Assembly (NCBI GenBank): GCA_951640195.1
Contig: OX621164.1
Span: 105,098 to 169,097 of the forward strand
Direction of reading: 5' to 3'
DNA: 64,000 nt
Source: Porpolomopsis calyptriformis
Lineage: Eukaryota; Basidiomycota; Agaricomycetes; Agaricales; Hygrophoraceae
The position numbers were made by a program, and so were the translations under genes. Of this stretch, positions 1-64,000 are shown piece after piece; positions within the stretch are counted from its first letter, which is position 1; each line of letters opens with the position of its first letter. The notes beneath the pieces are model-generated. The model saw only the letters and a program-made list of their open reading frames with translations, was not told where the DNA came from and made no database searches.

Positions 1-2470
1 AGAGATTTTTCAGGGGGGTGGTGGGGTGTCGGTGCGTGATCAGGGGAGCTGGGCTCCGTTTTGATGGAGGAATCTAACCCCAGTCCGTCAGACAGTTGGA
101 ACGAGAGTAGTGGGAGTGTAGGAGCTGGGTTGTTGGAGTTGATTATGGTGGTGGTGGTGGTGGTGGTGGTGGTGATGATGGAGGAATGCGAGTGTGAGGA
201 CGAATGAGAAGGATGTCTATGAAGACCATCGATATGGTCCGGATCGGGAGATGGGATGCGAGCCAAGGGTCCGAGTTCCGAGGATTGACCAGGGTGTGAG
301 TTGTACGAGTTGGCACGAGTCCGGTGGGGTATCGAATCCGTAAGATACGCTTGTTGGTTATACAGTCCCGCGTCTGGGTGGAAAAATCAGTAAAGGAGAG
401 GGATTTATAAAGATTGAAGAATTTGCCTTTCAGAATCCCTTTTGACGGTCGTCTCGTGTTGTCCACAGTCCGCCTGACGTCGACAGCCCATGATAACATG
501 TCCTCGTCCTCCTCACCCCCAAGGCTAGTCCTCTCTAGGCCTACTCTGATCGTGAGATCCTCGTCTTCTTCTCCCTGGGCCCACTCCGGGTCCTCATCCT
601 CATCCCACCTATCGTTATGGACATTCCGGGAACCATGCTCGTCACCGCTTCCATCATCACTCGCCGAGTCTTCCTGTTCCTCCTCCTCTTCCTCGACCAG
701 GACTAGGGTCCCATCCTCGGTCATCTTTGCGGTCGCACCTCGCTTAAAGGGTGAGGTGTGTCTCGTGGTCGTGTTCTTATCCCACGTCGCTGGCGTTCCG
801 GCACCGTTTACAACTCCACGCGTCTTTTTCTTAGCAGCCGTGGCCGCGGCGGCAGCGGCAGCGGCATCCGAGGCCTCTTGCTGGGCCTTTGCCTTGGCCG
901 CGGCCTCGGCATTGGTCTTCAAGGTATGTTGCCTAGCCAATTTGGCGGCAGGGCTGAGGCCGCTCATCTCACCTCCGGAGCTCCAATCGCCACTACCCAT
1001 CCGGTCCAGTTCGGCGGTAACATGGGATACGCTGGCGGCACTGGCCTCACCTTTCCCACTCTTCTTGCCTTTCTTACCGGCCTTGCTGCCGTCGCCATCG
1101 TCTTTATCCTTTTTATCTTTAAATAAGGAAGCGATACCGGCGAGTGAATTCCGCCTGGCGAGCTTGCCAAACTTGCGGATCATGACGGAGGCGGAGGAGA
1201 CGGTGGAAGAGAGGGAGATATTATCGGTGGACATGTTCAATCGGGAATTGAAGAGGGAGGCGGCTCTTGAACGTTTCTTGACGGGTGTGGTCGCGTCATC
1301 GGTAGCCTCTGTTTCATCAGGACTGGTAGTAGGAAGGGTGGATGACCTGAGAAAGGGCCTTGTCTTGGACTGTGAAGTGCTTGCTTTTATGGAGGGGTCA
1401 TCCTCGACGTCGTCCTCTTCATGGTGGACAGAGGCAGGGATGGCGGTGGTGGTATTGAAAGTGAGTGCACGACGAAGACGGCCTTTGAGACCACTGGCGC
1501 GGGTGATGGCGGCAGCGGCGGCGGCGGGGTCGAGCTCGCTATCGTCCCTGGACATGCGTTTCTCTGCGGCGGTAAAGGTGCCTTGTGAGAGGGGGGAAGG
1601 ACGTGCGGGTCGTGGAGAGGGGATGGAGGAGCAGGAGGCAGCGGAGGTACGCGGAGAGGAGGCGGAGCCAGAAGAACTGGTGGAAGAGTTGCGATTGTGG
1701 GGGATACGTTGCTGTTGTGTGGTGGTAATGGTAGAGACGGAAGAAGTGGTGCGATGTGCACCGTTGGAGAGCTGTTGAGAAGGGGTACTGCTGGTGCGAT
1801 TGCGAAGGGCTGGGGATGACGGAGTGGAATGGCCGTTGTTGGAGGTACTTTTAGCGCTTTGGGCGCTGTTTGTTCGTGGTCGTGAAGGGGGGCCGGAGTT
1901 GTGGCCGTGGCTGTCGGCAGAATTGACGGAAGAGGTCGAATCTGAAGCATCTCTATGACGGTATGGAGGCTGGGGAGGGGGTGAAGGGCGCCAGTCTGAG
2001 GAGTCAGTGGTATGGTTGAGGTGGCGGTTGGGTCTGCGATAGGGATGATAACCGTTGTATTGTGGTGGACCATTCTGATGGTCGGGTCTATGTTGGGGAG
2101 AATAATTTTGAGTGGGCTGGGGCTGGGGAGGAGGTGGAGTGCCGGTGGGGAAGGGATTGAAGGGAGACTGGGGAAAGTAGTCGTTTTGGGAGTTTTGAGG
2201 ATGAGGATGGGGGAAAGCGGGGTGCTGGTTGAACATCATGTGCTGGTAAGCCCATTGGACGAGTTGGGCGTTATTGGGGTCAAAGTAAGGCTGAGGGTGA
2301 GGGTGGTGGGGGAGAATGGGGTAGGGCTGCTGGGGGTGAGGGTGGTAAAAGGAAGGATAAAAAGGCTGGGCGGAGATGGAGGGAGTCCATTGACGGGTAG
2401 GTTGTTGGAACGGAATGGTCGGATTTGAATCGATTGGAGGGGACGAACGTTGAGGGTTGTTGGAAGACAT
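1..2470 (-). CDS. Ser/Pro/Gln-rich low-complexity protein, 3' end beyond left edge
   Basis: Partial gene on the minus strand. Exon 1 runs from the ATG at 2470 down to 427; the intron is 426-374 and has a GC-AG border (gcaaat...cccag); exon 2 starts at 373 and stays open to position 1. Splicing replaces an implausible read-through tail with an ordered Ser/Pro-rich continuation (PLARIPSPDPDHIDGLHRH). The N-terminus is rich in Pro, His and Gln. The middle is Ser/Thr-rich, with short basic blocks such as GLKGRLRRALTF and RRNSLAGIASLFKDKK, followed by an acidic stretch. The GTG microsatellite near 145-175 encodes a poly-Thr run. I see no catalytic domain. The layout recalls fungal scaffold or regulatory proteins (Bni4-like would be one guess), but the C-terminus that would decide this is outside the window. 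An upstream in-frame ATG at 2509 is an alternative start. Confidence 0.7.
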
Positions 2471-2690
2471 TGTGAGCTTGTACCCATCTGGAGGAGCGAG
2501 AATGGCCATAAAAAGGGGAGAAAGAAAGAGAAAAAAAAAAGGAGGGAAGAGTGATGAGATGAAGCAAAAGCCAGAAGGAGGACGACGACGAGGGACGACG
2601 AGGTTGATGGGCCACAATAAACAAATAATAAAAAACAAAAAACAACTTTATCCGACGGGACAAACCCTTTCACATGTCCGTCTCTCTCTC

Positions 2691-3215
2691 ATGTCTCGAC
2701 CGATACCCAACTCTTACTGGGCGAGCCCGCTGCTTTTGGCGTGCGAGTACCCGTGGTCGCCTCAGTCTGCAGCTAAACTAGACGCACTACTAAATGCGGG
2801 AGTGAGAACGTTCGTTGATCTCACCGAGTCCACCGAACTCTCTCCTTACGCGCCCCATCTCTCCCATCGTGCCGCCCTGGTCGGCATAGACACCTCTACA
2901 TTAGAATACCACCGCTTCCCGATCCGAGACCGTTCCCTCCCTGAATCCATGGACGAAATCTACCGAGTGCTAGACGTGTTGCGAGACAACGAACGGCGGG
3001 CCCGAATCAGTGCTGTGCACTGCCGCGGCGGAATAGGCCGGACAGGTGTGGTCATCGGCTGCTGGCTAGTGGAGAGTGGCGCCGTCAGGAACGGCGATGA
3101 AGCCCTCCGAGTGATCGCCCGAGAATGGAGCACGGTCGAGAAGTGTTCACGTTTCCCTCATAGCCCCGAAACTGGCCCTCAATTCGAGTTTGTCCAAAAG
3201 TTTCGACGTTTTTAG
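2691..3215 (+). CDS. Small protein-tyrosine/dual-specificity-type phosphatase
   Basis: Intronless ORF of 174 residues. The start at 2691 is chosen because the longer upstream reading is a Lys-rich run overlapping the 5' end of the divergent gene, and the MSRPIPNSYW start fits a compact phosphatase domain. The active-site loop HCRGGIGRTG has the CX5R signature (nucleophilic Cys and phosphate-binding Arg) in the family position, about residues 104-113. It is preceded by a conserved-looking FPIRDRSLPES segment, which would supply the general-acid Asp. The domain fills the whole protein and there is no signal or membrane segment, so it is predicted to be a cytosolic phosphatase of the DSP/PTP superfamily. 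The substrate could be phosphoprotein or a small phosphorylated molecule. It is transcribed divergently from the low-complexity gene, with about 220 bp between the start codons. Confidence 0.8.
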   Translation: MSRPIPNSYWASPLLLACEYPWSPQSAAKLDALLNAGVRTFVDLTESTELSPYAPHLSHRAALVGIDTSTLEYHRFPIRDRSLPESMDEIYRVLDVLRDNERRARISAVHCRGGIGRTGVVIGCWLVESGAVRNGDEALRVIAREWSTVEKCSRFPHSPETGPQFEFVQKFRRF

Positions 3216-3320
3216 ATATTATCTCATCACGTGATTGTACTTCTCGTTCGTGTTTAAATTTTATAAACTCCGATAGTTTACTGCTCGACTCACTCACGAC
3301 TCACGACTACACGACTCGAC

Positions 3321-6300
3321 ATGCCCAACACGTTGCCTTTCTTATCACGTCCCGTTCCGACCATTCGTCTCATCGAACCCACACCCCCCGTCTCCCATCC
3401 GTCTCCCCTTGCGCCCCGGAAACGTCTCGTCCCAAAAAAATCAAAGCCCAACCTTCTCACCAAAGACAAGGGGAAAGACAAGGGGAAAGACAAGGGGAAA
3501 GACTGTAGTGGTTTTGATATCTTCGTCGACTCCACCTATGACCCAGAGATCGGTGAGCTCTTGGTCGTCAAAAAGAAAAAGTCCAGAAAACCTCTCGATG
3601 ACATCACGTGGGCAAATCCCTTGGCTGATCTCTCCAATCTCCACTCAGAGCCGACCAAACCAGACGACATTCAAAAAGACAAGTGGTGGGCGATCGGCCG
3701 AGGCAAGAAGGATCCCAAGACTTGCCCACCTCCTCAAGATGCTTCCCAAAACGAACAGCCTTCTACCGCCGGCGGTCTCCTTGCCGTCCCTGGCACTACC
3801 ACTTCCGGTTCTATTGCTCTCCGTGCCATACGCTCCGTGCGATCCTTGGCTCGCATAGGCGGATGGGGACAACAGAATCCCGCCGACCAACCCACGAACC
3901 CGAAGAAAAAGAAGAAGAAGGAATCCACCCGTGTCTCCACCAGCAGTTTCGAGGCCGGCACTTTAGGTCCAGCCAGCCCCAAACCAATGAAAAGTTCAAA
4001 TCCCACCATCTCCGCTCCGCATAAGCCCATTCGTGCCGGATCCTCCGTTTCCTCGACTGCAACTCGTCTCGGCAACCGTCTCTCCGTAGAAGCCGATAGC
4101 GATACACGTCGCAGGGGCGGGTCCACATTCTCCAACGGATCCTCATTGAGACCTCTCTCATCCTCTTCGGGTGCATCAAAGGTCTCCTCAGCGAGCTCCG
4201 TTCGCTGGGATGAACAATGTTTGGAGAGCGTCAAGGAGAGGCGGAAAAAGGACCGCCAGGCTCAAGAGAACGAGACCAGGAAAGAAAATCCACGTGGCGA
4301 AACCAAAAAAGTCAAGGAAACTAGGAGGAGTTTGGAAGGCAGGCGCCGGACTTTGCTCTCTGACGTCTTTCCTCAAGCTTCCCAAAATCCCATCCTGACC
4401 GTTGAAGAGGCCACCACCGATGGCCACGACCCTCCTCAAGAAGAAAAACAGACCACACCAGTCAAACGTCCCCGTCCTCGCCCCGTCTCGGACCAACTTT
4501 TGGCAAAACCAAGACCAAAAGCTATTTACGAGGATGATAAAGGTTATTCCGCCCTCCTCTGTTTGATTATTACTAAACGTAACCACAGGAATCATGTCGA
4601 TCTTGGACGCTGCTACTAACGACCTCGCACTTTTGATTAACCGTCTAGACCTCCAAGCAACACCCAGCCGTTCATCACTATCCTCTGCCCAAGCCCTCAG
4701 CGACTACAATGGTACTCCCAGCCCCGTCTTCAAGAAGGTTGAAAGTCCAGGAGACCTCCCAACACGGTCCCCGTTGGCATCCGGCGAGCGTAAGATTCAC
4801 GGGATACCCATCCCTCCCGAAGCTAAACGCGTTCTCGGCATGGATGGCACCATGGGCGGCTCTGTCGCGTCTTATCCACCCGAGCTCTGTGCAGAGTATC
4901 CTGATTCTGATATTCCCGACGAGCTGCAGGTTATTTTGGCCGGGCAATCCGACGAGGAGGGTGGAAAATTGTTGAATGATGCCGACACCTTCTCGTTCCC
5001 GGTCCTACCCCCCTCGCCAGGATGTCCACCGGATGACCCATTGCCCCAGCCTTCTCCTAACCTGGCCAATTGGTCCATTCCGGCTCTTCACATAAATCTT
5101 GTTGAGAAGGATGGCCACGTCGAGGAGTGTCAGCACTCCTCCGAGGACGATACGAACAAGTCGTTTGACTTTACAGGTGAGCTAAGGAAGCTGAACGAGT
5201 CCGGTGCATCCGATCGGCACAGCTTTGTCAAGCAACTGGAGAATGCCTTCCGCACGCCTGCGAAGATTGAGCTAAGGTGCGGGTTCCAAGATGAAGTTAT
5301 GCAAGTCAATGTACCGCCTGTTCCCGAGATACCTGCTTTTGTGGCCGAATTGGCGGCGGAGGAACAACTAGAGAATTCTTTGTCGAATTCTCGATCACGA
5401 ATTATGGATACGAATGAGCCGACGTTGTTGCCTGGGTCGGATAGTCTGGGTGATGCCGATCATTTGAAAGACAGTTCGCCAACGGGCTCACGACCTCCTG
5501 AGGGTCAACTCAATACTGCATTCACATTTGGCGGCCGTCGGCCAGACCCCATGTTGGAAAACAAACCGCTGACGCTATCCGATATCATCCCCCCACCCTC
5601 CTATTGCCGTTTTTTATCACAGTCGTCAATCACTGAAGAAGACAGCTCGTTACTGAACTCTATATTCGCCAATGCTGAAGAGCTCGTTTCCCCGCTTGCC
5701 GTGCCTCTCACACGAGTTGGTTCCGACTCGAGCCCTAAACGCTTGGACGAGTATAGTGGGGTCTCAGAGGAACTGGACAAACCCAGTCTCGTTTCTGGCG
5801 TGAGCTTTACTGGATTCGATTCGTTTGAAGATGTCAGACGAGGGTTTGAGTTTGCCAACAACCCAGCGTTTTATCCCCCAGCATTAAGGAAAAGTCATGC
5901 TCGGCATGAGTCGTTGTTTAGCATTGCTTCGGTGTCGTCGTATGGATTTGTGATCGATCCCGGGTCTGCTGATCCGTTCGATTACGGGTTGCCCAGTTTG
6001 CCGGAGATGAATTCTTCCGAGGACGATGAGACTTGTGGGTCTATGTCGGCATCGGTGGATGATACTTTTTCGTTCCTCAAGCGGCAGCCTGCGCGTGAGC
6101 GTGTGGACAGTAACGCTTCCAGTTTTTACTTCCATGCGCCGCAGATGATGCAAGGACATAACCGAGGACACCGTCGACACTCCTCTGCCATATCGATCAC
6201 ATCTCAGGGACCTCCCATCTCATTATACAACAGGACCTACGGAGGCCATCGACGCAGCGACTCGAATGGGAGCATGAATTCGGTAGCTCATTCGTATGCA

Positions 6301-8317
6301 ATGTATGGAGCGAATGGCGGACGGATCGCGTGGGCTCGACATCGCCGTGAGCTCTCTGTTGATTCTTCCTCCAGCGGGGTCTCCGCGATCCAATTGGGAC
6401 GACCCGGCTTGGGAGATAAAATGTTTCAGACGACGGAACAAGGAATGCGGCTGGCAGCGATATCGGCGTCTCCCCCAGAAGAAGGTGCTGGAGAGCAGAT
6501 TGAGTTGTTTGATTCTATCATTGATGATGATAGGAGGTCATCCACACATGATTCGCTCTTTGAAAAAACTGGACATCGGTCTTTCGTGTCTTCTGATTCC
6601 GTTTTCAGGGATAATGAACCCCTGGGTGTGCACGAGCTCCCGCTGACTCACTTCCGGCCTCTCTCGATGCTAAGCGTCAACAGTCATCACAGCCCTGCGA
6701 AAGAGGATGATACTATGATCAGCGTCAGTTCTACTCTTCATTTTTGATCCTCCTTTCCTTATTTTGGAAAACGTCCAGATGTTAGGCGGTGGTCACATTC
6801 GACGTCAGTCTCTCGTTTCATCCTTTGAGGCTTCCCCATGTATTCGGTTTGAAAAGAGGGGAAAACATGCTACCTTTCATGGCATGTCAAACCTTGATCA
6901 CCACGACTCGTCAAAGAAGCCGCAAATTATCGAGAAGCCATCTATCGCGTCGACCACATCTTTCAAATTCGGTGGAGAGCGGATGATCAAAGCCCAACGA
7001 GGCTTGTTAGCCCGAGGGAGTCTCGAAGACAGTTGTCTGATCGCCGATGGCGAGGAAGTCACATCCTGTGAGTGCGATGTTTGTTATAGTGTCGATCACC
7101 ATCCTTATCCCTCTCGGCTGTAGCACTCGCCCCGCCGGTGTTTTCCCGGCCAACCCCCGTAGCCCATTCACGATCCAGTACGTGCACGTCAAGTTCTGGC
7201 GCAGATACACCACCGCTGTCATCCTCCGATGGCTCGTCTCAATCGGGAGGATCTCAATCCAGCATCGAGATCGATCTCTCGCATTTGGACGCGATGATAA
7301 CGAATGTTACGCATCCTGTGACCACTACAGCAGGAACAAGGGTCCGAGCTAGGGCCCGAGGGACTGGCCATCGACGACGGATGTCTCAGGGAAGCACACC
7401 AGTCTATGAAACTATTAAGGAAGAGGGAACGACACAGCCTCTTCCCGAGAAATCTAATATTCTTCCTTCTTGCGACGAAGTCTACATCGTTGACCCGACT
7501 GACACTGCTTCCGTGGACTCGACATGGGATGACGAACAGGGAATTGTCGCCCTCCGGAAATATTACGCTCTGAGGGATGAAGCTGAAAACACGGTTTCAG
7601 AGAGTAAACGTACTTGGGAGGATACTCCATTTTCTCTCTTCGCTCTCCAATGTACGTCTTCTCATTGTAATTTAGCGATATATCTTATTGACTTGGATCG
7701 TCTAGCATTTTACCCACCCTCCCATCTGGATGGGATGCAAGCCTTGCTCGAACATTCCGTGCAAAACTACGGACCCCTTCCGTCTGAACTCCGGCCGCGT
7801 CGTATTCGGTCGCGAACTCAGTCCAGAGCGTCGCCTTACCCATCTCGCAGCCGTCGGACCTCTCTTTCGGCTGATCAGGCTCCATCAGCTGTCACTGAGA
7901 CTCATGGATCCTTTGGATCGCTCATACCGCTGGTACTCCAGCCAGTCCCGCTCAACCCCAATATCATCTCTCCAGCACAGACCTCCCTGTCGTCACTGTA
8001 CCAAGCCAAGTCCGCCGAAGGCAAGGGGTCGAAACGTGAGAATGTGTTCGGTTTGGGATCTAATGTGCGACCTCGGGTCGGTTCAGGTGCACGGAGAACA
8101 GCTCTAGGATGGACCAAGCGTAGTGCCGGAAGAACTTCAGCAGAGAACAAGGAAAATATCAACCAAATGACTCTAACGACGTAAGTTTTTCTGTTGGCTT
8201 TAATCAAAGCTGTATTGTTCAAGGTAGATGTCTAGCCCGGGTGAAAGTCTGAGGATTAATCGGCCACGGCCCCGTGGTCGGCCTACTCCTGCCTCTCGGA
8301 GACCAATTTGCGTGTGA
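3321..8317 (+). CDS. Very large conserved Ser-rich protein of unknown function (6 exons proposed)
   Basis: Proposed exons are 3321-4542, 4589-6723, 6779-7067, 7124-7651, 7706-8180 and a terminal exon near 8228-8317. The first four introns are 46-56 bp with GT-AG ends and keep one frame. Joining them gives continuous blocks typical of one protein (MSILDAATNDLALLINRLDL after intron 1; MLGGGHIRRQS after intron 2; SRSSTCTSSSGADTPPLSSS after intron 3). The total is about 1,550 residues, mostly disordered, Ser/Pro-rich, with basic patches. The N-terminus contains a perfect threefold KDKG repeat (3470-3502). I recall similar proteins annotated as hypothetical across Agaricomycetes; no function is visible. 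Intron 4 (7652-7705) is 54 bp and could be retained without breaking the frame. The last junction is off by one nucleotide from the frame I expect for the tail (MSSPGESLRINRPRPRGRPT), so the 3' end is provisional. Confidence 0.72.
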
Positions 8318-9098
8318 CCTTCAACTCATATGCCATGCTTGCTCACGTTATGCCATCGTTTCATGCTCTATTACCCAAACTCACTACTGAAGACACGCCA
8401 GCCCAATCTGTATCCTTCTAACGCAACCGACGTCTGCATCTAACAAATACTCATGTTGAACGAATGTTTCTTGCTCAAGTTACCCCCCCTCCCCCATATC
8501 TTTTGTGCTCACCCCTCAATTTTTGAATCCCGAACTCTGCAATTCGTTTTCGTTTTCTTTCTTGGTACGCGAAGGTTTGGCGCTTGACTCGCTCGTATGC
8601 ATCGCGAATGTTTGTATGTATTCTTGATTCCTGGTCACATCTCTTCGGAACGTTTCGCATGGATCGAAAGCTATTTCGGTTCGAGACTTCCGGGATGTGT
8701 ACTAGAGGCCCCCCTGAAAATAACACGACTGCTTTGCCCAATACTCTGAGTAATTCGTTGGCCTTTAGACCGAATCGGGAAGTGAAGCCGATCAAGCACA
8801 GCAATTGCTCGGTTCTCATTACAGCTTTTTCATAGCACACCGCCTCAGGCAAAGTCACCTTGAACTCTCACCACAAGTCCCTCTGGGTAACTTCTGTGGT
8901 CGCTCAACGCCCTGTTTTTGAAGCTATCCGAGACGGCGCAATCGTAAGCGATTAGATTACTTATTTATTACTCAGCCTCCGTGTCATGTGTCATCTAGTT
9001 ATTCGGCAATGCAAACTGACTTGTATTCGACGCAAGCAACGGCGGGCGGTTCGTTGTCTCGCCGACATCCTACCGTTGGAGGATACCTGCCGAATCCA
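8318..9098. other. Intergenic, no gene recognised
   Basis: This spacer lies between the large Ser-rich gene and the metacaspase. It contains short open frames on both strands (for example about 127 codons on the minus strand, 8858-8475), but none has a recognisable motif, splice support or coding-like composition. It probably holds the 3' UTR of the upstream gene and the promoter and 5' UTR of the metacaspase. Confidence 0.4.
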
Positions 9099-9241
9099 AT
9101 GGGGACGCTTTGCAGTGTCATAGTACCTCCGTTGTGAGATTATCTACCCCTCCATGACCGTGTATCCCGATGACTGATTAAACCCCGTTTGTAGCACTCG
9201 TTCATCGGCGTGAGTGCTAAATTATTTTTTCGAAAAAACAG
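9099..9241 (+). other. Tentative first exon and intron of the metacaspase
   Basis: The ATG at 9099 opens a 32-nt exon ending CCT CC before GTTGTG at 9131. Splicing to the AG at 9240-9241 continues in phase into the His-rich exon. A 15-nt exon at 9195-9209 could also be included without changing the frame, but the intron it leaves (9210-9241) would be only 32 nt, too short for this genome. The region is listed separately because it is the least certain part of the gene. Confidence 0.35.
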
Positions 9242-11315
9242 GACTTGTTTGAGATTTTACTCTGATAGCCTGCCGCCGCCGCAGCAGCAGCGATCGCCTG
9301 GTCACAACAAGTTGCACAAAGATAGTGCTCATCAGAAGACACAACATTCAAACGGACACCACGATCATGATCATGCCCATGCCCATGGCCACGGTCATAG
9401 CCCTACTCATACTCCTCACCACGGCAATGGTCATAGCCCTACTCATACTCCTCATCACGGCCATGTCAACAGTCATCCTCCCGGTCATACTAATAATCAT
9501 TCTCACGGCAACGCTAACAGCCATCCCCAAGGTCCTGCCAACGATCACGCTCGTCACCACACTCACCATCACGCTCACAAGGACTCGCACTCACACTCAC
9601 ACTCGAAACCTGTGATCTCTACCACACCTCCCGCAGCCACGCACATACCAATACACAATGAACACACGGACTTCCAATATTCTAAGTGCACAGGAAGGAA
9701 GAAAGCACTCTGTGTATGTGCATCATGAATCCCTTCATATTAATTTACTGACAAGCCCATAGATCGGTATCAATTACCAAGGCCGCTCAAATGAGCTGAA
9801 TGGCTGCATAAATGATGCAAAGAACGTTCGAGATTTCCTCATTCGTGCGTTATCTCTTCCAATCTCCTTATAACACGCCATTCTGAAAATTTACAGGTTA
9901 CCACGGATACAAAGAAGGCGACATCGTCATGCTCACGGATGATTCTCGAAACCCTCGAGAGCTCCCGACGAGGAGCAACATAATCGACGCTATGCATTGG
10001 CTGGTTGACGGTGCTAAAAAGCACGACTCGCTCTTCTTTCATTGTATGTACCCGTTTTTTTTTCAAAAAAAATCGTCACTCTCGACGTGGCTGACTTGGC
10101 AACAGACTCAGGTCATGGAGGACAGACGCCTGATCTCGATGGAGACGAGGTGGACGGTTTGGACGAAGGCGCGCACCGAATTTCTGCAATACTTGTGCTT
10201 TCCTCTGACCATCCGATGCAGTCATATATCCCCTTGACTACAGGACTCGCGGGTTCATCGTTGATGATGTTTGTACCACTCTTTCTTATAACCCTGCTCC
10301 CTGCTGATGTTTTTTATATTTCGAATTCCGCAGGAAATGCACAGTATTATGGTGAGTGTGTGAGACCTAGACTATCACTTGCGTGACTGATGTCCCGGCC
10401 TAGGTCAAGCCCCTTCCCCGAGGTTGCCGTTTAACAGTGAGTTTCCAAGACACACACACTGTTTTCCGACCCTCACTTTGAGTATCCTCAGGCTCTTTTC
10501 GACGTATGCTACATAATCGTATCTGCAACGTTTTGTGTTAATATGGCGCATCTTAGTCTTGTCATTCTGGGACTGTGCTTGGTATGTCTTTCAAAGCTAA
10601 GATCGTGACTGTTCATCCGTTGACACTATCCACACTCAGATCTACCGTACATCGTAAGAAGAACATGCCAGTGTTCCAATGGATCGTTCTGATCTTCAAG
10701 TTCTTTTAGTATTCATCCAGCGGCCGTCTGCAAGGGAACCATGTCAGTCGTCGTGCGATAGCGCAAAAGATGACAGGTGCCGATGTTGTAAGTCCATTGT
10801 CCTTATCCTCGTATCTATACTGATGGGCCTTCGTTGCCAGATTTCTTGGTCCGGATGCATGGATGATCAGACTGCCGCGGATATTGTTAATCGTGGGGTT
10901 GCTGTTGGTGCTATGAGCTATGTAAGTCCCTCACTTCTCACGGCGAAGGATATAAAGTCTCATGGAATACCGCCACTTCAGGCATTCATGTATTCACTAA
11001 GTCCGTACAATGTGGTTGTCATGCCCTGTAATGACGTTTCCTCACCACTACAATTTACAGAGCGCAACCCTAAGCAGACTTACCAGGAGTTGCTCAAATC
11101 CATAAGGTGAGGCGTCCGTGATGAACTAGCAGGCAGATCCTTCGGGCTGAATGTGATTCGGTGCTGCCTTACAGAGATATCCTGCGCAAGAAATATAGCC
11201 AGAAGCCACAACTCGGCAGCTCGCACCCCATCGTACGTGGATCCCTTGGTTTATTTTGGCCCAACTGACAAATCCGAACTTCTGGCAGGATACAAACCTC
11301 AGATTCGTTTTATAA
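9099..11315 (+). CDS. Type I metacaspase (Cys protease, C14 family) with His-rich N-terminal region
   Basis: Metacaspases cleave after Arg/Lys and act in fungal cell death and proteostasis. From 9242 the exons are 9242-9713, 9763-9844, 9897-10043, 10106-10168, 10222-10268, 10334-10351, 10404-10436, 10492-10503, 10557-10581, 10640-10653, 10710-10787, 10841-10921, 10982-11000, 11061-11106, 11175-11232 and 11289-11315, all in phase. The p20-like domain starts at IGINYQGRSNELNGCINDA. The catalytic His is in HYSGHGGQ, across the 10043/10106 junction, and the catalytic Cys is in DSCHSG, split over the 12-nt and 25-nt exons. The p10-like end has SWSGCMDDQTAAD and finishes SHPIDTNLRF. The intron at 10169 begins GC (GC-AG). 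About 120 residues of His/Gly/Pro repeats replace the usual Pro/Gln-rich prodomain. The 5' end is uncertain: no ATG lies in the His-rich exon, and an ATG exon at 9099-9130 spliced to 9242 is in phase, giving 417 residues. Confidence 0.88.
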
Positions 11316-11832
11316 TCACGCATTTTTTATAATTATGCCCTCGCCTGCCTCGTGTGGCGAACTATGGATTATACCCATCCTATGTAGCACAATCTAACAT
11401 GAACGAAACTTCATTGGTGAATCACACTGATGAGAAATCGAGCGATCAACTTTGCTGATTGAACGCTCCCGATCTAGAACAACCTTGGCAATAAGCCAAA
11501 GTCATGGTCAACCTAAGGATCAGTGACCGACCACTTAGAGGTGACTGAAACACTTCCTCAGGCACCGTTCCTTAACAGGATACCAGTGTACCACATAAAC
11601 AGACAGGTAAGGCTACTGCCTTGAGGCGTGTGATGCCGTCGTTTACTTTGCTCAAGCAGTTTTGTCCAATTCCAGCCGCTCGGTTGACACAAGATCAAGC
11701 AGAAATTCGGCATCCCGGCAAATGAGGCCGTCCCCATGCGGTGTTGACGGAAGCTGATGGGCATTCGAAAATAAAGCCTGTCAGTATCTTTGGGGATGCA
11801 GACTGGCTTGTCGCAGACGCCTCTCTTTGCCA
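11316..11832. other. Intergenic between metacaspase and MLKL-like kinase
   Basis: About 0.5 kb with no convincing ORF. A minus-strand frame at 11854-11558 has no recognisable content. This stretch should contain the metacaspase 3' UTR and the promoter of the kinase gene. Confidence 0.4.
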
Positions 11833-14800
11833 ATGGACTCACCTGTCGATCCAAAGACCTCGAACAACCGATCCCAACCCCCTCAACATGACATACGCGC
11901 TTCGGATGTTGTTGAGACCGTGGCTACTGTCGTAGTCGCTGTCTCCAAGACTGTTCCCCCCGTAATCGTGGGAGTGAGCACGGCGATTGGCGTCGCAGAA
12001 AAGATCATTGAACTTGCTCAGCAAGTATCACATAACAAACGTCGCTGCTATTTTGTTGCCACCCGCATCAAGCTTGTCTTGGACGTCCTTGTCTCCAAGA
12101 AGGATCCAGTGGCACCAATGGAAGATCACGCGAATTCACAAGTGCAATCACTCATCAGGTAAGTTCTCGTACTGTTTCACAACCTCTTCATCTGATAAAT
12201 CTACTCAATGGATGCAGAAATCTTCATGAATTAAGGGACTACATTCTCGACTTGCAATCATGGGGTTTAATTAAACGTCTCATAATGCGCTATCGTGTTG
12301 CGGAAGACTTGGATGAGATGGAAAAGAAGCTGGATGACTTCAGGCTAAATTTTGTCGTACGTATGTTTGTCCATATTGGTCTGCTATGCTGAATGTTTTG
12401 TGCGTAGCTTTCCATGGTCATCAATGCTGGTGAACAGCAACGGAAGCAGGCAAGGGAAGACGCGCAGGGAGCCAATAAAACAGATGTCGCCACGCTGATG
12501 ACGGAAGTTCGGAACCTCCATCAAGATCCTGACAAGATTGCTGATGCAATTGGCATCCGTGGTTCTACATTTTCCGCAGAAGGCGCATCCGAGTTGGATA
12601 CGCTTCTTCAAGAAGTCCATGCTAATCCTGATATCGACCCTGTGCTGCGGACCTTTGTGAACACAGCAACCGAGACGCTTCAAAAACGAACTGGAACTAG
12701 CCTGCAGCGTCGTCAGCCTTGGTTCATCCACCCACGCGACTTGCATGTGGATTACAATGCATATCTCGGTCAGGGTGCATATGGCAGTGTTTACAAGGGC
12801 ACACTGAAGGGAGAATTAATCGTCGCAAAGATGTTTAAAGAGCGTCAGACTCTGGAGCTCAGTTGGTGTCGATTCCACTGCTGAATGATCATACTGAAGG
12901 CATCCACACAGAGTAGATTGCAGGAGATTGCCGTTTGGCGTAATCTCGCTCACGACCATGTTTTACCATTTCTGGGTGCCAATATATTTACTACCAAGCC
13001 ATTTGCTTTGTCTCCGTATTGCTCAAATGGAAATGCTCTCGATTATCTGAGAAGAAACCCAAACAATACCGTTGACAAAGTCTGCCTTGTCTGTTAATCT
13101 TTCGCTCTCGCTTCTTTGCGTGTACTGATTGTAATCGTAGCTTCGCGACATTGCTGCAGGAATGGCATACCTGTGGGTGAATTAGAGTCACATAAGGCAA
13201 CCTAAATTTAACTTCTTTTGTAGACACGAAGGAAAAATCATTCACGGTGATCTCAAGGTATATTCAGATCCTTGTATCTCTACTTTATTGAACAAGCATA
13301 TATCAGGCCTCTAATGTCCTTATCGATGCTTGTGGACGTGCCTTGGTTGGCGATTTTGGATTGGCTGCCAAGAAAGTTGTTTTTTGGGGCGGAGGCATTG
13401 CTGAGGAAGGCACTCAGATCGAGGCTCCGAAAATGGACTCACCGATGCACATTCCAACCACGGGAACACTTCGTTGGCTACCTCCAGAAGCGTGGAGGGG
13501 TGCAGAGCCGAGCTTTAGCAGTGACATATACGCATTTGCAATGACAGCTTTGGAGGTACGACATCACACTTTCTCATATTAGTGTTGCTTGTCTTGTATC
13601 ATTCAAGTTTCTTTGATTCCGATTTCAGATCTTGGGCGCGCCTGAGCAGGTCATTCCATTTGGTCAAGTCCATGACAAGCAGCTGGGTGAAATGCTAAAA
13701 ATCGGGGTCCGACCTGAACGACCAAAGGGTGCATGTGGATTCGACCGTGCTGACGGCGTGTGGACTGTTGTCACTCTCTGTTGGGATGAAGAGATTGACA
13801 ATCGTCCACCGTTTAGTCAGACATCTGTTTTGCTATCGTTCTTGCAGGAATCTCACCCAGATGTCCGGCGGGACATCTCCCAATTCCAGCAGGAATTGGG
13901 TCGGATGAACCAGCAACTATGGCCAGTCCTGCTTGATTATGCCAGTACTCTTATCCTGTGAGTGATCTTCTTTGGCCTTCCTATGCGTCATTACACGAAC
14001 TATGCAGGCGGGGCATGTCGAACTGGTTTGATGCTGGCCCAAATACCTCTGCCAAAGACCGAGAGTCTGCACAAGATAATATAAGCACTAGTCTATACAT
14101 CCTAGGAGCAGCCGCATCCACCACTGCTGCCAATAGGAAACGGGTATCTGATCTGATTGACTTCTCCAAATTACAGCGCATCCTTACCGGGCAATCCATG
14201 CCTGATGATGTTCGTGTCAACGTTTGCAAGCTCGTGACCAGACTAGTGGTCCCTGAGTACTTCCACAGAGACACAGATATCCCAAGGAGCATTCGAGAAA
14301 AAATTCTTGCCGCAGATCTTGGAACGACAATTGTCCAGCTGCTAGTGTGAGTCCATTTCTTCTCTTATCATTACACTAACCATTCCTACTTGTGCCGCCT
14401 TACTAGCCCAGAGTCTGATATTGGAAGCAAAGTTCTCGCTCTTATCGATGAATTATTTCTGGCAAGATTGTACTATCTCTCATTTCAACCAGAGGACACG
14501 ATAGAGAAAGCACTCATTGACTTTGGCCTCTTGGACCATGTTGGCGCGTTTCTCACATTGGACGCGGATGTGAAAACAATTTCTACTGCATTCAGTATCA
14601 CACGCCAATCAATGCGCTTCATAAACGCCTCAAATGGTCAAGTTGTAGGCAAGATCTGCAAGGACTGCGCGAAGTTACTTAAGTTAGTTACATTCCATCT
14701 TCGTTATAGCCGAGCCCTTGCACTGAAATGTCCTCAAATCCAGACACCCTGACTTCTATGTCAAGTCTGAAGCGGGTAACATATTCAGTGCCCTCAAATA

Positions 14801-16484
14801 CACTTGCGACGGTTTTGTCTTCAATAGTGAAACCGAAAGTCAACTGCGACCCCTTGGTAATGCATTCTGCGAGGCTCTGCTTGAACCCGAGTTTGGGTTC
14901 CTTTGTTTGCTGAGGTACATGAGGACAGCACATATTTCTTAAAGCTTTGTTGATTATTGTCAACTCAGGGATGCCGATCACAGTGTCAATGTTGCGGCTT
15001 TGGGCAGTATCTCAACAATCCCAGTCTGGGCATTATCAGAGGAACAACAGGAGATGATCACGAACGCATCTCTAAACTGCTTTCCATCCCTACTTGCGTA
15101 TGTTTTCAAAACTCGTTATCTCAATCAGGATTAACTCTGTTGATTAAGCGATTCAAATGAGGAGAATCAATTGTATGCATTGGATGCGCTCTCTGGGCTT
15201 GCTCGAGATAAAGGCGCTGGTGTATACAATGCTATTTTATCTTCTGGCTGCCCAGAGAAGTTGCTTGCTCTACTTTCTTCATCCGATGCCGATCGTCAGG
15301 TCACAATACTCCAGAGGCTTGTGTGGTGCATTTTGGATGAGGAAGGTGTTCAGTTGATGGCTACCCTGGTCCAGTATACATTGTCCTTCCTACTTCCATA
15401 TTTTACAGTGATGACCATGATTCACAGAAGCGAAAATGACTTCGTCAGGCTGGAAGCTTGGAATTCACTTGATCGGACACTCCGTAACCATGAAGTCTCG
15501 CCAACCTTGAAGACCTCACTTACGAAGACAAACTTCTTCGATTTAACAATCAAGGGACTACCCATCACGCAATCTCTCTTGGAACAGGTGATTTCTACTC
15601 TCATGGATTGGGATGACATTCAGTCATACACAAAATGCATAAAGTTTGTGCTCATTCTGGCTGTCGCGAATGAAACTCATGTGGTCCCATTGTAGCAATG
15701 ATTCGAAACAAATCCAAATTGTTGCACTGAATCAGCTTGTCAATACCTTTCATGCAGGCAGAAATCGAGGGCTCAAAGAAGCATGCATGCGAACCAACTT
15801 TCTTGATTCCCTATCCCGTTTACTCAGAAGTGACGATGCTGACGTGGTGGCAGCTGTGTCAAGAGTTTTCTCAGCAGCAGTTTCCCATCGCCGCCGAGTT
15901 TGTCTCAAGGAAACTACGGCTCTGGTCCAGGCAGGGTTGGCACAGTTACTTGTGCCATTGTTAGAGTAAGCATCGATCATATAAAACCTTTAATCGAAAT
16001 GAATTCTAATGCAACACACCCTAGGCATGAGCATTACGAAATTCCCCAAAATGCCTGCGAAATCTTAGCATGTATGGCGATGGGCTCGGAAGAGGACCTT
16101 GATGCGCTCGTCAGTGCCGGCGCCTTCACAGCGCTGACAAAGTATATTTCTGGCCCTGCGACAACCTTCCAAATGGCTCCATTCCAAGTGAAGAAGTTGA
16201 TTGAGTGAGTCTCATCCATTTCGAGCCCAATACATGACCAGACTCATTTCTGTTGCAGACAGCCTCACACAGAGTCCAGGAGGCTAGGAACAACTCTGTT
16301 GGTACGCTCAATCCAAAGCCAGGACAACGCGGCACTCGACACTTTTGCATCATCCGAAGACCAATTTAACGAAATCGCGAAGGACTGGGCTTCGTCTTCA
16401 GATGCAGACACGCAAGAGCTAGCCAAACAGCTCAGAGATGCTTTGAAGAGCTTGGATGAAAAATCCTCTCTTGACTGGTTCTGA
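11833..16484 (+). CDS. MLKL-like N-terminal domain + protein kinase + ARM/HEAT-like protein
   Basis: Proposed exons: 11833-12158, 12218-12356, 12408-12865, 12914-13079, 13141-13172, 13224-13257, 13307-13555, 13629-13957, 14008-14346, 14407-14682, 14744-14914, 14969-15101, 15162-15373, 15428-15643, 15696-15965, 16025-16204 and 16259-16484. They sum to 1,251 codons plus stop. Residues of about 1-190 form an amphipathic multi-helix region resembling the MLKL/HeLo-like four-helix bundle (hydrophobic VPPVIVGVSTAIGVAEKI, then LHELRDYILDL and DLDEMEKKLDDFRLNF). The kinase domain has the Gly loop GQGAYGSVYKG, a Lys in VAKMF, the catalytic loop HGDLKASNVLI (HGD instead of HRD), the DFGLA motif and a PEAWRG activation-segment end. 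The rest is helical repeats resembling ARM/HEAT. In animals and plants MLKL-type proteins execute membrane-damaging cell death; that role here is inference. The exon 3/4 border is uncertain, see the finding on the in-frame TGA at 12882-12884. Confidence 0.8.
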
Positions 16485-16946
16485 TTGAAACTTGTATCCG
16501 TAACTCCCTTGAATGATGAAGATTGACGCATCTGCTTGACGAAAAAGATTAACGAATCAACGACACGGACAACTTGATACGCTCGTCATGATAAAGTTGT
16601 ATATTGTGGGCCTTTCTGACTCGTGTGAACACTGCCTTAGAGACTGATTCTGACAGCCGAACAATTGACACTAGCATTCTTCTGCCTGCGACCCAGGGGT
16701 TAAGCCCCGTCAGCAGTGCAGTACGCCGATACCTGGGGCAGCGACTTTTAGGACCCTTGAAAGAAGCTTTGACGTTTTCAGTGCGGCAGATGTTATTGCA
16801 ACCACTCTTCTCAGTTACTTATTCAAAACGTTATTGCGAGAATTTGGGTGGTCCTGGTTGAATTGCGTATAACACAAGATCTAATGCACGAATATTAAGA
16901 TAATTGGACTGAAAGAGACACCCACAAGGGAAACGGCACCCATTGT
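16485..16946. other. Convergent intergenic region
   Basis: The kinase gene (plus) and the aspartic protease gene (minus) face each other across 462 bp. I see only short open frames and assume both 3' UTRs lie here. Confidence 0.4.
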
Positions 16947-18588
16947 TCATTTAAGCTCAGCAAAGCCAACAGTGTTCTTGTCGAAGTCAAACACGCTATA
17001 TACATTCTTCAACCAGCTATTGTGAGAGCGAAAAGTGAGTTACGATAGTACATTCACCGAAAATGTAGGAATATCTTACGAGTCCCCAAGAAGCCACACA
17101 TTTATGCCAAGCCCGAGGTCGGCACCGGCAAGTGCGCCGACGCACTGCCCTGAGCCAGGACTGGTTTCCCCAAGGTTGAAGCTATAGGGGAGAAACCATG
17201 ATGGGTTTCAAGGGAGTATAGAAAAACATGGCGTTGTTGTACACCTACTTTTCTGCTGTGACGGGCCAATCCCTACCGCCCCAGGTGAAGGCTACAGCCG
17301 GAGGGGTACTGCAAGGGAAGGAGTAGAATCCGTTTGAGGGATCAAAAAACGCGGAGCCTTCCACGGCAAAGTAGAAGGTGGCGACATCGTTCGGGGGGCC
17401 ATACATGATGGTAGTTCCTGTGTCAATGATGGTCTGAAAAAATGCCACCACAATCTCCCCATTCACTAGAGCCATTGCGTTCCCAATTTGCCAGAATCCA
17501 TTTGCAGAGGAAAGGGGATGGTACTCGATTGAACCTTTGAAATTTGACTTGTTAATACCACCAAGGAAAAGTTCCGACCCATTTTGAGCAAGTTTGAATG
17601 CAAATTGGTCGGATTTGACAGAGTGTTGTGCATGTGCTGAGAGGAAGAAGGGCTTGTGTCCGAGGTTGGAGATGGCAGGGAATGCCATGCCGAGTACCCT
17701 GACAGATATGGTGTATGTATGAGGGTTCTGACTGAACGAGAGAAATGGGACCAAACATACCCATCTATGGGATCACCAATGAAATCAGGTGACATCGTGG
17801 TCACGGCAGAGAAGAACTGATCGTTGGCTGGGACCCCGGCGACATTGACTTCGGGTGATGATATGTTGCTGTAGTCGCTGTCCGCGAACATAAGTAAAAC
17901 TCACCAGTGTCAGTGAATATGGGGCCAGAAACCGTGGAGCCATCGCCATACTCTATCGAGAAATTCCCTTTCTGCACCTTGCTGGTTGATGAAGCACCGG
18001 CGTCATAGTTCCTCCTCCCCATGCAACCAGGGTCCGAGCAGGTTGAAGAGGGTACCCATAAATCCGAGGAACCGGCTGGTAAGTTGGAATAAAACAGGGT
18101 TTAACCTCCTGTGACCTGATGAATATGAAGAACACACTGTCAAAATCAATCAAGAATGTCTGGCCAGGACATCCGATACTGATTGTTCCAGCCCATTCCG
18201 TGTCTGACTCTTCATCAGTGAGTGGTTCAGCCTGACGACTTTGAAGGTGACGACGACGGTGGACGGAAAGTGGTTTGATTTCAGCGCCCTGGGATGAGGT
18301 AGAGAATATAAATGAAGGAAATATGGCATGAACGCGAAAAGCCCTAACCTCGCTAAACGCCTCCCTTCCGACATTTCGTTCCAGATTGATCAGGTTCTGG
18401 CGATGCTTATTCTTGACTGCAACGGTGTGTGCGATGGCCTTCTCCAAATTGAAGGTGCCATCCTGCTTGGAGAGACTGATGCGCTTTCTCAGTGGGACCA
18501 GAACACCAGCATCGTCGCGCTCGACAGAGATGGCAGAGACGAGAATAGAAATGGCGATGGCACCAACCAATGAGGCTTTGTGGAACAT
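16947..18588 (-). CDS. Secreted pepsin-like aspartic protease (A1 family)
   Basis: Seven exons on the minus strand: 18588-18349, 18288-18138, 18075-17905, 17848-17761, 17698-17249, 17181-17080 and 17016-16947, totalling 423 residues plus stop. The N-terminus (MFHKASLVGAIAISILVSAI) is a clear signal peptide. It is followed by a propeptide of about 95 residues ending near a basic stretch (HRRRHLQSRQ). The first catalytic motif, DTGSSDLWVPSSTC, is created by splicing exon 2 to exon 3. The flap Tyr is in IEYGDGS. The second catalytic Asp is in IIDTGTTIMYGPP in exon 5. The conserved tail has LGD at the exon 6 end and VYSVFDFDKNTVGFAE. All key residues are present, so it should be an active extracellular or vacuolar protease. 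The length is normal for the family. Confidence 0.9.
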
Positions 18589-21055
18589 GTCTTTGGAGCA
18601 CCGTAGAGCGAGAGGAAGGCGATAAGCATATAAAACGTCATTGCCGGCACACTAACTGCTTCATATAGTTGGTTAAACTCGAACACGCCGCGTAGGTAAG
18701 GCATGGTGCCATACAATTGTGAAGCGGACCCATACCTCCGGCACAACCTTTCGAAGGAGTATGTGGACCAGGCTTGAATCCCAAGTTTGGCATGAATATG
18801 ACCTAGTGACTGGGCCAGAAGCCCCTGAAACGTGAGGGAAGCCCTCAAAGTGCGAAAGAAGTGGGGCCAACAAAGGCATGCTTTAGACTAGCCCCGCGGG
18901 AAGCCAGTCCGGTTCACTCCGTCGTCCTATGCGCCTTTTAAATATCAACAACCACGATATCTGCTGCTGCGAAGGTTGCAGGAATGGCGAAGCATCCTGA
19001 CGGAATACTCGAGGATCGTGAGGAGATGAAAGGTTTTATTAGCGGTAGAATAATACCTTGGTGCACAATGACTTGCTAGCCAACAAGGGGACGTGGATAC
19101 TCGACATCGCAAATGCACGAACCAGCAATTATATCATATGCTACCGACTCCTGCAAAAGTGGACGATGAGAATGGTCGACCAAATACCGGAAGTTCCGGA
19201 GCCTCACAATCTGGTACAGTATTCCACTTTCTGGTTTACGGAAGCAGCTCTGCATTTCTGGAATAAGCCATCGAGTTGATAACATGAACTTGAAAAGTCG
19301 TTCTATGATTCAGGTTGAGCGAAATTGACTTGTTCATTTTCGACTTCGGAAGGTCCCAGTGTTACTGACCTACATAGCCACAAGCTTGCCTTGCGAATGA
19401 TGAACCTTTGAGATAAGAACCATAAGGCGCACCGCCCAAAGCCCCAAAGATAATATTGGTTTTGGCACTAGCTGACTGGAGTTGCAAAGACAGGATGTAG
19501 AAGGAATGTTCGGCACCAGCCCTTGGTTGACGACGAAGTTTCGAGGTATCTGTGAAAGTCCGAATGTATAGAGGGCTTAGCCGTTTACCTTTAGCTTTTT
19601 TTCTCAAGGGTCGTTCGAGCAGAACTTGGCGTCACGGACATTGCAAGCCTCGATATGCTATACCCGATGATCCGTTGACTTGCAGAACTGTTCGCTTTGA
19701 GGTTGACATAACAACCTGCCGCAAGGCAGACCTGGTCGGTCCGTAGACGTCGTCCATTCTTCCAAAACAAGATCGCGACAGACGGTTTCTGCATTTCGCT
19801 GCCCTTGGACGTATTCGAGCCCATTCGGTCTTCGCTCGTCGGGATCCACGGAAGGGCAAAGGATTGAGTGCCGTAAACGTTTGCCGCGATCGAAAAGGCC
19901 GTTTCACCACTCGTGACTTTCGTTACATAACTTTTTTTCATCAACTCATCAAACCCCTTCACCGAATGGGACAGTCGTAGGTGAGTATCATTCATCTCAG
20001 ACCTCCTTGATGAACCCCATGCCGCCCCAGTCCTAGCACTGATTTAGTGCAGTGACGACAGGGCATAGCACACAGCCAAATCGTCGCATCTCTGATTTTT
20101 TTCTCCTACTGTCGTGTAAAACAAAAGATTGACTAACTTTGCGGTTTATGCCAGCAGATACTATGATCGAGGAGCTTAGGTGAGTTTTTGAGTAGGATCA
20201 GAAAGTGATGAGAATGCGAAACGAAACCCGGAGCCATGCTCGGCAATGGGGAAACTTTTTGTTAAAAAAATACTAAGAACAGCCAGCTGACTTTTCTACA
20301 CATTCTCTCTCGGTTTATTTGTTGACTGGTCGATGTTTCGTCGCAGGTTCCGACGATCCTATGCTTCGACGTTTTTTGAATGTCTTGGTGAGTAATTCTC
20401 AACGGACTCGGTAGAGCGACTCATCGAGTTGCTTGGACACAGCATTGGTAATTGGCCGAGATCATGACCGACAAATCTAAACCCTCGCTGTATGACAGCT
20501 TTCGGATGGCATAATGATTAGTCCTCCTTCGACTACAACGGTGGTTTCTTTACCGGTTCTGTATCGGAAGTTCCCCTTGTATCGTCCGCTGCTGAGTCAT
20601 ACGAATTCCCCATATCACCATGGTTGTTTCTGCTCAGATTAGCTGTCTTTCTGTAACAATGGCAGGAATCGAAAGGAAAATACTTTCAAAAGGTTAAGCT
20701 TGAAGAGGCGTTCCGCTCGGCAACTGCGGCGACTGTTGGCTTGCCATATGGAGAGATAACCGCGTGTTTCGTTTTTGGCCGAGTTTGATCGATGAGTCTT
20801 GTGCGTATCCCGCACCTGCATGGACAGCTCGTTCTCGGGCATGGCCTCTGCATGTATTTCTCAGAGCAAATCGTCAGGTACCTAGCTCGGTATATATCTA
20901 ACCATCCTCGGCACCGTTCAATTCTGGAAATTGGAAAGAAACCGAAATAAACAGGGACGGCAACCTACCCGTGGGAATTTTGTAATAAATACAATAAATC
21001 AAATTTTTTTTATTCACCGTTCTCCTGTCTCCCACCCTCTCCCCCTCCCCCCTCA
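18589..21055. other. 2.4-kb stretch without a resolved gene
   Basis: No recognised domain. The best coding hint is on the minus strand near 19560-19362, where a frame ends SLQLQSASAKTNIIFG...QACGYVGQ and is preceded by a possible 3' splice site at about 19548. Upstream minus-strand frames (19995-19591) might supply further exons, but I could not join them in phase. On the plus strand, short GT-AG-like pieces at 20180-20395 might be exons of another small gene. I treat these as unproven. Confidence 0.3.
19362..19607 (-). pseudogene. Possible terminal exon of an unrecognised minus-strand gene
   Basis: The frame is open for about 80 codons, with a plausible amino-acid composition and a well-formed C-terminus containing Gly/Tyr/Cys. 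I cannot attach convincing upstream exons: the adjoining minus-strand frame stops at 19591. It may be a decayed gene or a true last exon with unusual introns. I do not recognise the family. Confidence 0.25.
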
Positions 21056-22676
21056 ATGAGCGACCGTATCGACCTCCCTACCCTGCGACATCGCCTTAGT
21101 GGCCTCTTCAAACCACTCTCACCCCGCAGCCGCACCTTGAGGTTCGTCTTTCCGTCCTCCGAGCTCGTGACGTATCAACCCGCCTGCCTCTCACCACTCT
21201 CCTCTCTTTCGCAGACACGCGCACTCTCTCCCCTTCAAGGATACCCCCCTCCGTGGCCGCTTTTTCCCCCAACTCCCCACTGAATTATGGATAAAAATCA
21301 TACGAGAAGCGACAGAAATGCTCCCCGATCCCCTCGACATTACTCATGGTGTCTCCTTTCTTGAATCCACCCCTTGCAAACTCAGGGACTATCGCACATC
21401 CATGCTCATGAAGCGAAACTTTTCTCTCGTCAGCAAACTCTGGTACAAGTTCACGCAGGAGGTCCTGTACGAATTTGTTTGGATCAGCCGAGCCAGTCAA
21501 GCAAAATCCCTTGCTCTCACTCTCCTATCCCAGGAATATGTGCTGCAGGTTCAGCCGAGTGGGGTGTACATACGCCGTTTACACATCGAGACACCTACCT
21601 TAGAACGGTGCGCGCCTGATGATCTACGCACCATTCTCGACTACGCCCCTCTCCTCGTCATCTATTCCGACTACCGCTCCGTCAGGCGGAGCCGATACCA
21701 CGATGCATGCGATAACCGGAGCTCCCCACAACAATTGTTTTCCGCCCTTACACATCCCAACAACAACCTCCGTCGACTATCATGGACCAACTATGATGAC
21801 CTCTCCTTCCACCTTCACATGTCCCCCATGCTCAAAACGACTGCCGCCAACCTCGAGTACCTCGAATTATCATTTTGCTCTCCGAATTTCCCATCTCTCC
21901 CTTTATCTGAATCTTCCCCTCGCCCCTCCTCGCCCAGTATCGCTATCGCCATCGCCCTTCCTGCCCTGCTTTCCCTCAAAGTTACTCTCGACAACGCGAC
22001 ATTTGCAGACTTGGCGACATGGGACATGCCTCAGCTGACGAACCTTTCCGTTGTGTCCTCAGATTTCAGCTATGCGGGAGAAGGTTTTACTCGATTTTTC
22101 TGTGTACACGGCCCGAAACTCGTTCAGCTCGAGCTCGGTCACTCTTCTTCAATGATAGAGGAACACTACCTGACCATGCCATCCCACCAACATCCACAAC
22201 AACCGCCAATCTCGCTCGCAGACTGGTGTCCAAACCTACGCGAGTTTATATGCTCGGCCGATGCGGAATGGAACTGGCAACACCCGGACTGGATCGCGCC
22301 GCACATTCTCCTGCCTACACACCCACACCTGGAGTTTATCGGGATTCGCGACATCGACAAGCGGTTGATCGACGACGCTGCCGTAGCCCCACCATCTGCC
22401 TCGCCATCATGGGATGACGCGCCATTCTTCCCGCTGTTGGAGCAACTGTCGTCCCTGATGCAGAGTGAAGTGTTCCCAGCGTTGAGGTACATTCGGGACC
22501 TGAGTGAGGTGTCGGATGTCATGCGGCGGCAGCCACAGCAGGCGAGGGTGGTAAGATTTTGGAGGAAGGTGTTGCAGCGGTGTCAGGAGCGGAAAGTATG
22601 GCTGGAGGATTGGAGAGGGGTGAATGTAACGACGAGGGATTTGATGCGAGCGAGTGTGAATTGTTCCGACCTGTAG
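21056..22676 (+). CDS. F-box / leucine-rich-repeat-like protein
   Basis: Two exons, 21056-21141 and 21215-22676, give 515 residues. The intron (GTTCGT...CGCAG, 73 bp) is needed to bring the F-box core into frame: the spliced reading gives FPQLPTELWIKIIREAT at about residues 55-70, the typical first helix of an F-box. The rest contains several LEYLELS / LTNLSVV / LVQLELG / LREFICS units, consistent with degenerate leucine-rich repeats, and no other domain. Proteins of this layout are strongly expanded in Agaricomycetes and are presumed substrate adaptors of SCF ubiquitin ligases; substrates are unknown. It lies upstream of, and in the same direction as, the phosducin-like gene, about 200 bp away. 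Confidence 0.8.
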
Positions 22677-22877
22677 AGATTCTGTACAATGTTATGGACA
22701 CCCAGATACCCTTCCTCTTCCCACCCGCGCATGTTAATTTACACACTCACGCACATTTATTTATCTGCGGTCATCAGCCACTTTCGCGTTTCATCTTTCT
22801 GACCATCACCATCACCATCGTCCCTGCTACCTCAAAAAAGTCAAAGTACTCTAACCACAAAATCCTCAAAAATCGCA

Positions 22878-24085
22878 ATGGTTCGTCTGATCCGACCTGA
22901 CTGACTGACTTGATCCGATTTAAACAAACAGCAAGCCGACATCGAAGCACTCGTCCTCTCCGGTGATCTCTTCAATCCAAACCGCGACTCCTCCACCTCT
23001 CCCCCTCGTTCGCCCTCGCCCGACGCAGGGTGGCACGATGAGTACACTCGCGACCGTGGCTCGGATTCATCTGACGGAGGCTCGTCCTCGTCCTCGTCCG
23101 CTGCTCGACGCCGATCGAGACGAGAAGGTGCGAGTGCGAACGGGCCCCGCCACGAGTCGATCGGCATGAAGCCGGGTCGCACGGGCGTTAAAGGTGTGCT
23201 CCGCGACAGGGCGGAGGCGACCGAGCTTGATCGCGCGCAGCGGGCGCGGGAGATGGAGGAGGTGAGGCGGAGGATGGAGAGGATGGCGGGCGGGGCGATG
23301 ACCGTGTTGGAGGAGGAGGAGGAGGCTGCTGCTGCTGCTGCGGTGGGGCGGGGAGAGGGTAGGGCGGGGTCGAGGAGGGATGTGTTCGGGCAGGAGAGGG
23401 AGGGCAAGTTTGGGCACTTGAGAGAGGTGGGGGTGAGTGGGTTTGTCGCTGCCGTTGAGCAGGAGGACCATGGGGTCTGGGTCGTTGTGCATATTTATGA
23501 ACCTGTATGTCCTCTCTCTCTTTTTATTATTATTATTTAACTTATGATTGTTTTTGAAAGACGCTAGGGCGGTGTTGCACTCTGGACGAGACACTGGCGC
23601 GTCTGGCTCGGGTGCATCACGGTACAAAGTTTCTCCGCGCACGGGCGTCAGTCCTCGGGTTTGCGGCTACCTCGACAGCTCGGCAGCCACCACGACTGCG
23701 GGCACCGTCACACGCTTTCCCAGGCCATTTCCCAAGCGACGAGGATGACGACGAGGAGGAGGGGAGTGATGGTGACTACGAAGATCGCGACGATGCGGGC
23801 GTGGACACTGATGTGCTCCCTACCATGCTCGTCTATCGCGACGGGAATCTGGTACACAACTGGGTCCGTGTGGATTGGGAAGCTGGACCGGCTGGTGTTG
23901 AGGAGTTGCTATCAAAGTGGGTCTGATCGCGCATGCTTTCCGCTTCTTTAAAAAAAATGTTTATTTTGTTTTCTAGGAACCATATTATACGATCGGCGTT
24001 GGATGGGGAGAACCTAAGCGGTTCTTCTGACGGCGGCGGCGGCGACGACGATGACGACGACGACGAACTTTGTTGGAGCGACTGA
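22878..24085 (+). CDS. Phosducin-like protein (thioredoxin fold)
   Basis: Four coding exons: 22878-22880, 22932-23504, 23561-23916 and 23977-24085, totalling 346 residues. The first coding exon is only the ATG, interrupted directly by an intron (GTTCGT...AACAG). Features: an N-terminal acidic/Ser-rich segment; a TGVKGVLRDRAEA motif followed by a charged helix; LREVGVSGFVAAV; and a thioredoxin-like core with VWVVVHIYEP, LARLARVHHGTKFLRARAS and LPTMLVYRDGNLVHNWVRVD. These are the hallmarks of phosducin-like proteins, which act as co-chaperones of CCT for G-beta-gamma and other substrates. The redox CXXC is absent, as expected. An acidic insert (DEDDDEEEGSDGD) interrupts the core and the protein ends in a poly-Asp tail. 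Confidence 0.85.
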
Positions 24086-24740
24086 AATCCGTTAGTCTTA
24101 CTTTCGAATGAACGATTATTCTTGCGTGTCAGCTGTAAACTTATTATAATTTGTCCGCAAGATAAATGCGCTTATCTTCGCTGCCAGTCAGTGAGTGGGG
24201 TCTATGTTCGTGCTTCGTATTATTATCACGCTAGCTTTTTGACCGGATCGAAGTGGGCACCGTGTGAGCTTTGTGCTGCCACAACCGCAACTTCACGCTG
24301 TCGCTGAGGGAAGTCGACACATTGAAAAATAATGTGAAAAATACCTTAAATTCAGTAGCCTTTCTATGTTTTTTCAGTGTAAAGGAGCCTGAAATTCAAT
24401 GACAAAAAACACACTGAATGTCTCATTTTTCTCATGAAAATCAGTGTTTATATCAGCTTTATCATTGATTTTCAGTGGTTCAGCCAAGTTGTTTACAAAA
24501 ATTTAAGTTGACCTGGGTTCGAACTCACCACCTCTGAGCATTAACTCACTCAGCTAACAAATAATTCCTGCTAACTTTAGTTAGTGGGTCTGTGCAACTG
24601 AACCATATTTCAACAAATTAAGCTTTTTTTGAAGCTTTTTACAAGTCATTCCCACAGTTACAAAACATCTGCTTTTCCATGGTCAATATGCTGCATCTGC
24701 TGAATGTGAGCAAAGCCAGCATCCATTTTAAGAGTCAGCT
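24086..24740. other. Transition from gene-rich to AT-rich transposon region
   Basis: Base composition changes sharply near 24,310 to AT-rich and CpG-poor. The stretch 24,318-24,490 contains several TTCAGTG / CACTGAA words, also clustered at 45,540-45,770. A tRNA-like motif lies at 24,510-24,560. No gene is seen. Confidence 0.4.
24510..24560 (-). tRNA. tRNA-like relic (A-box and B-box motifs)
   Basis: On the minus strand, TTAGCTGAGTGAG resembles an RNA polymerase III A-box and GAGTTCGAACCC a B-box, spaced as in a tRNA gene. I cannot fold a complete cloverleaf with an acceptor stem, so this is more likely a tRNA-derived repeat head or a decayed tRNA gene than a functional tRNA. Confidence 0.25.
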
Positions 24741-27446
24741 CAAATTGTTTTTTTCATGCTCAACAATAAAATCTCACTTGATGGAACATTTCAGAGCCTC
24801 CCCATTTCTATCCTTATCAACCCTCTCTGTGACTTCTCATTGATATCTTCATCTTTTGTCAACAAATACAAGATCTTAGAGTCCCTTGAATTAGTCACCA
24901 GTGTCCCACAACCTGTCTCCTATAGCCTCCTCTCTGTACCAATGGTAGGAGGATTCTATTATTCACTAGCCTGCCTTGTCATATAGAATTGTGGTTCCTA
25001 TGACATACTCTTAGGGTTAGACTGGATATCAGCTTGCTTGCCAACACCTATTGTAAATGGCATCAACTAGCCATTGGTGGATGTCATTGCAGCAATCATG
25101 CCCAATCACTCATGGGTCTCAGACAGCTGTGAGTTGCCTTAATATTTTTGTCCTGACTCATCTCATTGACAACCTTAATCTCTTAGCTGACAATGCATCT
25201 GTCTCTACTACCCATGTGGGCATTCCTTATTATGTGTCAGTATCTGCACCTGCATCTCTGTCTCTCCTCATTTCAACATCATTTCACATAGATCAATGTT
25301 TTGATGCTTTCAAATAACTGAATAAATCATCGCTACTGCAGTATGCAAATATTCATGGATTATTACCTGAGCACCAAGCAACTGTAGAAGACCTATGCTT
25401 GCTTATTACAGATTATCTCATGAAAGGTTCTTGTGATAAGTTCACTTCTTCTGCATGCATTGGTGTTGTAAATCAATACTATAAGTCTAGCTCCTATGGT
25501 ACATATGATCTTCAAGCATTTATTTTGTCTTCCATCATTCGAAAGATCAAGCAACAACCCCTTCAGCAACTCCTGACCTCTCATGGGTTAGCATTTGATC
25601 CTAGTGCAAGCCTCCCTGTTTTGTGGCAGATTTTGTATAAATATATTGCAACACAAAGACAAGATCAAAAATAAAAATCAGATCGAATACAAAAACAAGA
25701 TCTTAGGTCCAAAGCCTGAATAGCTTCATTGGAAGAAATCAGAGCATAATGGCCTAAGCTTGTTTCTCCCTCACTCAAGGAGAAACTGGTGAAGACATTT
25801 TGTGATGTCACTTCAAGTGAAAGCTTGGCTGAGTTCACATGTGCATCTTGTGTAGAATCTTGCTTCATGATGGAATGACAAAGCCTGCCTGCTGGTTCAG
25901 TGAATCTGGAGCTTCTTTATTGTCCCATGAACTAGTTTAACCCTAACTGTATACACCCTTCTCTCCCTTTTGAAGATGGTCCTTTCTCTGATTTACTTCT
26001 TGATCCCGCAGGTGTTTCTATGTCTCAAAACAGTGAACTTATACTCTCTGTGTGCCCTATGTGTGCTTGAGCTCTTCATAAAAATAAAATACCTTCAATG
26101 TCCCTAGTGAACTGCACTTTCTTAGGGCTAATACCTGACCCACTCAAAGATCTCATGCCTGTTGAGGAGTCCATGATTGCTTATTGTCACACAAAGTGTT
26201 GGATTGTACAATTGAAGGAGGAGAATCAAGATCTTGTACTACCAAATACACAGAGAGGTATGAAAGGTCATATCATCATCTATCCTTAGCAGCTGGAAAA
26301 GCTCTTATCAGTACTGCTGCCAGCTGTAGAAGATATAATAACCCCAATTTGTGTGATCTTTGTTGGATCTTCACTGCCTAGTAAGCAATAGTTACAGGAA
26401 AAAGTGAAACCCCTTGCTGTGCAGTATAAAAAAGTTTGCAATACTCTCCTTTGGCTTCAGAAACACAACTCTCACTATAAAGATATTACTATCAATCATG
26501 ATGTCCTTGACTTACTTGCCCCCAACCAGATTCTACCTTTCCATGTTCAGCATGTTCTCTGAAATAATGCACAAGATTCACTCACCGCTATGTATAATCC
26601 AAATGCAGTACTTCATACTGCCATCCCTCCTCCTCCTTTAACCTCTCTGCTTAAAATTCCCTTTGAAAACATTGTCATCACTAACATTGAAGGTTATGCA
26701 CCTGCAAACAAACTGTGGGCTACTGCAGTATAACACATAAAGAAGAAAAGAGGGGCTTACATTGAAATCCCTTATGATCCTTATCCTGTTAATGAGTTTT
26801 ATAATCCTGAACTCTTCCCCATGATTTATCCAATGCTCTTCCCTTATGGTTTTGGTGGGTTCGAGGATTCACAATAACCTTCTGCACTTTCTTTGAAGCA
26901 ACATGTTAAACATCTTTTCAAACTTGTGGATTACTGGTTTCAAGAGCACTTTTTATTTCTATTTATAACATTCAATATTCTTCAACAAAGAGCAGTTCTA
27001 TTACATACTAGCCTCAAAGTGAAGAAATTGTCCTTTGAATTGATTGCATCCAGTATTACAAGTGTTTCAGTTGAGGCTATTCATTGTGTATCTGAATGTG
27101 TATCCTATAGTGACTTTGCAACTGCCAATGATGATGATGAGTGCAAAGTGCTGCAGCTTATGAAGGAGGTCAAAGTTATCATATCTCATATATTAGGTTC
27201 TTCAGCATCTCAAATTACTATGTGTAATAAAATCTGTGCACTGATTACTGACTTGGGTTCACCTAGCTTTTATATCACAATCAATCCTGCTGATGTATTC
27301 AACCCACTTGTGAAATTCCTAGCAGGTGCTGAGATTGACGTTGACAATTTGTTGCCAGAGCAAGTGCCCAGTTACTGGGAGCAAGCAATATTGGTTATAA
27401 AAAACCCTACTGTTGCAGCCAATTCTTTTAACCTATACATGGAAGT
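24740..27446 (+). mobile_element. Decayed Helitron (helicase/Rep-type) remnant, cut by element A
   Basis: Conceptual reading across many stops gives pieces of the Helitron N-terminal region. Examples are a block near 26,760-26,870 (YIEIPYDPYPVNEFYNPELF and a following LFPYGFGGFEDS) and an open frame 26,893-27,446 with HVKHLF, TSLKVKK, PSFYITINPADVFNPLVKFL and NLLPEQVPSYWEQ, typical of the Helitron_like_N domain. The upstream part (24,756-25,040) contains a retropepsin-like ILLGLDW motif often seen in front of such genes. The catalytic Rep and helicase motifs are not present in this piece. The reading breaks off at 27,446, exactly where the LTR of element A begins. Confidence 0.7.
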
Positions 27447-27835
27447 TGTCACGGACGTAAATTTTCATTTCCTCTCTATGTTAGTCATTACTGCTTAGTC
27501 GGACAGGTCTTATCTCTACTCGGGATTCCCCACAATTTCGTATCTTTTCATATATCCGAGATAGGACACATTTCATTTCTGACAATCATGTTTCATCTCT
27601 TCACATGCTCCGAGTCCCTTATCATGCTTATCTCTACTCGTCGCATGTATTCCTCGTGTTTACACTGACTCATCCGCAGTAGCGTAGTCAGTATATAAAC
27701 CCCTAGTTAGTCGTACTCAGACTTTAAGTCTGATTCCTCGTTAGCAACCCAATAACTAGGACTTGAGACATTATCATCGTCTTGGGACAGAGCTCTCCGA
27801 AGTAAAACCATCTCATCGACAACCAGTTTATAACA
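27447..27835 (+). repeat. 5' LTR of element A (389 bp)
   Basis: TG...CA ends (TGTCACGG ... TTATAACA). It contains TATATAAA at 27,692-27,699. The predicted transcript start AAGTCTGATTC lies at 27,726-27,736, about 34 nt downstream. The 3' copy from 42,543 matches almost perfectly as far as it can be read. Confidence 0.85.
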
Positions 27836-27836
27836 A

Positions 27837-27847
27837 GAATCAGACTT
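27837..27847 (+). promoter_or_regulatory. Self-priming primer-binding site of element A
   Basis: GAATCAGACTT directly follows the LTR and is the exact reverse complement of AAGTCTGATTC inside the LTR at the expected transcript 5' end. This is the arrangement of Tf1-type elements, in which the mRNA 5' end folds back as primer. No tRNA 3'-end complement is seen. Confidence 0.7.
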
Positions 27848-28197
27848 CCTTCTTGCTCTCTCCCCCCCCTACTTGATCCACCCTTGCTTTAACACTGGAC
27901 AACGATGAGGACCTTTACGATCCCTCTGAGCAGAACAATCCTCTTTCTCAATCGCTCTACTCACAAACTCGAATCTTCCCAGACCCCAACAAGGAAGCTA
28001 GTCAAGCTTCTCCTTTACCAGGTATCTCGCAAGCTCTAGGAAGAACTCGAAGCGAAACAACTCGCTTACTTGCCGCCGCCCAGTCACAACGTCCCATCAC
28101 TCCCCCTACTGTTAGATATCAATCCTTTCCGTTTCAACAACCTACTCGACCTTCTTCACCTTTAATACCACCTTCACCTTCACCACCACCAGATCCA

Positions 28198-29397
28198 ATG
28201 GGTTCTCGCGTAAACCCCCCTGTTCCCAACCTCAATGAGATTCTCGCAGTCATGAATGACTTGCGGAGGGAAATGGCCAACCTCCAGGCTTCGAACGCAA
28301 ACCAGGCGGCAGAGATTCAAGATCTCCACCAACAACTTGCTGCCCAAGCTCAGCCTCAGCCCCCACCGCAACCTCAACCTCCTGCCGCTCCCACCATCGA
28401 GATAAAGATGGCAAAACCAGATGAATTCACTGGTCGACAGCAGGACGTCGACAAATTTATTAACAGCTGCGAATTGTATTTTATGGGGAAACCATACCGC
28501 GATGAACACAAGATCCCCTTTGCCCTTTCCTTCATGAAGGGCATGATGGCCCAAACTTGGTCGGAAAAGGAGACCAATGACCTGAGGACTGCCAACTGGA
28601 CTGGCCCGACTGCTACCTGGGCCGCATTTGTAACTCGATTCCGGTCAACATTCAAAGGAATCGACAGACAGTCTCGTGCTCGCAATGACATCAAGAACCT
28701 CTGCCAAGGAAGAAAGAAGATTGAAGACTACAACCTGCGCTTCAGCGCTTTACAGGTCGATACCGGTTTTAATGACGCCGCCCTCATTGATCTTTACCAA
28801 GCTGGACTTTACTCTGAGTTCATTGAATACGCCTACCGACTCCCCGCCGTCCCAACCACACTTCAAGAGTGGAAGGATGCCACGACACGTTACCAACATC
28901 AGAAGGACATTCTCGCCTCACAGAAACAGTCCTCTACGTCCCGACCCCAATACTCTAATCCCTTTCCTACCCGAGGATCGTACGTGGCTGCGACGATGAC
29001 CCGCCAAACGTCAGCAGCCCCCACCATCAAAAAAGAGGAGCCTTCCTCTTCTGCCAATATGATCCCATACAGAAATTGTTACTCCTGCGGCCAACCTGGC
29101 CACTTCGCGAACGCCTGCCCAAACCATGTCGCCAGTGATGTGAAGAATTTACCCAATACCTCTTCCTCACGTCGAGGAGGATACTTTCGAGGTAGAGGAG
29201 GTTACAGAGGATGAGGACGAGGACGAGGTAGAGACATACATGTCGTTACCACTGAGCCCCACGTGGAGAACGTCAGCTTGCCCGCTACACTGGCAACGAG
29301 CAAGACTCTGTCGGATATGGCAAAATCTGGTATACGCAATTGGTCGGATGATTGAAAGAAGAGGCTAGCAGCGGACTTGAAGTCCCAGGGTTTTTAA
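28198..29397 (+). pseudogene. Element A gag with CCHC zinc knuckle
   Basis: The frame encodes a coiled Pro/Gln-rich N-terminus, a capsid-like region (DEFTGRQQDVDKFINSCELY; FALSFMKGMMAQTW) and the knuckle CYSCGQPGHFANAC at about 29,077-29,118, then an RGG-rich tail. It is interrupted by TGA at 29,212-29,214 and again near 29,350, both where CGA (Arg) is expected, and ends at TAA 29,395-29,397 within GGGTTTTTAA. The frame is also open upstream of the ATG to about 27,880, so the original start may have lain further 5'. Confidence 0.8.
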
Positions 29398-30284
29398 AAG
29401 GTTCGGATGATGCGCTCAATGTTACGGACCATACCACTCGATGTACCATTACCCCATGCAATCTATTTCGAACTCTCGGTACTATCGAAAAGGGCGATTC
29501 AGGACTTATGATGGACGTTTGGATCAAAGCTTCAGACAGTGGCCGATGTGTCCCCGCCACGTGTCTTATTGATAGCGGAGCTTCTGGAAACTTTATGGAC
29601 GAGACCTTCGCAACTTGTCACGAATTTACTCTTCAGGATTTGGAAACCCCAATCCCCGTACGGAATGCCGATGGGTCAGAGAACCGAGGAGGCCTGATTG
29701 TTTTTGACACAGATGTCTGGATAGAAGCTCCAGGTGGACACACTGAAAGGATCCGTTTGGAAGTGACCGACCTCGGATCCAAGTTTGATATTATCCTCGG
29801 CTACCCATGGCTCAGAGCTCAAAACCCTAGTATCGATTGGGAGAAGTCAACACTGGCTCTCAGAGGCAAAGAGACTTCTCATCGGTATTGTAGCGGCGAA
29901 GCAGAGTCCTCTGTGGTAGAATCAGTCTCGCTGGCAATAACAAGTATTTCAAAATCGGATGAATCTCGAGCCAGCACGGTGGAGGAAGATATGCGAAAGT
30001 TTGTACCAGAGGTCTATTGGAAAGACTATGCTAGTGTCTTTGCCAAGGAGTCCTTCGATTGCCTTCCACCTCATTCCGAGTTCGATCACGTCATTGATCT
30101 TAAAGACAACTTTGTACCTCAAAATGACGCGACTTATCCGATGTCCCCTTGAGAGATAGACTTCCTAGAGAAGTTTTTGGAAGAAAACGTGGCTACTGGA
30201 TGAATATTCAAGGGATCTTCACCTCAAGCTGCTCCTTTCTTCCTGAGCAAGAAAGCTGAAGAAATCAATGCGAAAGGACAAGAC
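29388..30284 (+). pseudogene. Element A pol, protease and start of RT (interrupted by D1)
   Basis: The frame is -1 relative to gag, entered at the heptamer GGGTTTT (29,388-29,394). The aspartic protease motif CLIDSGASGNF has its catalytic Asp intact; ILGYPWL is the second conserved protease block. The RT leader (EFDHVIDLKD) follows. TGA stops occur at about 30,150 and 30,201, each at an Arg position. The reading is cut at 30,284 by D1. Confidence 0.82.
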
Positions 30285-30495
30285 TGTCACAACTGTAGTT
30301 GCAAGTCTTTTCGTCAATCACAAGGCAGGCCTTGGAGCTTAATAAGTCTAGTAGGATGTAGAAGAAAGTCCTGACGGGGACGTCCTCGTAAAGGGTAATG
30401 ATTCCTTCTGAGTTAAGTTCTACTTCTACAAAGAAGTTGTTTTGCAAGTTAAGTCCGTTACGTGCCTCTGCTGAGAGTTTAGGGAATATGGGCAT
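30285..30495 (-). CDS. D1 divergent short ORF reading out of the repeat end
   Basis: About 70 codons from the ATG at 30,495 (MPIFPKLSAEARNG) to the repeat terminus. The frame has no stop inside the repeat and in D1 runs a few codons into element A. It is preceded on the minus strand by ACTATATAAACC. The same ORF is conserved in D2 and D3 with mostly conservative changes (FFYILLDLLSSKACLV kept in all). It looks like the 5' part of a longer protein that would continue into a missing internal region. No domain recognised. Confidence 0.5.
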
Positions 30496-31003
30496 GAACG
30501 ATTGGCTCAGTAGTTATGGGTTTATGTTTCTCTTTTCTTGTTCTGATGGAAAAGAAGTCTGATGATTCTGATTGCGTTCGTGCTACTACAAGTAATCTCA
30601 CAGGAGGACGAAGTGATGATCCGCTTCGCCCTCAGGGTTTATATAGTATTTCTAAAATAGGAGTCACTATGAGTCAGCTTCCGCAGTCACCCCATTTTCT
30701 ATTGTTCACAGCCTCCGGTTTAAGGTTTGCCATTGTTCTTAGTCATACTGCGGAAGGCTGTGTTGTTTTGATGACTCAACTCTATTGGGCATAGCCTTCC
30801 GCAGTATCAGGCTGTGCTGTCTCATGACTGGTTCCTATTGTTCTTCTAGTTATGAGATTGCCACTGTTTCTATCTCTTGTCTGGCGTATCGGGTTTCTCT
30901 TCTTCGACTGAGGAACCTCCTTTTGGTCTTCCCTTTGTGTCTGAGCATATAAAAGGTGTGGGGTTGTATCCCTATGCTTCAGTTCAATCTTTGTCAATTC
31001 ATC

Positions 31004-31835
31004 ATGACTCCCTCCCACCAAGGCCACTACGTCCGATTCTTCAAACAGTCTGGAGTGGTGCACCGCACCGCTCCTGTCTTTCTCAATTGTGATTCGTTTC
31101 ATTACTTCCTTCAGCGCATCCCTTCCGACGCTGACCTCTGCTGGTCTTCCTTCTCCTGTTTTGCTTGCGGTGGCAAGCATAAGGTCAGAAAGTGTCCGTA
31201 TGTTTGCTGGCCGATCCAGCATGTTTGTGGCTTAATGGAGGATCCACTTGGTATGTATCTTGTTTTGTCTTTATTAGTCCGTGTTTATTGATAATAGGCT
31301 TTCCCTTTTTAGCTTGGGATAATAATGCCCCTCCTCCCACCTCCAAGCTCCCTTTGGAGGAGCGAGTTGATTGGAGTTCCAACTGTTGGGGGTATCCCCT
31401 CCCCTTTGATGATGCTAAGCCTGAGGACTTGGCTACCAGCCCCCCTTTCCGTCCTTGGACCCCTGGTCCAACAAGTGTTTTGTCTAGTGGTGAGTCTTTA
31501 ACTCTCTCGCTCTCTTCATAATTGTTGATTCCCTGTCTTTTTTAGTCGAAGATTTGTCGTCGTCATTGACCAATGTCAACGTCAAGATCGAGGAGGAAGA
31601 AGTTCCTCCCAGTTTATTATGGAGTCCCACCAATGATTGGTTGGGTGAGGAAGCGAGAAAGATAGCGATGAGTTTCATAGAAGGGAAGGCCGCCGAGTTG
31701 CAGGCCTCTGGTGGTGACACCAATGGGGCAATCTACTAGGGTAATAGGTTGGCCACAATAGATGGTCAGGTAGTGTCGAGTTTTGTAGAGTTCTTGAGGG
31801 ACAGTATGGTGCAGGAGATTGCCAAGACGGACTAG
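31004..31835 (+). pseudogene. D1 zinc-knuckle gene, one nonsense codon
   Basis: Exons 31004-31250, 31313-31489 and 31546-31835, with GT-AG introns in the same places as in the other copies. The protein begins MTPSHQGHYVRFFKQSG. It has a Cys/His cluster CFACGGKHKVRKC, an acidic/Pro-rich middle (EEEEVPPSLLWSP) and a C-terminal helix (SFVEFLRDSMVQEI). TAG at 31737-31739 replaces a Trp codon kept in D3. A TATA-like ATATAAAAG lies about 55 bp upstream of the ATG. Function unknown; the cluster resembles a CCHC knuckle with altered spacing (CX2CX3HX4C). Confidence 0.7.
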
Positions 31836-31994
31836 TATAATTAGCTAGTCAGACATGGACTCCTCCCTTTGTACAAGTAGTTTCCACTGCCAATAAAGAC
31901 AGCCCCCCTCCCAAAAGAACCGTTCACAAGAAAGAAAAGAAAAGAACGAAGAAAAGAGAGAAATTTTAAGAGAGTGAATACCAATTTCATGACA

Positions 31995-32911
31995 AAGACG
32001 CTGGATACAGACCAATCGAAGACTACCGTTACTTGAACCACTTTACCGTTCCTGACCAATATCCTTTACCACTCCTGCATCAGATTGTTCAACAACCAAA
32101 GCTACGATCTGCTGTGCTATTCACAGTCGTAGATATCCGATGGGGATTTAACAACATTCGGATTAAAGAAGGCGATGAATGGAAAGCCGCTTTCAACACG
32201 GTCAAGGGACTCTACGTCCCAAGAGTGATGTTCTTTGGTCTACGAAATTCCCCAGCAACGTTCCAACGGATGATCGATACGTGATTCGCTGAAGTATTAA
32301 AATCAGGTTGTGTTTTTATCTATATCGATGACGTTCTCATCTGCGGAGATGATCTAGAAGAACTACGTTACTGGACGTTCAAAACCCTTGACATCATGAA
32401 GAAAAACAAACTCTCCTGTAAACCTGTCAAATGCTAATTTGAGAAGGAAGAGGTGATCTATCTAGGGATGACCTTGACGAAAGGTCATATCGGAACCAAT
32501 CCCAAGAAGATCAAGGCCATAGTCGAATGGCCTGAACCTCAAACTGTGAAACAACTTCAATCCTTTCTCGGAAGCGCAAATTTCTGGAGAAAATACGTCA
32601 AAGACTTTTCAAAGATCGCCCAACCACTCAACCAGTTACTCTGTAAAGATACCATATGGGAATGGACTCCTGAACGACAACACACCTTTGATCAACTAAA
32701 ATATTCCCTCATGAATGCCCCTGTCCTCGAAGTACCAGATCAAGACCTACCATACTGCTTAGAGACTGACGCCTCTGGCTTTGCCTTAGGAGGAATATTG
32801 TCTCAGCTACACGAAAACGACTGGAAACCCGTAGGCTTTCATTCAAGATCTTTGACCCCTGCTGAAAAGAAATATCCAACTCACGACGCCGAGCTTTTAG
32901 CGATAATAGAC
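31995..32911 (+). pseudogene. Element A reverse transcriptase and start of RNase H
   Basis: Continues the reading broken by D1 after one copy of AAGAC. RT motifs seen: FTVVDIRWGFNNIRI, GLRNSPATFQRMID and the catalytic YIDDVLICG. The RNase H start is LETDASGFALGGILSQ. TGA at 32,281-32,283 and TAA at 32,436-32,438 interrupt it. It ends at 32,911, where element B inserted. Confidence 0.82.
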
Positions 32912-33270
32912 TGTCAGAGATATATTTTTTCTTTTTCCTTTGCTCGTCTGTTCCTATTTACATCAGACAGTTTACATTAATAGCCGCTTAGCCACCCAAG
33001 CTCCGCTTAGTAATAGAAGGTGACTAAGCCATATCTATATTTAGTCTACCATCACTCTCCTTATCTACATGACTCATGCATAGTCGTTACGACTCACACG
33101 TAGTCAGTATGACTCATACTTAGCTAGTATATAAAGCTAGCAGTAGATAGACTTAGGATAAGTCTGTTTCTTTCGTTAACACCCCAATCAGTAGTCTTCC
33201 AACCCTTTAAAACCCTACACCCAGAGCCTGAAGTAAAACCTTGCGATCAACCCTAGACTGCCGTCTAACA
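32912..33270 (+). repeat. 5' LTR of element B
   Basis: TGTCAGAG...TCTAACA. TATATAAA at 33,128-33,135; the predicted transcript start AAGTCTGTTTCT is at 33,160-33,171, 32 nt downstream of the TATA start. Differences from the 3' LTR are mostly C/T and G/A at CpG sites. Confidence 0.93.
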
Positions 33271-33282
33271 AGAAACAGACTT
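33271..33282 (+). promoter_or_regulatory. Self-priming primer-binding site of element B
   Basis: AGAAACAGACTT directly after the LTR is the perfect 12-nt reverse complement of AAGTCTGTTTCT at 33,160-33,171, the predicted mRNA 5' end. This indicates Tf1-like self-primed reverse transcription. Confidence 0.75.
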
Positions 33283-33450
33283 CCTTCTTGCTCACTCCAC
33301 GCTATACAACCCCTACTCTGTCTGGCCAGTGCTGAAGGTCTTCACCCACGAGATCAATTTCACCACCCAGACATTAACATCGATTAGGCTTGCTCTCTCC
33401 CCTTGTATTCCTGTCAAGCCCCCCAATATCCAACTGCCACCGTTCCACCA

Positions 33451-34844
33451 ATGGTTTTGACTCGTTCATCATCCACTATCCCTCACCCTGCTATCCCTCT
33501 CTCCCTCCTGCCCCAGCTCCCATCCCCGACGAGACGGTTGACCCTGCCCAAGAAGAAGAAGAAGAAGAAGAAGAAGAACAAGTGGGTCCCTCTCACTCAA
33601 AAGGGAAAGGTCGAGCTGAGGACAATGATGAGGATGAAGAAGAAGATCCACGCATAGCCTTCGAGATCATGAAGCAGGATTATCAACAATTGCTGCAGGT
33701 CCAACAAGACCAAGCGCAAGCGAGTCATAGAATTGAACAACAACTTCAAGTATTGATGGCCAACCTCATAGGCCCCCAACCTGTCCCTGCCCCTCTTGGG
33801 CCATTTCCCCAACCCTTCCAAGCACCCCCAGTATTCCCCCAACCTGTCCCTGTCCCTGCCCCTGCCCCTGCCCCCGCCAAGATCAAAATGAACCCTCCTG
33901 ATGAATTCTCTGGTGATCCCACCAAGCTTCGCAATTTCCTGCGTCAAGTGAAGCTGAACCATTTGGGACGACAAGGAATCTCAGAGGCCGACAAGATTAT
34001 CTATGCCTTGTCATTTATGATCGGAGGAAATGCAGAACCATGGGCTAAGCGTCAAGTGGACGCTTACACAACGTTGAACTGGGTTGGTGCCGATTGGGCT
34101 GTCTTTGAACAAGCCCTCACCCGAGACTTTGGAGACTTGGACCCCAAGTCAACTGCTCAACTGAAGATCAAGGACGTCAAGCAGTTCAACAAGAGCGCAG
34201 AGGAGTACAACATCAATTTCAATCGATGGGCCCATGATACTGGATACGGACAAGAAGCTTCGGTGACTTTGTATAAAGATGGACTCAACCCCTCCCTTTT
34301 GCGACAGATCTACCTTTCAGATCGTCAACCCACCACCCTCTTTGAATGGCAGTCTCGTGCTGCAGAACTTGACAGACGACATCGAGAATTCCTGGCTAGA
34401 ACATCTTCTAAGCCCCAGACTCGTAACACCCGCATCACCAACACCCCCTACTGACAAGGACCACCTGCTGGTCCCTCCACCTATTCCAACCCTGCTGCCC
34501 CCAGAATCAAACAAGAAGAAAAGCCTGCTTCACTAGGAGGAATTCCCAAAGGAGCATGTTTCAACTGTGGATGATTTGGCCACTTTGCCAGTTCTTGTCC
34601 CAATGCTCCTAGGACAAGTACTTCTGGTTCTGGAAGCCACCCCTTCACCCCAGCAGCTAGAGGTCGTGGAGGAAAGAAACCCAGTCGAGGAAGAAATGTT
34701 CGAGTTCTGGAGACCTCAGCCTTGATTGAGGAGGTCAACTCCAATGAAGATTCTCATCAAGACTTCGAGAAGTGTGGTATCGTCAACTGGGAGCCTAAGA
34801 GGAAAGAAGAGCTGAAGAGAGCTTTGGAGAAACAGGGTTTTTGA
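33451..34844 (+). pseudogene. Element B gag (frameshift near the start, nonsense codons)
   Basis: The ATG at 33,451 (MVLTRSSSTIPHPAIP) is in a different frame from the rest of gag, which is open from about 33,390 with an acidic Glu run, a helical PQPVP/PAPAP repeat and a capsid-like region (DEFSGDPTKLRNFLRQVKL; ALSFMIGGNAEPWA). The copy at the window end (element C) keeps the start in a different local sequence, so B has an indel near 33,480-33,520. TGA at 34,452-34,454 and TGA within the zinc knuckle (CFNCG-stop-FGHFASSC) sit where Arg is expected. Gag ends at TGA 34,842-34,844. Confidence 0.8.
34835..34841 (+). promoter_or_regulatory. Predicted -1 ribosomal frameshift heptamer of element B
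   Basis: G GGT TTT immediately before the gag stop TGA, with pol continuing in the -1 frame. The same G GGT TTT plus stop occurs at 29,388 in element A. The pattern fits X XXY YYZ slippery sites. Confidence 0.65.
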
Positions 34845-37800
34845 ACAGTCTGGACAATAGCTCGTGCATTGCGGACTCCTTTTCTATGTGTACCACTACC
34901 CCTATGCAATCTATTTCCCAAATTCTTGGTGCACTTGATTCGAGCGAAGAAGCTTTAACCATACCCCTTTGGTTGGAAACCACAGACACTGGTAGACGAA
35001 TTGCCGCCAGTGCATTGATAGACTCTGGCACCTCTGGATGCTTTATAAACTGGAATTTTGTGCAGGAGTGCGATATCCCTTTTTATTGATTGGAAGGACC
35101 AATCCCCGTGTGGAACGCAGATGGGACAGACAACCGAGGAGGTCCCATCGAATATGCTGTAGACCTGTGGATGGAGACGCCGGATTTTCCTAGGGAACGA
35201 ACCCATTTGGAAGTGACAAATTTAGGAGATATGATACAGGTTATCCTCGGCTACCCGTGGCTCAAACGTAACAATCCCCTGGTTGACTGGAAGGCTGGAA
35301 CACTGACTTCACGTCAGACTGTGGCCCCAACCAAGACTTCTCAGGCTGGAGTGATAGTGTCACAAGTAGGCTCTACGTTGAATGGCGACTCCTACGCCAA
35401 GATTATCAGATTGGTCTCACTGGGAGACCATGCAAGACCCACTACCGTGGAGGAAGATATGAAGAAGTATGTGCCGAAGAAATACTGGAGGCACTGGAAG
35501 GTGTTTATGAAGACCACCTTTGATGAACTTCCCCCACGACAACCAGAATTTGACCATGCGATCGATCTCGAACCTACCTTTAGACCCAAGATCAGAAAGG
35601 TGTACAAACTCACTGAGTACGAACAAGGAAAGCTGAATGAATTCCTAGAGGAACAACTTGCAAGTGGGCGAATATGACGATCAAACTCCAAACAAGCTGC
35701 CTCATTCTTCTTTGCTGCCAAAGGTGAAGAAGTTAATGCCCAAGGACAAGATGCTGGACTGTGTCCAATCCAAGACTATCGCTATCTGAATACTCACACA
35801 ATCCCAGATGCTTATCCCTTACCTCTCATCTCTGAGATTATTCAACAGACCAAGTTATTAGAAGCGGAACTGTTCACAGTCATGGATATCCGATGGGGCT
35901 TTAACAATATTTGTATCAAAGAAGGAGACGAATGGAAAGGAGCCTTCAACACTCGACGAGGGCTGTTTGAGCCCACCATTATGTTCTTTGGAATGCGAAA
36001 CTCGCCTGCCTCCTTCCAACGAATGATCGACGTTCTCTTCAAAGAGGTTATCGATTCCAAGCAGGTCCATATCTATATTGACGATATCCTGATCATGGGA
36101 AAGGACCTCACTGAACTCACCTATTGGACAGAACGAACTCTAGAGATCATGGAGAAGAATCAACTGTCCTGCAAACCCGTCAAGTGCCAGTTCGAGAAAA
36201 AGGAAGTGATTTATCTGGGGATGATGATCTCAAAAGGCCACATTGCTATTAACCCCAAGAAGGTTGAGGCGATCAGAACCTGGCCTATCCCCCAGAAGAA
36301 ACGAGATCTCCAATCCTTCCTTGGCACTGCCAACTTTTGGCGGAGGTTTATCAAGGATTACTCCCTGATTGCTCGTCCTCTTAATGAGCTCCTACGAAAG
36401 GATCAAGAATGGATTTGGACCCCTAAGCAACAACGTGCTTTTGATACCCTCAAGAATGTGCTTACCTCTGCTCCTGTTTTGAGGACCCCGAAGCCAGACC
36501 TTCCTTACCTTCTGGAGATGGATGCTTCTGGTGTTGCACTGGGTGCAGTCTTGACCCAGAAAGAGAATGACAAAGAAGATTGGCATCCCATTGGCTTCTA
36601 CTCCAAGACCCTCCTCCCAGCTGAACAAAATTACCCCACCCATGACCAAGAGCTTTTGGCCATCATATCTGCCTTGAATGAATGGAGATACCTTCTACAA
36701 GGGACATGACAGCCTATTATGATCAAGACTGATAACCAGTCCCTCCAATATTTCATGACCAGTCATCAACTCTCCAGGCGCCAGGCTAGATGGTCTGAAT
36801 TTTTAGCTCGCTTTTGGTTCAGAATCAGCTACCAGCCTAGAATCAAGAATAAGGCTGATGGACTCTCCAAGCGTCCAGATCATTACCCGGAGTCTTATGA
36901 GGAGGTGGAGGACAAGGTCCTTCTGCCAAAAGAACTTTTTGTCAATGCGCTTTTCATCAATGCGATTATCAGTTTATCGTCCCCCAACTTTTTATCCAAG
37001 CTTTGCTTTCATTCCCCCCTACCCCTCAAGATCATGGCCAAAATTGAAGATCCCTCTTCCGGATACACCCACGTAGATGGCATTGTGCGCGATGCTGGAG
37101 ATCGTATAGTTGTGCCAAAGGACATATCTTTGCGCATAGAAATTATTCGATTGACCCACGACACACCCACTGGTGGCTATCCCGGTATTGAGAAGATGAA
37201 GGAATTGCTCCTCCGTAATTACACATGGGAAGGTGCCCCACAAGATATCACCAATTATGTGAAGTCCTGCCTTGCTTGTCAACAGACCAAGGTTTATCCA
37301 CAGAAACCCACTGGACTTCTCCAACCGTTACCCCCTCCTACTAAACCGTGGCAACAGATCACTGCTGATCTAATCGTGGAACTCCCTAATTCAAAAGGAT
37401 TTGATGCTATTCTAGTTGTGGTGGACAGATTCACCAAACGGGCTCACTTTATCCCAACAACTGGAAACCTATCTACTAAAGGAACTGCTGCGCTGTTTCA
37501 AGAACATGTCTGGAAGCATCATGGATGGCCAGAGAAGATCATTACCAATCGAGGAACCCAATTCTCATCAAAATTCGCTATGTCATTGAACGAACTCCTA
37601 GGAACCACTTCTGGGCTTTCTACTGCCTATCACCCCCAAACAGATGGACAAACCGAACGGACCAATCAAGAGTTAGAGCAATACGTACGGCTCTACACTA
37701 ACTTCATGCAAGACGATTGGAAAGATTGGTTAGCTCTGGCGGAGTTCGCTTATAACAACCGAGAACATTCCTCCACTCACCAATCCCCCTTCTGGCTTGA

Positions 37801-38421
37801 ATATGGCTGACACCCTCACACCCCCTTATCAGTTCCAACCCAAACCTCAAATCCCGATGCCAACGAGTTTTACATGCAGCTTACTAGAGCTAGAGAGAAT
37901 GCTGAAGAGTCTCTTCAAAAGACCACTAACTCAATGAAGCTCTATGCCGATCGAAAACGTCAAAAGGAACCCACGTTTTACGAAGGACAAAGGGTCTGGC
38001 TTGATGCCAAGAATTTGAAAACTGGCTGGCCCACAAAGAAACTGGATGTCTGCCGGCTCGGACCTTTTATAATTCTAAAACAAGTATCGCCTGTGGCTTA
38101 CCAACTAAAGCTACCGCTGTCATGGAGGATTCATCCCGTGTTTCACGTTTCACTACTCAAGGCTCTAGAAGAGAATCTCGATCTCCACCCCCCAATTGGA
38201 GAAGATGACAATCTCCGACCACCTCTGGATGTGATTGAAGGAGAGCCCAAGTATGAAGTGGAATGTATTCTCAATCACACCCCAGGAAAATGGAACCGAC
38301 AATACCTAATCAAGTGGAAAGGCTACCCGATAGAGGCAGCCACCTGGGAACTATGATGGAACCTCAAGCACGCAAAAGATGTCTTAATGAATTATGAAAA
38401 GTCTATTCAAGCGGCGATTTA
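34841..38421 (+). pseudogene. Element B pol: protease, RT, RNase H, integrase, chromodomain
   Basis: Domains in order: protease ALIDSGTSGCF (about 35,010-35,045) and ILGYPWL; RT with FTVMDIRWGFNN, GMRNSPASFQRMID and YIDDILIMG; RNase H LEMDASGVALGAVL and TDNQSLQYF; integrase zinc region ending CLACQQTK; integrase core with TADLIVELP, TNRGTQF and TERTNQELE; and a chromodomain near 38,250-38,350 (YEVECILNHTPGKW, YLIKWKGYPIEAATWEL). The second integrase catalytic Asp is Asn here, and the second zinc-binding His is Tyr (GYPG). TGA stops at about 35,087, 35,675, 36,707, 37,808 and 38,354 all stand where CGA is expected. Confidence 0.88.
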
Positions 38422-38536
38422 ACTCTCTTTTACGAATACTACCGACATCACAATCGTTGAATCTCCTTTTCTCCTTTTCAATCTCCAACAATTATAAGGA
38501 CTTCCCCTTTCCAACAATCATCAAAAGAAGCACGAA

Positions 38537-39229
38537 ATGCCCTGTGAAGTTCGTTACGCCCGCAAGTCGACTGGGAGGCGTCCACCCCGAGGGAACCCCA
38601 CCGCTTCTACCTCCAACCTCCCCCCCGATTCTTCTTCCTCCTCTTCCTCGTCCGACAGTGTCTTGGTTACCCGACAGTTCAAGAAGCCGAAGCGACGTAC
38701 CGATACTATCGACAAGCTGGGACGAAACCGTAACTATCGAGGGCTCCCCTTTGCCAAGGTCGAGCACCTATCTGGGTGTCCCGAAACCTGCGTCCCATTT
38801 ATTTCTGGAGCACGTTGATGCGAACTTAACTACGACTGTCACTGGTACACGTTCGACAAGGACAGCGACTTTGACGACAAGAAGAATCAACTTGAAGATT
38901 GGCTGGAGGCGTACCAAGTTGGGCGCCAACTTTTGATGGTTATACCGGACCAGGACGAATCCGACGTCACCACCCCCACTATCCCCGAAGACCCCATCTT
39001 GCACCGCATCCATCGCATCACCGACCGACTCTATGCTGCCCGAAACAGGTACCGCTCAATGATGGATGCCAAGTACGAAAGGATCCTTGACTTGGAGGAG
39101 AATGCTGTGATGTGTAGGGAGCTGGCTGAAACTTGGTTGCGACGTGCCCGGGAGTTGGATGGCCGTTACCACTGGTTTGACCCAGATGGACACCTGCTTC
39201 AACCCCCAGTTTATGATGGCGCAACCTAG
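38537..39229 (+). pseudogene. Element B third ORF downstream of the chromodomain
   Basis: About 230 codons in one frame, broken once by TGA at 38,816-38,818 (CGA expected). The N-terminus is basic and Ser-rich (KSTGRRPPRG; a Ser run). The C-terminal half is a long charged helix (RITDRLYAARNRYRSMMDAK; ENAVMCRELAETWLRRAREL) ending in a YHWFDPDG motif. A TATA-like ATTATAAG lies about 45 bp upstream. It does not resemble an envelope protein. A similarly placed ORF occurs in element A, so it is likely an original part of this lineage. Confidence 0.65.
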
Positions 39230-39508
39230 GGACCAGATGCTGTTTCCGAACGAACAGTATTCCTTACGCCTCCCTTCTGGATGTGTGGTTAGAGAAGGTG
39301 ATATCTACTGGAGAGTTGAGGAAAAGTATACCTAGTGGATAGTCTTTGATCCGACAACTATCCACTCATCCCTCCTCTTCATCGCTCACCCATCTCATCA
39401 CCCCTCTACCCACCTCTACCATCCCTTTACACATCCCCTTGACACCCTTCCTTCGCTTCGAAGGGTCTCCTCAAAATTCGGGACCAATTTCCTTTTTGTG
39501 GAGGTGAA

Positions 39509-39867
39509 TGTCAGAGATATATTTTTTCTTTTTCCTTTGCTCATCTGTTCCTATTTACATCAGACAGTTTACATCAATAGCCACTTAGCCACCCAAGCTC
39601 CGCTTAGTAATAGAAGGTGACCAAGCCATATCTATATTTAGTCTACCATCACTCTCCTTATCTACATGACTCATCCATAGTCGTTACGACTCACACATAG
39701 TCAGTATGACTCATACTTAGCTAGTATATAAAGCTAGCAGTAGATAGACTTAGGATAAGTCTGTTTCTTTCATTAACACCCCAATCAGTAGTCTTCCAAC
39801 CCTTTAAAACCCTACACCCAGAGCCTGAAGTAAAACCTTGCGATCAACCCTAGACTGCCGTCTAACA
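39509..39867 (+). repeat. 3' LTR of element B
   Basis: 359 bp, same ends as the 5' LTR. A purine-rich GTGGAGGTGAA precedes it as the likely polypurine tract. It is followed by TAGAC. Confidence 0.93.
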
Positions 39868-41606
39868 TAGACTGTCTTAAGGCGTGGCGGCATCTTTTGG
39901 AAGGTTCACGACATGACCTTCTGATTCGTACCGACAGCCTCACCCTCAAGTATTTCAGTATTGCTCGCGTGTTATTTGGATGACGTGCTCGTTGGTCAGA
40001 AATTTTATCAAGATACGAGTACAAAATCGAGTATGTCCCAGGGAGAAAGAACAAGGCCGATGGGTTATCTAGGCGCCCAGATTATTTCGACGAGGGTAAA
40101 GGCAAGGTGGAAGATGAGATTTTAATCGCAGATGAACATTGGATCAATTCGATCATCAAACTCTCAGAACTGGACTTTTTTGCAAGATTACGCTTCAAGT
40201 TACAAATACCAAACAAGATCTCACAGAAAATCAAGGATGCCTCACTGTTTTGGGACCAAGCTGATGGGTTGGTTCGCGATGTTGAAGGTCGAATTGTGGT
40301 GCCGGAGGAAGTATCTTTGCGCACAGACATAATACGACTGTCCCACGCCTACCCCCATGCTGGACACCCTGGCATTGAGAAGATGAAGGAGCTGGTGCTC
40401 CGAAACTTTGTTTGGGATGGCGTCTCTCAAGACGTTATCAACTATGTATGGTCCTGCCCTCCTTGTCAGCAAAACAAGAATTACCCTTCGAAACCGACAG
40501 GACTCCTACAACCTATACCCCCCGCTACCGAACCATGGACTGAGATAACTGTCGATCTCATTGTTCAACTACCTGACTCGCTTGGATATGATGCTGTGAT
40601 GGTAGTCGTCAATTGCTTTACGAAACGTGCCCATTTCATTCCAACGACTTCCAATCTCTTATCAGAAGGCGCTGCTTGACTTTTCCGTGATCACATCTGG
40701 AAACATCATGGATGGCCAAAGAAGATCATTTCCAATCGTGGAGTTCAGTTTGCATCAAAATTCACTGAAGCCCTCAATAAACTCCTAGGAACCATTTCTG
40801 GACTGTCTACTGCTTATCATCCCAAAACCGATGGTCAGACCGAACGAACGAATCAAGAGCTTGAAGTCTACCTATGGTTCTATACCAATTTCATGCAAGA
40901 CGACTGGTCCGAATGGCTGGCTTCTGCCGAATTCGCTTACAATAACTGACAACACTCTGCCACATCACAATCACCCTTCTATTTGGAATATGGCCGTCAT
41001 CCTCATCTACTGATCACAATCAAATCCCCAAGTAATGTCCCCGCAGCAAACACCTTCCATGAACATCTCACGCGTGCTTAGAAGAGTGCTGGCGAATCAC
41101 TATCACACGCCGCAGAATCAATGAAGAAATATGCCGATCGAAAACGGAAACTCTCTCCCTCCTTCAAAATCAGAGATTTGGTTTGGTTAGATACCAAAAA
41201 CATCAAGACGACATGACCCGCCAAGAAATTGGATAACAGAAGAACTGGACCATTCAAGATCCTAAAGCAAGTATCGGATCTTGCGTATCTTATCAATATC
41301 CCCGGAACTTAGAAGCTCCACCCAGTTTTTCACGTATCACTCCTGAGACCAAACGTCGAAGATAAGTCGCTCCACCCTGATATTACTGATACATCTCGAC
41401 CTCCCCCAGATCTGATCGAGAATGAAGAAGAATATGAAGTCGAATCTATTCTTCAACACTCTGGAGCTTAACGCCGATGAAAATATTTGGTCAAGTGGAA
41501 AGGTTATCCGATTGAAGAAGCTACTTGGGAAGAACGATCGAATGTCTTACAACACGCCAAGGAAATTGTGAAGACTTACGAAGACTCAATTCAAACGGCG
41601 ACTTAA
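39868..41606 (+). pseudogene. Element A RNase H end, integrase and chromodomain
   Basis: Resumes A's pol after one TAGAC (LKAWRHLLEG; RTDSLTLKYFS). The integrase zinc region has GHPGIEKMKEL and CPPCQQNK. The core has TVDLIVQLP, SNRGVQF (Asn at the second catalytic position, as in B) and TERTNQELE. The chromodomain has YLVKWKGYPIEEATWEE and the frame ends QTAT-stop at 41,606. Numerous TGA and some TAA/TAG interrupt it, for example near 40,678, 40,948, 41,215 and 41,475. Confidence 0.82.
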
Positions 41607-41770
41607 CTCGTTTGTCATCATTCCGGCTGTCCATTTTCTGAATTCTATTCTTAGGTCGAGTTGGCATTTATAAACCCAGAATCATTGATACGATTCCATC
41701 CAGTCTTTTCCTACCTTTGACGAACCTACCCAACACTATTGTTCCCAACATCATTGAACCATCGCTCATA

Positions 41771-42508
41771 ATGCCCGCCACTCGATCTCCCTCTCCTCAA
41801 GTCACCATTTGACGCGCTGGACGAATCCCTTTGTCTGCCGCCATCCGTTCCCCTACTCCCGGTCCCTCCACCTCTTCCTCCTCCACTCGGCAGTTACGCC
41901 GACAAGCTCACGCACGCGCGGAAGATTTCTTCAAAGAATACCCTACGCAGACCCCTCCTCCCGAAGACCCTGCCATCACCATCTCGCGTCTCACGGTTCA
42001 CAGCAATAGCGTTAGCAACTGGAACCGAGAACTTCGTCAGGAGTGTGAAGTCTTGAAAGCCGAGCTCAAGGCGTCAGAAAAGAGCACCCTGTTTTGGAAG
42101 AACCGCTGGGACGAAAGTGAGCTCAAAGTTTGGGAGCTCCAATGACAAAAGAAGCGAACATGGGTCAATTGCTATGACGTCACCACCTGCGCCATCATCG
42201 TCAAGCTCGTAGAAGAGAGTCGTCAAGCTGAACGACTCTCCCGAGAAGATTTTCTTTGGGCCCAACAAGATCTCGCAACGACGGAGACCATAATCAATTA
42301 CGGTGCGTCAGTCGAGTACCCTATCAACCTTGACTTGGAATACCCGGATGAAGATGACGTTGCGACAGTCCGAGCCCCTTCCCCCATCGAAGCGGCCTCA
42401 GAAGTTACCCCCATCGCTTCCCTCTCAGTGGCCATCGAGGCCCCTGCCACTGAGGAAATCCCGACACAGGCCTCAGAGGACGAAACGACCGACATTGCCC
42501 AAGTTTGA
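41771..42508 (+). pseudogene. Element A third ORF downstream of the chromodomain
   Basis: About 245 codons in one frame with two TGA (near 41,810 and 42,143). Basic Ser/Thr-rich start (MPATRSPSPQVTI), then a helical stretch (NWNRELRQECEVLKAELKAS; EESRQAERLSREDF) and an acidic tail. TTTATAAA lies about 100 bp upstream. It parallels the third ORF of B in position and charge pattern, though direct similarity is weak by eye. Confidence 0.6.
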
Positions 42509-42542
42509 AATTCGGGTCGAATTTCCTGAAAAACGAGGTGTA

Positions 42543-42811
42543 TGTCACGGATGTAAATTTTCATTTCCTCTCTATGTTAGTCATTACTGCTTAGTCGGAC
42601 AGGTCTTATCTCTACTCGGGATTCCCCACAATTTCGTATCTTTTCATATATCCGAGATAGGACACATTTCATTTCCGACAATCATGTTTCATCTCTTCAC
42701 ATGCTCCGAGTCCCTTATCATGCTTATCTCTACTCGTCGCATGTATTCCTCGTGTTTACACTGACTCATCTGCAGTAGCGTAGTCAGTATATAAACCCCT
42801 AGTTAGTCGTA
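42543..42811 (+). repeat. 3' LTR of element A (truncated by assembly gap)
   Basis: Matches the first 269 bp of the 27,447 LTR, with single changes (for example ACGGATG for ACGGACG), and stops at the N run inside the region just after the TATA box. Confidence 0.88.
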
Positions 42812-43011
42812 NNNNNNNNNNNNNNNNNNNNNNNNNNNNNNNNNNNNNNNNNNNNNNNNNNNNNNNNNNNNNNNNNNNNNNNNNNNNNNNNNNNNNNNNN
42901 NNNNNNNNNNNNNNNNNNNNNNNNNNNNNNNNNNNNNNNNNNNNNNNNNNNNNNNNNNNNNNNNNNNNNNNNNNNNNNNNNNNNNNNNNNNNNNNNNNNN
43001 NNNNNNNNNNN
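42812..43011. other. Assembly gap (200 N)
   Basis: Exactly 200 N, a placeholder length. The missing DNA should include the last roughly 120 bp of the A LTR and its target duplication, and possibly more. Confidence 0.99.
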
Positions 43012-45105
43012 TTAACAATGCAATATTCCTGAAGAAGCAGATGCCAGCAATTTTGAGAGTGCTGGGATCAATTTGGGTACTCTCCCAAATCCTCATCCAC
43101 ACATTTCCAAGCATGCATGGAAGTAGCTTAGAATCCTTGATTCTCTGCAGGGAAGTGGATGTGGCACACCTTAGAGTCTAGTGAGTCAAATTAGCTTTCT
43201 GACTTTCTTGCTGCTCAATTTTTTTTCAAGGATGTTGAGATAGCTACACTACCAATTGCTTGCCCTTGCATTGTGAAATGTGTGCTAAATGCAGAAGATT
43301 TTCATGATTCTGTGTTAAAAAAAGCAACAATTCTGTGTCAAAAAAAAAGTAATAATAGTGCATTTAGCTTTGCAATAAATGGGATTAGACTTTCACAGAC
43401 TGTTGTTTAAATTTCTGACTAAGTATATGAAGTCCTTAAATACCCTTGATGCTTGACCTCCTCTCCCTCCAATTGCCACTCATGTCTTCTGCAGCCTACT
43501 ATCTACAATGTGCCAATGATGGAATGTATGACCAAATTACCAAGCAGCTTGTTTCAATGGGGAGTGCTGCTCTGGCAAATGCCATGTATAGCACTAACTT
43601 TATTCTGAGAAAGGAAGCTACTAGTACCACAGTCCCAATGATAACACAACTGATTTTTTGACATGCATAGTTGGAGAAGTGCAGTCCTCTGGTGCTAGTA
43701 TGATCATTAGTGCAAAGGGCAACTATTGGCCTGGTCCAATGGCTGCAGTGAGTGGCCTATTATTTGTTTGATGTCCAAAACTTACAGGTGGACTTGAAGC
43801 CTGTTATGGACTTATCACAGATCAAGAATCTCCTTGTCCTCAGGAAGCTGACTTTATGCCCCAAAATGCTCAGTAACCTATTTGATAACCAGATTGGGAG
43901 TCTGAATGAAGTGTGAATGGCAGATGAAACTGAAGAAGTAAATAATGATAAAGTAAGTGTGTAATAGTGAACTGTACATTGGGCTCAATATGTTTACAGC
44001 AATATTCTGTGCATGAATGGCTTCACACATTGACAATGGATAGTGGCAAGTCCCTCAATCTAATTGCAGTGCATATGCCTTTGATATACAAGGTGAGTAT
44101 TTCACTTTTATCTCATTATTATATTCCTTAGTTTCCTCAGGTTCCTCGAAGTGGGAATACCCCAAGCACTCTGGTCTGCATCATGAAAAAAAGGAAAGCC
44201 ACTGAGGATTCTGATGCCATGCTAACAGATAACAAAACCAAAAATGAGGTAGTAAAACCTGGAGGTATTTTTCTTTGTCACATTTAAATAAGACTATGAA
44301 TACAGCTTACATGTTTTAAGATAGTGGTATATCTGTTGGCACCTTCTATAATCTGGATCTACTTGAGGACCACCAAGGGCCCTATTTCAAACACATCAAT
44401 GCAAAGCTTGTGCAGCATGATATCAGAGATACTGAGGGTTAGCTAATCCCTCCCTGGAAGTTACACAAACATCTCTAACCTGGAACCCTTATCCTCATCA
44501 ACATGACCCTTCACTATTAGCTTATCCCTAGTAAAGAGAATGGCATAATTAGGAAGGTGAGTGCTGGACTACCTGAACTGAGCCATGCCTCAAATATGTT
44601 GTCTCCATTCTCAAGATGTACCAAATCAATGGCCACAAAGTATAAGTCCTAGCTGATTCAAATGCAGACATCGAATGCCATGTTGTACTAGCTCTTCCTA
44701 GTGTCTCTACCCCTACTGGTTCACTAAGAGTAATGGGTTCTGCAAAATCCTTGCAAGCTTTTGATGCTTTCATTTCTCCTAGTAAGAAGCATAAATTTGA
44801 CTAGAGGTAGATAGTAGATAAGCTTCTTAATAAGATTGATTTCTTGCAATGAATCTTGAATCTTGACCATTTGCTTTTGCCAAATAACAGGTTAGTGGGC
44901 TGTGCTATGCATGTGGCCTTATGACTTATATACTATTAGTGCTTGGATAATCCTAGTCAATTTTAAACATATTTCTTGCTATGATCTCATTGTGTAATTT
45001 GTTGTGTGATCTGTGCAGCACTTGCAACTTGGGAAGATTAGCTCTCAGACCTAGATAACTAGACACAATTACATATAGTTCTTGGAGAGTTGTATAAGGG
45101 TATAG
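43012..45105 (+). pseudogene. Decayed transposon-associated gene remnant
   Basis: AT-rich, CpG-poor. Short plus-strand pieces read as protein-like (for example YYLQCANDGMYDQITKQLVS at 43,495-43,560; EDHQGPYFKHINAKLVQHDI around 44,365-44,425), separated by stops and possible introns. I recall similar strings in repetitive Agaricomycete genes but cannot name a domain. Nothing here is intact. Confidence 0.4.
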
Positions 45106-45512
45106 ATTAGACAAAATTTAATTTCTATCTGATTTAGTAATACAAAAAAATGCAAAACAAATGCAAGAATATGCAAGAATATGCAGGAATATTCAAAAGA
45201 ATGCAGGAATATGCAAAGGAATGCAGAAATATGCAAAAGAATAAATGGAAAATATGCAAATATGCATAATTATGCATAACTTTGCACAACTCTGCATAAC
45301 TTTGCACAACTCTGCATAATTTTGCATATTTGCATATTTTCTATTCATTCTTTTGCATATTCTTGCATTCTTTTTGATATTTCTGCATTCCTTTGCATAT
45401 TCCTGCATTCTTTTGGATATTCCTGGATATTCCTGGATATTCTTGGATATTCCTGCATTTTTTTGCATGATTTTGTATTACTAAATCAGATAGAAATTGA
45501 ATTTTGTCCAAT
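45105..45512. repeat. Fold-back element of about 400 bp built on ATATGCA-type repeats
   Basis: The left end (ATTAGACAAAATTTAATTTC, then TATCTGATTTAGTAATAC) is the near-perfect reverse complement of the right end. Between them are imperfect ATGCAAGAAT / ATGCAGGAAT units on the left and their complements on the right, meeting in short CATAACTTTGCACAACTC repeats at about 45,270-45,320. The transcript would form a long imperfect hairpin. ORFs on both strands here are by-products of the repeat. Confidence 0.75.
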
Positions 45513-46576
45513 TTTGTCCCTCATAGAGTTGGTGCATCTGGTTTCAGTGGGTCTAAACTGTCTCTGATTTTCAGTGATAGGGAAACACAGTTGTCAATGA
45601 TTTTCAGTGTTAATACATTGATTTTCAGTGTTGATACATGATTTTTAGTGTTATAAATTTGTAACAGTGAAATTCAATGTTTTTCAATAATACACTGAAA
45701 ACTCCATACCTCCAAATTCAGTGGGAAACACACTGAATCCATCTCAATCAGTGTTTTTTCATTGGAATTTCATTGTATTTACTTCCCACAGTACTGTGCT
45801 CTTTTATTAAACTCAAAATTGACCCTCATCTCCAACATCATGCTTATACTCACTGCTTGCACCTAGGTGATCCCCTAGAGAACACCTTCCCTGTTGATAT
45901 TGATAAGGAGAAGACTGTTAGCCATCTGAAAAAAATGATTAAGGAAGAGAACAAACCTGAATTCAACCACATGCCTGCCCACTTGCTCAAGCTTTCCCAG
46001 GTGAGCACTCTTGACTTTAGCTAGTTCCATATGCTTATGGTTGCCCAATAGGTATCTATCCCTTGTAACTATATCAAAGTGCCACTCTAAGACCTAAAGC
46101 AATTTGAGCCCTAGCCAATGGATTCCTTTGCTAGGCTGAATGAGTACTTTCCTCAACAGCCTGAGTATCGCTACCTACATATTCTAGTAGAGATTCCCCC
46201 TATGGCTGAACCTAGTACTTTGCTCTCCATTTCTTCCCATTTTCATGGATATTGGATGCTTGTCTTTCACATTACTACTGATGCTTGTATTAGCACCTCA
46301 ACTTATTTATCCACCCCACCATTCTAAACCGCAATACTCTCCTTTTCCTATGTCTGCTTGTTTCTGATATCTTGATGATGATTTTCACAACTCTTCTCCC
46401 CTTGTCTATACCATTATGCTGCTGCTTTGTATCCTTAGCCACCATTAGCCCATCTTCATCTACTAATTCCAATCTTTCCCAGGACTTGGTACTAGACTGG
46501 TTGACTAAAATTCACACAAAACTGTGGGGTTAGCACTAATAGTTTCTGCAGATTTTCTGAACAGTAAACCTGACTA

Positions 46577-46734
46577 AAACTGATTTCATCTAACTTCAAT
46601 ATCAGTTTCAAAGTCTCAATCTATCTTGTACCCTTGAAACATGGTTGTAAGAACAGTTGTTGCACAGTATGTTTCAAGGGTATGAGATAGATTGAGACTT
46701 TGAAACTGATATTGAAGTTAGATGAAATTAGTTT
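46577..46734. repeat. Hairpin 1: 66-bp arms around a 26-bp spacer
   Basis: Left arm 46,577-46,642, spacer 46,643-46,668 (GGTTGTAAGAAC...GCACAGT), right arm 46,669-46,734. The arms match except at about three positions. The spacer is shared with hairpin 2 directly downstream. Confidence 0.85.
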
Positions 46735-46825
46735 AAGCTTGTCCTGGAGGATAAAAAAGCTAACTTGGTTGCAAGAACAGTTGTTGCACAGTAAGTTAGC
46801 TTTTTTATCCTCCAGGATGAGCTTA
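46734..46825. repeat. Hairpin 2: 33-bp arms around the same 26-bp spacer
   Basis: Left arm 46,734-46,766, spacer 46,767-46,792 (GGTTGCAAGAAC...GCACAGT, one change from spacer 1), right arm 46,793-46,825. The arms differ at two positions and are unrelated in sequence to hairpin 1. Confidence 0.85.
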
Positions 46826-47611
46826 AATGGCATGGCCCTTTTAGATGATAAAAGTCCCAATTGCTACCTTGTGCCCCAACTAATTGGCAATACCTACTAA
46901 GACCTTACTCTGCCTGTAACTGTTAACAATACCATCTTTAATGATGATGTAGCAGCTACCAACACTGTGGACAATGCCATAGATATTGATCCTAATAATT
47001 CAACCTGCCCCTCTGATATTGTTGCTAATACAGCTCACCTTTCAGAGGGACCTATAGCAATTTTGCCATGCAGCATTTGGTATATGGACCTGACCTCTCT
47101 TGAGTTGAAGAGTTTCTGCTGCATACTACACCTAGTGCTCATTCAAGATGAATGGAAGACTATGGTGGATTTTTTAACAAGAGGAAAAAAGGCATAGAAG
47201 GGGGTGCCATTATTACAGGCCAGCTAGGAATTGGTGGGCACCATAGTTGCTTTTGAACCTAATTTTCAACTAATAGACTATTCTTTTAAGGCAAAACTTG
47301 CCTGCTGTGCTACATCCTTATCCTTGCCTAGCAAATCATGGTTTAGGATTGCAAGGGACACATTTTTCTCATTGATGAAGACATACAGCTAAAGAATAGG
47401 AATGGCATAGTCAGGGTCCTAGGAGATGATATTCTTATGCTTGTCAATGCAGATAGTGATCACTGTAAACCTGCTTCAAGTATCCTCAGTAGTTCCAACC
47501 TTCAGGTATTGTTAATGTCATCACCATGAACAAGGCTAGATCAAAAGTGGCTCACTCAATGCATTGCAGATTCACATGCAGTATACATTATGGAACCATG
47601 GTTGTAGAAAG

Positions 47612-47725
47612 TGTTGGAAGTTGTACAATCTGTAGTATACAATTTGTATTAGTAATTATTATAGTATTATCAATGAGTTGTCTACCACCATGTTAGCAGG
47701 CAAGGTAGCTTGTCAAACATCAACA
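47612..47725 (+). repeat. 5' LTR of element E
   Basis: 114 bp, TG...CA, directly followed by the tRNA-Met-like primer site. About 80 percent similar to the 3' copy by eye, differing mostly by transitions, so this insertion is older than element B. Confidence 0.82.
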
Positions 47726-48621
47726 GGTTATAAGCCCTGGTTGTATGCAATCTGAGCACGCTACCTATCTACCAAGATAACAAAAAGAAGATAGCCTATT
47801 AAGCAGGTATGAACCTTTTTTGTAGGGCTAAAACAAGACCCAGCCCTAGATGACTGAGGGCATGGTGACCTCTTAATTGAGGTACACACCACCATTCACC
47901 ACTCTCTGACCAATCCAGATGGGACCCAACCTCAAAATTGAACTGCAAAGAGTGAGAGCTGCAAGGAGTGAGCTATGAAGAACTGCTATAGGAATCCATA
48001 ATAAGATGTTAACTAGCAATGCACCTGGATTAGGGGGATACATGCAACACAACATTGAGGGGATGTCAAGCGGAACAATACCACAGAAGGCACCACCCAA
48101 GATAAGACTATGGAATAGATAAACTGAAGGAGAAACCCACATTAGGGAGATATAGATAAGAACCCCAGGTCAGACTAGCACACTGGCAACTGGATACTCT
48201 AAAGGACACCCACCCAGCTACCAGCACCCAACCCCTCAAGTGAACCATCAAGTAAACCCTTCTATGCTGCCTGTGGAGATGAAGAATGACAAGTAGGAGG
48301 ATGTTGACTCTAGTATTGAGAGAGCTATTGACAGCCCTCTACTGAACCCTCCAAAGTATGCCAAGACCAACTGCTCAAATAGAATATAGCTACAATAGCA
48401 ACCATCAATATACTATGCCATTTACTACTTGTATCGAGAAGTACCAAAAGGGACAGCCAACAACTAGATTGACTGTTGCCCCTTGAGCCAGCCAGCACTG
48501 AAAACAAGCTGCCAACTAGAGTGAAACAGAGATACACACTAGTACTAAGAACAAGACACTAACTAGAACAAGAACTAGAAGCAACTGTGTAAGCCACCTT
48601 GGAAGCACATTGCTATTAGGT

Positions 48622-49661
48622 ATTAGGTGAAATATAAAATACTTCACTTCTAGAACTACTGGAGTTATACATCAATCAAGTAAGTCCTAGTTGTTCGAGG
48701 GAGATGTGAATTGATTGAGTAATGGACACTTCCTCCTTTGATGGGGCTTGAGTAATCCTTAGCTAGGATGTACAGATGAACAGGCTATCCAAACTCAATG
48801 GATAGTATTGACTGAGAGAGCAAGAATTAAGTCAACAGCTGACTTAGAAGAATACTTATCACAGTGAGGTCTCTCCAATAATGACTGAGACTTTGAGAAT
48901 GTGATGAATAAGCAGGGGCTGAGATAAGATAAGATAGTCCACGATAGCTATCTTCAACTTACAGAATACATCAAGAGGTGATTTCTAAGTTGGTTCTTTA
49001 TGTAAGAGGGCTTAGGTGAAATCACACAGGGTATAAGCTTAATAGACTAGACTAGATTGGATGTATTGACTACAGACAAGTAGTATCAATAAGGGGTAGT
49101 ACTAGGTACTGAGTACTAGGGGTGAGTTCAAGGGAAAAGGGGGGAGAGTGGACTAGGGAGGGGAGTGGGGAAAAAGTGGGTTGAAAGTGAACTAAATGTG
49201 AACTGAACTCCTCACTGGTTAAAAGGGGGCCCTTTATATATGTTTGAGAACAATGGGCAATGAGAACAATGGGAAATAAGAACAATGGATAAAAGAATAA
49301 TGAGGAGTTTGAATTGTGACTCACTATGAGTCAGACAATGAGGAGAACAATAGAGGAGATTAATATGAGTCATAGTAACTCAGAGAATAATGGAGTGATG
49401 ACAGAACAATAGAGAAATAGGATATGAGTCATTCTGACTCAGAGAACAATGGGGAAGAATGCTATTGTCCACAATAAGATAGCATAGGTAAAGATAGTAG
49501 TGTATCTTATCTGAGATAAGATAATATGTGAGGGACAGTGATATCTTATCTAAGATAAGATAAGATAAGATAAGATAAAGGATATTTGAGCTATAGCTGC
49601 TACTTGCTGAATGCATGATCTTTGGTTAAGTTTGATACTAAATCAGTTTGGGATCATGACA
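48622..49661 (-). mobile_element. Repeat F1 (about 1,040 bp), TSD TAGGT
   Basis: Minus orientation. One end is TGTCATGATCCC (at 49,661, minus); the other lies near 48,622. TAGGT is found at 48,617-48,621 and 49,662-49,666; the left end is ambiguous because TAGGT occurs twice there. It contains a GATAA tandem run at 49,545-49,578 and a promoter-like ATATATAAAGGGCC (minus). Size and ends fit a solo LTR. No coding capacity seen. Confidence 0.7.
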
Positions 49662-51305
49662 TAGGTCAGCTGGAACCTGAAATCCAAGCCTATATTGACA
49701 CCTGAGACCTGTCTCCCAAGCCCAAACTGTGTGCTAGGGACAAGAGCCTGAACCAGGCAATGAGCAAACATCTATAACAATAGAAAACTAAGTTCTGTCT
49801 GAAATGACACTAAAACTACAATACATCCACTATGTACTAGGACACCTATATTGAAGGGGCAAATATATTGTAACATGGACATCGATGATATATGAATACC
49901 AACAACAGCCCTTTACTAACCAAGTAACCAAAGTCACTAACAAAGACAATTGCTAGAATAGCTTAGACAGTATGTCTAATAACTAAGAGCCATCAAAGGA
50001 CCAAGAGGCTAAGGAAATGGAAAGAGAAGAGTATATGCCAATCCACAGGATATTGAAAGCCACGCCACTGACACTACTTGCCCATATTGCCAACAACAAT
50101 GAACTAGAAAGATATAGCAAATGTCTGAAATGACTATAAACTAAGGTACAATAGAGAAGGACAACAAGAGTCCTACAATGGAGAGGGGCCATTGATAAAC
50201 TAACCCAGAAGGTTGCACTGACAACCAGAGCCTTGCAATGGAGAGGGACTATTAGTAAACAAACCTGGAAGGTTACTGTATCAACCTGAATGTCTGTAAT
50301 GACACTAAACTATCATGCTATTGATACTAAGCTAAACAGCAACATCTATACCTGGAAATGAACAATAATGACTACCCAAGTTCTCTGTCTAATTGCTACT
50401 AGCACAGAGACTGAACCTACTAACCACAAAGCCAAAAACCAGTGAAAACCCCAACCGAAGCCTAGGAGGCAATACTGGCTGAACTCAAGCTATTATAACC
50501 AAGGCCCTCTGGAACAAGGATCTCCAGCTAAGAGATGAGGAAAGGGAAAGTGGAGAATATATCAGCTCCCAGAATACCAGATGAAAAGCTATAAACAATG
50601 ATGAACACCCAAATGCTGAAACCCTGATTACATGCTAGCAAGAACCACTTCCTAGACCCCAATGGAAAGCTGCAAAAAGGTATATGAGAAGGCATAGCAA
50701 TACAAGCTGCTGAAGATATATGCCAAGCCTAACGCGCAAGAAGTACAACACAGCCAATGCACCCAAAGATATCAACCACACCCTGCTGAAGGGAAGATGC
50801 AACCTGATCACCCACCTAACTAGACCCAAGGAAGTAACAATAGGATCATCCTGATATAGTCACCAACCACCAACTGCTACCACCATCTACATGGAAGATT
50901 AGCCACCATGTGTGCACACCCAAAAATCCTGTATATTAATATGCATGGTATAAGGGGGTGAAATGAGTTTATACCCTATGCAATGTTGACACATAGAAGA
51001 GGCATAACAGAGTAAACTGCCTCACACACAATGTACATGGAAGTACCCCCAGCGTCATGGGAAAGAGTACTGCTCTGAGAGTGGAAACCCTATGGATGAA
51101 GAACCCAAGCTGATAACAGAAGGACAACACCTCATATACCCCACTACTATCATGAAATTGGCGTTCACTCTCTTAAAATTCCTCTCTTTTCTTCGTTCTT
51201 TTCTTTTCTTTCTTATACCAGTTCTTTTGGAGGGGAGGCTGTCTTTATTGGCAGCGGAAACTACTTGTACAAAAGGAGGAATCCATGTCTGACTAGCTAA
51301 TTATA

Positions 51306-52138
51306 CTAGTCCGTCTTGGCAATCTCCTGCACCATACTGTCCCTCAAGAACTCTACAAAACTCGACACTACTTGACCATCTATTGCAGCCAACTTATTAC
51401 CCCAGTAGATTGCCCCATTGGTGTCACCACCGGAGGCCTGCAACTCGGCAGCCTTCCCTTCAACGAAACTCATCGCTATCTTTCTCGCTTCCTCACCCAA
51501 CTAATCGTTGGTGGGACTCCATAACAAACTGGGAGGAACTTCTTCCTCCTCGATCTTGACATTGACGTTGGTCGACGACGACGACAAATCTTCAACTAAA
51601 AAAGATAGAGAATCAGCAACTATGAAGAGAGCGAGAGAGTTAAAAGGCTCACCACTAGACAAAACACTTGTTGGACCAGGGGTCCAAGGACGGAAAGGGG
51701 GGCTGGTAGCCAAGTCCTCAGGCTTAGCATCATCAAAGGGGAGGGGATACCCCCAACGGTCGGAACTCCAATCAACTCGCTCCTCCAAAGGGAGCTTGGA
51801 GGTGGGAGGAGGGGCGTCATCATCCCAAGCTAAAAAGGGAAAGCCTATTATCAATAAACACAAACTAATAAAGACAAAACAAGATACATACCAAGCGGAT
51901 CCTCCATCAAGCCACAAACATGCTGGATTGGCCAGCGAACATACGGACACTTTCTGACCTTATGCTTGCCACCGCAAGCAAAACAAGAGAAGGAAGACCA
52001 GCAGAGGTCGGCGTCGGAAGGGATGCGCTGAAGGTAATAATGAAATGAATCGCAATCGAGAAAGACAGGAGCAGTGCGGTGCACCACTCCAGACTGCTTG
52101 AAGAATCGGACGTAGTGGCCTTGGTGGGAGGGAGTCAT
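51306..52138 (-). pseudogene. D2 zinc-knuckle gene, one nonsense codon
   Basis: ATG at 52,138, three exons with introns at the conserved places, stop at 51,306-51,308. A single internal TAG (51,501-51,503) replaces Trp in the SPTNDW motif. Otherwise it is open, with CFACGGKHKVRKC and SFVEFLRDSMVQEI intact. Confidence 0.7.
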
Positions 52139-52646
52139 GATGAATTGACAAGGATTGAACTGAAGCGTAGGGATACAACCCCACACCTTTTATATGCTCA
52201 GACACAAAGGGAAGACCAAAAGGAGGTTCCTCAGTCAAAGAAGAGAAACCCGATACGCCAGACAAGAGATAGAAACAACGGCGATCTCATGACTAGAAGA
52301 ACAATAGGAACCAGTCATGAGACAGCACAGCCTGATACTGCGGAAGGCTATGCCCAATAGAGTTGAGTCATCAAAACAACACAGCCTTCTGCAGTATGAC
52401 TAAGAACAATGGCAAACCTTAAACTGGAGGCTGTGAACAATAGAAAATGGGGTGACTGTAGAAGCTGACTCATAGTGACTCCTATTTTAGAAATACTATA
52501 TAAACCCTGAGGGTGAAGCAGATCATCACTTCGTCCTCCTGTGAGATTACTTGTAGTAGCATGAACGCAATCAGAATCATCAGACTTCTCTTCCATCAGA
52601 ACAAGAAAAGAGAAACATAAACCCATAACTACTGAGCCAATCGTTC

Positions 52647-52857
52647 ATGCCCATATTCCCTAAACTCTCAGCAGAGGCACGCAACGGATTCAACTCACAG
52701 AACAACTTCTTTGTAGAAGTAAAACTTAACTCAGGAGGAATCATCACCCTTTACAAGGATGTCCCCATCAGAACTTTCTTCTACATCCTACTAGACTTAT
52801 TAAGCTCCAAGGCCTGCCTTGTGATTGATGAAAAGACTTGCAACTACAGTTGTGACA
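52647..52857 (+). CDS. D2 divergent short ORF
   Basis: ATG at 52,647, open to the repeat end and slightly beyond, the same protein start as in D1 and D3 (MPIFPKLSAEARNGF). Preceded by ACTATATAAACC at about 52,495. No recognised domain. Confidence 0.45.
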
Positions 52858-54025
52858 ACTACCACCAACACACTAGCCCATGGAACTAGAGCAAGCATAA
52901 AAGAAATGGGGATATGAAGGAGAAGGCAAAGGAGAACTGAATGCTGACCTTTTGACACCAGCTGAAAGGGGAACATGATATCAACACCTACCCACATTGC
53001 CATTTGTTAAATCACTCTATCTATTACCCAGATGACTGTATGAATACATGCACATATAGATTAAAGTCACACCATTCTGGAAGAAGAAGCTGAAATAACT
53101 TATACACTACACAACCACTATTAGATCACTGATAAGTACCACTGAAAGGCTGATGCATACTACTAAAGGGCCAACAAGGACCAAACCTAGGTAGCAAGTA
53201 GTCAACCTCCCAATCCCACCTAAGCTAAGTACACAGCTACTACATGTGCAACCAAGGAAGCTATCCTGCACCATACCATCCCTCCAAAACTCTGACACCT
53301 TATCCCAATCCCACACACACAGACACCACCAGATAATGATGCATCTGTAACAATGTAAAACTAGACCGTGTCCGCAATAACATTAAACTACAATAGTATC
53401 TACCAATTTGACAAATGCCATTACTGCCCACTATACACCCAATGGACAATGGACAATGCCCCACACTGAAACCCACAGCAATGGAAGACCCACCACTGTC
53501 ATTTTCACCACTGTATGTGAAGAAACCTCAAGTGCCATTGTGAGCACAGGGAATCTATGATCAGCTAACAAAACCTAGCTATGCAAACCCTGTAAATGCA
53601 TGCTGAAGGACTAAGAACTCAAAAGCATACAAATCCCCAACTATGCTACTACAAGACCACAAATGCAATACCCACCCATACCAGATGAATATCCTGCTTA
53701 TGCATTGTCAAGGACACTGCAAACATTAAGGCTGCAATAGACACCAGACTGCAGTGAGTGAATGCTCCTGGTTGACAGGCTGTTGTGAGCTGGCTAGACA
53801 TGTCATATGCTGAGACAATGACCTCTGAGCTACCAGAGAGAATGCCAATTGACACAGAGACCTCCAAACCTGAGATGAATCCAACAATAGGTACAATTGA
53901 AGCTTTCAAAGCCCACCTTTTATTCCTAGTCAACCCCATTCCATGACCATTCTAATCTATATTACATGTATAGATTAAGGGGGTATACTCTAAAACCTCT
54001 ACAGCTACTATAGCTTGAGGGGGTG

Positions 54026-54139
54026 TGTTGGAAGTTGTGTAATCCATAGTGTACATTTTGTACTAGTAATCATCATGGTATTATGAACAAGTTGTCCACC
54101 ACTACATCAGTAGGCAAGGTAGCTTGTCAAACATTAACA
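54026..54139 (+). repeat. 3' LTR of element E
   Basis: 114 bp, starting TGTTGGAAGTTG and ending TTAACA, followed by GAAAG. Confidence 0.82.
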
Positions 54140-54756
54140 GAAAGAACTTGTCATATGGTTTATGCAGTCTGCTTGATCAATTTTGGCTGCTCATGCACTC
54201 TATAGGTTGTTCCTATCAGGTGTCAAATTCAATCTCAACTGATTTCAGGAGGTTACATATTGTTGCAGTAATGTACCTTGCCTGTGTTTCAATGCAGCAG
54301 TGTTACCCCAAAAGCTTCAGATCAATAAAGATAATATTTATAATGTAATTAATCAAACTAATAACTTAGCTAATGCTATTATTCATGTGCACACTGTGTT
54401 ATGATCCCAAACTGATTTGGTATCAAACCTAACCAAAGATTATGCATTCAGGAAGTAGCATTCAATAGCCCTCTAATACCCTTTATCTTATCTTATCTTA
54501 TCTTATCTTAGATAAGATATACTACTATCTTTCACATATACTATCTTATCATGGACAATAGCATTCTACTCCATTGTTCTCTGAGTTAGAATAACTCATA
54601 TTCTATTTCTCCATTATTCTCCTATCACTCCATTATCCTCTGAGTCACTATAACTTATATTGATCTTCCCCATTGTTCTCCCCATTGTCTGACTCATAGT
54701 AAGTTACAATTTCAAACTCCTCATTGTTCTTTTATCCATTATTCTTATTCCCCATT

Positions 54757-55163
54757 TGTTAGGACCTAAGCTTGTTTGGGTCTTGAGGCCTGGCTCAGGA
54801 TGAACTTGTTGACAGGGATAATAAATGGATGAGCACAAAGTTGTTGCAATACCAAGTTCAGGTATACAGACAAGTAAGTTAAAAACTATAGATACAGGGG
54901 TAGCTACTAGTCTTATATAGTAATGGATAATTAGGGGTAGTTATATGTATGTGACTGAGTTGGAATATCTAGGGTGATCAGTCCTGAGATATGTATAAGA
55001 CATAGTAAGCTATCATAAGTCTAAGATATAGTAAGTCATCATGAGACAGATAAGTCTAAGACATGGCAAGTCATTATGAGACAGATAGGTCTAAGATGTA
55101 GTAAGATGGATAAGTTCTAATAAGGGAAAAGAGTAGAAGTTGATGGAAATAGTAATTCTGATA
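54757..55163 (+). mobile_element. Repeat H (407 bp), solo-LTR-like
   Basis: Interrupts F2 relative to F1. Starts TGTTAGGACC and ends TTCTGATA (CA decayed to TA). Flanks CCATT (54,752-54,756) and CTATT (55,164-55,168) differ by one transition. Non-coding. Confidence 0.6.
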
Positions 55164-55753
55164 CTATTGTTCTCATTACCTATTGTTCTCAAACATATAT
55201 AAAGGGCCCCCTTTGGACCAGTGAGGAGAGTTAGTTCACTTTCAACCCACTTTATCCCCACCCCCCCCCTAGTCTACTCTCCCCCTTTTCCCTTGAACTC
55301 ACCACCTAGTACTTAGTACCTAGTGCTACCCCTTGTTGATACTACTTGTCTGTAGTCAATACATCCAATCCAGTCTAGTCTATTAAGCTTATATCTTGTG
55401 TAATTTACCCTAAGCCCTCTTATATGAAGAACTAACTTAGGAATCACCCCTTGATGTATTCTGTAAGTTGAAGATAGCCATTGTAGACTATCTTATCTTA
55501 TCTCATTCCCTGCTTATTCATCACATACTCAAAGTCTCAGTCCTTATTAGAGGGACCTCACTGTGATAAGTATTCTTCTAAGTCAGCTATTAACTTAATT
55601 CTTACTCTCCCAGTCAATACTATCTATTAAGTTTGGATAGCCTATTCATCTGTATATCCTAGCTAAGGATTAATCAAGCCCTATCAAAGGAGGAAGTATT
55701 TATTATCAATCAATCCACATCTCCCCTGAATAACCAGAACTTACTTGATTAAC

Positions 55754-56120
55754 TGTTATGTTTTGGTAGTCAAAGGTTTTACTTCTCATGTTGGAGGGGC
55801 TGATAGGGAATAGAGATTCAACTAAAGAGTGGGGAACTAACTAGGAATCAAACTTAATCTACTGACTAGAGGTTAGGCTTTATGTACTAACTACCTGAGT
55901 TACCATGAGTCAATCATAAGGATGATTACAAAGCGGAATCTGGAATGTGACTAGTGAAGGGTCACAAAAAGAATGGTGGAAGTGGAATGTGACTTGTAAA
56001 GAGTTGGAAAGGAAATACATGTGACTACTCTCTATATATAAATCAGTAAAGTGGAAGGATGAACGGTTAAGAGACTAATCTAATATGACTAAAAGAAAAA
56101 GAAAAAGTATGTCTGTGACA
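55754..56120 (+). mobile_element. Repeat G (367 bp), solo-LTR-like, TSD TTAAC
   Basis: Absent from the corresponding place in F1. TGTTATGTTTTGG ... GTCTGTGACA, flanked by TTAAC at 55,749-55,753 and 56,121-56,125. Non-coding. Confidence 0.78.
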
Positions 56121-56322
56121 TTAACATATAACTCTAGTAGTTCTAGAAGTGAAGTATTAATACTTCACCTGATAGCTGGTGAACCAATCTATAGTGCATT
56201 TGAAATATACCCCACTCTCTCAAATAGAGCTTTCATATCTTGTCTGGTATAACCCCTGTCTGACTTTGCTGTTGAATGGATAGTAGCTAAGCTAGACTAA
56301 TGAGGTGCTAGTGCTGCATATC

Positions 56323-56533
56323 TGTCACAACTGTAGTTGCAAGTCTTTTCGTTAATCACAAGGCAGGCCTTGGAGCTTAATAAGTCTAGTAGGATATAGA
56401 AGAAAGTTCTGACAGGGACATCTTCGTATAGAGTGATGATTCCTTCTGAATTAAGTTTTACTTCTACAAAGAAGTTGTTCTGCGGGTTGAATCCGTTGCG
56501 TGCCTCTGCTGAGAGTTTAGGGAATATGGGCAT
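56323..56533 (-). CDS. D3 divergent short ORF
   Basis: ATG at 56,533, open through the repeat terminus and eight codons beyond it. Same protein as in D1 and D2. No domain recognised. Confidence 0.45.
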
Positions 56534-57040
56534 GAACGGTTGGCTCAGTAGTTATGGTTTTGTGTTTCTCTTTTCTTGTTCTGATGGAAAAGAAGTCTGA
56601 TGATTCTGATTGCATTTGTGCTACTACAAGTAATCTCACAGGAGGACAAAGTGATGATCCGCTTCACCCTCAGGGTTTATATAGTATTTCTAAAATAGGA
56701 GTCATTATGAGTCAACCTCCGCAGTCACCCCATTTTCTATTGTTCACAGCCTCCGGTTTAAGGTTTGCCATTGTTCTTAGTCATACTGCAGAAGGCTGTG
56801 TTGTTTTGATGACTCAACTCTATTGGGCATAGCCTTCCGCAGTATTAGGCTGTGCTGTCTCATGACTGGTTCCTATTGTTCTTCTAGTCATGAGATCGCC
56901 GTTGTTTCTATCTCTTGCCTGGCATATCGGGTTTCTCTTCTTTGACTGAGGAATCTCCTTTTGGTCTTCCCTTTGTGTCTGAGCATATAAAAGGTGTGGG
57001 GTTGTATCCCTACGCTTCAGTTCAATCCTTGTCAATCATC

Positions 57041-57867
57041 ATGACTCCCTCCCACCAAGGCCACTACGTCCGATTCTTTAAGCAGTCTGGAGTGGTGCAC
57101 CGCACTGCTCCCATCTTTCTTGATTGTGATTCATTTCACTACTACCTCCAGCGCATCCCCTCCGACGCCGACCTCTGTTGGTCTTCCTTCTCTTGCTTTG
57201 CCTGCGGTGGCAAGCACAAAGTCAAGAAGTGTCCGTTCATTCGCTGGCCAATCCAGCATGCTTGCGGCTTGATGGAGGATCTGCTTGGTGAGTATCTTGT
57301 TTTGTCTTTATTAGTCTGTGTTTATTGATAATAGGCTTTCCCTTTCTTAGCTTGGGATGATGACGCCCCTCCCTCTACTTCCCAGCTCCCTGAGGAGCAG
57401 GTTAATTGGGGGTCTGACAAGTGGGCTGACTCTCTCCCTTCTGTCAAGAAGGAGGCAGTCAACTGGGCTACCAGTCCCCCTTTCTGTCCTTGGACCCCTG
57501 GTCCAATGAGTTCTTTATCTAGTGGTAAGCTCTCAATTCTCTCGCTCTCTTCATGATTGTTGACTCTTTATTCTTAGTGGAAGATTTGTCGTCGTCATTC
57601 ACTAATGTCAACATCAAGATCGAGGAGGAAGAAATTCCTCCCAGTTTGTTGTGGAGTCCCACCAACGATTGGTTGGGTGAGGAAGTGAGAAAGATAGCGA
57701 TGAGTTTTGTTGAAGGGAAGGCTGCCGAGTTGCAGGCCTCCGGTGGTAACACCAATGGGGCAATCTACTGGGGTAATAAGTTGGCCGCATTAGATGGTCA
57801 AGTAGTTTCGAGTTTTGTAGAGTTCTTGAGGGACAGTATGGTGCAGGAGATTGCCAAGATGGACTAG
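57041..57867 (+). CDS. D3 zinc-knuckle gene, intact after splicing
   Basis: Exons 57041-57287, 57351-57524 and 57578-57867 give 236 residues with no stop. It has the conserved start MTPSHQGHYVRFFKQSG, the Cys/His cluster CFACGGKHKVKKC, an acidic middle and the C-terminal helix. All splice sites are canonical (GTGAGT/TTAG, GTAAGC/TTAG) and fall at the same codon positions as in D1, D2 and D4. The exon 2 segment at about 57,385-57,465 is unlike the other copies, while both flanks are nearly identical. Function unknown; nucleic-acid binding is plausible from the Cys/His cluster. Confidence 0.65.
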
Positions 57868-58992
57868 TATAATTAGTTAGTCGGCCATGGACTCCTCCTT
57901 CTGTACAAGTTGTTTCCGCTGCCAATAAAGACAGCCCCCTTCCAAAAGAATTAGTATAGAAAAGAAAAGAAAAGAAAAGAATTTTAATAGAGTGAATGCC
58001 AATTTCATGACAATATCAGTTCTACCAAATAATGAAAGGGCTTCCCCAAAGTGCTGCATTGGTTAGATGAGTGTTTGAATCTAAAGTTCACAACTTCTTC
58101 TAGTCTATCACTTAGCTGAGGGGTTTTCATATACATTCCCTCAACTGCCCCTTGGCTGGATTTGATATCCAGTTTTCCTCCCATACTTCACACAATGCTT
58201 TTAGAACCATTCAAGAGTTTTCCAGCCTATTAAAATCTTCTATCACAAATAGTAATTCATGCTACCTCAAGCTGATGTCTCACATCTTTCCAACCTTTGA
58301 TTCCTTGCTGTACTAACATGGAGTGTCTCAACCTGGCTATTAACCTATAATTTGGATTCAGATTACCACATCCCATAACCATCCTATCAGCATTAAAGGT
58401 CTAGAAGTGGTTCAAACAGGTCTTAAACCTAAGGATCCTATAGTGAAAGCTCTTCAACTACTCACAAATACAAAGTTAATTATCCTTTTTATTATCCCAC
58501 AACCCATGGCAGAGACTTTTGAAAAGGAGAGAATTAATAATGCAGAGAAGGTCCTGCATTGGGATGCAAAGACTACTCAGTTTGTTCTTGGGTTACTAGA
58601 GGAAGAGGTGATGAGATTATAAGTACTATTATCTACTACTAGTATATCCCTTAGTTAATAGTTAATAACTTCTTCCCTTCTTATGATTAGAAAGGTTAGA
58701 TAATACCTAGCAGAGTGAGGCAAGTGGAATGATACTAGACTTGTAATATAATAGGCCCTTACTTCCTAACCACTATCTAGTCTTGAGTTATTAGCAAAAC
58801 TATGTTTTATTTGTGTTTAGCTTATAGATGTAAGCCAAATCCATAGTAAGTCATAGCAGGCTATAGCAGGTCATAGTATGTTATAGCAACAGCCCTATCA
58901 TATACAGTGTACTAGCACTATTTTGCACACTATTACAATTTTGCACATTAATAAGAATAGTCTTAAGCTTCTTTGAACCTCTACTATGTGGC

Positions 58993-60692
58993 TGTTATGA
59001 AATTGGTATTCACTCTTTCAAAATTCCATTCTTTTCCTCTCTTTTCTGTGCCTGTTCCTTCTGAAGGGGGGCTGTCTTTATTGGCAGCAGAGACTATGTG
59101 TATAAGAAAGGGGGTCCATGTCCGACTAATTACCTAAAACTAGTCCATCTTGGCAATCTCCTGCACCATACTGTCCCTCAAGAACTCTATGAAACTAGAA
59201 ACTACTTGACCATCTAATGCAGCCAACTTATTACCCTAATAGATTGCCCCATTAGTATCTCCACCAGAAGCCTGCAATTCAGCAGCCTTCCCCTCGATAA
59301 AACTCATCGCAATCTTTCTCGCTTCCTCACCCAACCAATCATTAGTGGGACTCCACAACAAACTGGGAGGAACTTCTTCTTCCTCAATCTTGACATTAAC
59401 ATTGGTCAATGACAAGGACAAATCTTCAACTAAAAAGATAAAGGATTAACAATTATGAAGAGAGTGAGAGAGTTGAGAGCATTACTACTAGATAAAGGAC
59501 TTAATGGACCAGGGGTCCAAGGATAGAAAGGGGGGCTGGTATCCAAGTCCTCAGGCTTAGCATCATCAAAGGGGAGGGGATACCCCCAATGATCGGAACT
59601 CCAATCAACTTGCTCCTCTAAAGGGAGCTTGGAACTAGGGGGAGGGGCATCATCATCCCAAGCTAAAAAGGGAAAAAGCCTATTATCAACAAACACAGAC
59701 TAATAAAGACAAAACAAGATACATACCAAGCGGATCCTCCATCAAGCCACAAACATGCTGGATTAGCCAGCAAACATACGGACACTTCCTAACTTTGTGC
59801 TGGCCACTGCAAGCAAAACAAGAGAAGGAGGGCCAACAGAGGTCAGCATTGGAAGGGGTGCACTGAAGGTAGTAGTGGAAAGAATCGCAATCAAGGAAGA
59901 CAGGAGTGGTGCGGTGCACCACCCTAGACTGCTTGAAGAATCGAATGTAGTGGCCTTGGTGGGAGGGAGTTATAATGATTGACAAGGATTGAACTGAAGC
60001 ATAGGGATACAACTTCACACCTTTTATACATCTATGAACAAAGGGAGGACCAAAAAGAGGTTCCTTAGTCAAAGAAGAGAAACCCGATACGCCGGACAAG
60101 AGATAGAAACAATGGCGATCTCATGACCAGAAGAACAATAGGAACTAGTCATGAGACAACACAGCCTAATGCTGCGGAAGGCAGTGCCCAATAGAATTGA
60201 GTCAACAGAAGCACATAGCCTTCCGCAGTATGACTAGGAACAATGGCAAACCTTAAAACTGGAGGCTGTGAACAATAGAAAATGGGGTGACTGCCGAGGC
60301 TGACTCATAATGACTCCTATTTTAGAAATACTATATAAACCCTGAGGGCGAAGTGGATCATCACTTCATCCTCCTGTGAGATTACTTGTAGTAGCACAAA
60401 TGCAATCAGAATCATCAGACTTCTTTTCCATCAGAACAAGAAAAGAGAAACATAAACCCACTATCACTGAACCAACTGTTTATACCTATATTCCCTAAAC
60501 TCTCAGCAGAGGCATGTAATGGATTTAACCCACAACAGAACTTCTTTGTAGAAGTCAAACTTAACACAGAAGGATTCATCACCCTTTATGAAGACGTTCC
60601 TGTCAGAACCTTTTTCTATATCCTTTTAGACTTATTAAGCTCCAAGGCCTGCCTTGTGATCAATGAAAAGACTTGCAACTACAGTTGTGATA
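58993..60692 (-). mobile_element. Repeat D4 (1,700 bp), TSD GTGGC
   Basis: Inverted copy, ends decayed (TGTTATG and TGATA), flanked by GTGGC at 58,988-58,992 and 60,693-60,697. The most degraded of the four. Confidence 0.85.
59156..59968 (-). pseudogene. D4 zinc-knuckle gene, start codon lost
   Basis: The reading matches the other copies, but the start ATG has become ATA near 59,966-59,972. The Cys/His cluster reads CFACSGQHKVRKC, and a Trp-to-stop change occurs in the last exon at the same place as in D1. Confidence 0.6.
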
Positions 60693-60697
60693 GTGGC

Positions 60698-62040
60698 ATC
60701 CTGAAAAAGACTACAGAAAAACCAACCTGAAAAGTGCCTACAGCTAAATGGACACTAAATAGTACTGCTACTATTACTGCCTGCAGCCTAAGGTAGTAAT
60801 ACTACCTCTAAAAATAAAAGAATAAAATGCAAAGTGTACTATAGTACTAAGCAACCTAGTACCTAGACATGCAAGCACATCTAGCCTCAACAAGGATAAC
60901 CCAAACCCCACTACATCCATCCTGTTGCACAAGGACATTCAAGCTCTCATAGGCTGTGATTAAAGCTCAGTAACAAGTATAGAAACAGCTAGACATTACT
61001 TCCTGAAGAAAAACTAGATACTAGAAAATGAGCAGCACAACCTGATCAAACTGAGTGACATACTCACAGCTTTAGCAACACCATGTAAGTTGCAGCAACA
61101 TTTCAGTTTTTGACTTATACATTATATATGGTTAGTGTTTATGAAATCCATATCTTGAATGCAATTTGGTGGATTTGCTATACATACATATTGAAAATGG
61201 CCAGGTAATTTCTTTCACTATTGCATACCATGTGTTTTAAAAAATAAATCTTTTTTATACAGTCTAATTCAGCCTGATGATGCAGAAAATTGATGGCTTA
61301 TAAGATCTTTACCACCAGTGATGCGATGTGGAGCCATCTGAGCTCTGGAATCTGCCCCAAGAGATGATGGGAGGCACAATAGAAAGGAGCTATCAAAGAA
61401 ATCATGAAAATCAAAGAAATAGAAGAAATCAGAAAATCAGAGCACTCTCTAGAGTGCTAGAGGTGGTCAAAGAGGCTCAAACATGAAGGACTAGACGTGG
61501 GATGATGGAATCTATCTTCCTTCTCTATGATACAAACATATCTACAAGTAAATATATCTGTGAAAACAAAGATCCCTTTGTATACTATATAGTCAAGGGA
61601 TGAGACTTCTGAACAAAGCCACTAGTGAAAGGGTCAATGGAAACAATGAAAATATACACAATAGACATCTGGCTATCAGATGCATTTTTTAATATGAGCT
61701 GTGATCGCGAATCGAAGGATTGAGGAATTCAAAGAAATTCGGAGAATTTGGAGATAAATCGCTGGACAGGAAGCTGAATCGCATAGTCAAGGACATCATG
61801 GCAATGTAGTAGATGTCTGGGGGATCACATAGATATATGGAACATGTCCTCCAGAGCTCAGGGGACCAAAGGGTCATATCACTGGTTTCATTGATGTGGG
61901 GTAAAAACCATCTAGGTGCCTACAAATGTTGATAGTGTGGTATCAATTTATTAACTGGTGAAAGACCAGGATTCTGCTGTGGTCCAAATGGTTCACATCT
62001 AGCTGATGTTCCTCCATTACCCCAACTACCTCTTGAATAC
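60698..62040. other. AT-rich stretch, nothing recognised
   Basis: Short ORFs only. 61,300-61,900 is slightly less AT-rich (for example GGAGGCACAATAGAAAGG) and might be an old repeat, but I find no copy elsewhere in the window. Confidence 0.3.
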
Positions 62041-63389
62041 AATTTGTTCATTCACTATGAACAAATTTCAGCTCTTTTGTGCATTCTCAATCTCATCTTT
62101 TCTTTCACTTCACTTGAAATAACTCACCCATTACCTGAAAACATAGGTCCTCAAGGCTTTTTGCTATCCAAGGCAAAGTCTATTATTGCATTCGACCAAC
62201 TTATTAGAATTCTGCTATTCAATGGCTTCTACATGATAGGTTTTAATAAAACACTTCTTTCACAAACCTTGCACATCAATTACTACAATCTTGGATTTCT
62301 ACTGTAAAGTCAACTCTTTTAAGGCTCAATCCATTTCTCATAGCTTATGGATGCTATTAATCCAAATGCATATTTTTCCTACTACACACCTCACCCTTTC
62401 TAACAGTGGTAGAACTCCAGAAATTGCTGCTATCATCTCATTCAACAATACAACATCTCAGCAAATTAAACTACAACAATTCATAATCAAGCCAAAACAA
62501 GTTAAAATGTAGTGTATCCCTACTGTGTCTCATCTGTGGGAACCACTTGCATATCCTCTGTTTTTCCCAAATGGTACACTTGGTTGGGGAATCCCTGGAC
62601 ATGATTAGGCTCTATTGGATGATGAAAATGCCCAGAATGTTCCCACCACACAAATGTGGTATTACTATGTGAGACTCTTAAGAGAACTATGCTTCCAGAT
62701 TTTTAGCTATCTGACAAATGAATATATTGCTGATATGTTCACATGGGACTTGGAGTGCTGCCTTGCTTATATCTGTGCCAACCAGATCTGAATTCGCTAT
62801 CAAGAATCTCAGACTGAAACACCACTGGATTCAAACAACACTCAAAATATCTATTTACCATCTTCATTTGTTGGATCCAAATGTTGGTTAAGTGAAAATA
62901 TCACTGATTCACTTGCTATTGCAGCTGCATTGGGAAATCCAATATTCTTCATTATGATGATGTGTAATCCTGACTAGCCAGAAATTTGAATGAAACTTCA
63001 TCCTGGCCAGACCTAGACTGACATTCCAATAATTGTTACTCACATATTTCACTGAAAACTTGCTATTCTTATGCAAATGCTGAAAACAATGTTTGCCAAT
63101 GTGGGAAGAATGGTAAATTGCTTTATTGTATTGAATTTCAAAAGCAAGGTTTACCTCATGTCCATCTGATCATCAAGTATCTATACAATTGTGTCACTCC
63201 TGCTTCAATTAACTAAGTTATCTTAGCTAAAATGCTAACCAATACAGAGGATGCAGCCTTAGTTGCATGATTCATAACCCACAAGTATCTATGTTACAAT
63301 CAAGCACCCACAAAGTACTGTCAATGCATTGATGATGTGGGAAATAGGATCTGTCACTTCCATTATCCTAAAGAACTCTAACAATTCAC
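62040..63389 (+). mobile_element. Second decayed Helitron (helicase/Rep-type) remnant, cut by element C
   Basis: Across many stops the plus strand reads as the Helitron N-terminal domain: LWEPLAYPLFFPNGTLGWG (about 62,535-62,590), WYYYVRLLRELCFQIFSYLT (about 62,655-62,715), NIYLPSSFVGSKCWLSE, NPIFFIMMMCNP and KLAILMQMLKTMF. It breaks off at 63,389, where an LTR begins. It differs from the Helitron at 24.7 kb. Confidence 0.68.
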
Positions 63390-64000
63390 TGTCAGAGATA
63401 TATTTTTTCTTTTTCCTTTGCTCGTCTATTCCCATTTACATCAGACAGTTTACACCAATAGCCGCTTAGCCACCCAAGCTCCACTTAGTAATAGAAGGTG
63501 ACCAAGCCATATCTATATTTAGTCTACCATCACTCTCCTTATCTACATAACTCATCCATAGTTGTTATGACTCACATGTAGTCAGTATAACTCATACTTA
63601 GCTAGTATATAAAGCTAGCAGTAGATAGACTTAGGATAAGTCTGTTTCTTTCATTAACACCCCAATCAGTAGTCTGCTAGCCCTTTAAAACCCTACACCC
63701 AGAGCCTGAAGTAAAACCTTGTGATCAACCCTAGACTGCTGTCTAACAAGAAACAGACTTCCTTCTTGCTCACTCCACGCTATACAACCTCTACTCTGTC
63801 TGGCCAGTGCTGAAGGTCTTCACCCACCAGATCACTTTTACCACCCAGACATCAATATCGATTAGGCTTGCTCTCTCCCCTTGTATTCCCATCAAGCCCC
63901 CCAATATCCAACTGCCACCATTCCATCAATGGTTTTAACTCGTTCATCATCCACTATCCCTCACCCTGCTATTCCTCCCTCCCAGGAAGGCTCTCTCCCT
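63390..64000 (+). mobile_element. Chromovirus element C (B family), 5' LTR and gag start, continues past the edge
   Basis: LTR 63,390-63,748 (359 bp, about 95 percent like B's by eye), with TATATAAA at 63,606-63,613 and AAGTCTGTTTCT at 63,638-63,649. The PBS AGAAACAGACTT at 63,749-63,760 is its exact complement. The leader matches B, and the gag ATG at 63,929 opens MVLTRSSSTIPHPAIPPSQE without the frameshift seen in B. Confidence 0.88.

What the first reader, a model, noticed from the sequence alone, without database searches (positions are those of the whole stretch)
30285..60692. D repeat: four independent 1.7-kb insertions carrying a spliced zinc-knuckle gene and a divergent ORF that exits the terminus
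D1 (30285-31994), D2 (51148-52857), D3 (56323-58012) and D4 (58993-60692) each have TGTCA...TGACA ends and a different exact 5-bp target duplication (AAGAC, ACTAC, ATATC, GTGGC). Each has a three-exon gene (Cys/His cluster CX2CX3HX4C) with its own TATA-like box, and on the other strand a 70-codon ORF running through the terminus as if into a missing internal region. The simplest reading is a solo LTR of a large-LTR retroelement transcribed in the direction of the short ORF. The spliced gene would then be antisense to the element's genomic RNA, which would explain how introns survive reverse transcription. I know of no described element with this design.
Basis: partly seen in the sequence, partly recalled or inferred. 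Interest (0 to 1): 0.88.

Follow-up and report, generated by a model that had tools for sequence, protein, structure and literature searches.

The report
Spliced backward gene inside retrotransposon LTRs
These four repeats are leftover ends of a fungal jumping gene whose ends themselves carry a conserved, intron-containing gene running backwards, so even the cut-down remnants that normally code for nothing can still carry a protein gene.

Summary
D1-D4 are solo LTRs of a Ty3/gypsy chromovirus with 1.7-kb LTRs. Two full-length elements were checked end to end (8.76 kb, gag-pol with chromodomain, one 5-bp target duplication outside); the genome holds 16 primer-site leaders against about 254 LTR copies. 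The element's RNA runs in the direction of the short ORF, so the three-exon zinc-knuckle gene is antisense and lies wholly inside the LTR.

Selection marks both frames as genes: dN/dS is about 0.16 (antisense) and 0.10 (LTR part of the sense ORF), against about 1 or more in most control-frame bins; introns are GT-AG in 77/77 and 76/77 copies. Changes after insertion look neutral, so selection acted on the mobile lineage.

The "70-codon ORF" begins a 167-codon leader ORF that crosses a Tf1-like primer site and overlaps gag.

Neither protein has a detected homologue and no RNA data exist here. Function is inferred: most likely a nucleic-acid-binding regulator of the element. Antisense accessory genes are known, but my searches found none spliced and inside an LTR.

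The parts
30285..31994 (-). D1: solo LTR (element sense strand = minus), TSD AAGAC
51148..52857 (+). D2: solo LTR (element sense strand = plus), TSD ACTAC
56323..58012 (-). D3: solo LTR (element sense strand = minus), TSD ATATC; antisense gene intact
58993..60692 (+). D4: solo LTR (element sense strand = plus), TSD GTGGC
57041..57287 (+). D3 antisense gene exon 1 (zinc knuckle CX2CX3HX4C)
   Evidence: codon-position distances .058/.043/.179
57288..57350 (+). D3 antisense gene intron 1 (GT-AG in 77 of 77 copies)
57351..57524 (+). D3 antisense gene exon 2 (more variable)
57525..57577 (+). D3 antisense gene intron 2 (GT-AG in 76 of 77 copies)
57578..57867 (+). D3 antisense gene exon 3 (most conserved exon; stop included; 236 aa in total)
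56986..56992 (+). TATAAAA box of the antisense gene in D3
   Evidence: TATAAAA in at least 70 of 77 copies (the six commonest variants)
57924..57929 (+). AATAAA, likely poly(A) signal of the antisense gene in D3
   Evidence: in at least 72 of 77 copies (the six commonest variants)
56690..56985 (.). Putative bidirectional promoter of D3 (between divergent TATA boxes; two TGASTCA sites in 64 of 77 copies; inverted repeats)
56675..56690 (-). TATA box of the element's genomic RNA in D3 (CTATATAAACC)
56323..56533 (-). LTR part of the leader ORF in D3 (first 70 codons)
31004..31835 (+). D1 antisense gene, exons 31004-31250, 31313-31489, 31546-31835; one stop in exon 3
30285..30495 (-). D1 LTR part of the leader ORF
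51306..52138 (-). D2 antisense gene, exons 51892-52138, 51653-51829, 51306-51595; one stop in exon 3
52647..52857 (+). D2 LTR part of the leader ORF
59140..59973 (-). D4 antisense gene, exons 59727-59973, 59486-59662, 59140-59429; start lost and one stop
60482..60692 (+). D4 LTR part of the leader ORF; start codon lost

Best explanation
D1-D4 are solo LTRs of a Ty3/gypsy chromovirus of a fungus, probably self-priming. Shown by sequence: its 1.7-kb LTR carries, on the strand opposite to gag-pol, a complete predicted three-exon gene for a 236-238 aa zinc-knuckle protein with its own TATA box and AATAAA signal, next to a putative bidirectional promoter; and on the sense strand the first 70 codons of a 167-codon leader ORF that crosses the primer site and overlaps gag. 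Both frames were kept by purifying selection while the element lineage was mobile; inserted copies decay neutrally as far as three LTR pairs can tell. Following from known biology: introns on the antisense strand are not spliced from genomic RNA, so they are copied at each cycle; LTR-LTR recombination leaves the gene in each solo LTR. Inferred: the antisense protein is made, binds nucleic acid through the zinc knuckle and acts in trans on the element's own LTR or RNA as a regulator (activator, anti-silencing factor or repressor); leader protein and gag are both translated from the genomic RNA, perhaps by leaky scanning.
For: LTR pairs, TSDs and gag-pol. Copy counts: 254 zinc-knuckle sites, 256 sense-TATA sites, 16 primer sites (up to 3, 2 and 3 mismatches). 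Splice sites 77/77 and 76/77; coding length a multiple of three in 71 of 77 copies while intron lengths vary 61-65 and 53-58. Pairwise dN/dS 0.156 (1934 of 2926 pairs with dS 0.2-0.6) and 0.098 (1338 of 2926), against 0.64-5.3 over the bins of the shifted frames. Codon-position distances .078/.050/.189 and .061/.017/.190, introns .134. No opposite-strand frame is open across the gene in any of 71 copies, and in exon 3 at most 1 of 71 per frame. Leader continues in frame inside the element.044/.025/.099 over 63 codons. Post-insertion changes in 3 LTR pairs: 95 differences, 93 transitions, 67 at CpG; antisense N/S 28/17 against 1.56 expected. Primer site AGGACGAAGTG lies 2 nt after the LTR and is complementary to CACTTCGTCCT about 30 nt after the sense TATA (exact in 46 of 77 LTRs, within one mismatch in 75 of 77).
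Against: No RNA or protein data: transcription, splicing and translation are all predicted. Neither protein has a homologue or Pfam match, and the two AlphaFold2 models are poor (pLDDT 47.5 and 31.2), so function is unsupported beyond the Cys/His motif, which no Pfam model recognised. Most fetched copies are broken (31 of 77 intact by strict count). One opposite-strand frame also shows a low ratio (0.226), because its third positions coincide, and in exon 1 that frame is open in 35 of 71 copies. Few pairs of the shifted-frame controls reach dS 0.2-0.6 (12-65 for three of the four forward shifts, none for the fourth), and there the ratios are 0.64-0.89. The related family read at one locus lacks the gene and has 469-bp LTRs, so the gene is not needed for retrotransposition in general.
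Confidence: 0.78

Rival explanations
1. The antisense unit acts as an RNA (antisense or dsRNA trigger, promoter interference), and the open frame is incidental.
For: Antisense transcripts without coding capacity are known from other elements (PMC7264820, passages). No protein homologue.
Against: Constraint is codon-specific: third positions diverge 0.189 against 0.050-0.078 at the others; 71 of 77 copies keep the coding length a multiple of three; shifted frames give ratios mostly near or above 1.
Confidence: 0.07
2. The gene is host-serving: a captured host gene, or LTR copies domesticated by the host, with selection acting on resident copies.
For: 254 zinc-knuckle sites against 16 primer sites, so by subtraction over 200 lie in LTRs without an interior; 31 of 77 examined copies are intact.
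Against: Changes since insertion fit neutrality in 3 LTR pairs (28/17 against 1.56) and many solo copies carry stops. No such gene outside the LTR family was seen, but the similarity searches score only the best 40 candidates, so a distant host progenitor or a single domesticated copy is not excluded.
Confidence: 0.1
3. D is a DNA transposon or MITE-like unit rather than an LTR.
For: Short inverted ends and 5-bp duplications would also fit some DNA transposons.
Against: Same-orientation pairs flank gag-pol in 8.76-kb elements with one TSD outside; the primer site and a purine tract abut D.
Confidence: 0.01
4. The leader ORF is not a protein gene of its own but an extension of Gag, joined by frameshift or splicing.
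For: It overlaps gag by about 32 codons in another frame; in the 5 open copies a CCT|GTGAGA donor-like site precedes it and pyrimidine-rich acceptor-like sites such as TTCTTTTCAG lie within it. In L080 an indel puts the frame after the leader stop in line with gag.
Against: In the 5 open copies the leader ends at its own stop inside gag; it has its own ATG and codon constraint. Few other AUGs lie between (mean 2.0 against 4.8 expected, 13 related leaders), which fits leaky scanning.
Confidence: 0.25

Closest known systems
Antisense additional ORFs of plant and fungal LTR elements (maize Grande gene23, rice RIRE2, Silene Retand, Botrytis Boty brtn)
   Same: A conserved accessory gene antisense to gag-pol in an LTR element; function unknown; own promoter in Grande (PMC7264820, passages read; PMC11963269, passages, where most Retand antisense ORFs encode known domains, chiefly TRP28).
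   Different: Those are described between pol and the 3' LTR, so one copy per element and (inference) lost in solo LTRs. Here the gene is wholly in the LTR, has two predicted introns, is doubled in each element and survives in solo LTRs. The brtn paper itself was not seen; I know it only through citing papers.
HTLV-1 hbz and other retroviral antisense genes
   Same: Antisense gene driven by the 3' LTR, with spliced transcripts; regulates the provirus (PMC10186651, passages).
   Different: hbz encodes a bZIP protein and its coding region reaches into the proviral interior (recalled); here start, introns, stop and AATAAA signal all lie in the LTR and the protein has a zinc-knuckle-like cluster. 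Animal retrovirus against fungal retrotransposon.
MMTV sag
   Same: A protein gene located in an LTR (recalled; one search is a listing with abstract starts only).
   Different: Sense strand (recalled); superantigen; no relation to this protein was tested.
Tf1/Tf2 of fission yeast and related fungal chromoviruses
   Same: Self-complementarity of 11 nt between RNA start and primer site (the Tf1 figure is recalled); the integrase piece matches Pfam SH3_Tf2-1.
   Different: LTRs of a few hundred bp without a gene, and no leader ORF (both recalled).

Membership tests
Ty3/gypsy LTR retrotransposon (Metaviridae) | Two same-orientation LTRs flanking an internal region, one short TSD outside | tested here: met
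   Two elements, TSD GCGGT and CTGTC
Ty3/gypsy LTR retrotransposon (Metaviridae) | gag, protease, RT, RNase H, integrase in this order (integrase last) | tested here: met
   Pfam matches on pieces in order along L010
Ty3/gypsy LTR retrotransposon (Metaviridae) | RT places it in a tree with Ty3/gypsy | not tested
   Only Pfam and homologue lists
Chromovirus | Chromodomain at the integrase C-terminus | tested here: met
   PF00385, E 2.2e-15 in the L009 piece
Self-priming (Tf1-type) elements | Primer site complementary to the 5' end of the RNA rather than to a tRNA | tested here: inconclusive
   11-nt complementarity at the right places; the RNA start is inferred from the TATA box and tRNAs were not compared
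LTR elements with antisense accessory ORF (Grande, RIRE2, Retand, Boty) | Antisense conserved ORF in the element | tested here: met
LTR elements with antisense accessory ORF (Grande, RIRE2, Retand, Boty) | ORF between pol and the 3' LTR | tested here: not met
   It lies inside the LTR
hbz-type retroviral antisense gene | bZIP domain | tested here: not met
   No Pfam match
hbz-type retroviral antisense gene | Antisense transcript started in the LTR and spliced | not testable with these tools
   Predicted only
CCHC zinc knuckle (Pfam PF00098) | CX2CX4HX4C | tested here: not met
   Antisense protein has CX2CX3HX4C and no Pfam hit; the element's own Gag piece does match zf-CCHC

The most novel reading that the evidence does not exclude
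A retroelement in which the LTR, not the interior, is the seat of its accessory genes, so that solo LTRs remain expressed protein genes. About 254 scattered copies, those still intact, would then form a trans-acting pool whose dose follows LTR number and outlives gag-pol, feeding back on the element's own (apparently methylated) LTRs: copy-number control, or anti-silencing, by remnants thought to be non-coding.
Probability: 0.3. Interest if true: 0.88.

Novelty: new variant of a known kind. Interest (0 to 1): 0.74.

Why it matters
Solo LTRs are usually treated as non-coding remnants. Here LTR recombination deletes gag-pol but spares a conserved gene, so the decay of elements need not remove this protein. 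The design also shows a clean way for introns to survive reverse transcription, makes the primer site part of a coding frame, and separates selection on the mobile lineage from neutral decay after insertion in one data set. It makes the old question of what antisense accessory genes do testable: the gene sits beside its own promoter in a 1.7-kb unit with about 254 natural copies.

Tried and rejected
Homologues: antisense protein (173 candidates, none with E up to 1) and leader protein (19 candidates, none). Positive control: the integrase piece gives 4238 hits at E up to 1e-20 among 7992 scored, best 64% identity, so relatives of the element are in the database; but an intron-split gene or a short leader ORF would often not be predicted as a protein there, so the negative result is weak. 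Viral contigs: none for the antisense protein or the integrase piece. PDB sequence matches were weak (best E 0.86 and 0.036) and not credited. Origin from the element's Gag zinc-knuckle piece: no similarity. AlphaFold2 models of exon 3 and the leader protein were too poor to use, so no fold search was made. One related family at one locus (L086) was read and lacks the gene; five other loci were asked for and not obtained. The MAFFT alignment of D1-D4 mixed orientations and was discarded; one search replaced it. Literature: ten searches (listings) found no spliced gene inside an LTR; two searches returned nothing, and the library lacks most subscription papers.

Dropped before counts: BLAST matches spanning under about 1400 bases of the query; 3 of 80 LTR placements (cut or misbounded) before the 77-copy analyses; 6 of 77 copies treated as segmental duplicates, leaving 71, but kept. 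Of about 254 copies only the best-scoring near-full-length ones for queries D2 and D4 and those near interiors were fetched, so intact fractions are probably biased upward.
Full report
What is there. The window sits at C2:105098-169097 of a 33.5-Mb, 17-contig genome that is not named. The host is probably a basidiomycete fungus: the only organism names among the 120 listed relatives of the integrase piece are Tulasnella calospora and Rhizoctonia solani; this is inference.

Full-length elements. Searching the genome with D2 gave same-orientation pairs 8.76 kb apart. Two were read: L009 (8766 bp, LTRs 2.3% apart) and L010 (8761 bp, LTRs 1.7% apart), each with one 5-bp duplication outside. Between the LTRs are a Gag with a zf-CCHC knuckle, aspartic protease, RT, RNase H, H2C2 integrase and, in the L009 piece searched, a chromodomain. 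The gag and pol frames of both copies are broken by stops. A purine-rich tract abuts the 3' LTR. Pattern counts over the genome are 254 zinc-knuckle sites, 256 sense-TATA sites and 16 primer sites, reversed controls 0; of the 66 listed zinc-knuckle rows on contigs C1-C3, 58 have an exact TATA site on the other strand at the LTR spacing, and 8 do not (only exact TATA rows were compared). Of 80 LTR placements, 52 have exact 5-bp duplications; the other 28 include LTRs of full-length elements, cut, duplicated and nested copies. No D-family RT match or primer site is listed in the window, so D1-D4 are solo LTRs.

The antisense gene. In D3 the exons are 57041-57287, 57351-57524 and 57578-57867, 236 codons. 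In 77 copies intron 1 is GT-AG in all and intron 2 in 76; coding length is a multiple of three in 71; intron lengths vary; 31 copies are fully intact. Exon indels are few (10 distinct events in 711 bases, 5 of them multiples of three), against 14 events, 3 of them multiples of three, in 108 intron bases. Divergence is highest at third codon positions in all three exons, with the weakest contrast in exon 2. dN/dS for diverged pairs is 0.156 against mostly about 1 or more in forward-shifted frames; of the three opposite-strand frames two give 0.79-1.96 and one 0.226-0.64, because its wobble sites coincide. That opposite reading is excluded as the cause: no sense frame is open across the gene in any of 71 copies, and in exon 3 at most 1 of 71 per frame, although in exon 1 one sense frame is open in 35 of 71. 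Variants found in 15 or more copies are mostly synonymous (13 N, 44 S), while single-copy variants are less so (64 N including 7 stops, 53 S), with about 3.1 N per S expected from the singleton spectrum. Even the single-copy variants thus fall below the neutral expectation, perhaps because some predate insertion.

Where selection acts. The two LTRs of an element are identical at insertion (established biology), so their differences date from afterwards. In three elements there are 95 such differences, 93 transitions, 67 in CpG and 22 in CpA context, which looks like methylation- or RIP-type deamination. In the antisense gene they are 28 nonsynonymous and 17 synonymous codons, ratio 1.65, against 1.56 expected from the same context rates; the pairs differ (16/6, 7/2, 5/9). 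So inserted copies appear to drift, and the constraint between copies was laid down while the lineage moved. The number is small, and the expectation was fitted to the same three pairs.

The leader ORF. It is fully open in 5 of 13 leaders; the other 8 have TGA stops at codons 12, 92 or 98, and one of these has 2 gap positions as well. Codon constraint continues inside the element. AUGs between leader start and gag start are fewer than shuffles predict (mean 2.0 against 4.8), but the 13 leaders are close relatives and two (L078, L084) show no clear depletion. The gag start is lost in L079, and the third gag codon is a stop in L084.

Signals. The sense TATA is followed after about 30 nt by CACTTCGTCCT, complementary to AGGACGAAGTG two bases beyond the LTR: the arrangement of self-priming Tf1-type elements (mechanism recalled; one search is a listing only). 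The antisense TATAAAA box (at least 70 of 77), the AATAAA signal (at least 72 of 77) and two TGASTCA motifs (64 of 77; recalled as AP-1/Gcn4-type) are conserved, and the roughly 300 bp between the two TATA boxes has low divergence for non-coding sequence (0.074 against 0.134 in introns and 0.177 in the 3' part).

How it probably works. Genomic RNA starts in R and carries the antisense gene once, in U3, as its complement; the splice signals are not on that strand, so introns pass through reverse transcription, and each new insertion receives two copies. LTR recombination leaves one. The protein, with a knuckle-like Cys/His cluster and a conserved C-terminal exon modelled as helical at low confidence, is most likely a nucleic-acid-binding regulator. 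I cannot tell activator or anti-silencing factor from repressor; selection on the mobile lineage favours the first two, the parallel with hbz (PMC10186651, passages) the last.

Known or new. Antisense accessory genes in LTR elements are known (PMC7264820 and PMC11963269, passages), as is the LTR-driven spliced antisense hbz. The points I did not find described are placement wholly inside the LTR, predicted introns, survival in solo LTRs, and a leader ORF spanning LTR, primer site and gag start. A new variant of a known kind.

Noticed in passing
G000 C1:3.65-4.00 Mb and C9:0.11-0.45 Mb: Four LTR pairs share the same target duplications in mirrored order on C1 and C9 (GACAA, GTTTG, TCTGG, GGTGG), so these stretches look like a segmental duplication or uncollapsed haplotype.
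   Followed up: partly
LTR pairs of L009, L010 and C12:491149/504885: Post-insertion change is almost purely transitions at CpG, then CpA: a DNA-methylation or RIP-like signature.
   Followed up: partly
L086 (C3:911000-920000): A different Ty3/gypsy-like element with 469-bp LTRs, related in RT (69% over 374 bases), without the antisense gene.
   Followed up: partly
window 42812-43011: A run of 200 N: an assembly gap or withheld stretch.
   Followed up: no
window 56783-56845 (D3): An 18-nt inverted repeat (ATACTGCAGAAGGCTGTG / CATAGCCTTCCGCAGTAT) and a second, 10-nt one at 56858-56895 in the putative bidirectional promoter, with variants of both in the other copies; possible regulator-binding sites.
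   Followed up: partly
C13:862611-868910 (L013): Three D copies within 6.3 kb, one inverted relative to the other two.
   Followed up: no
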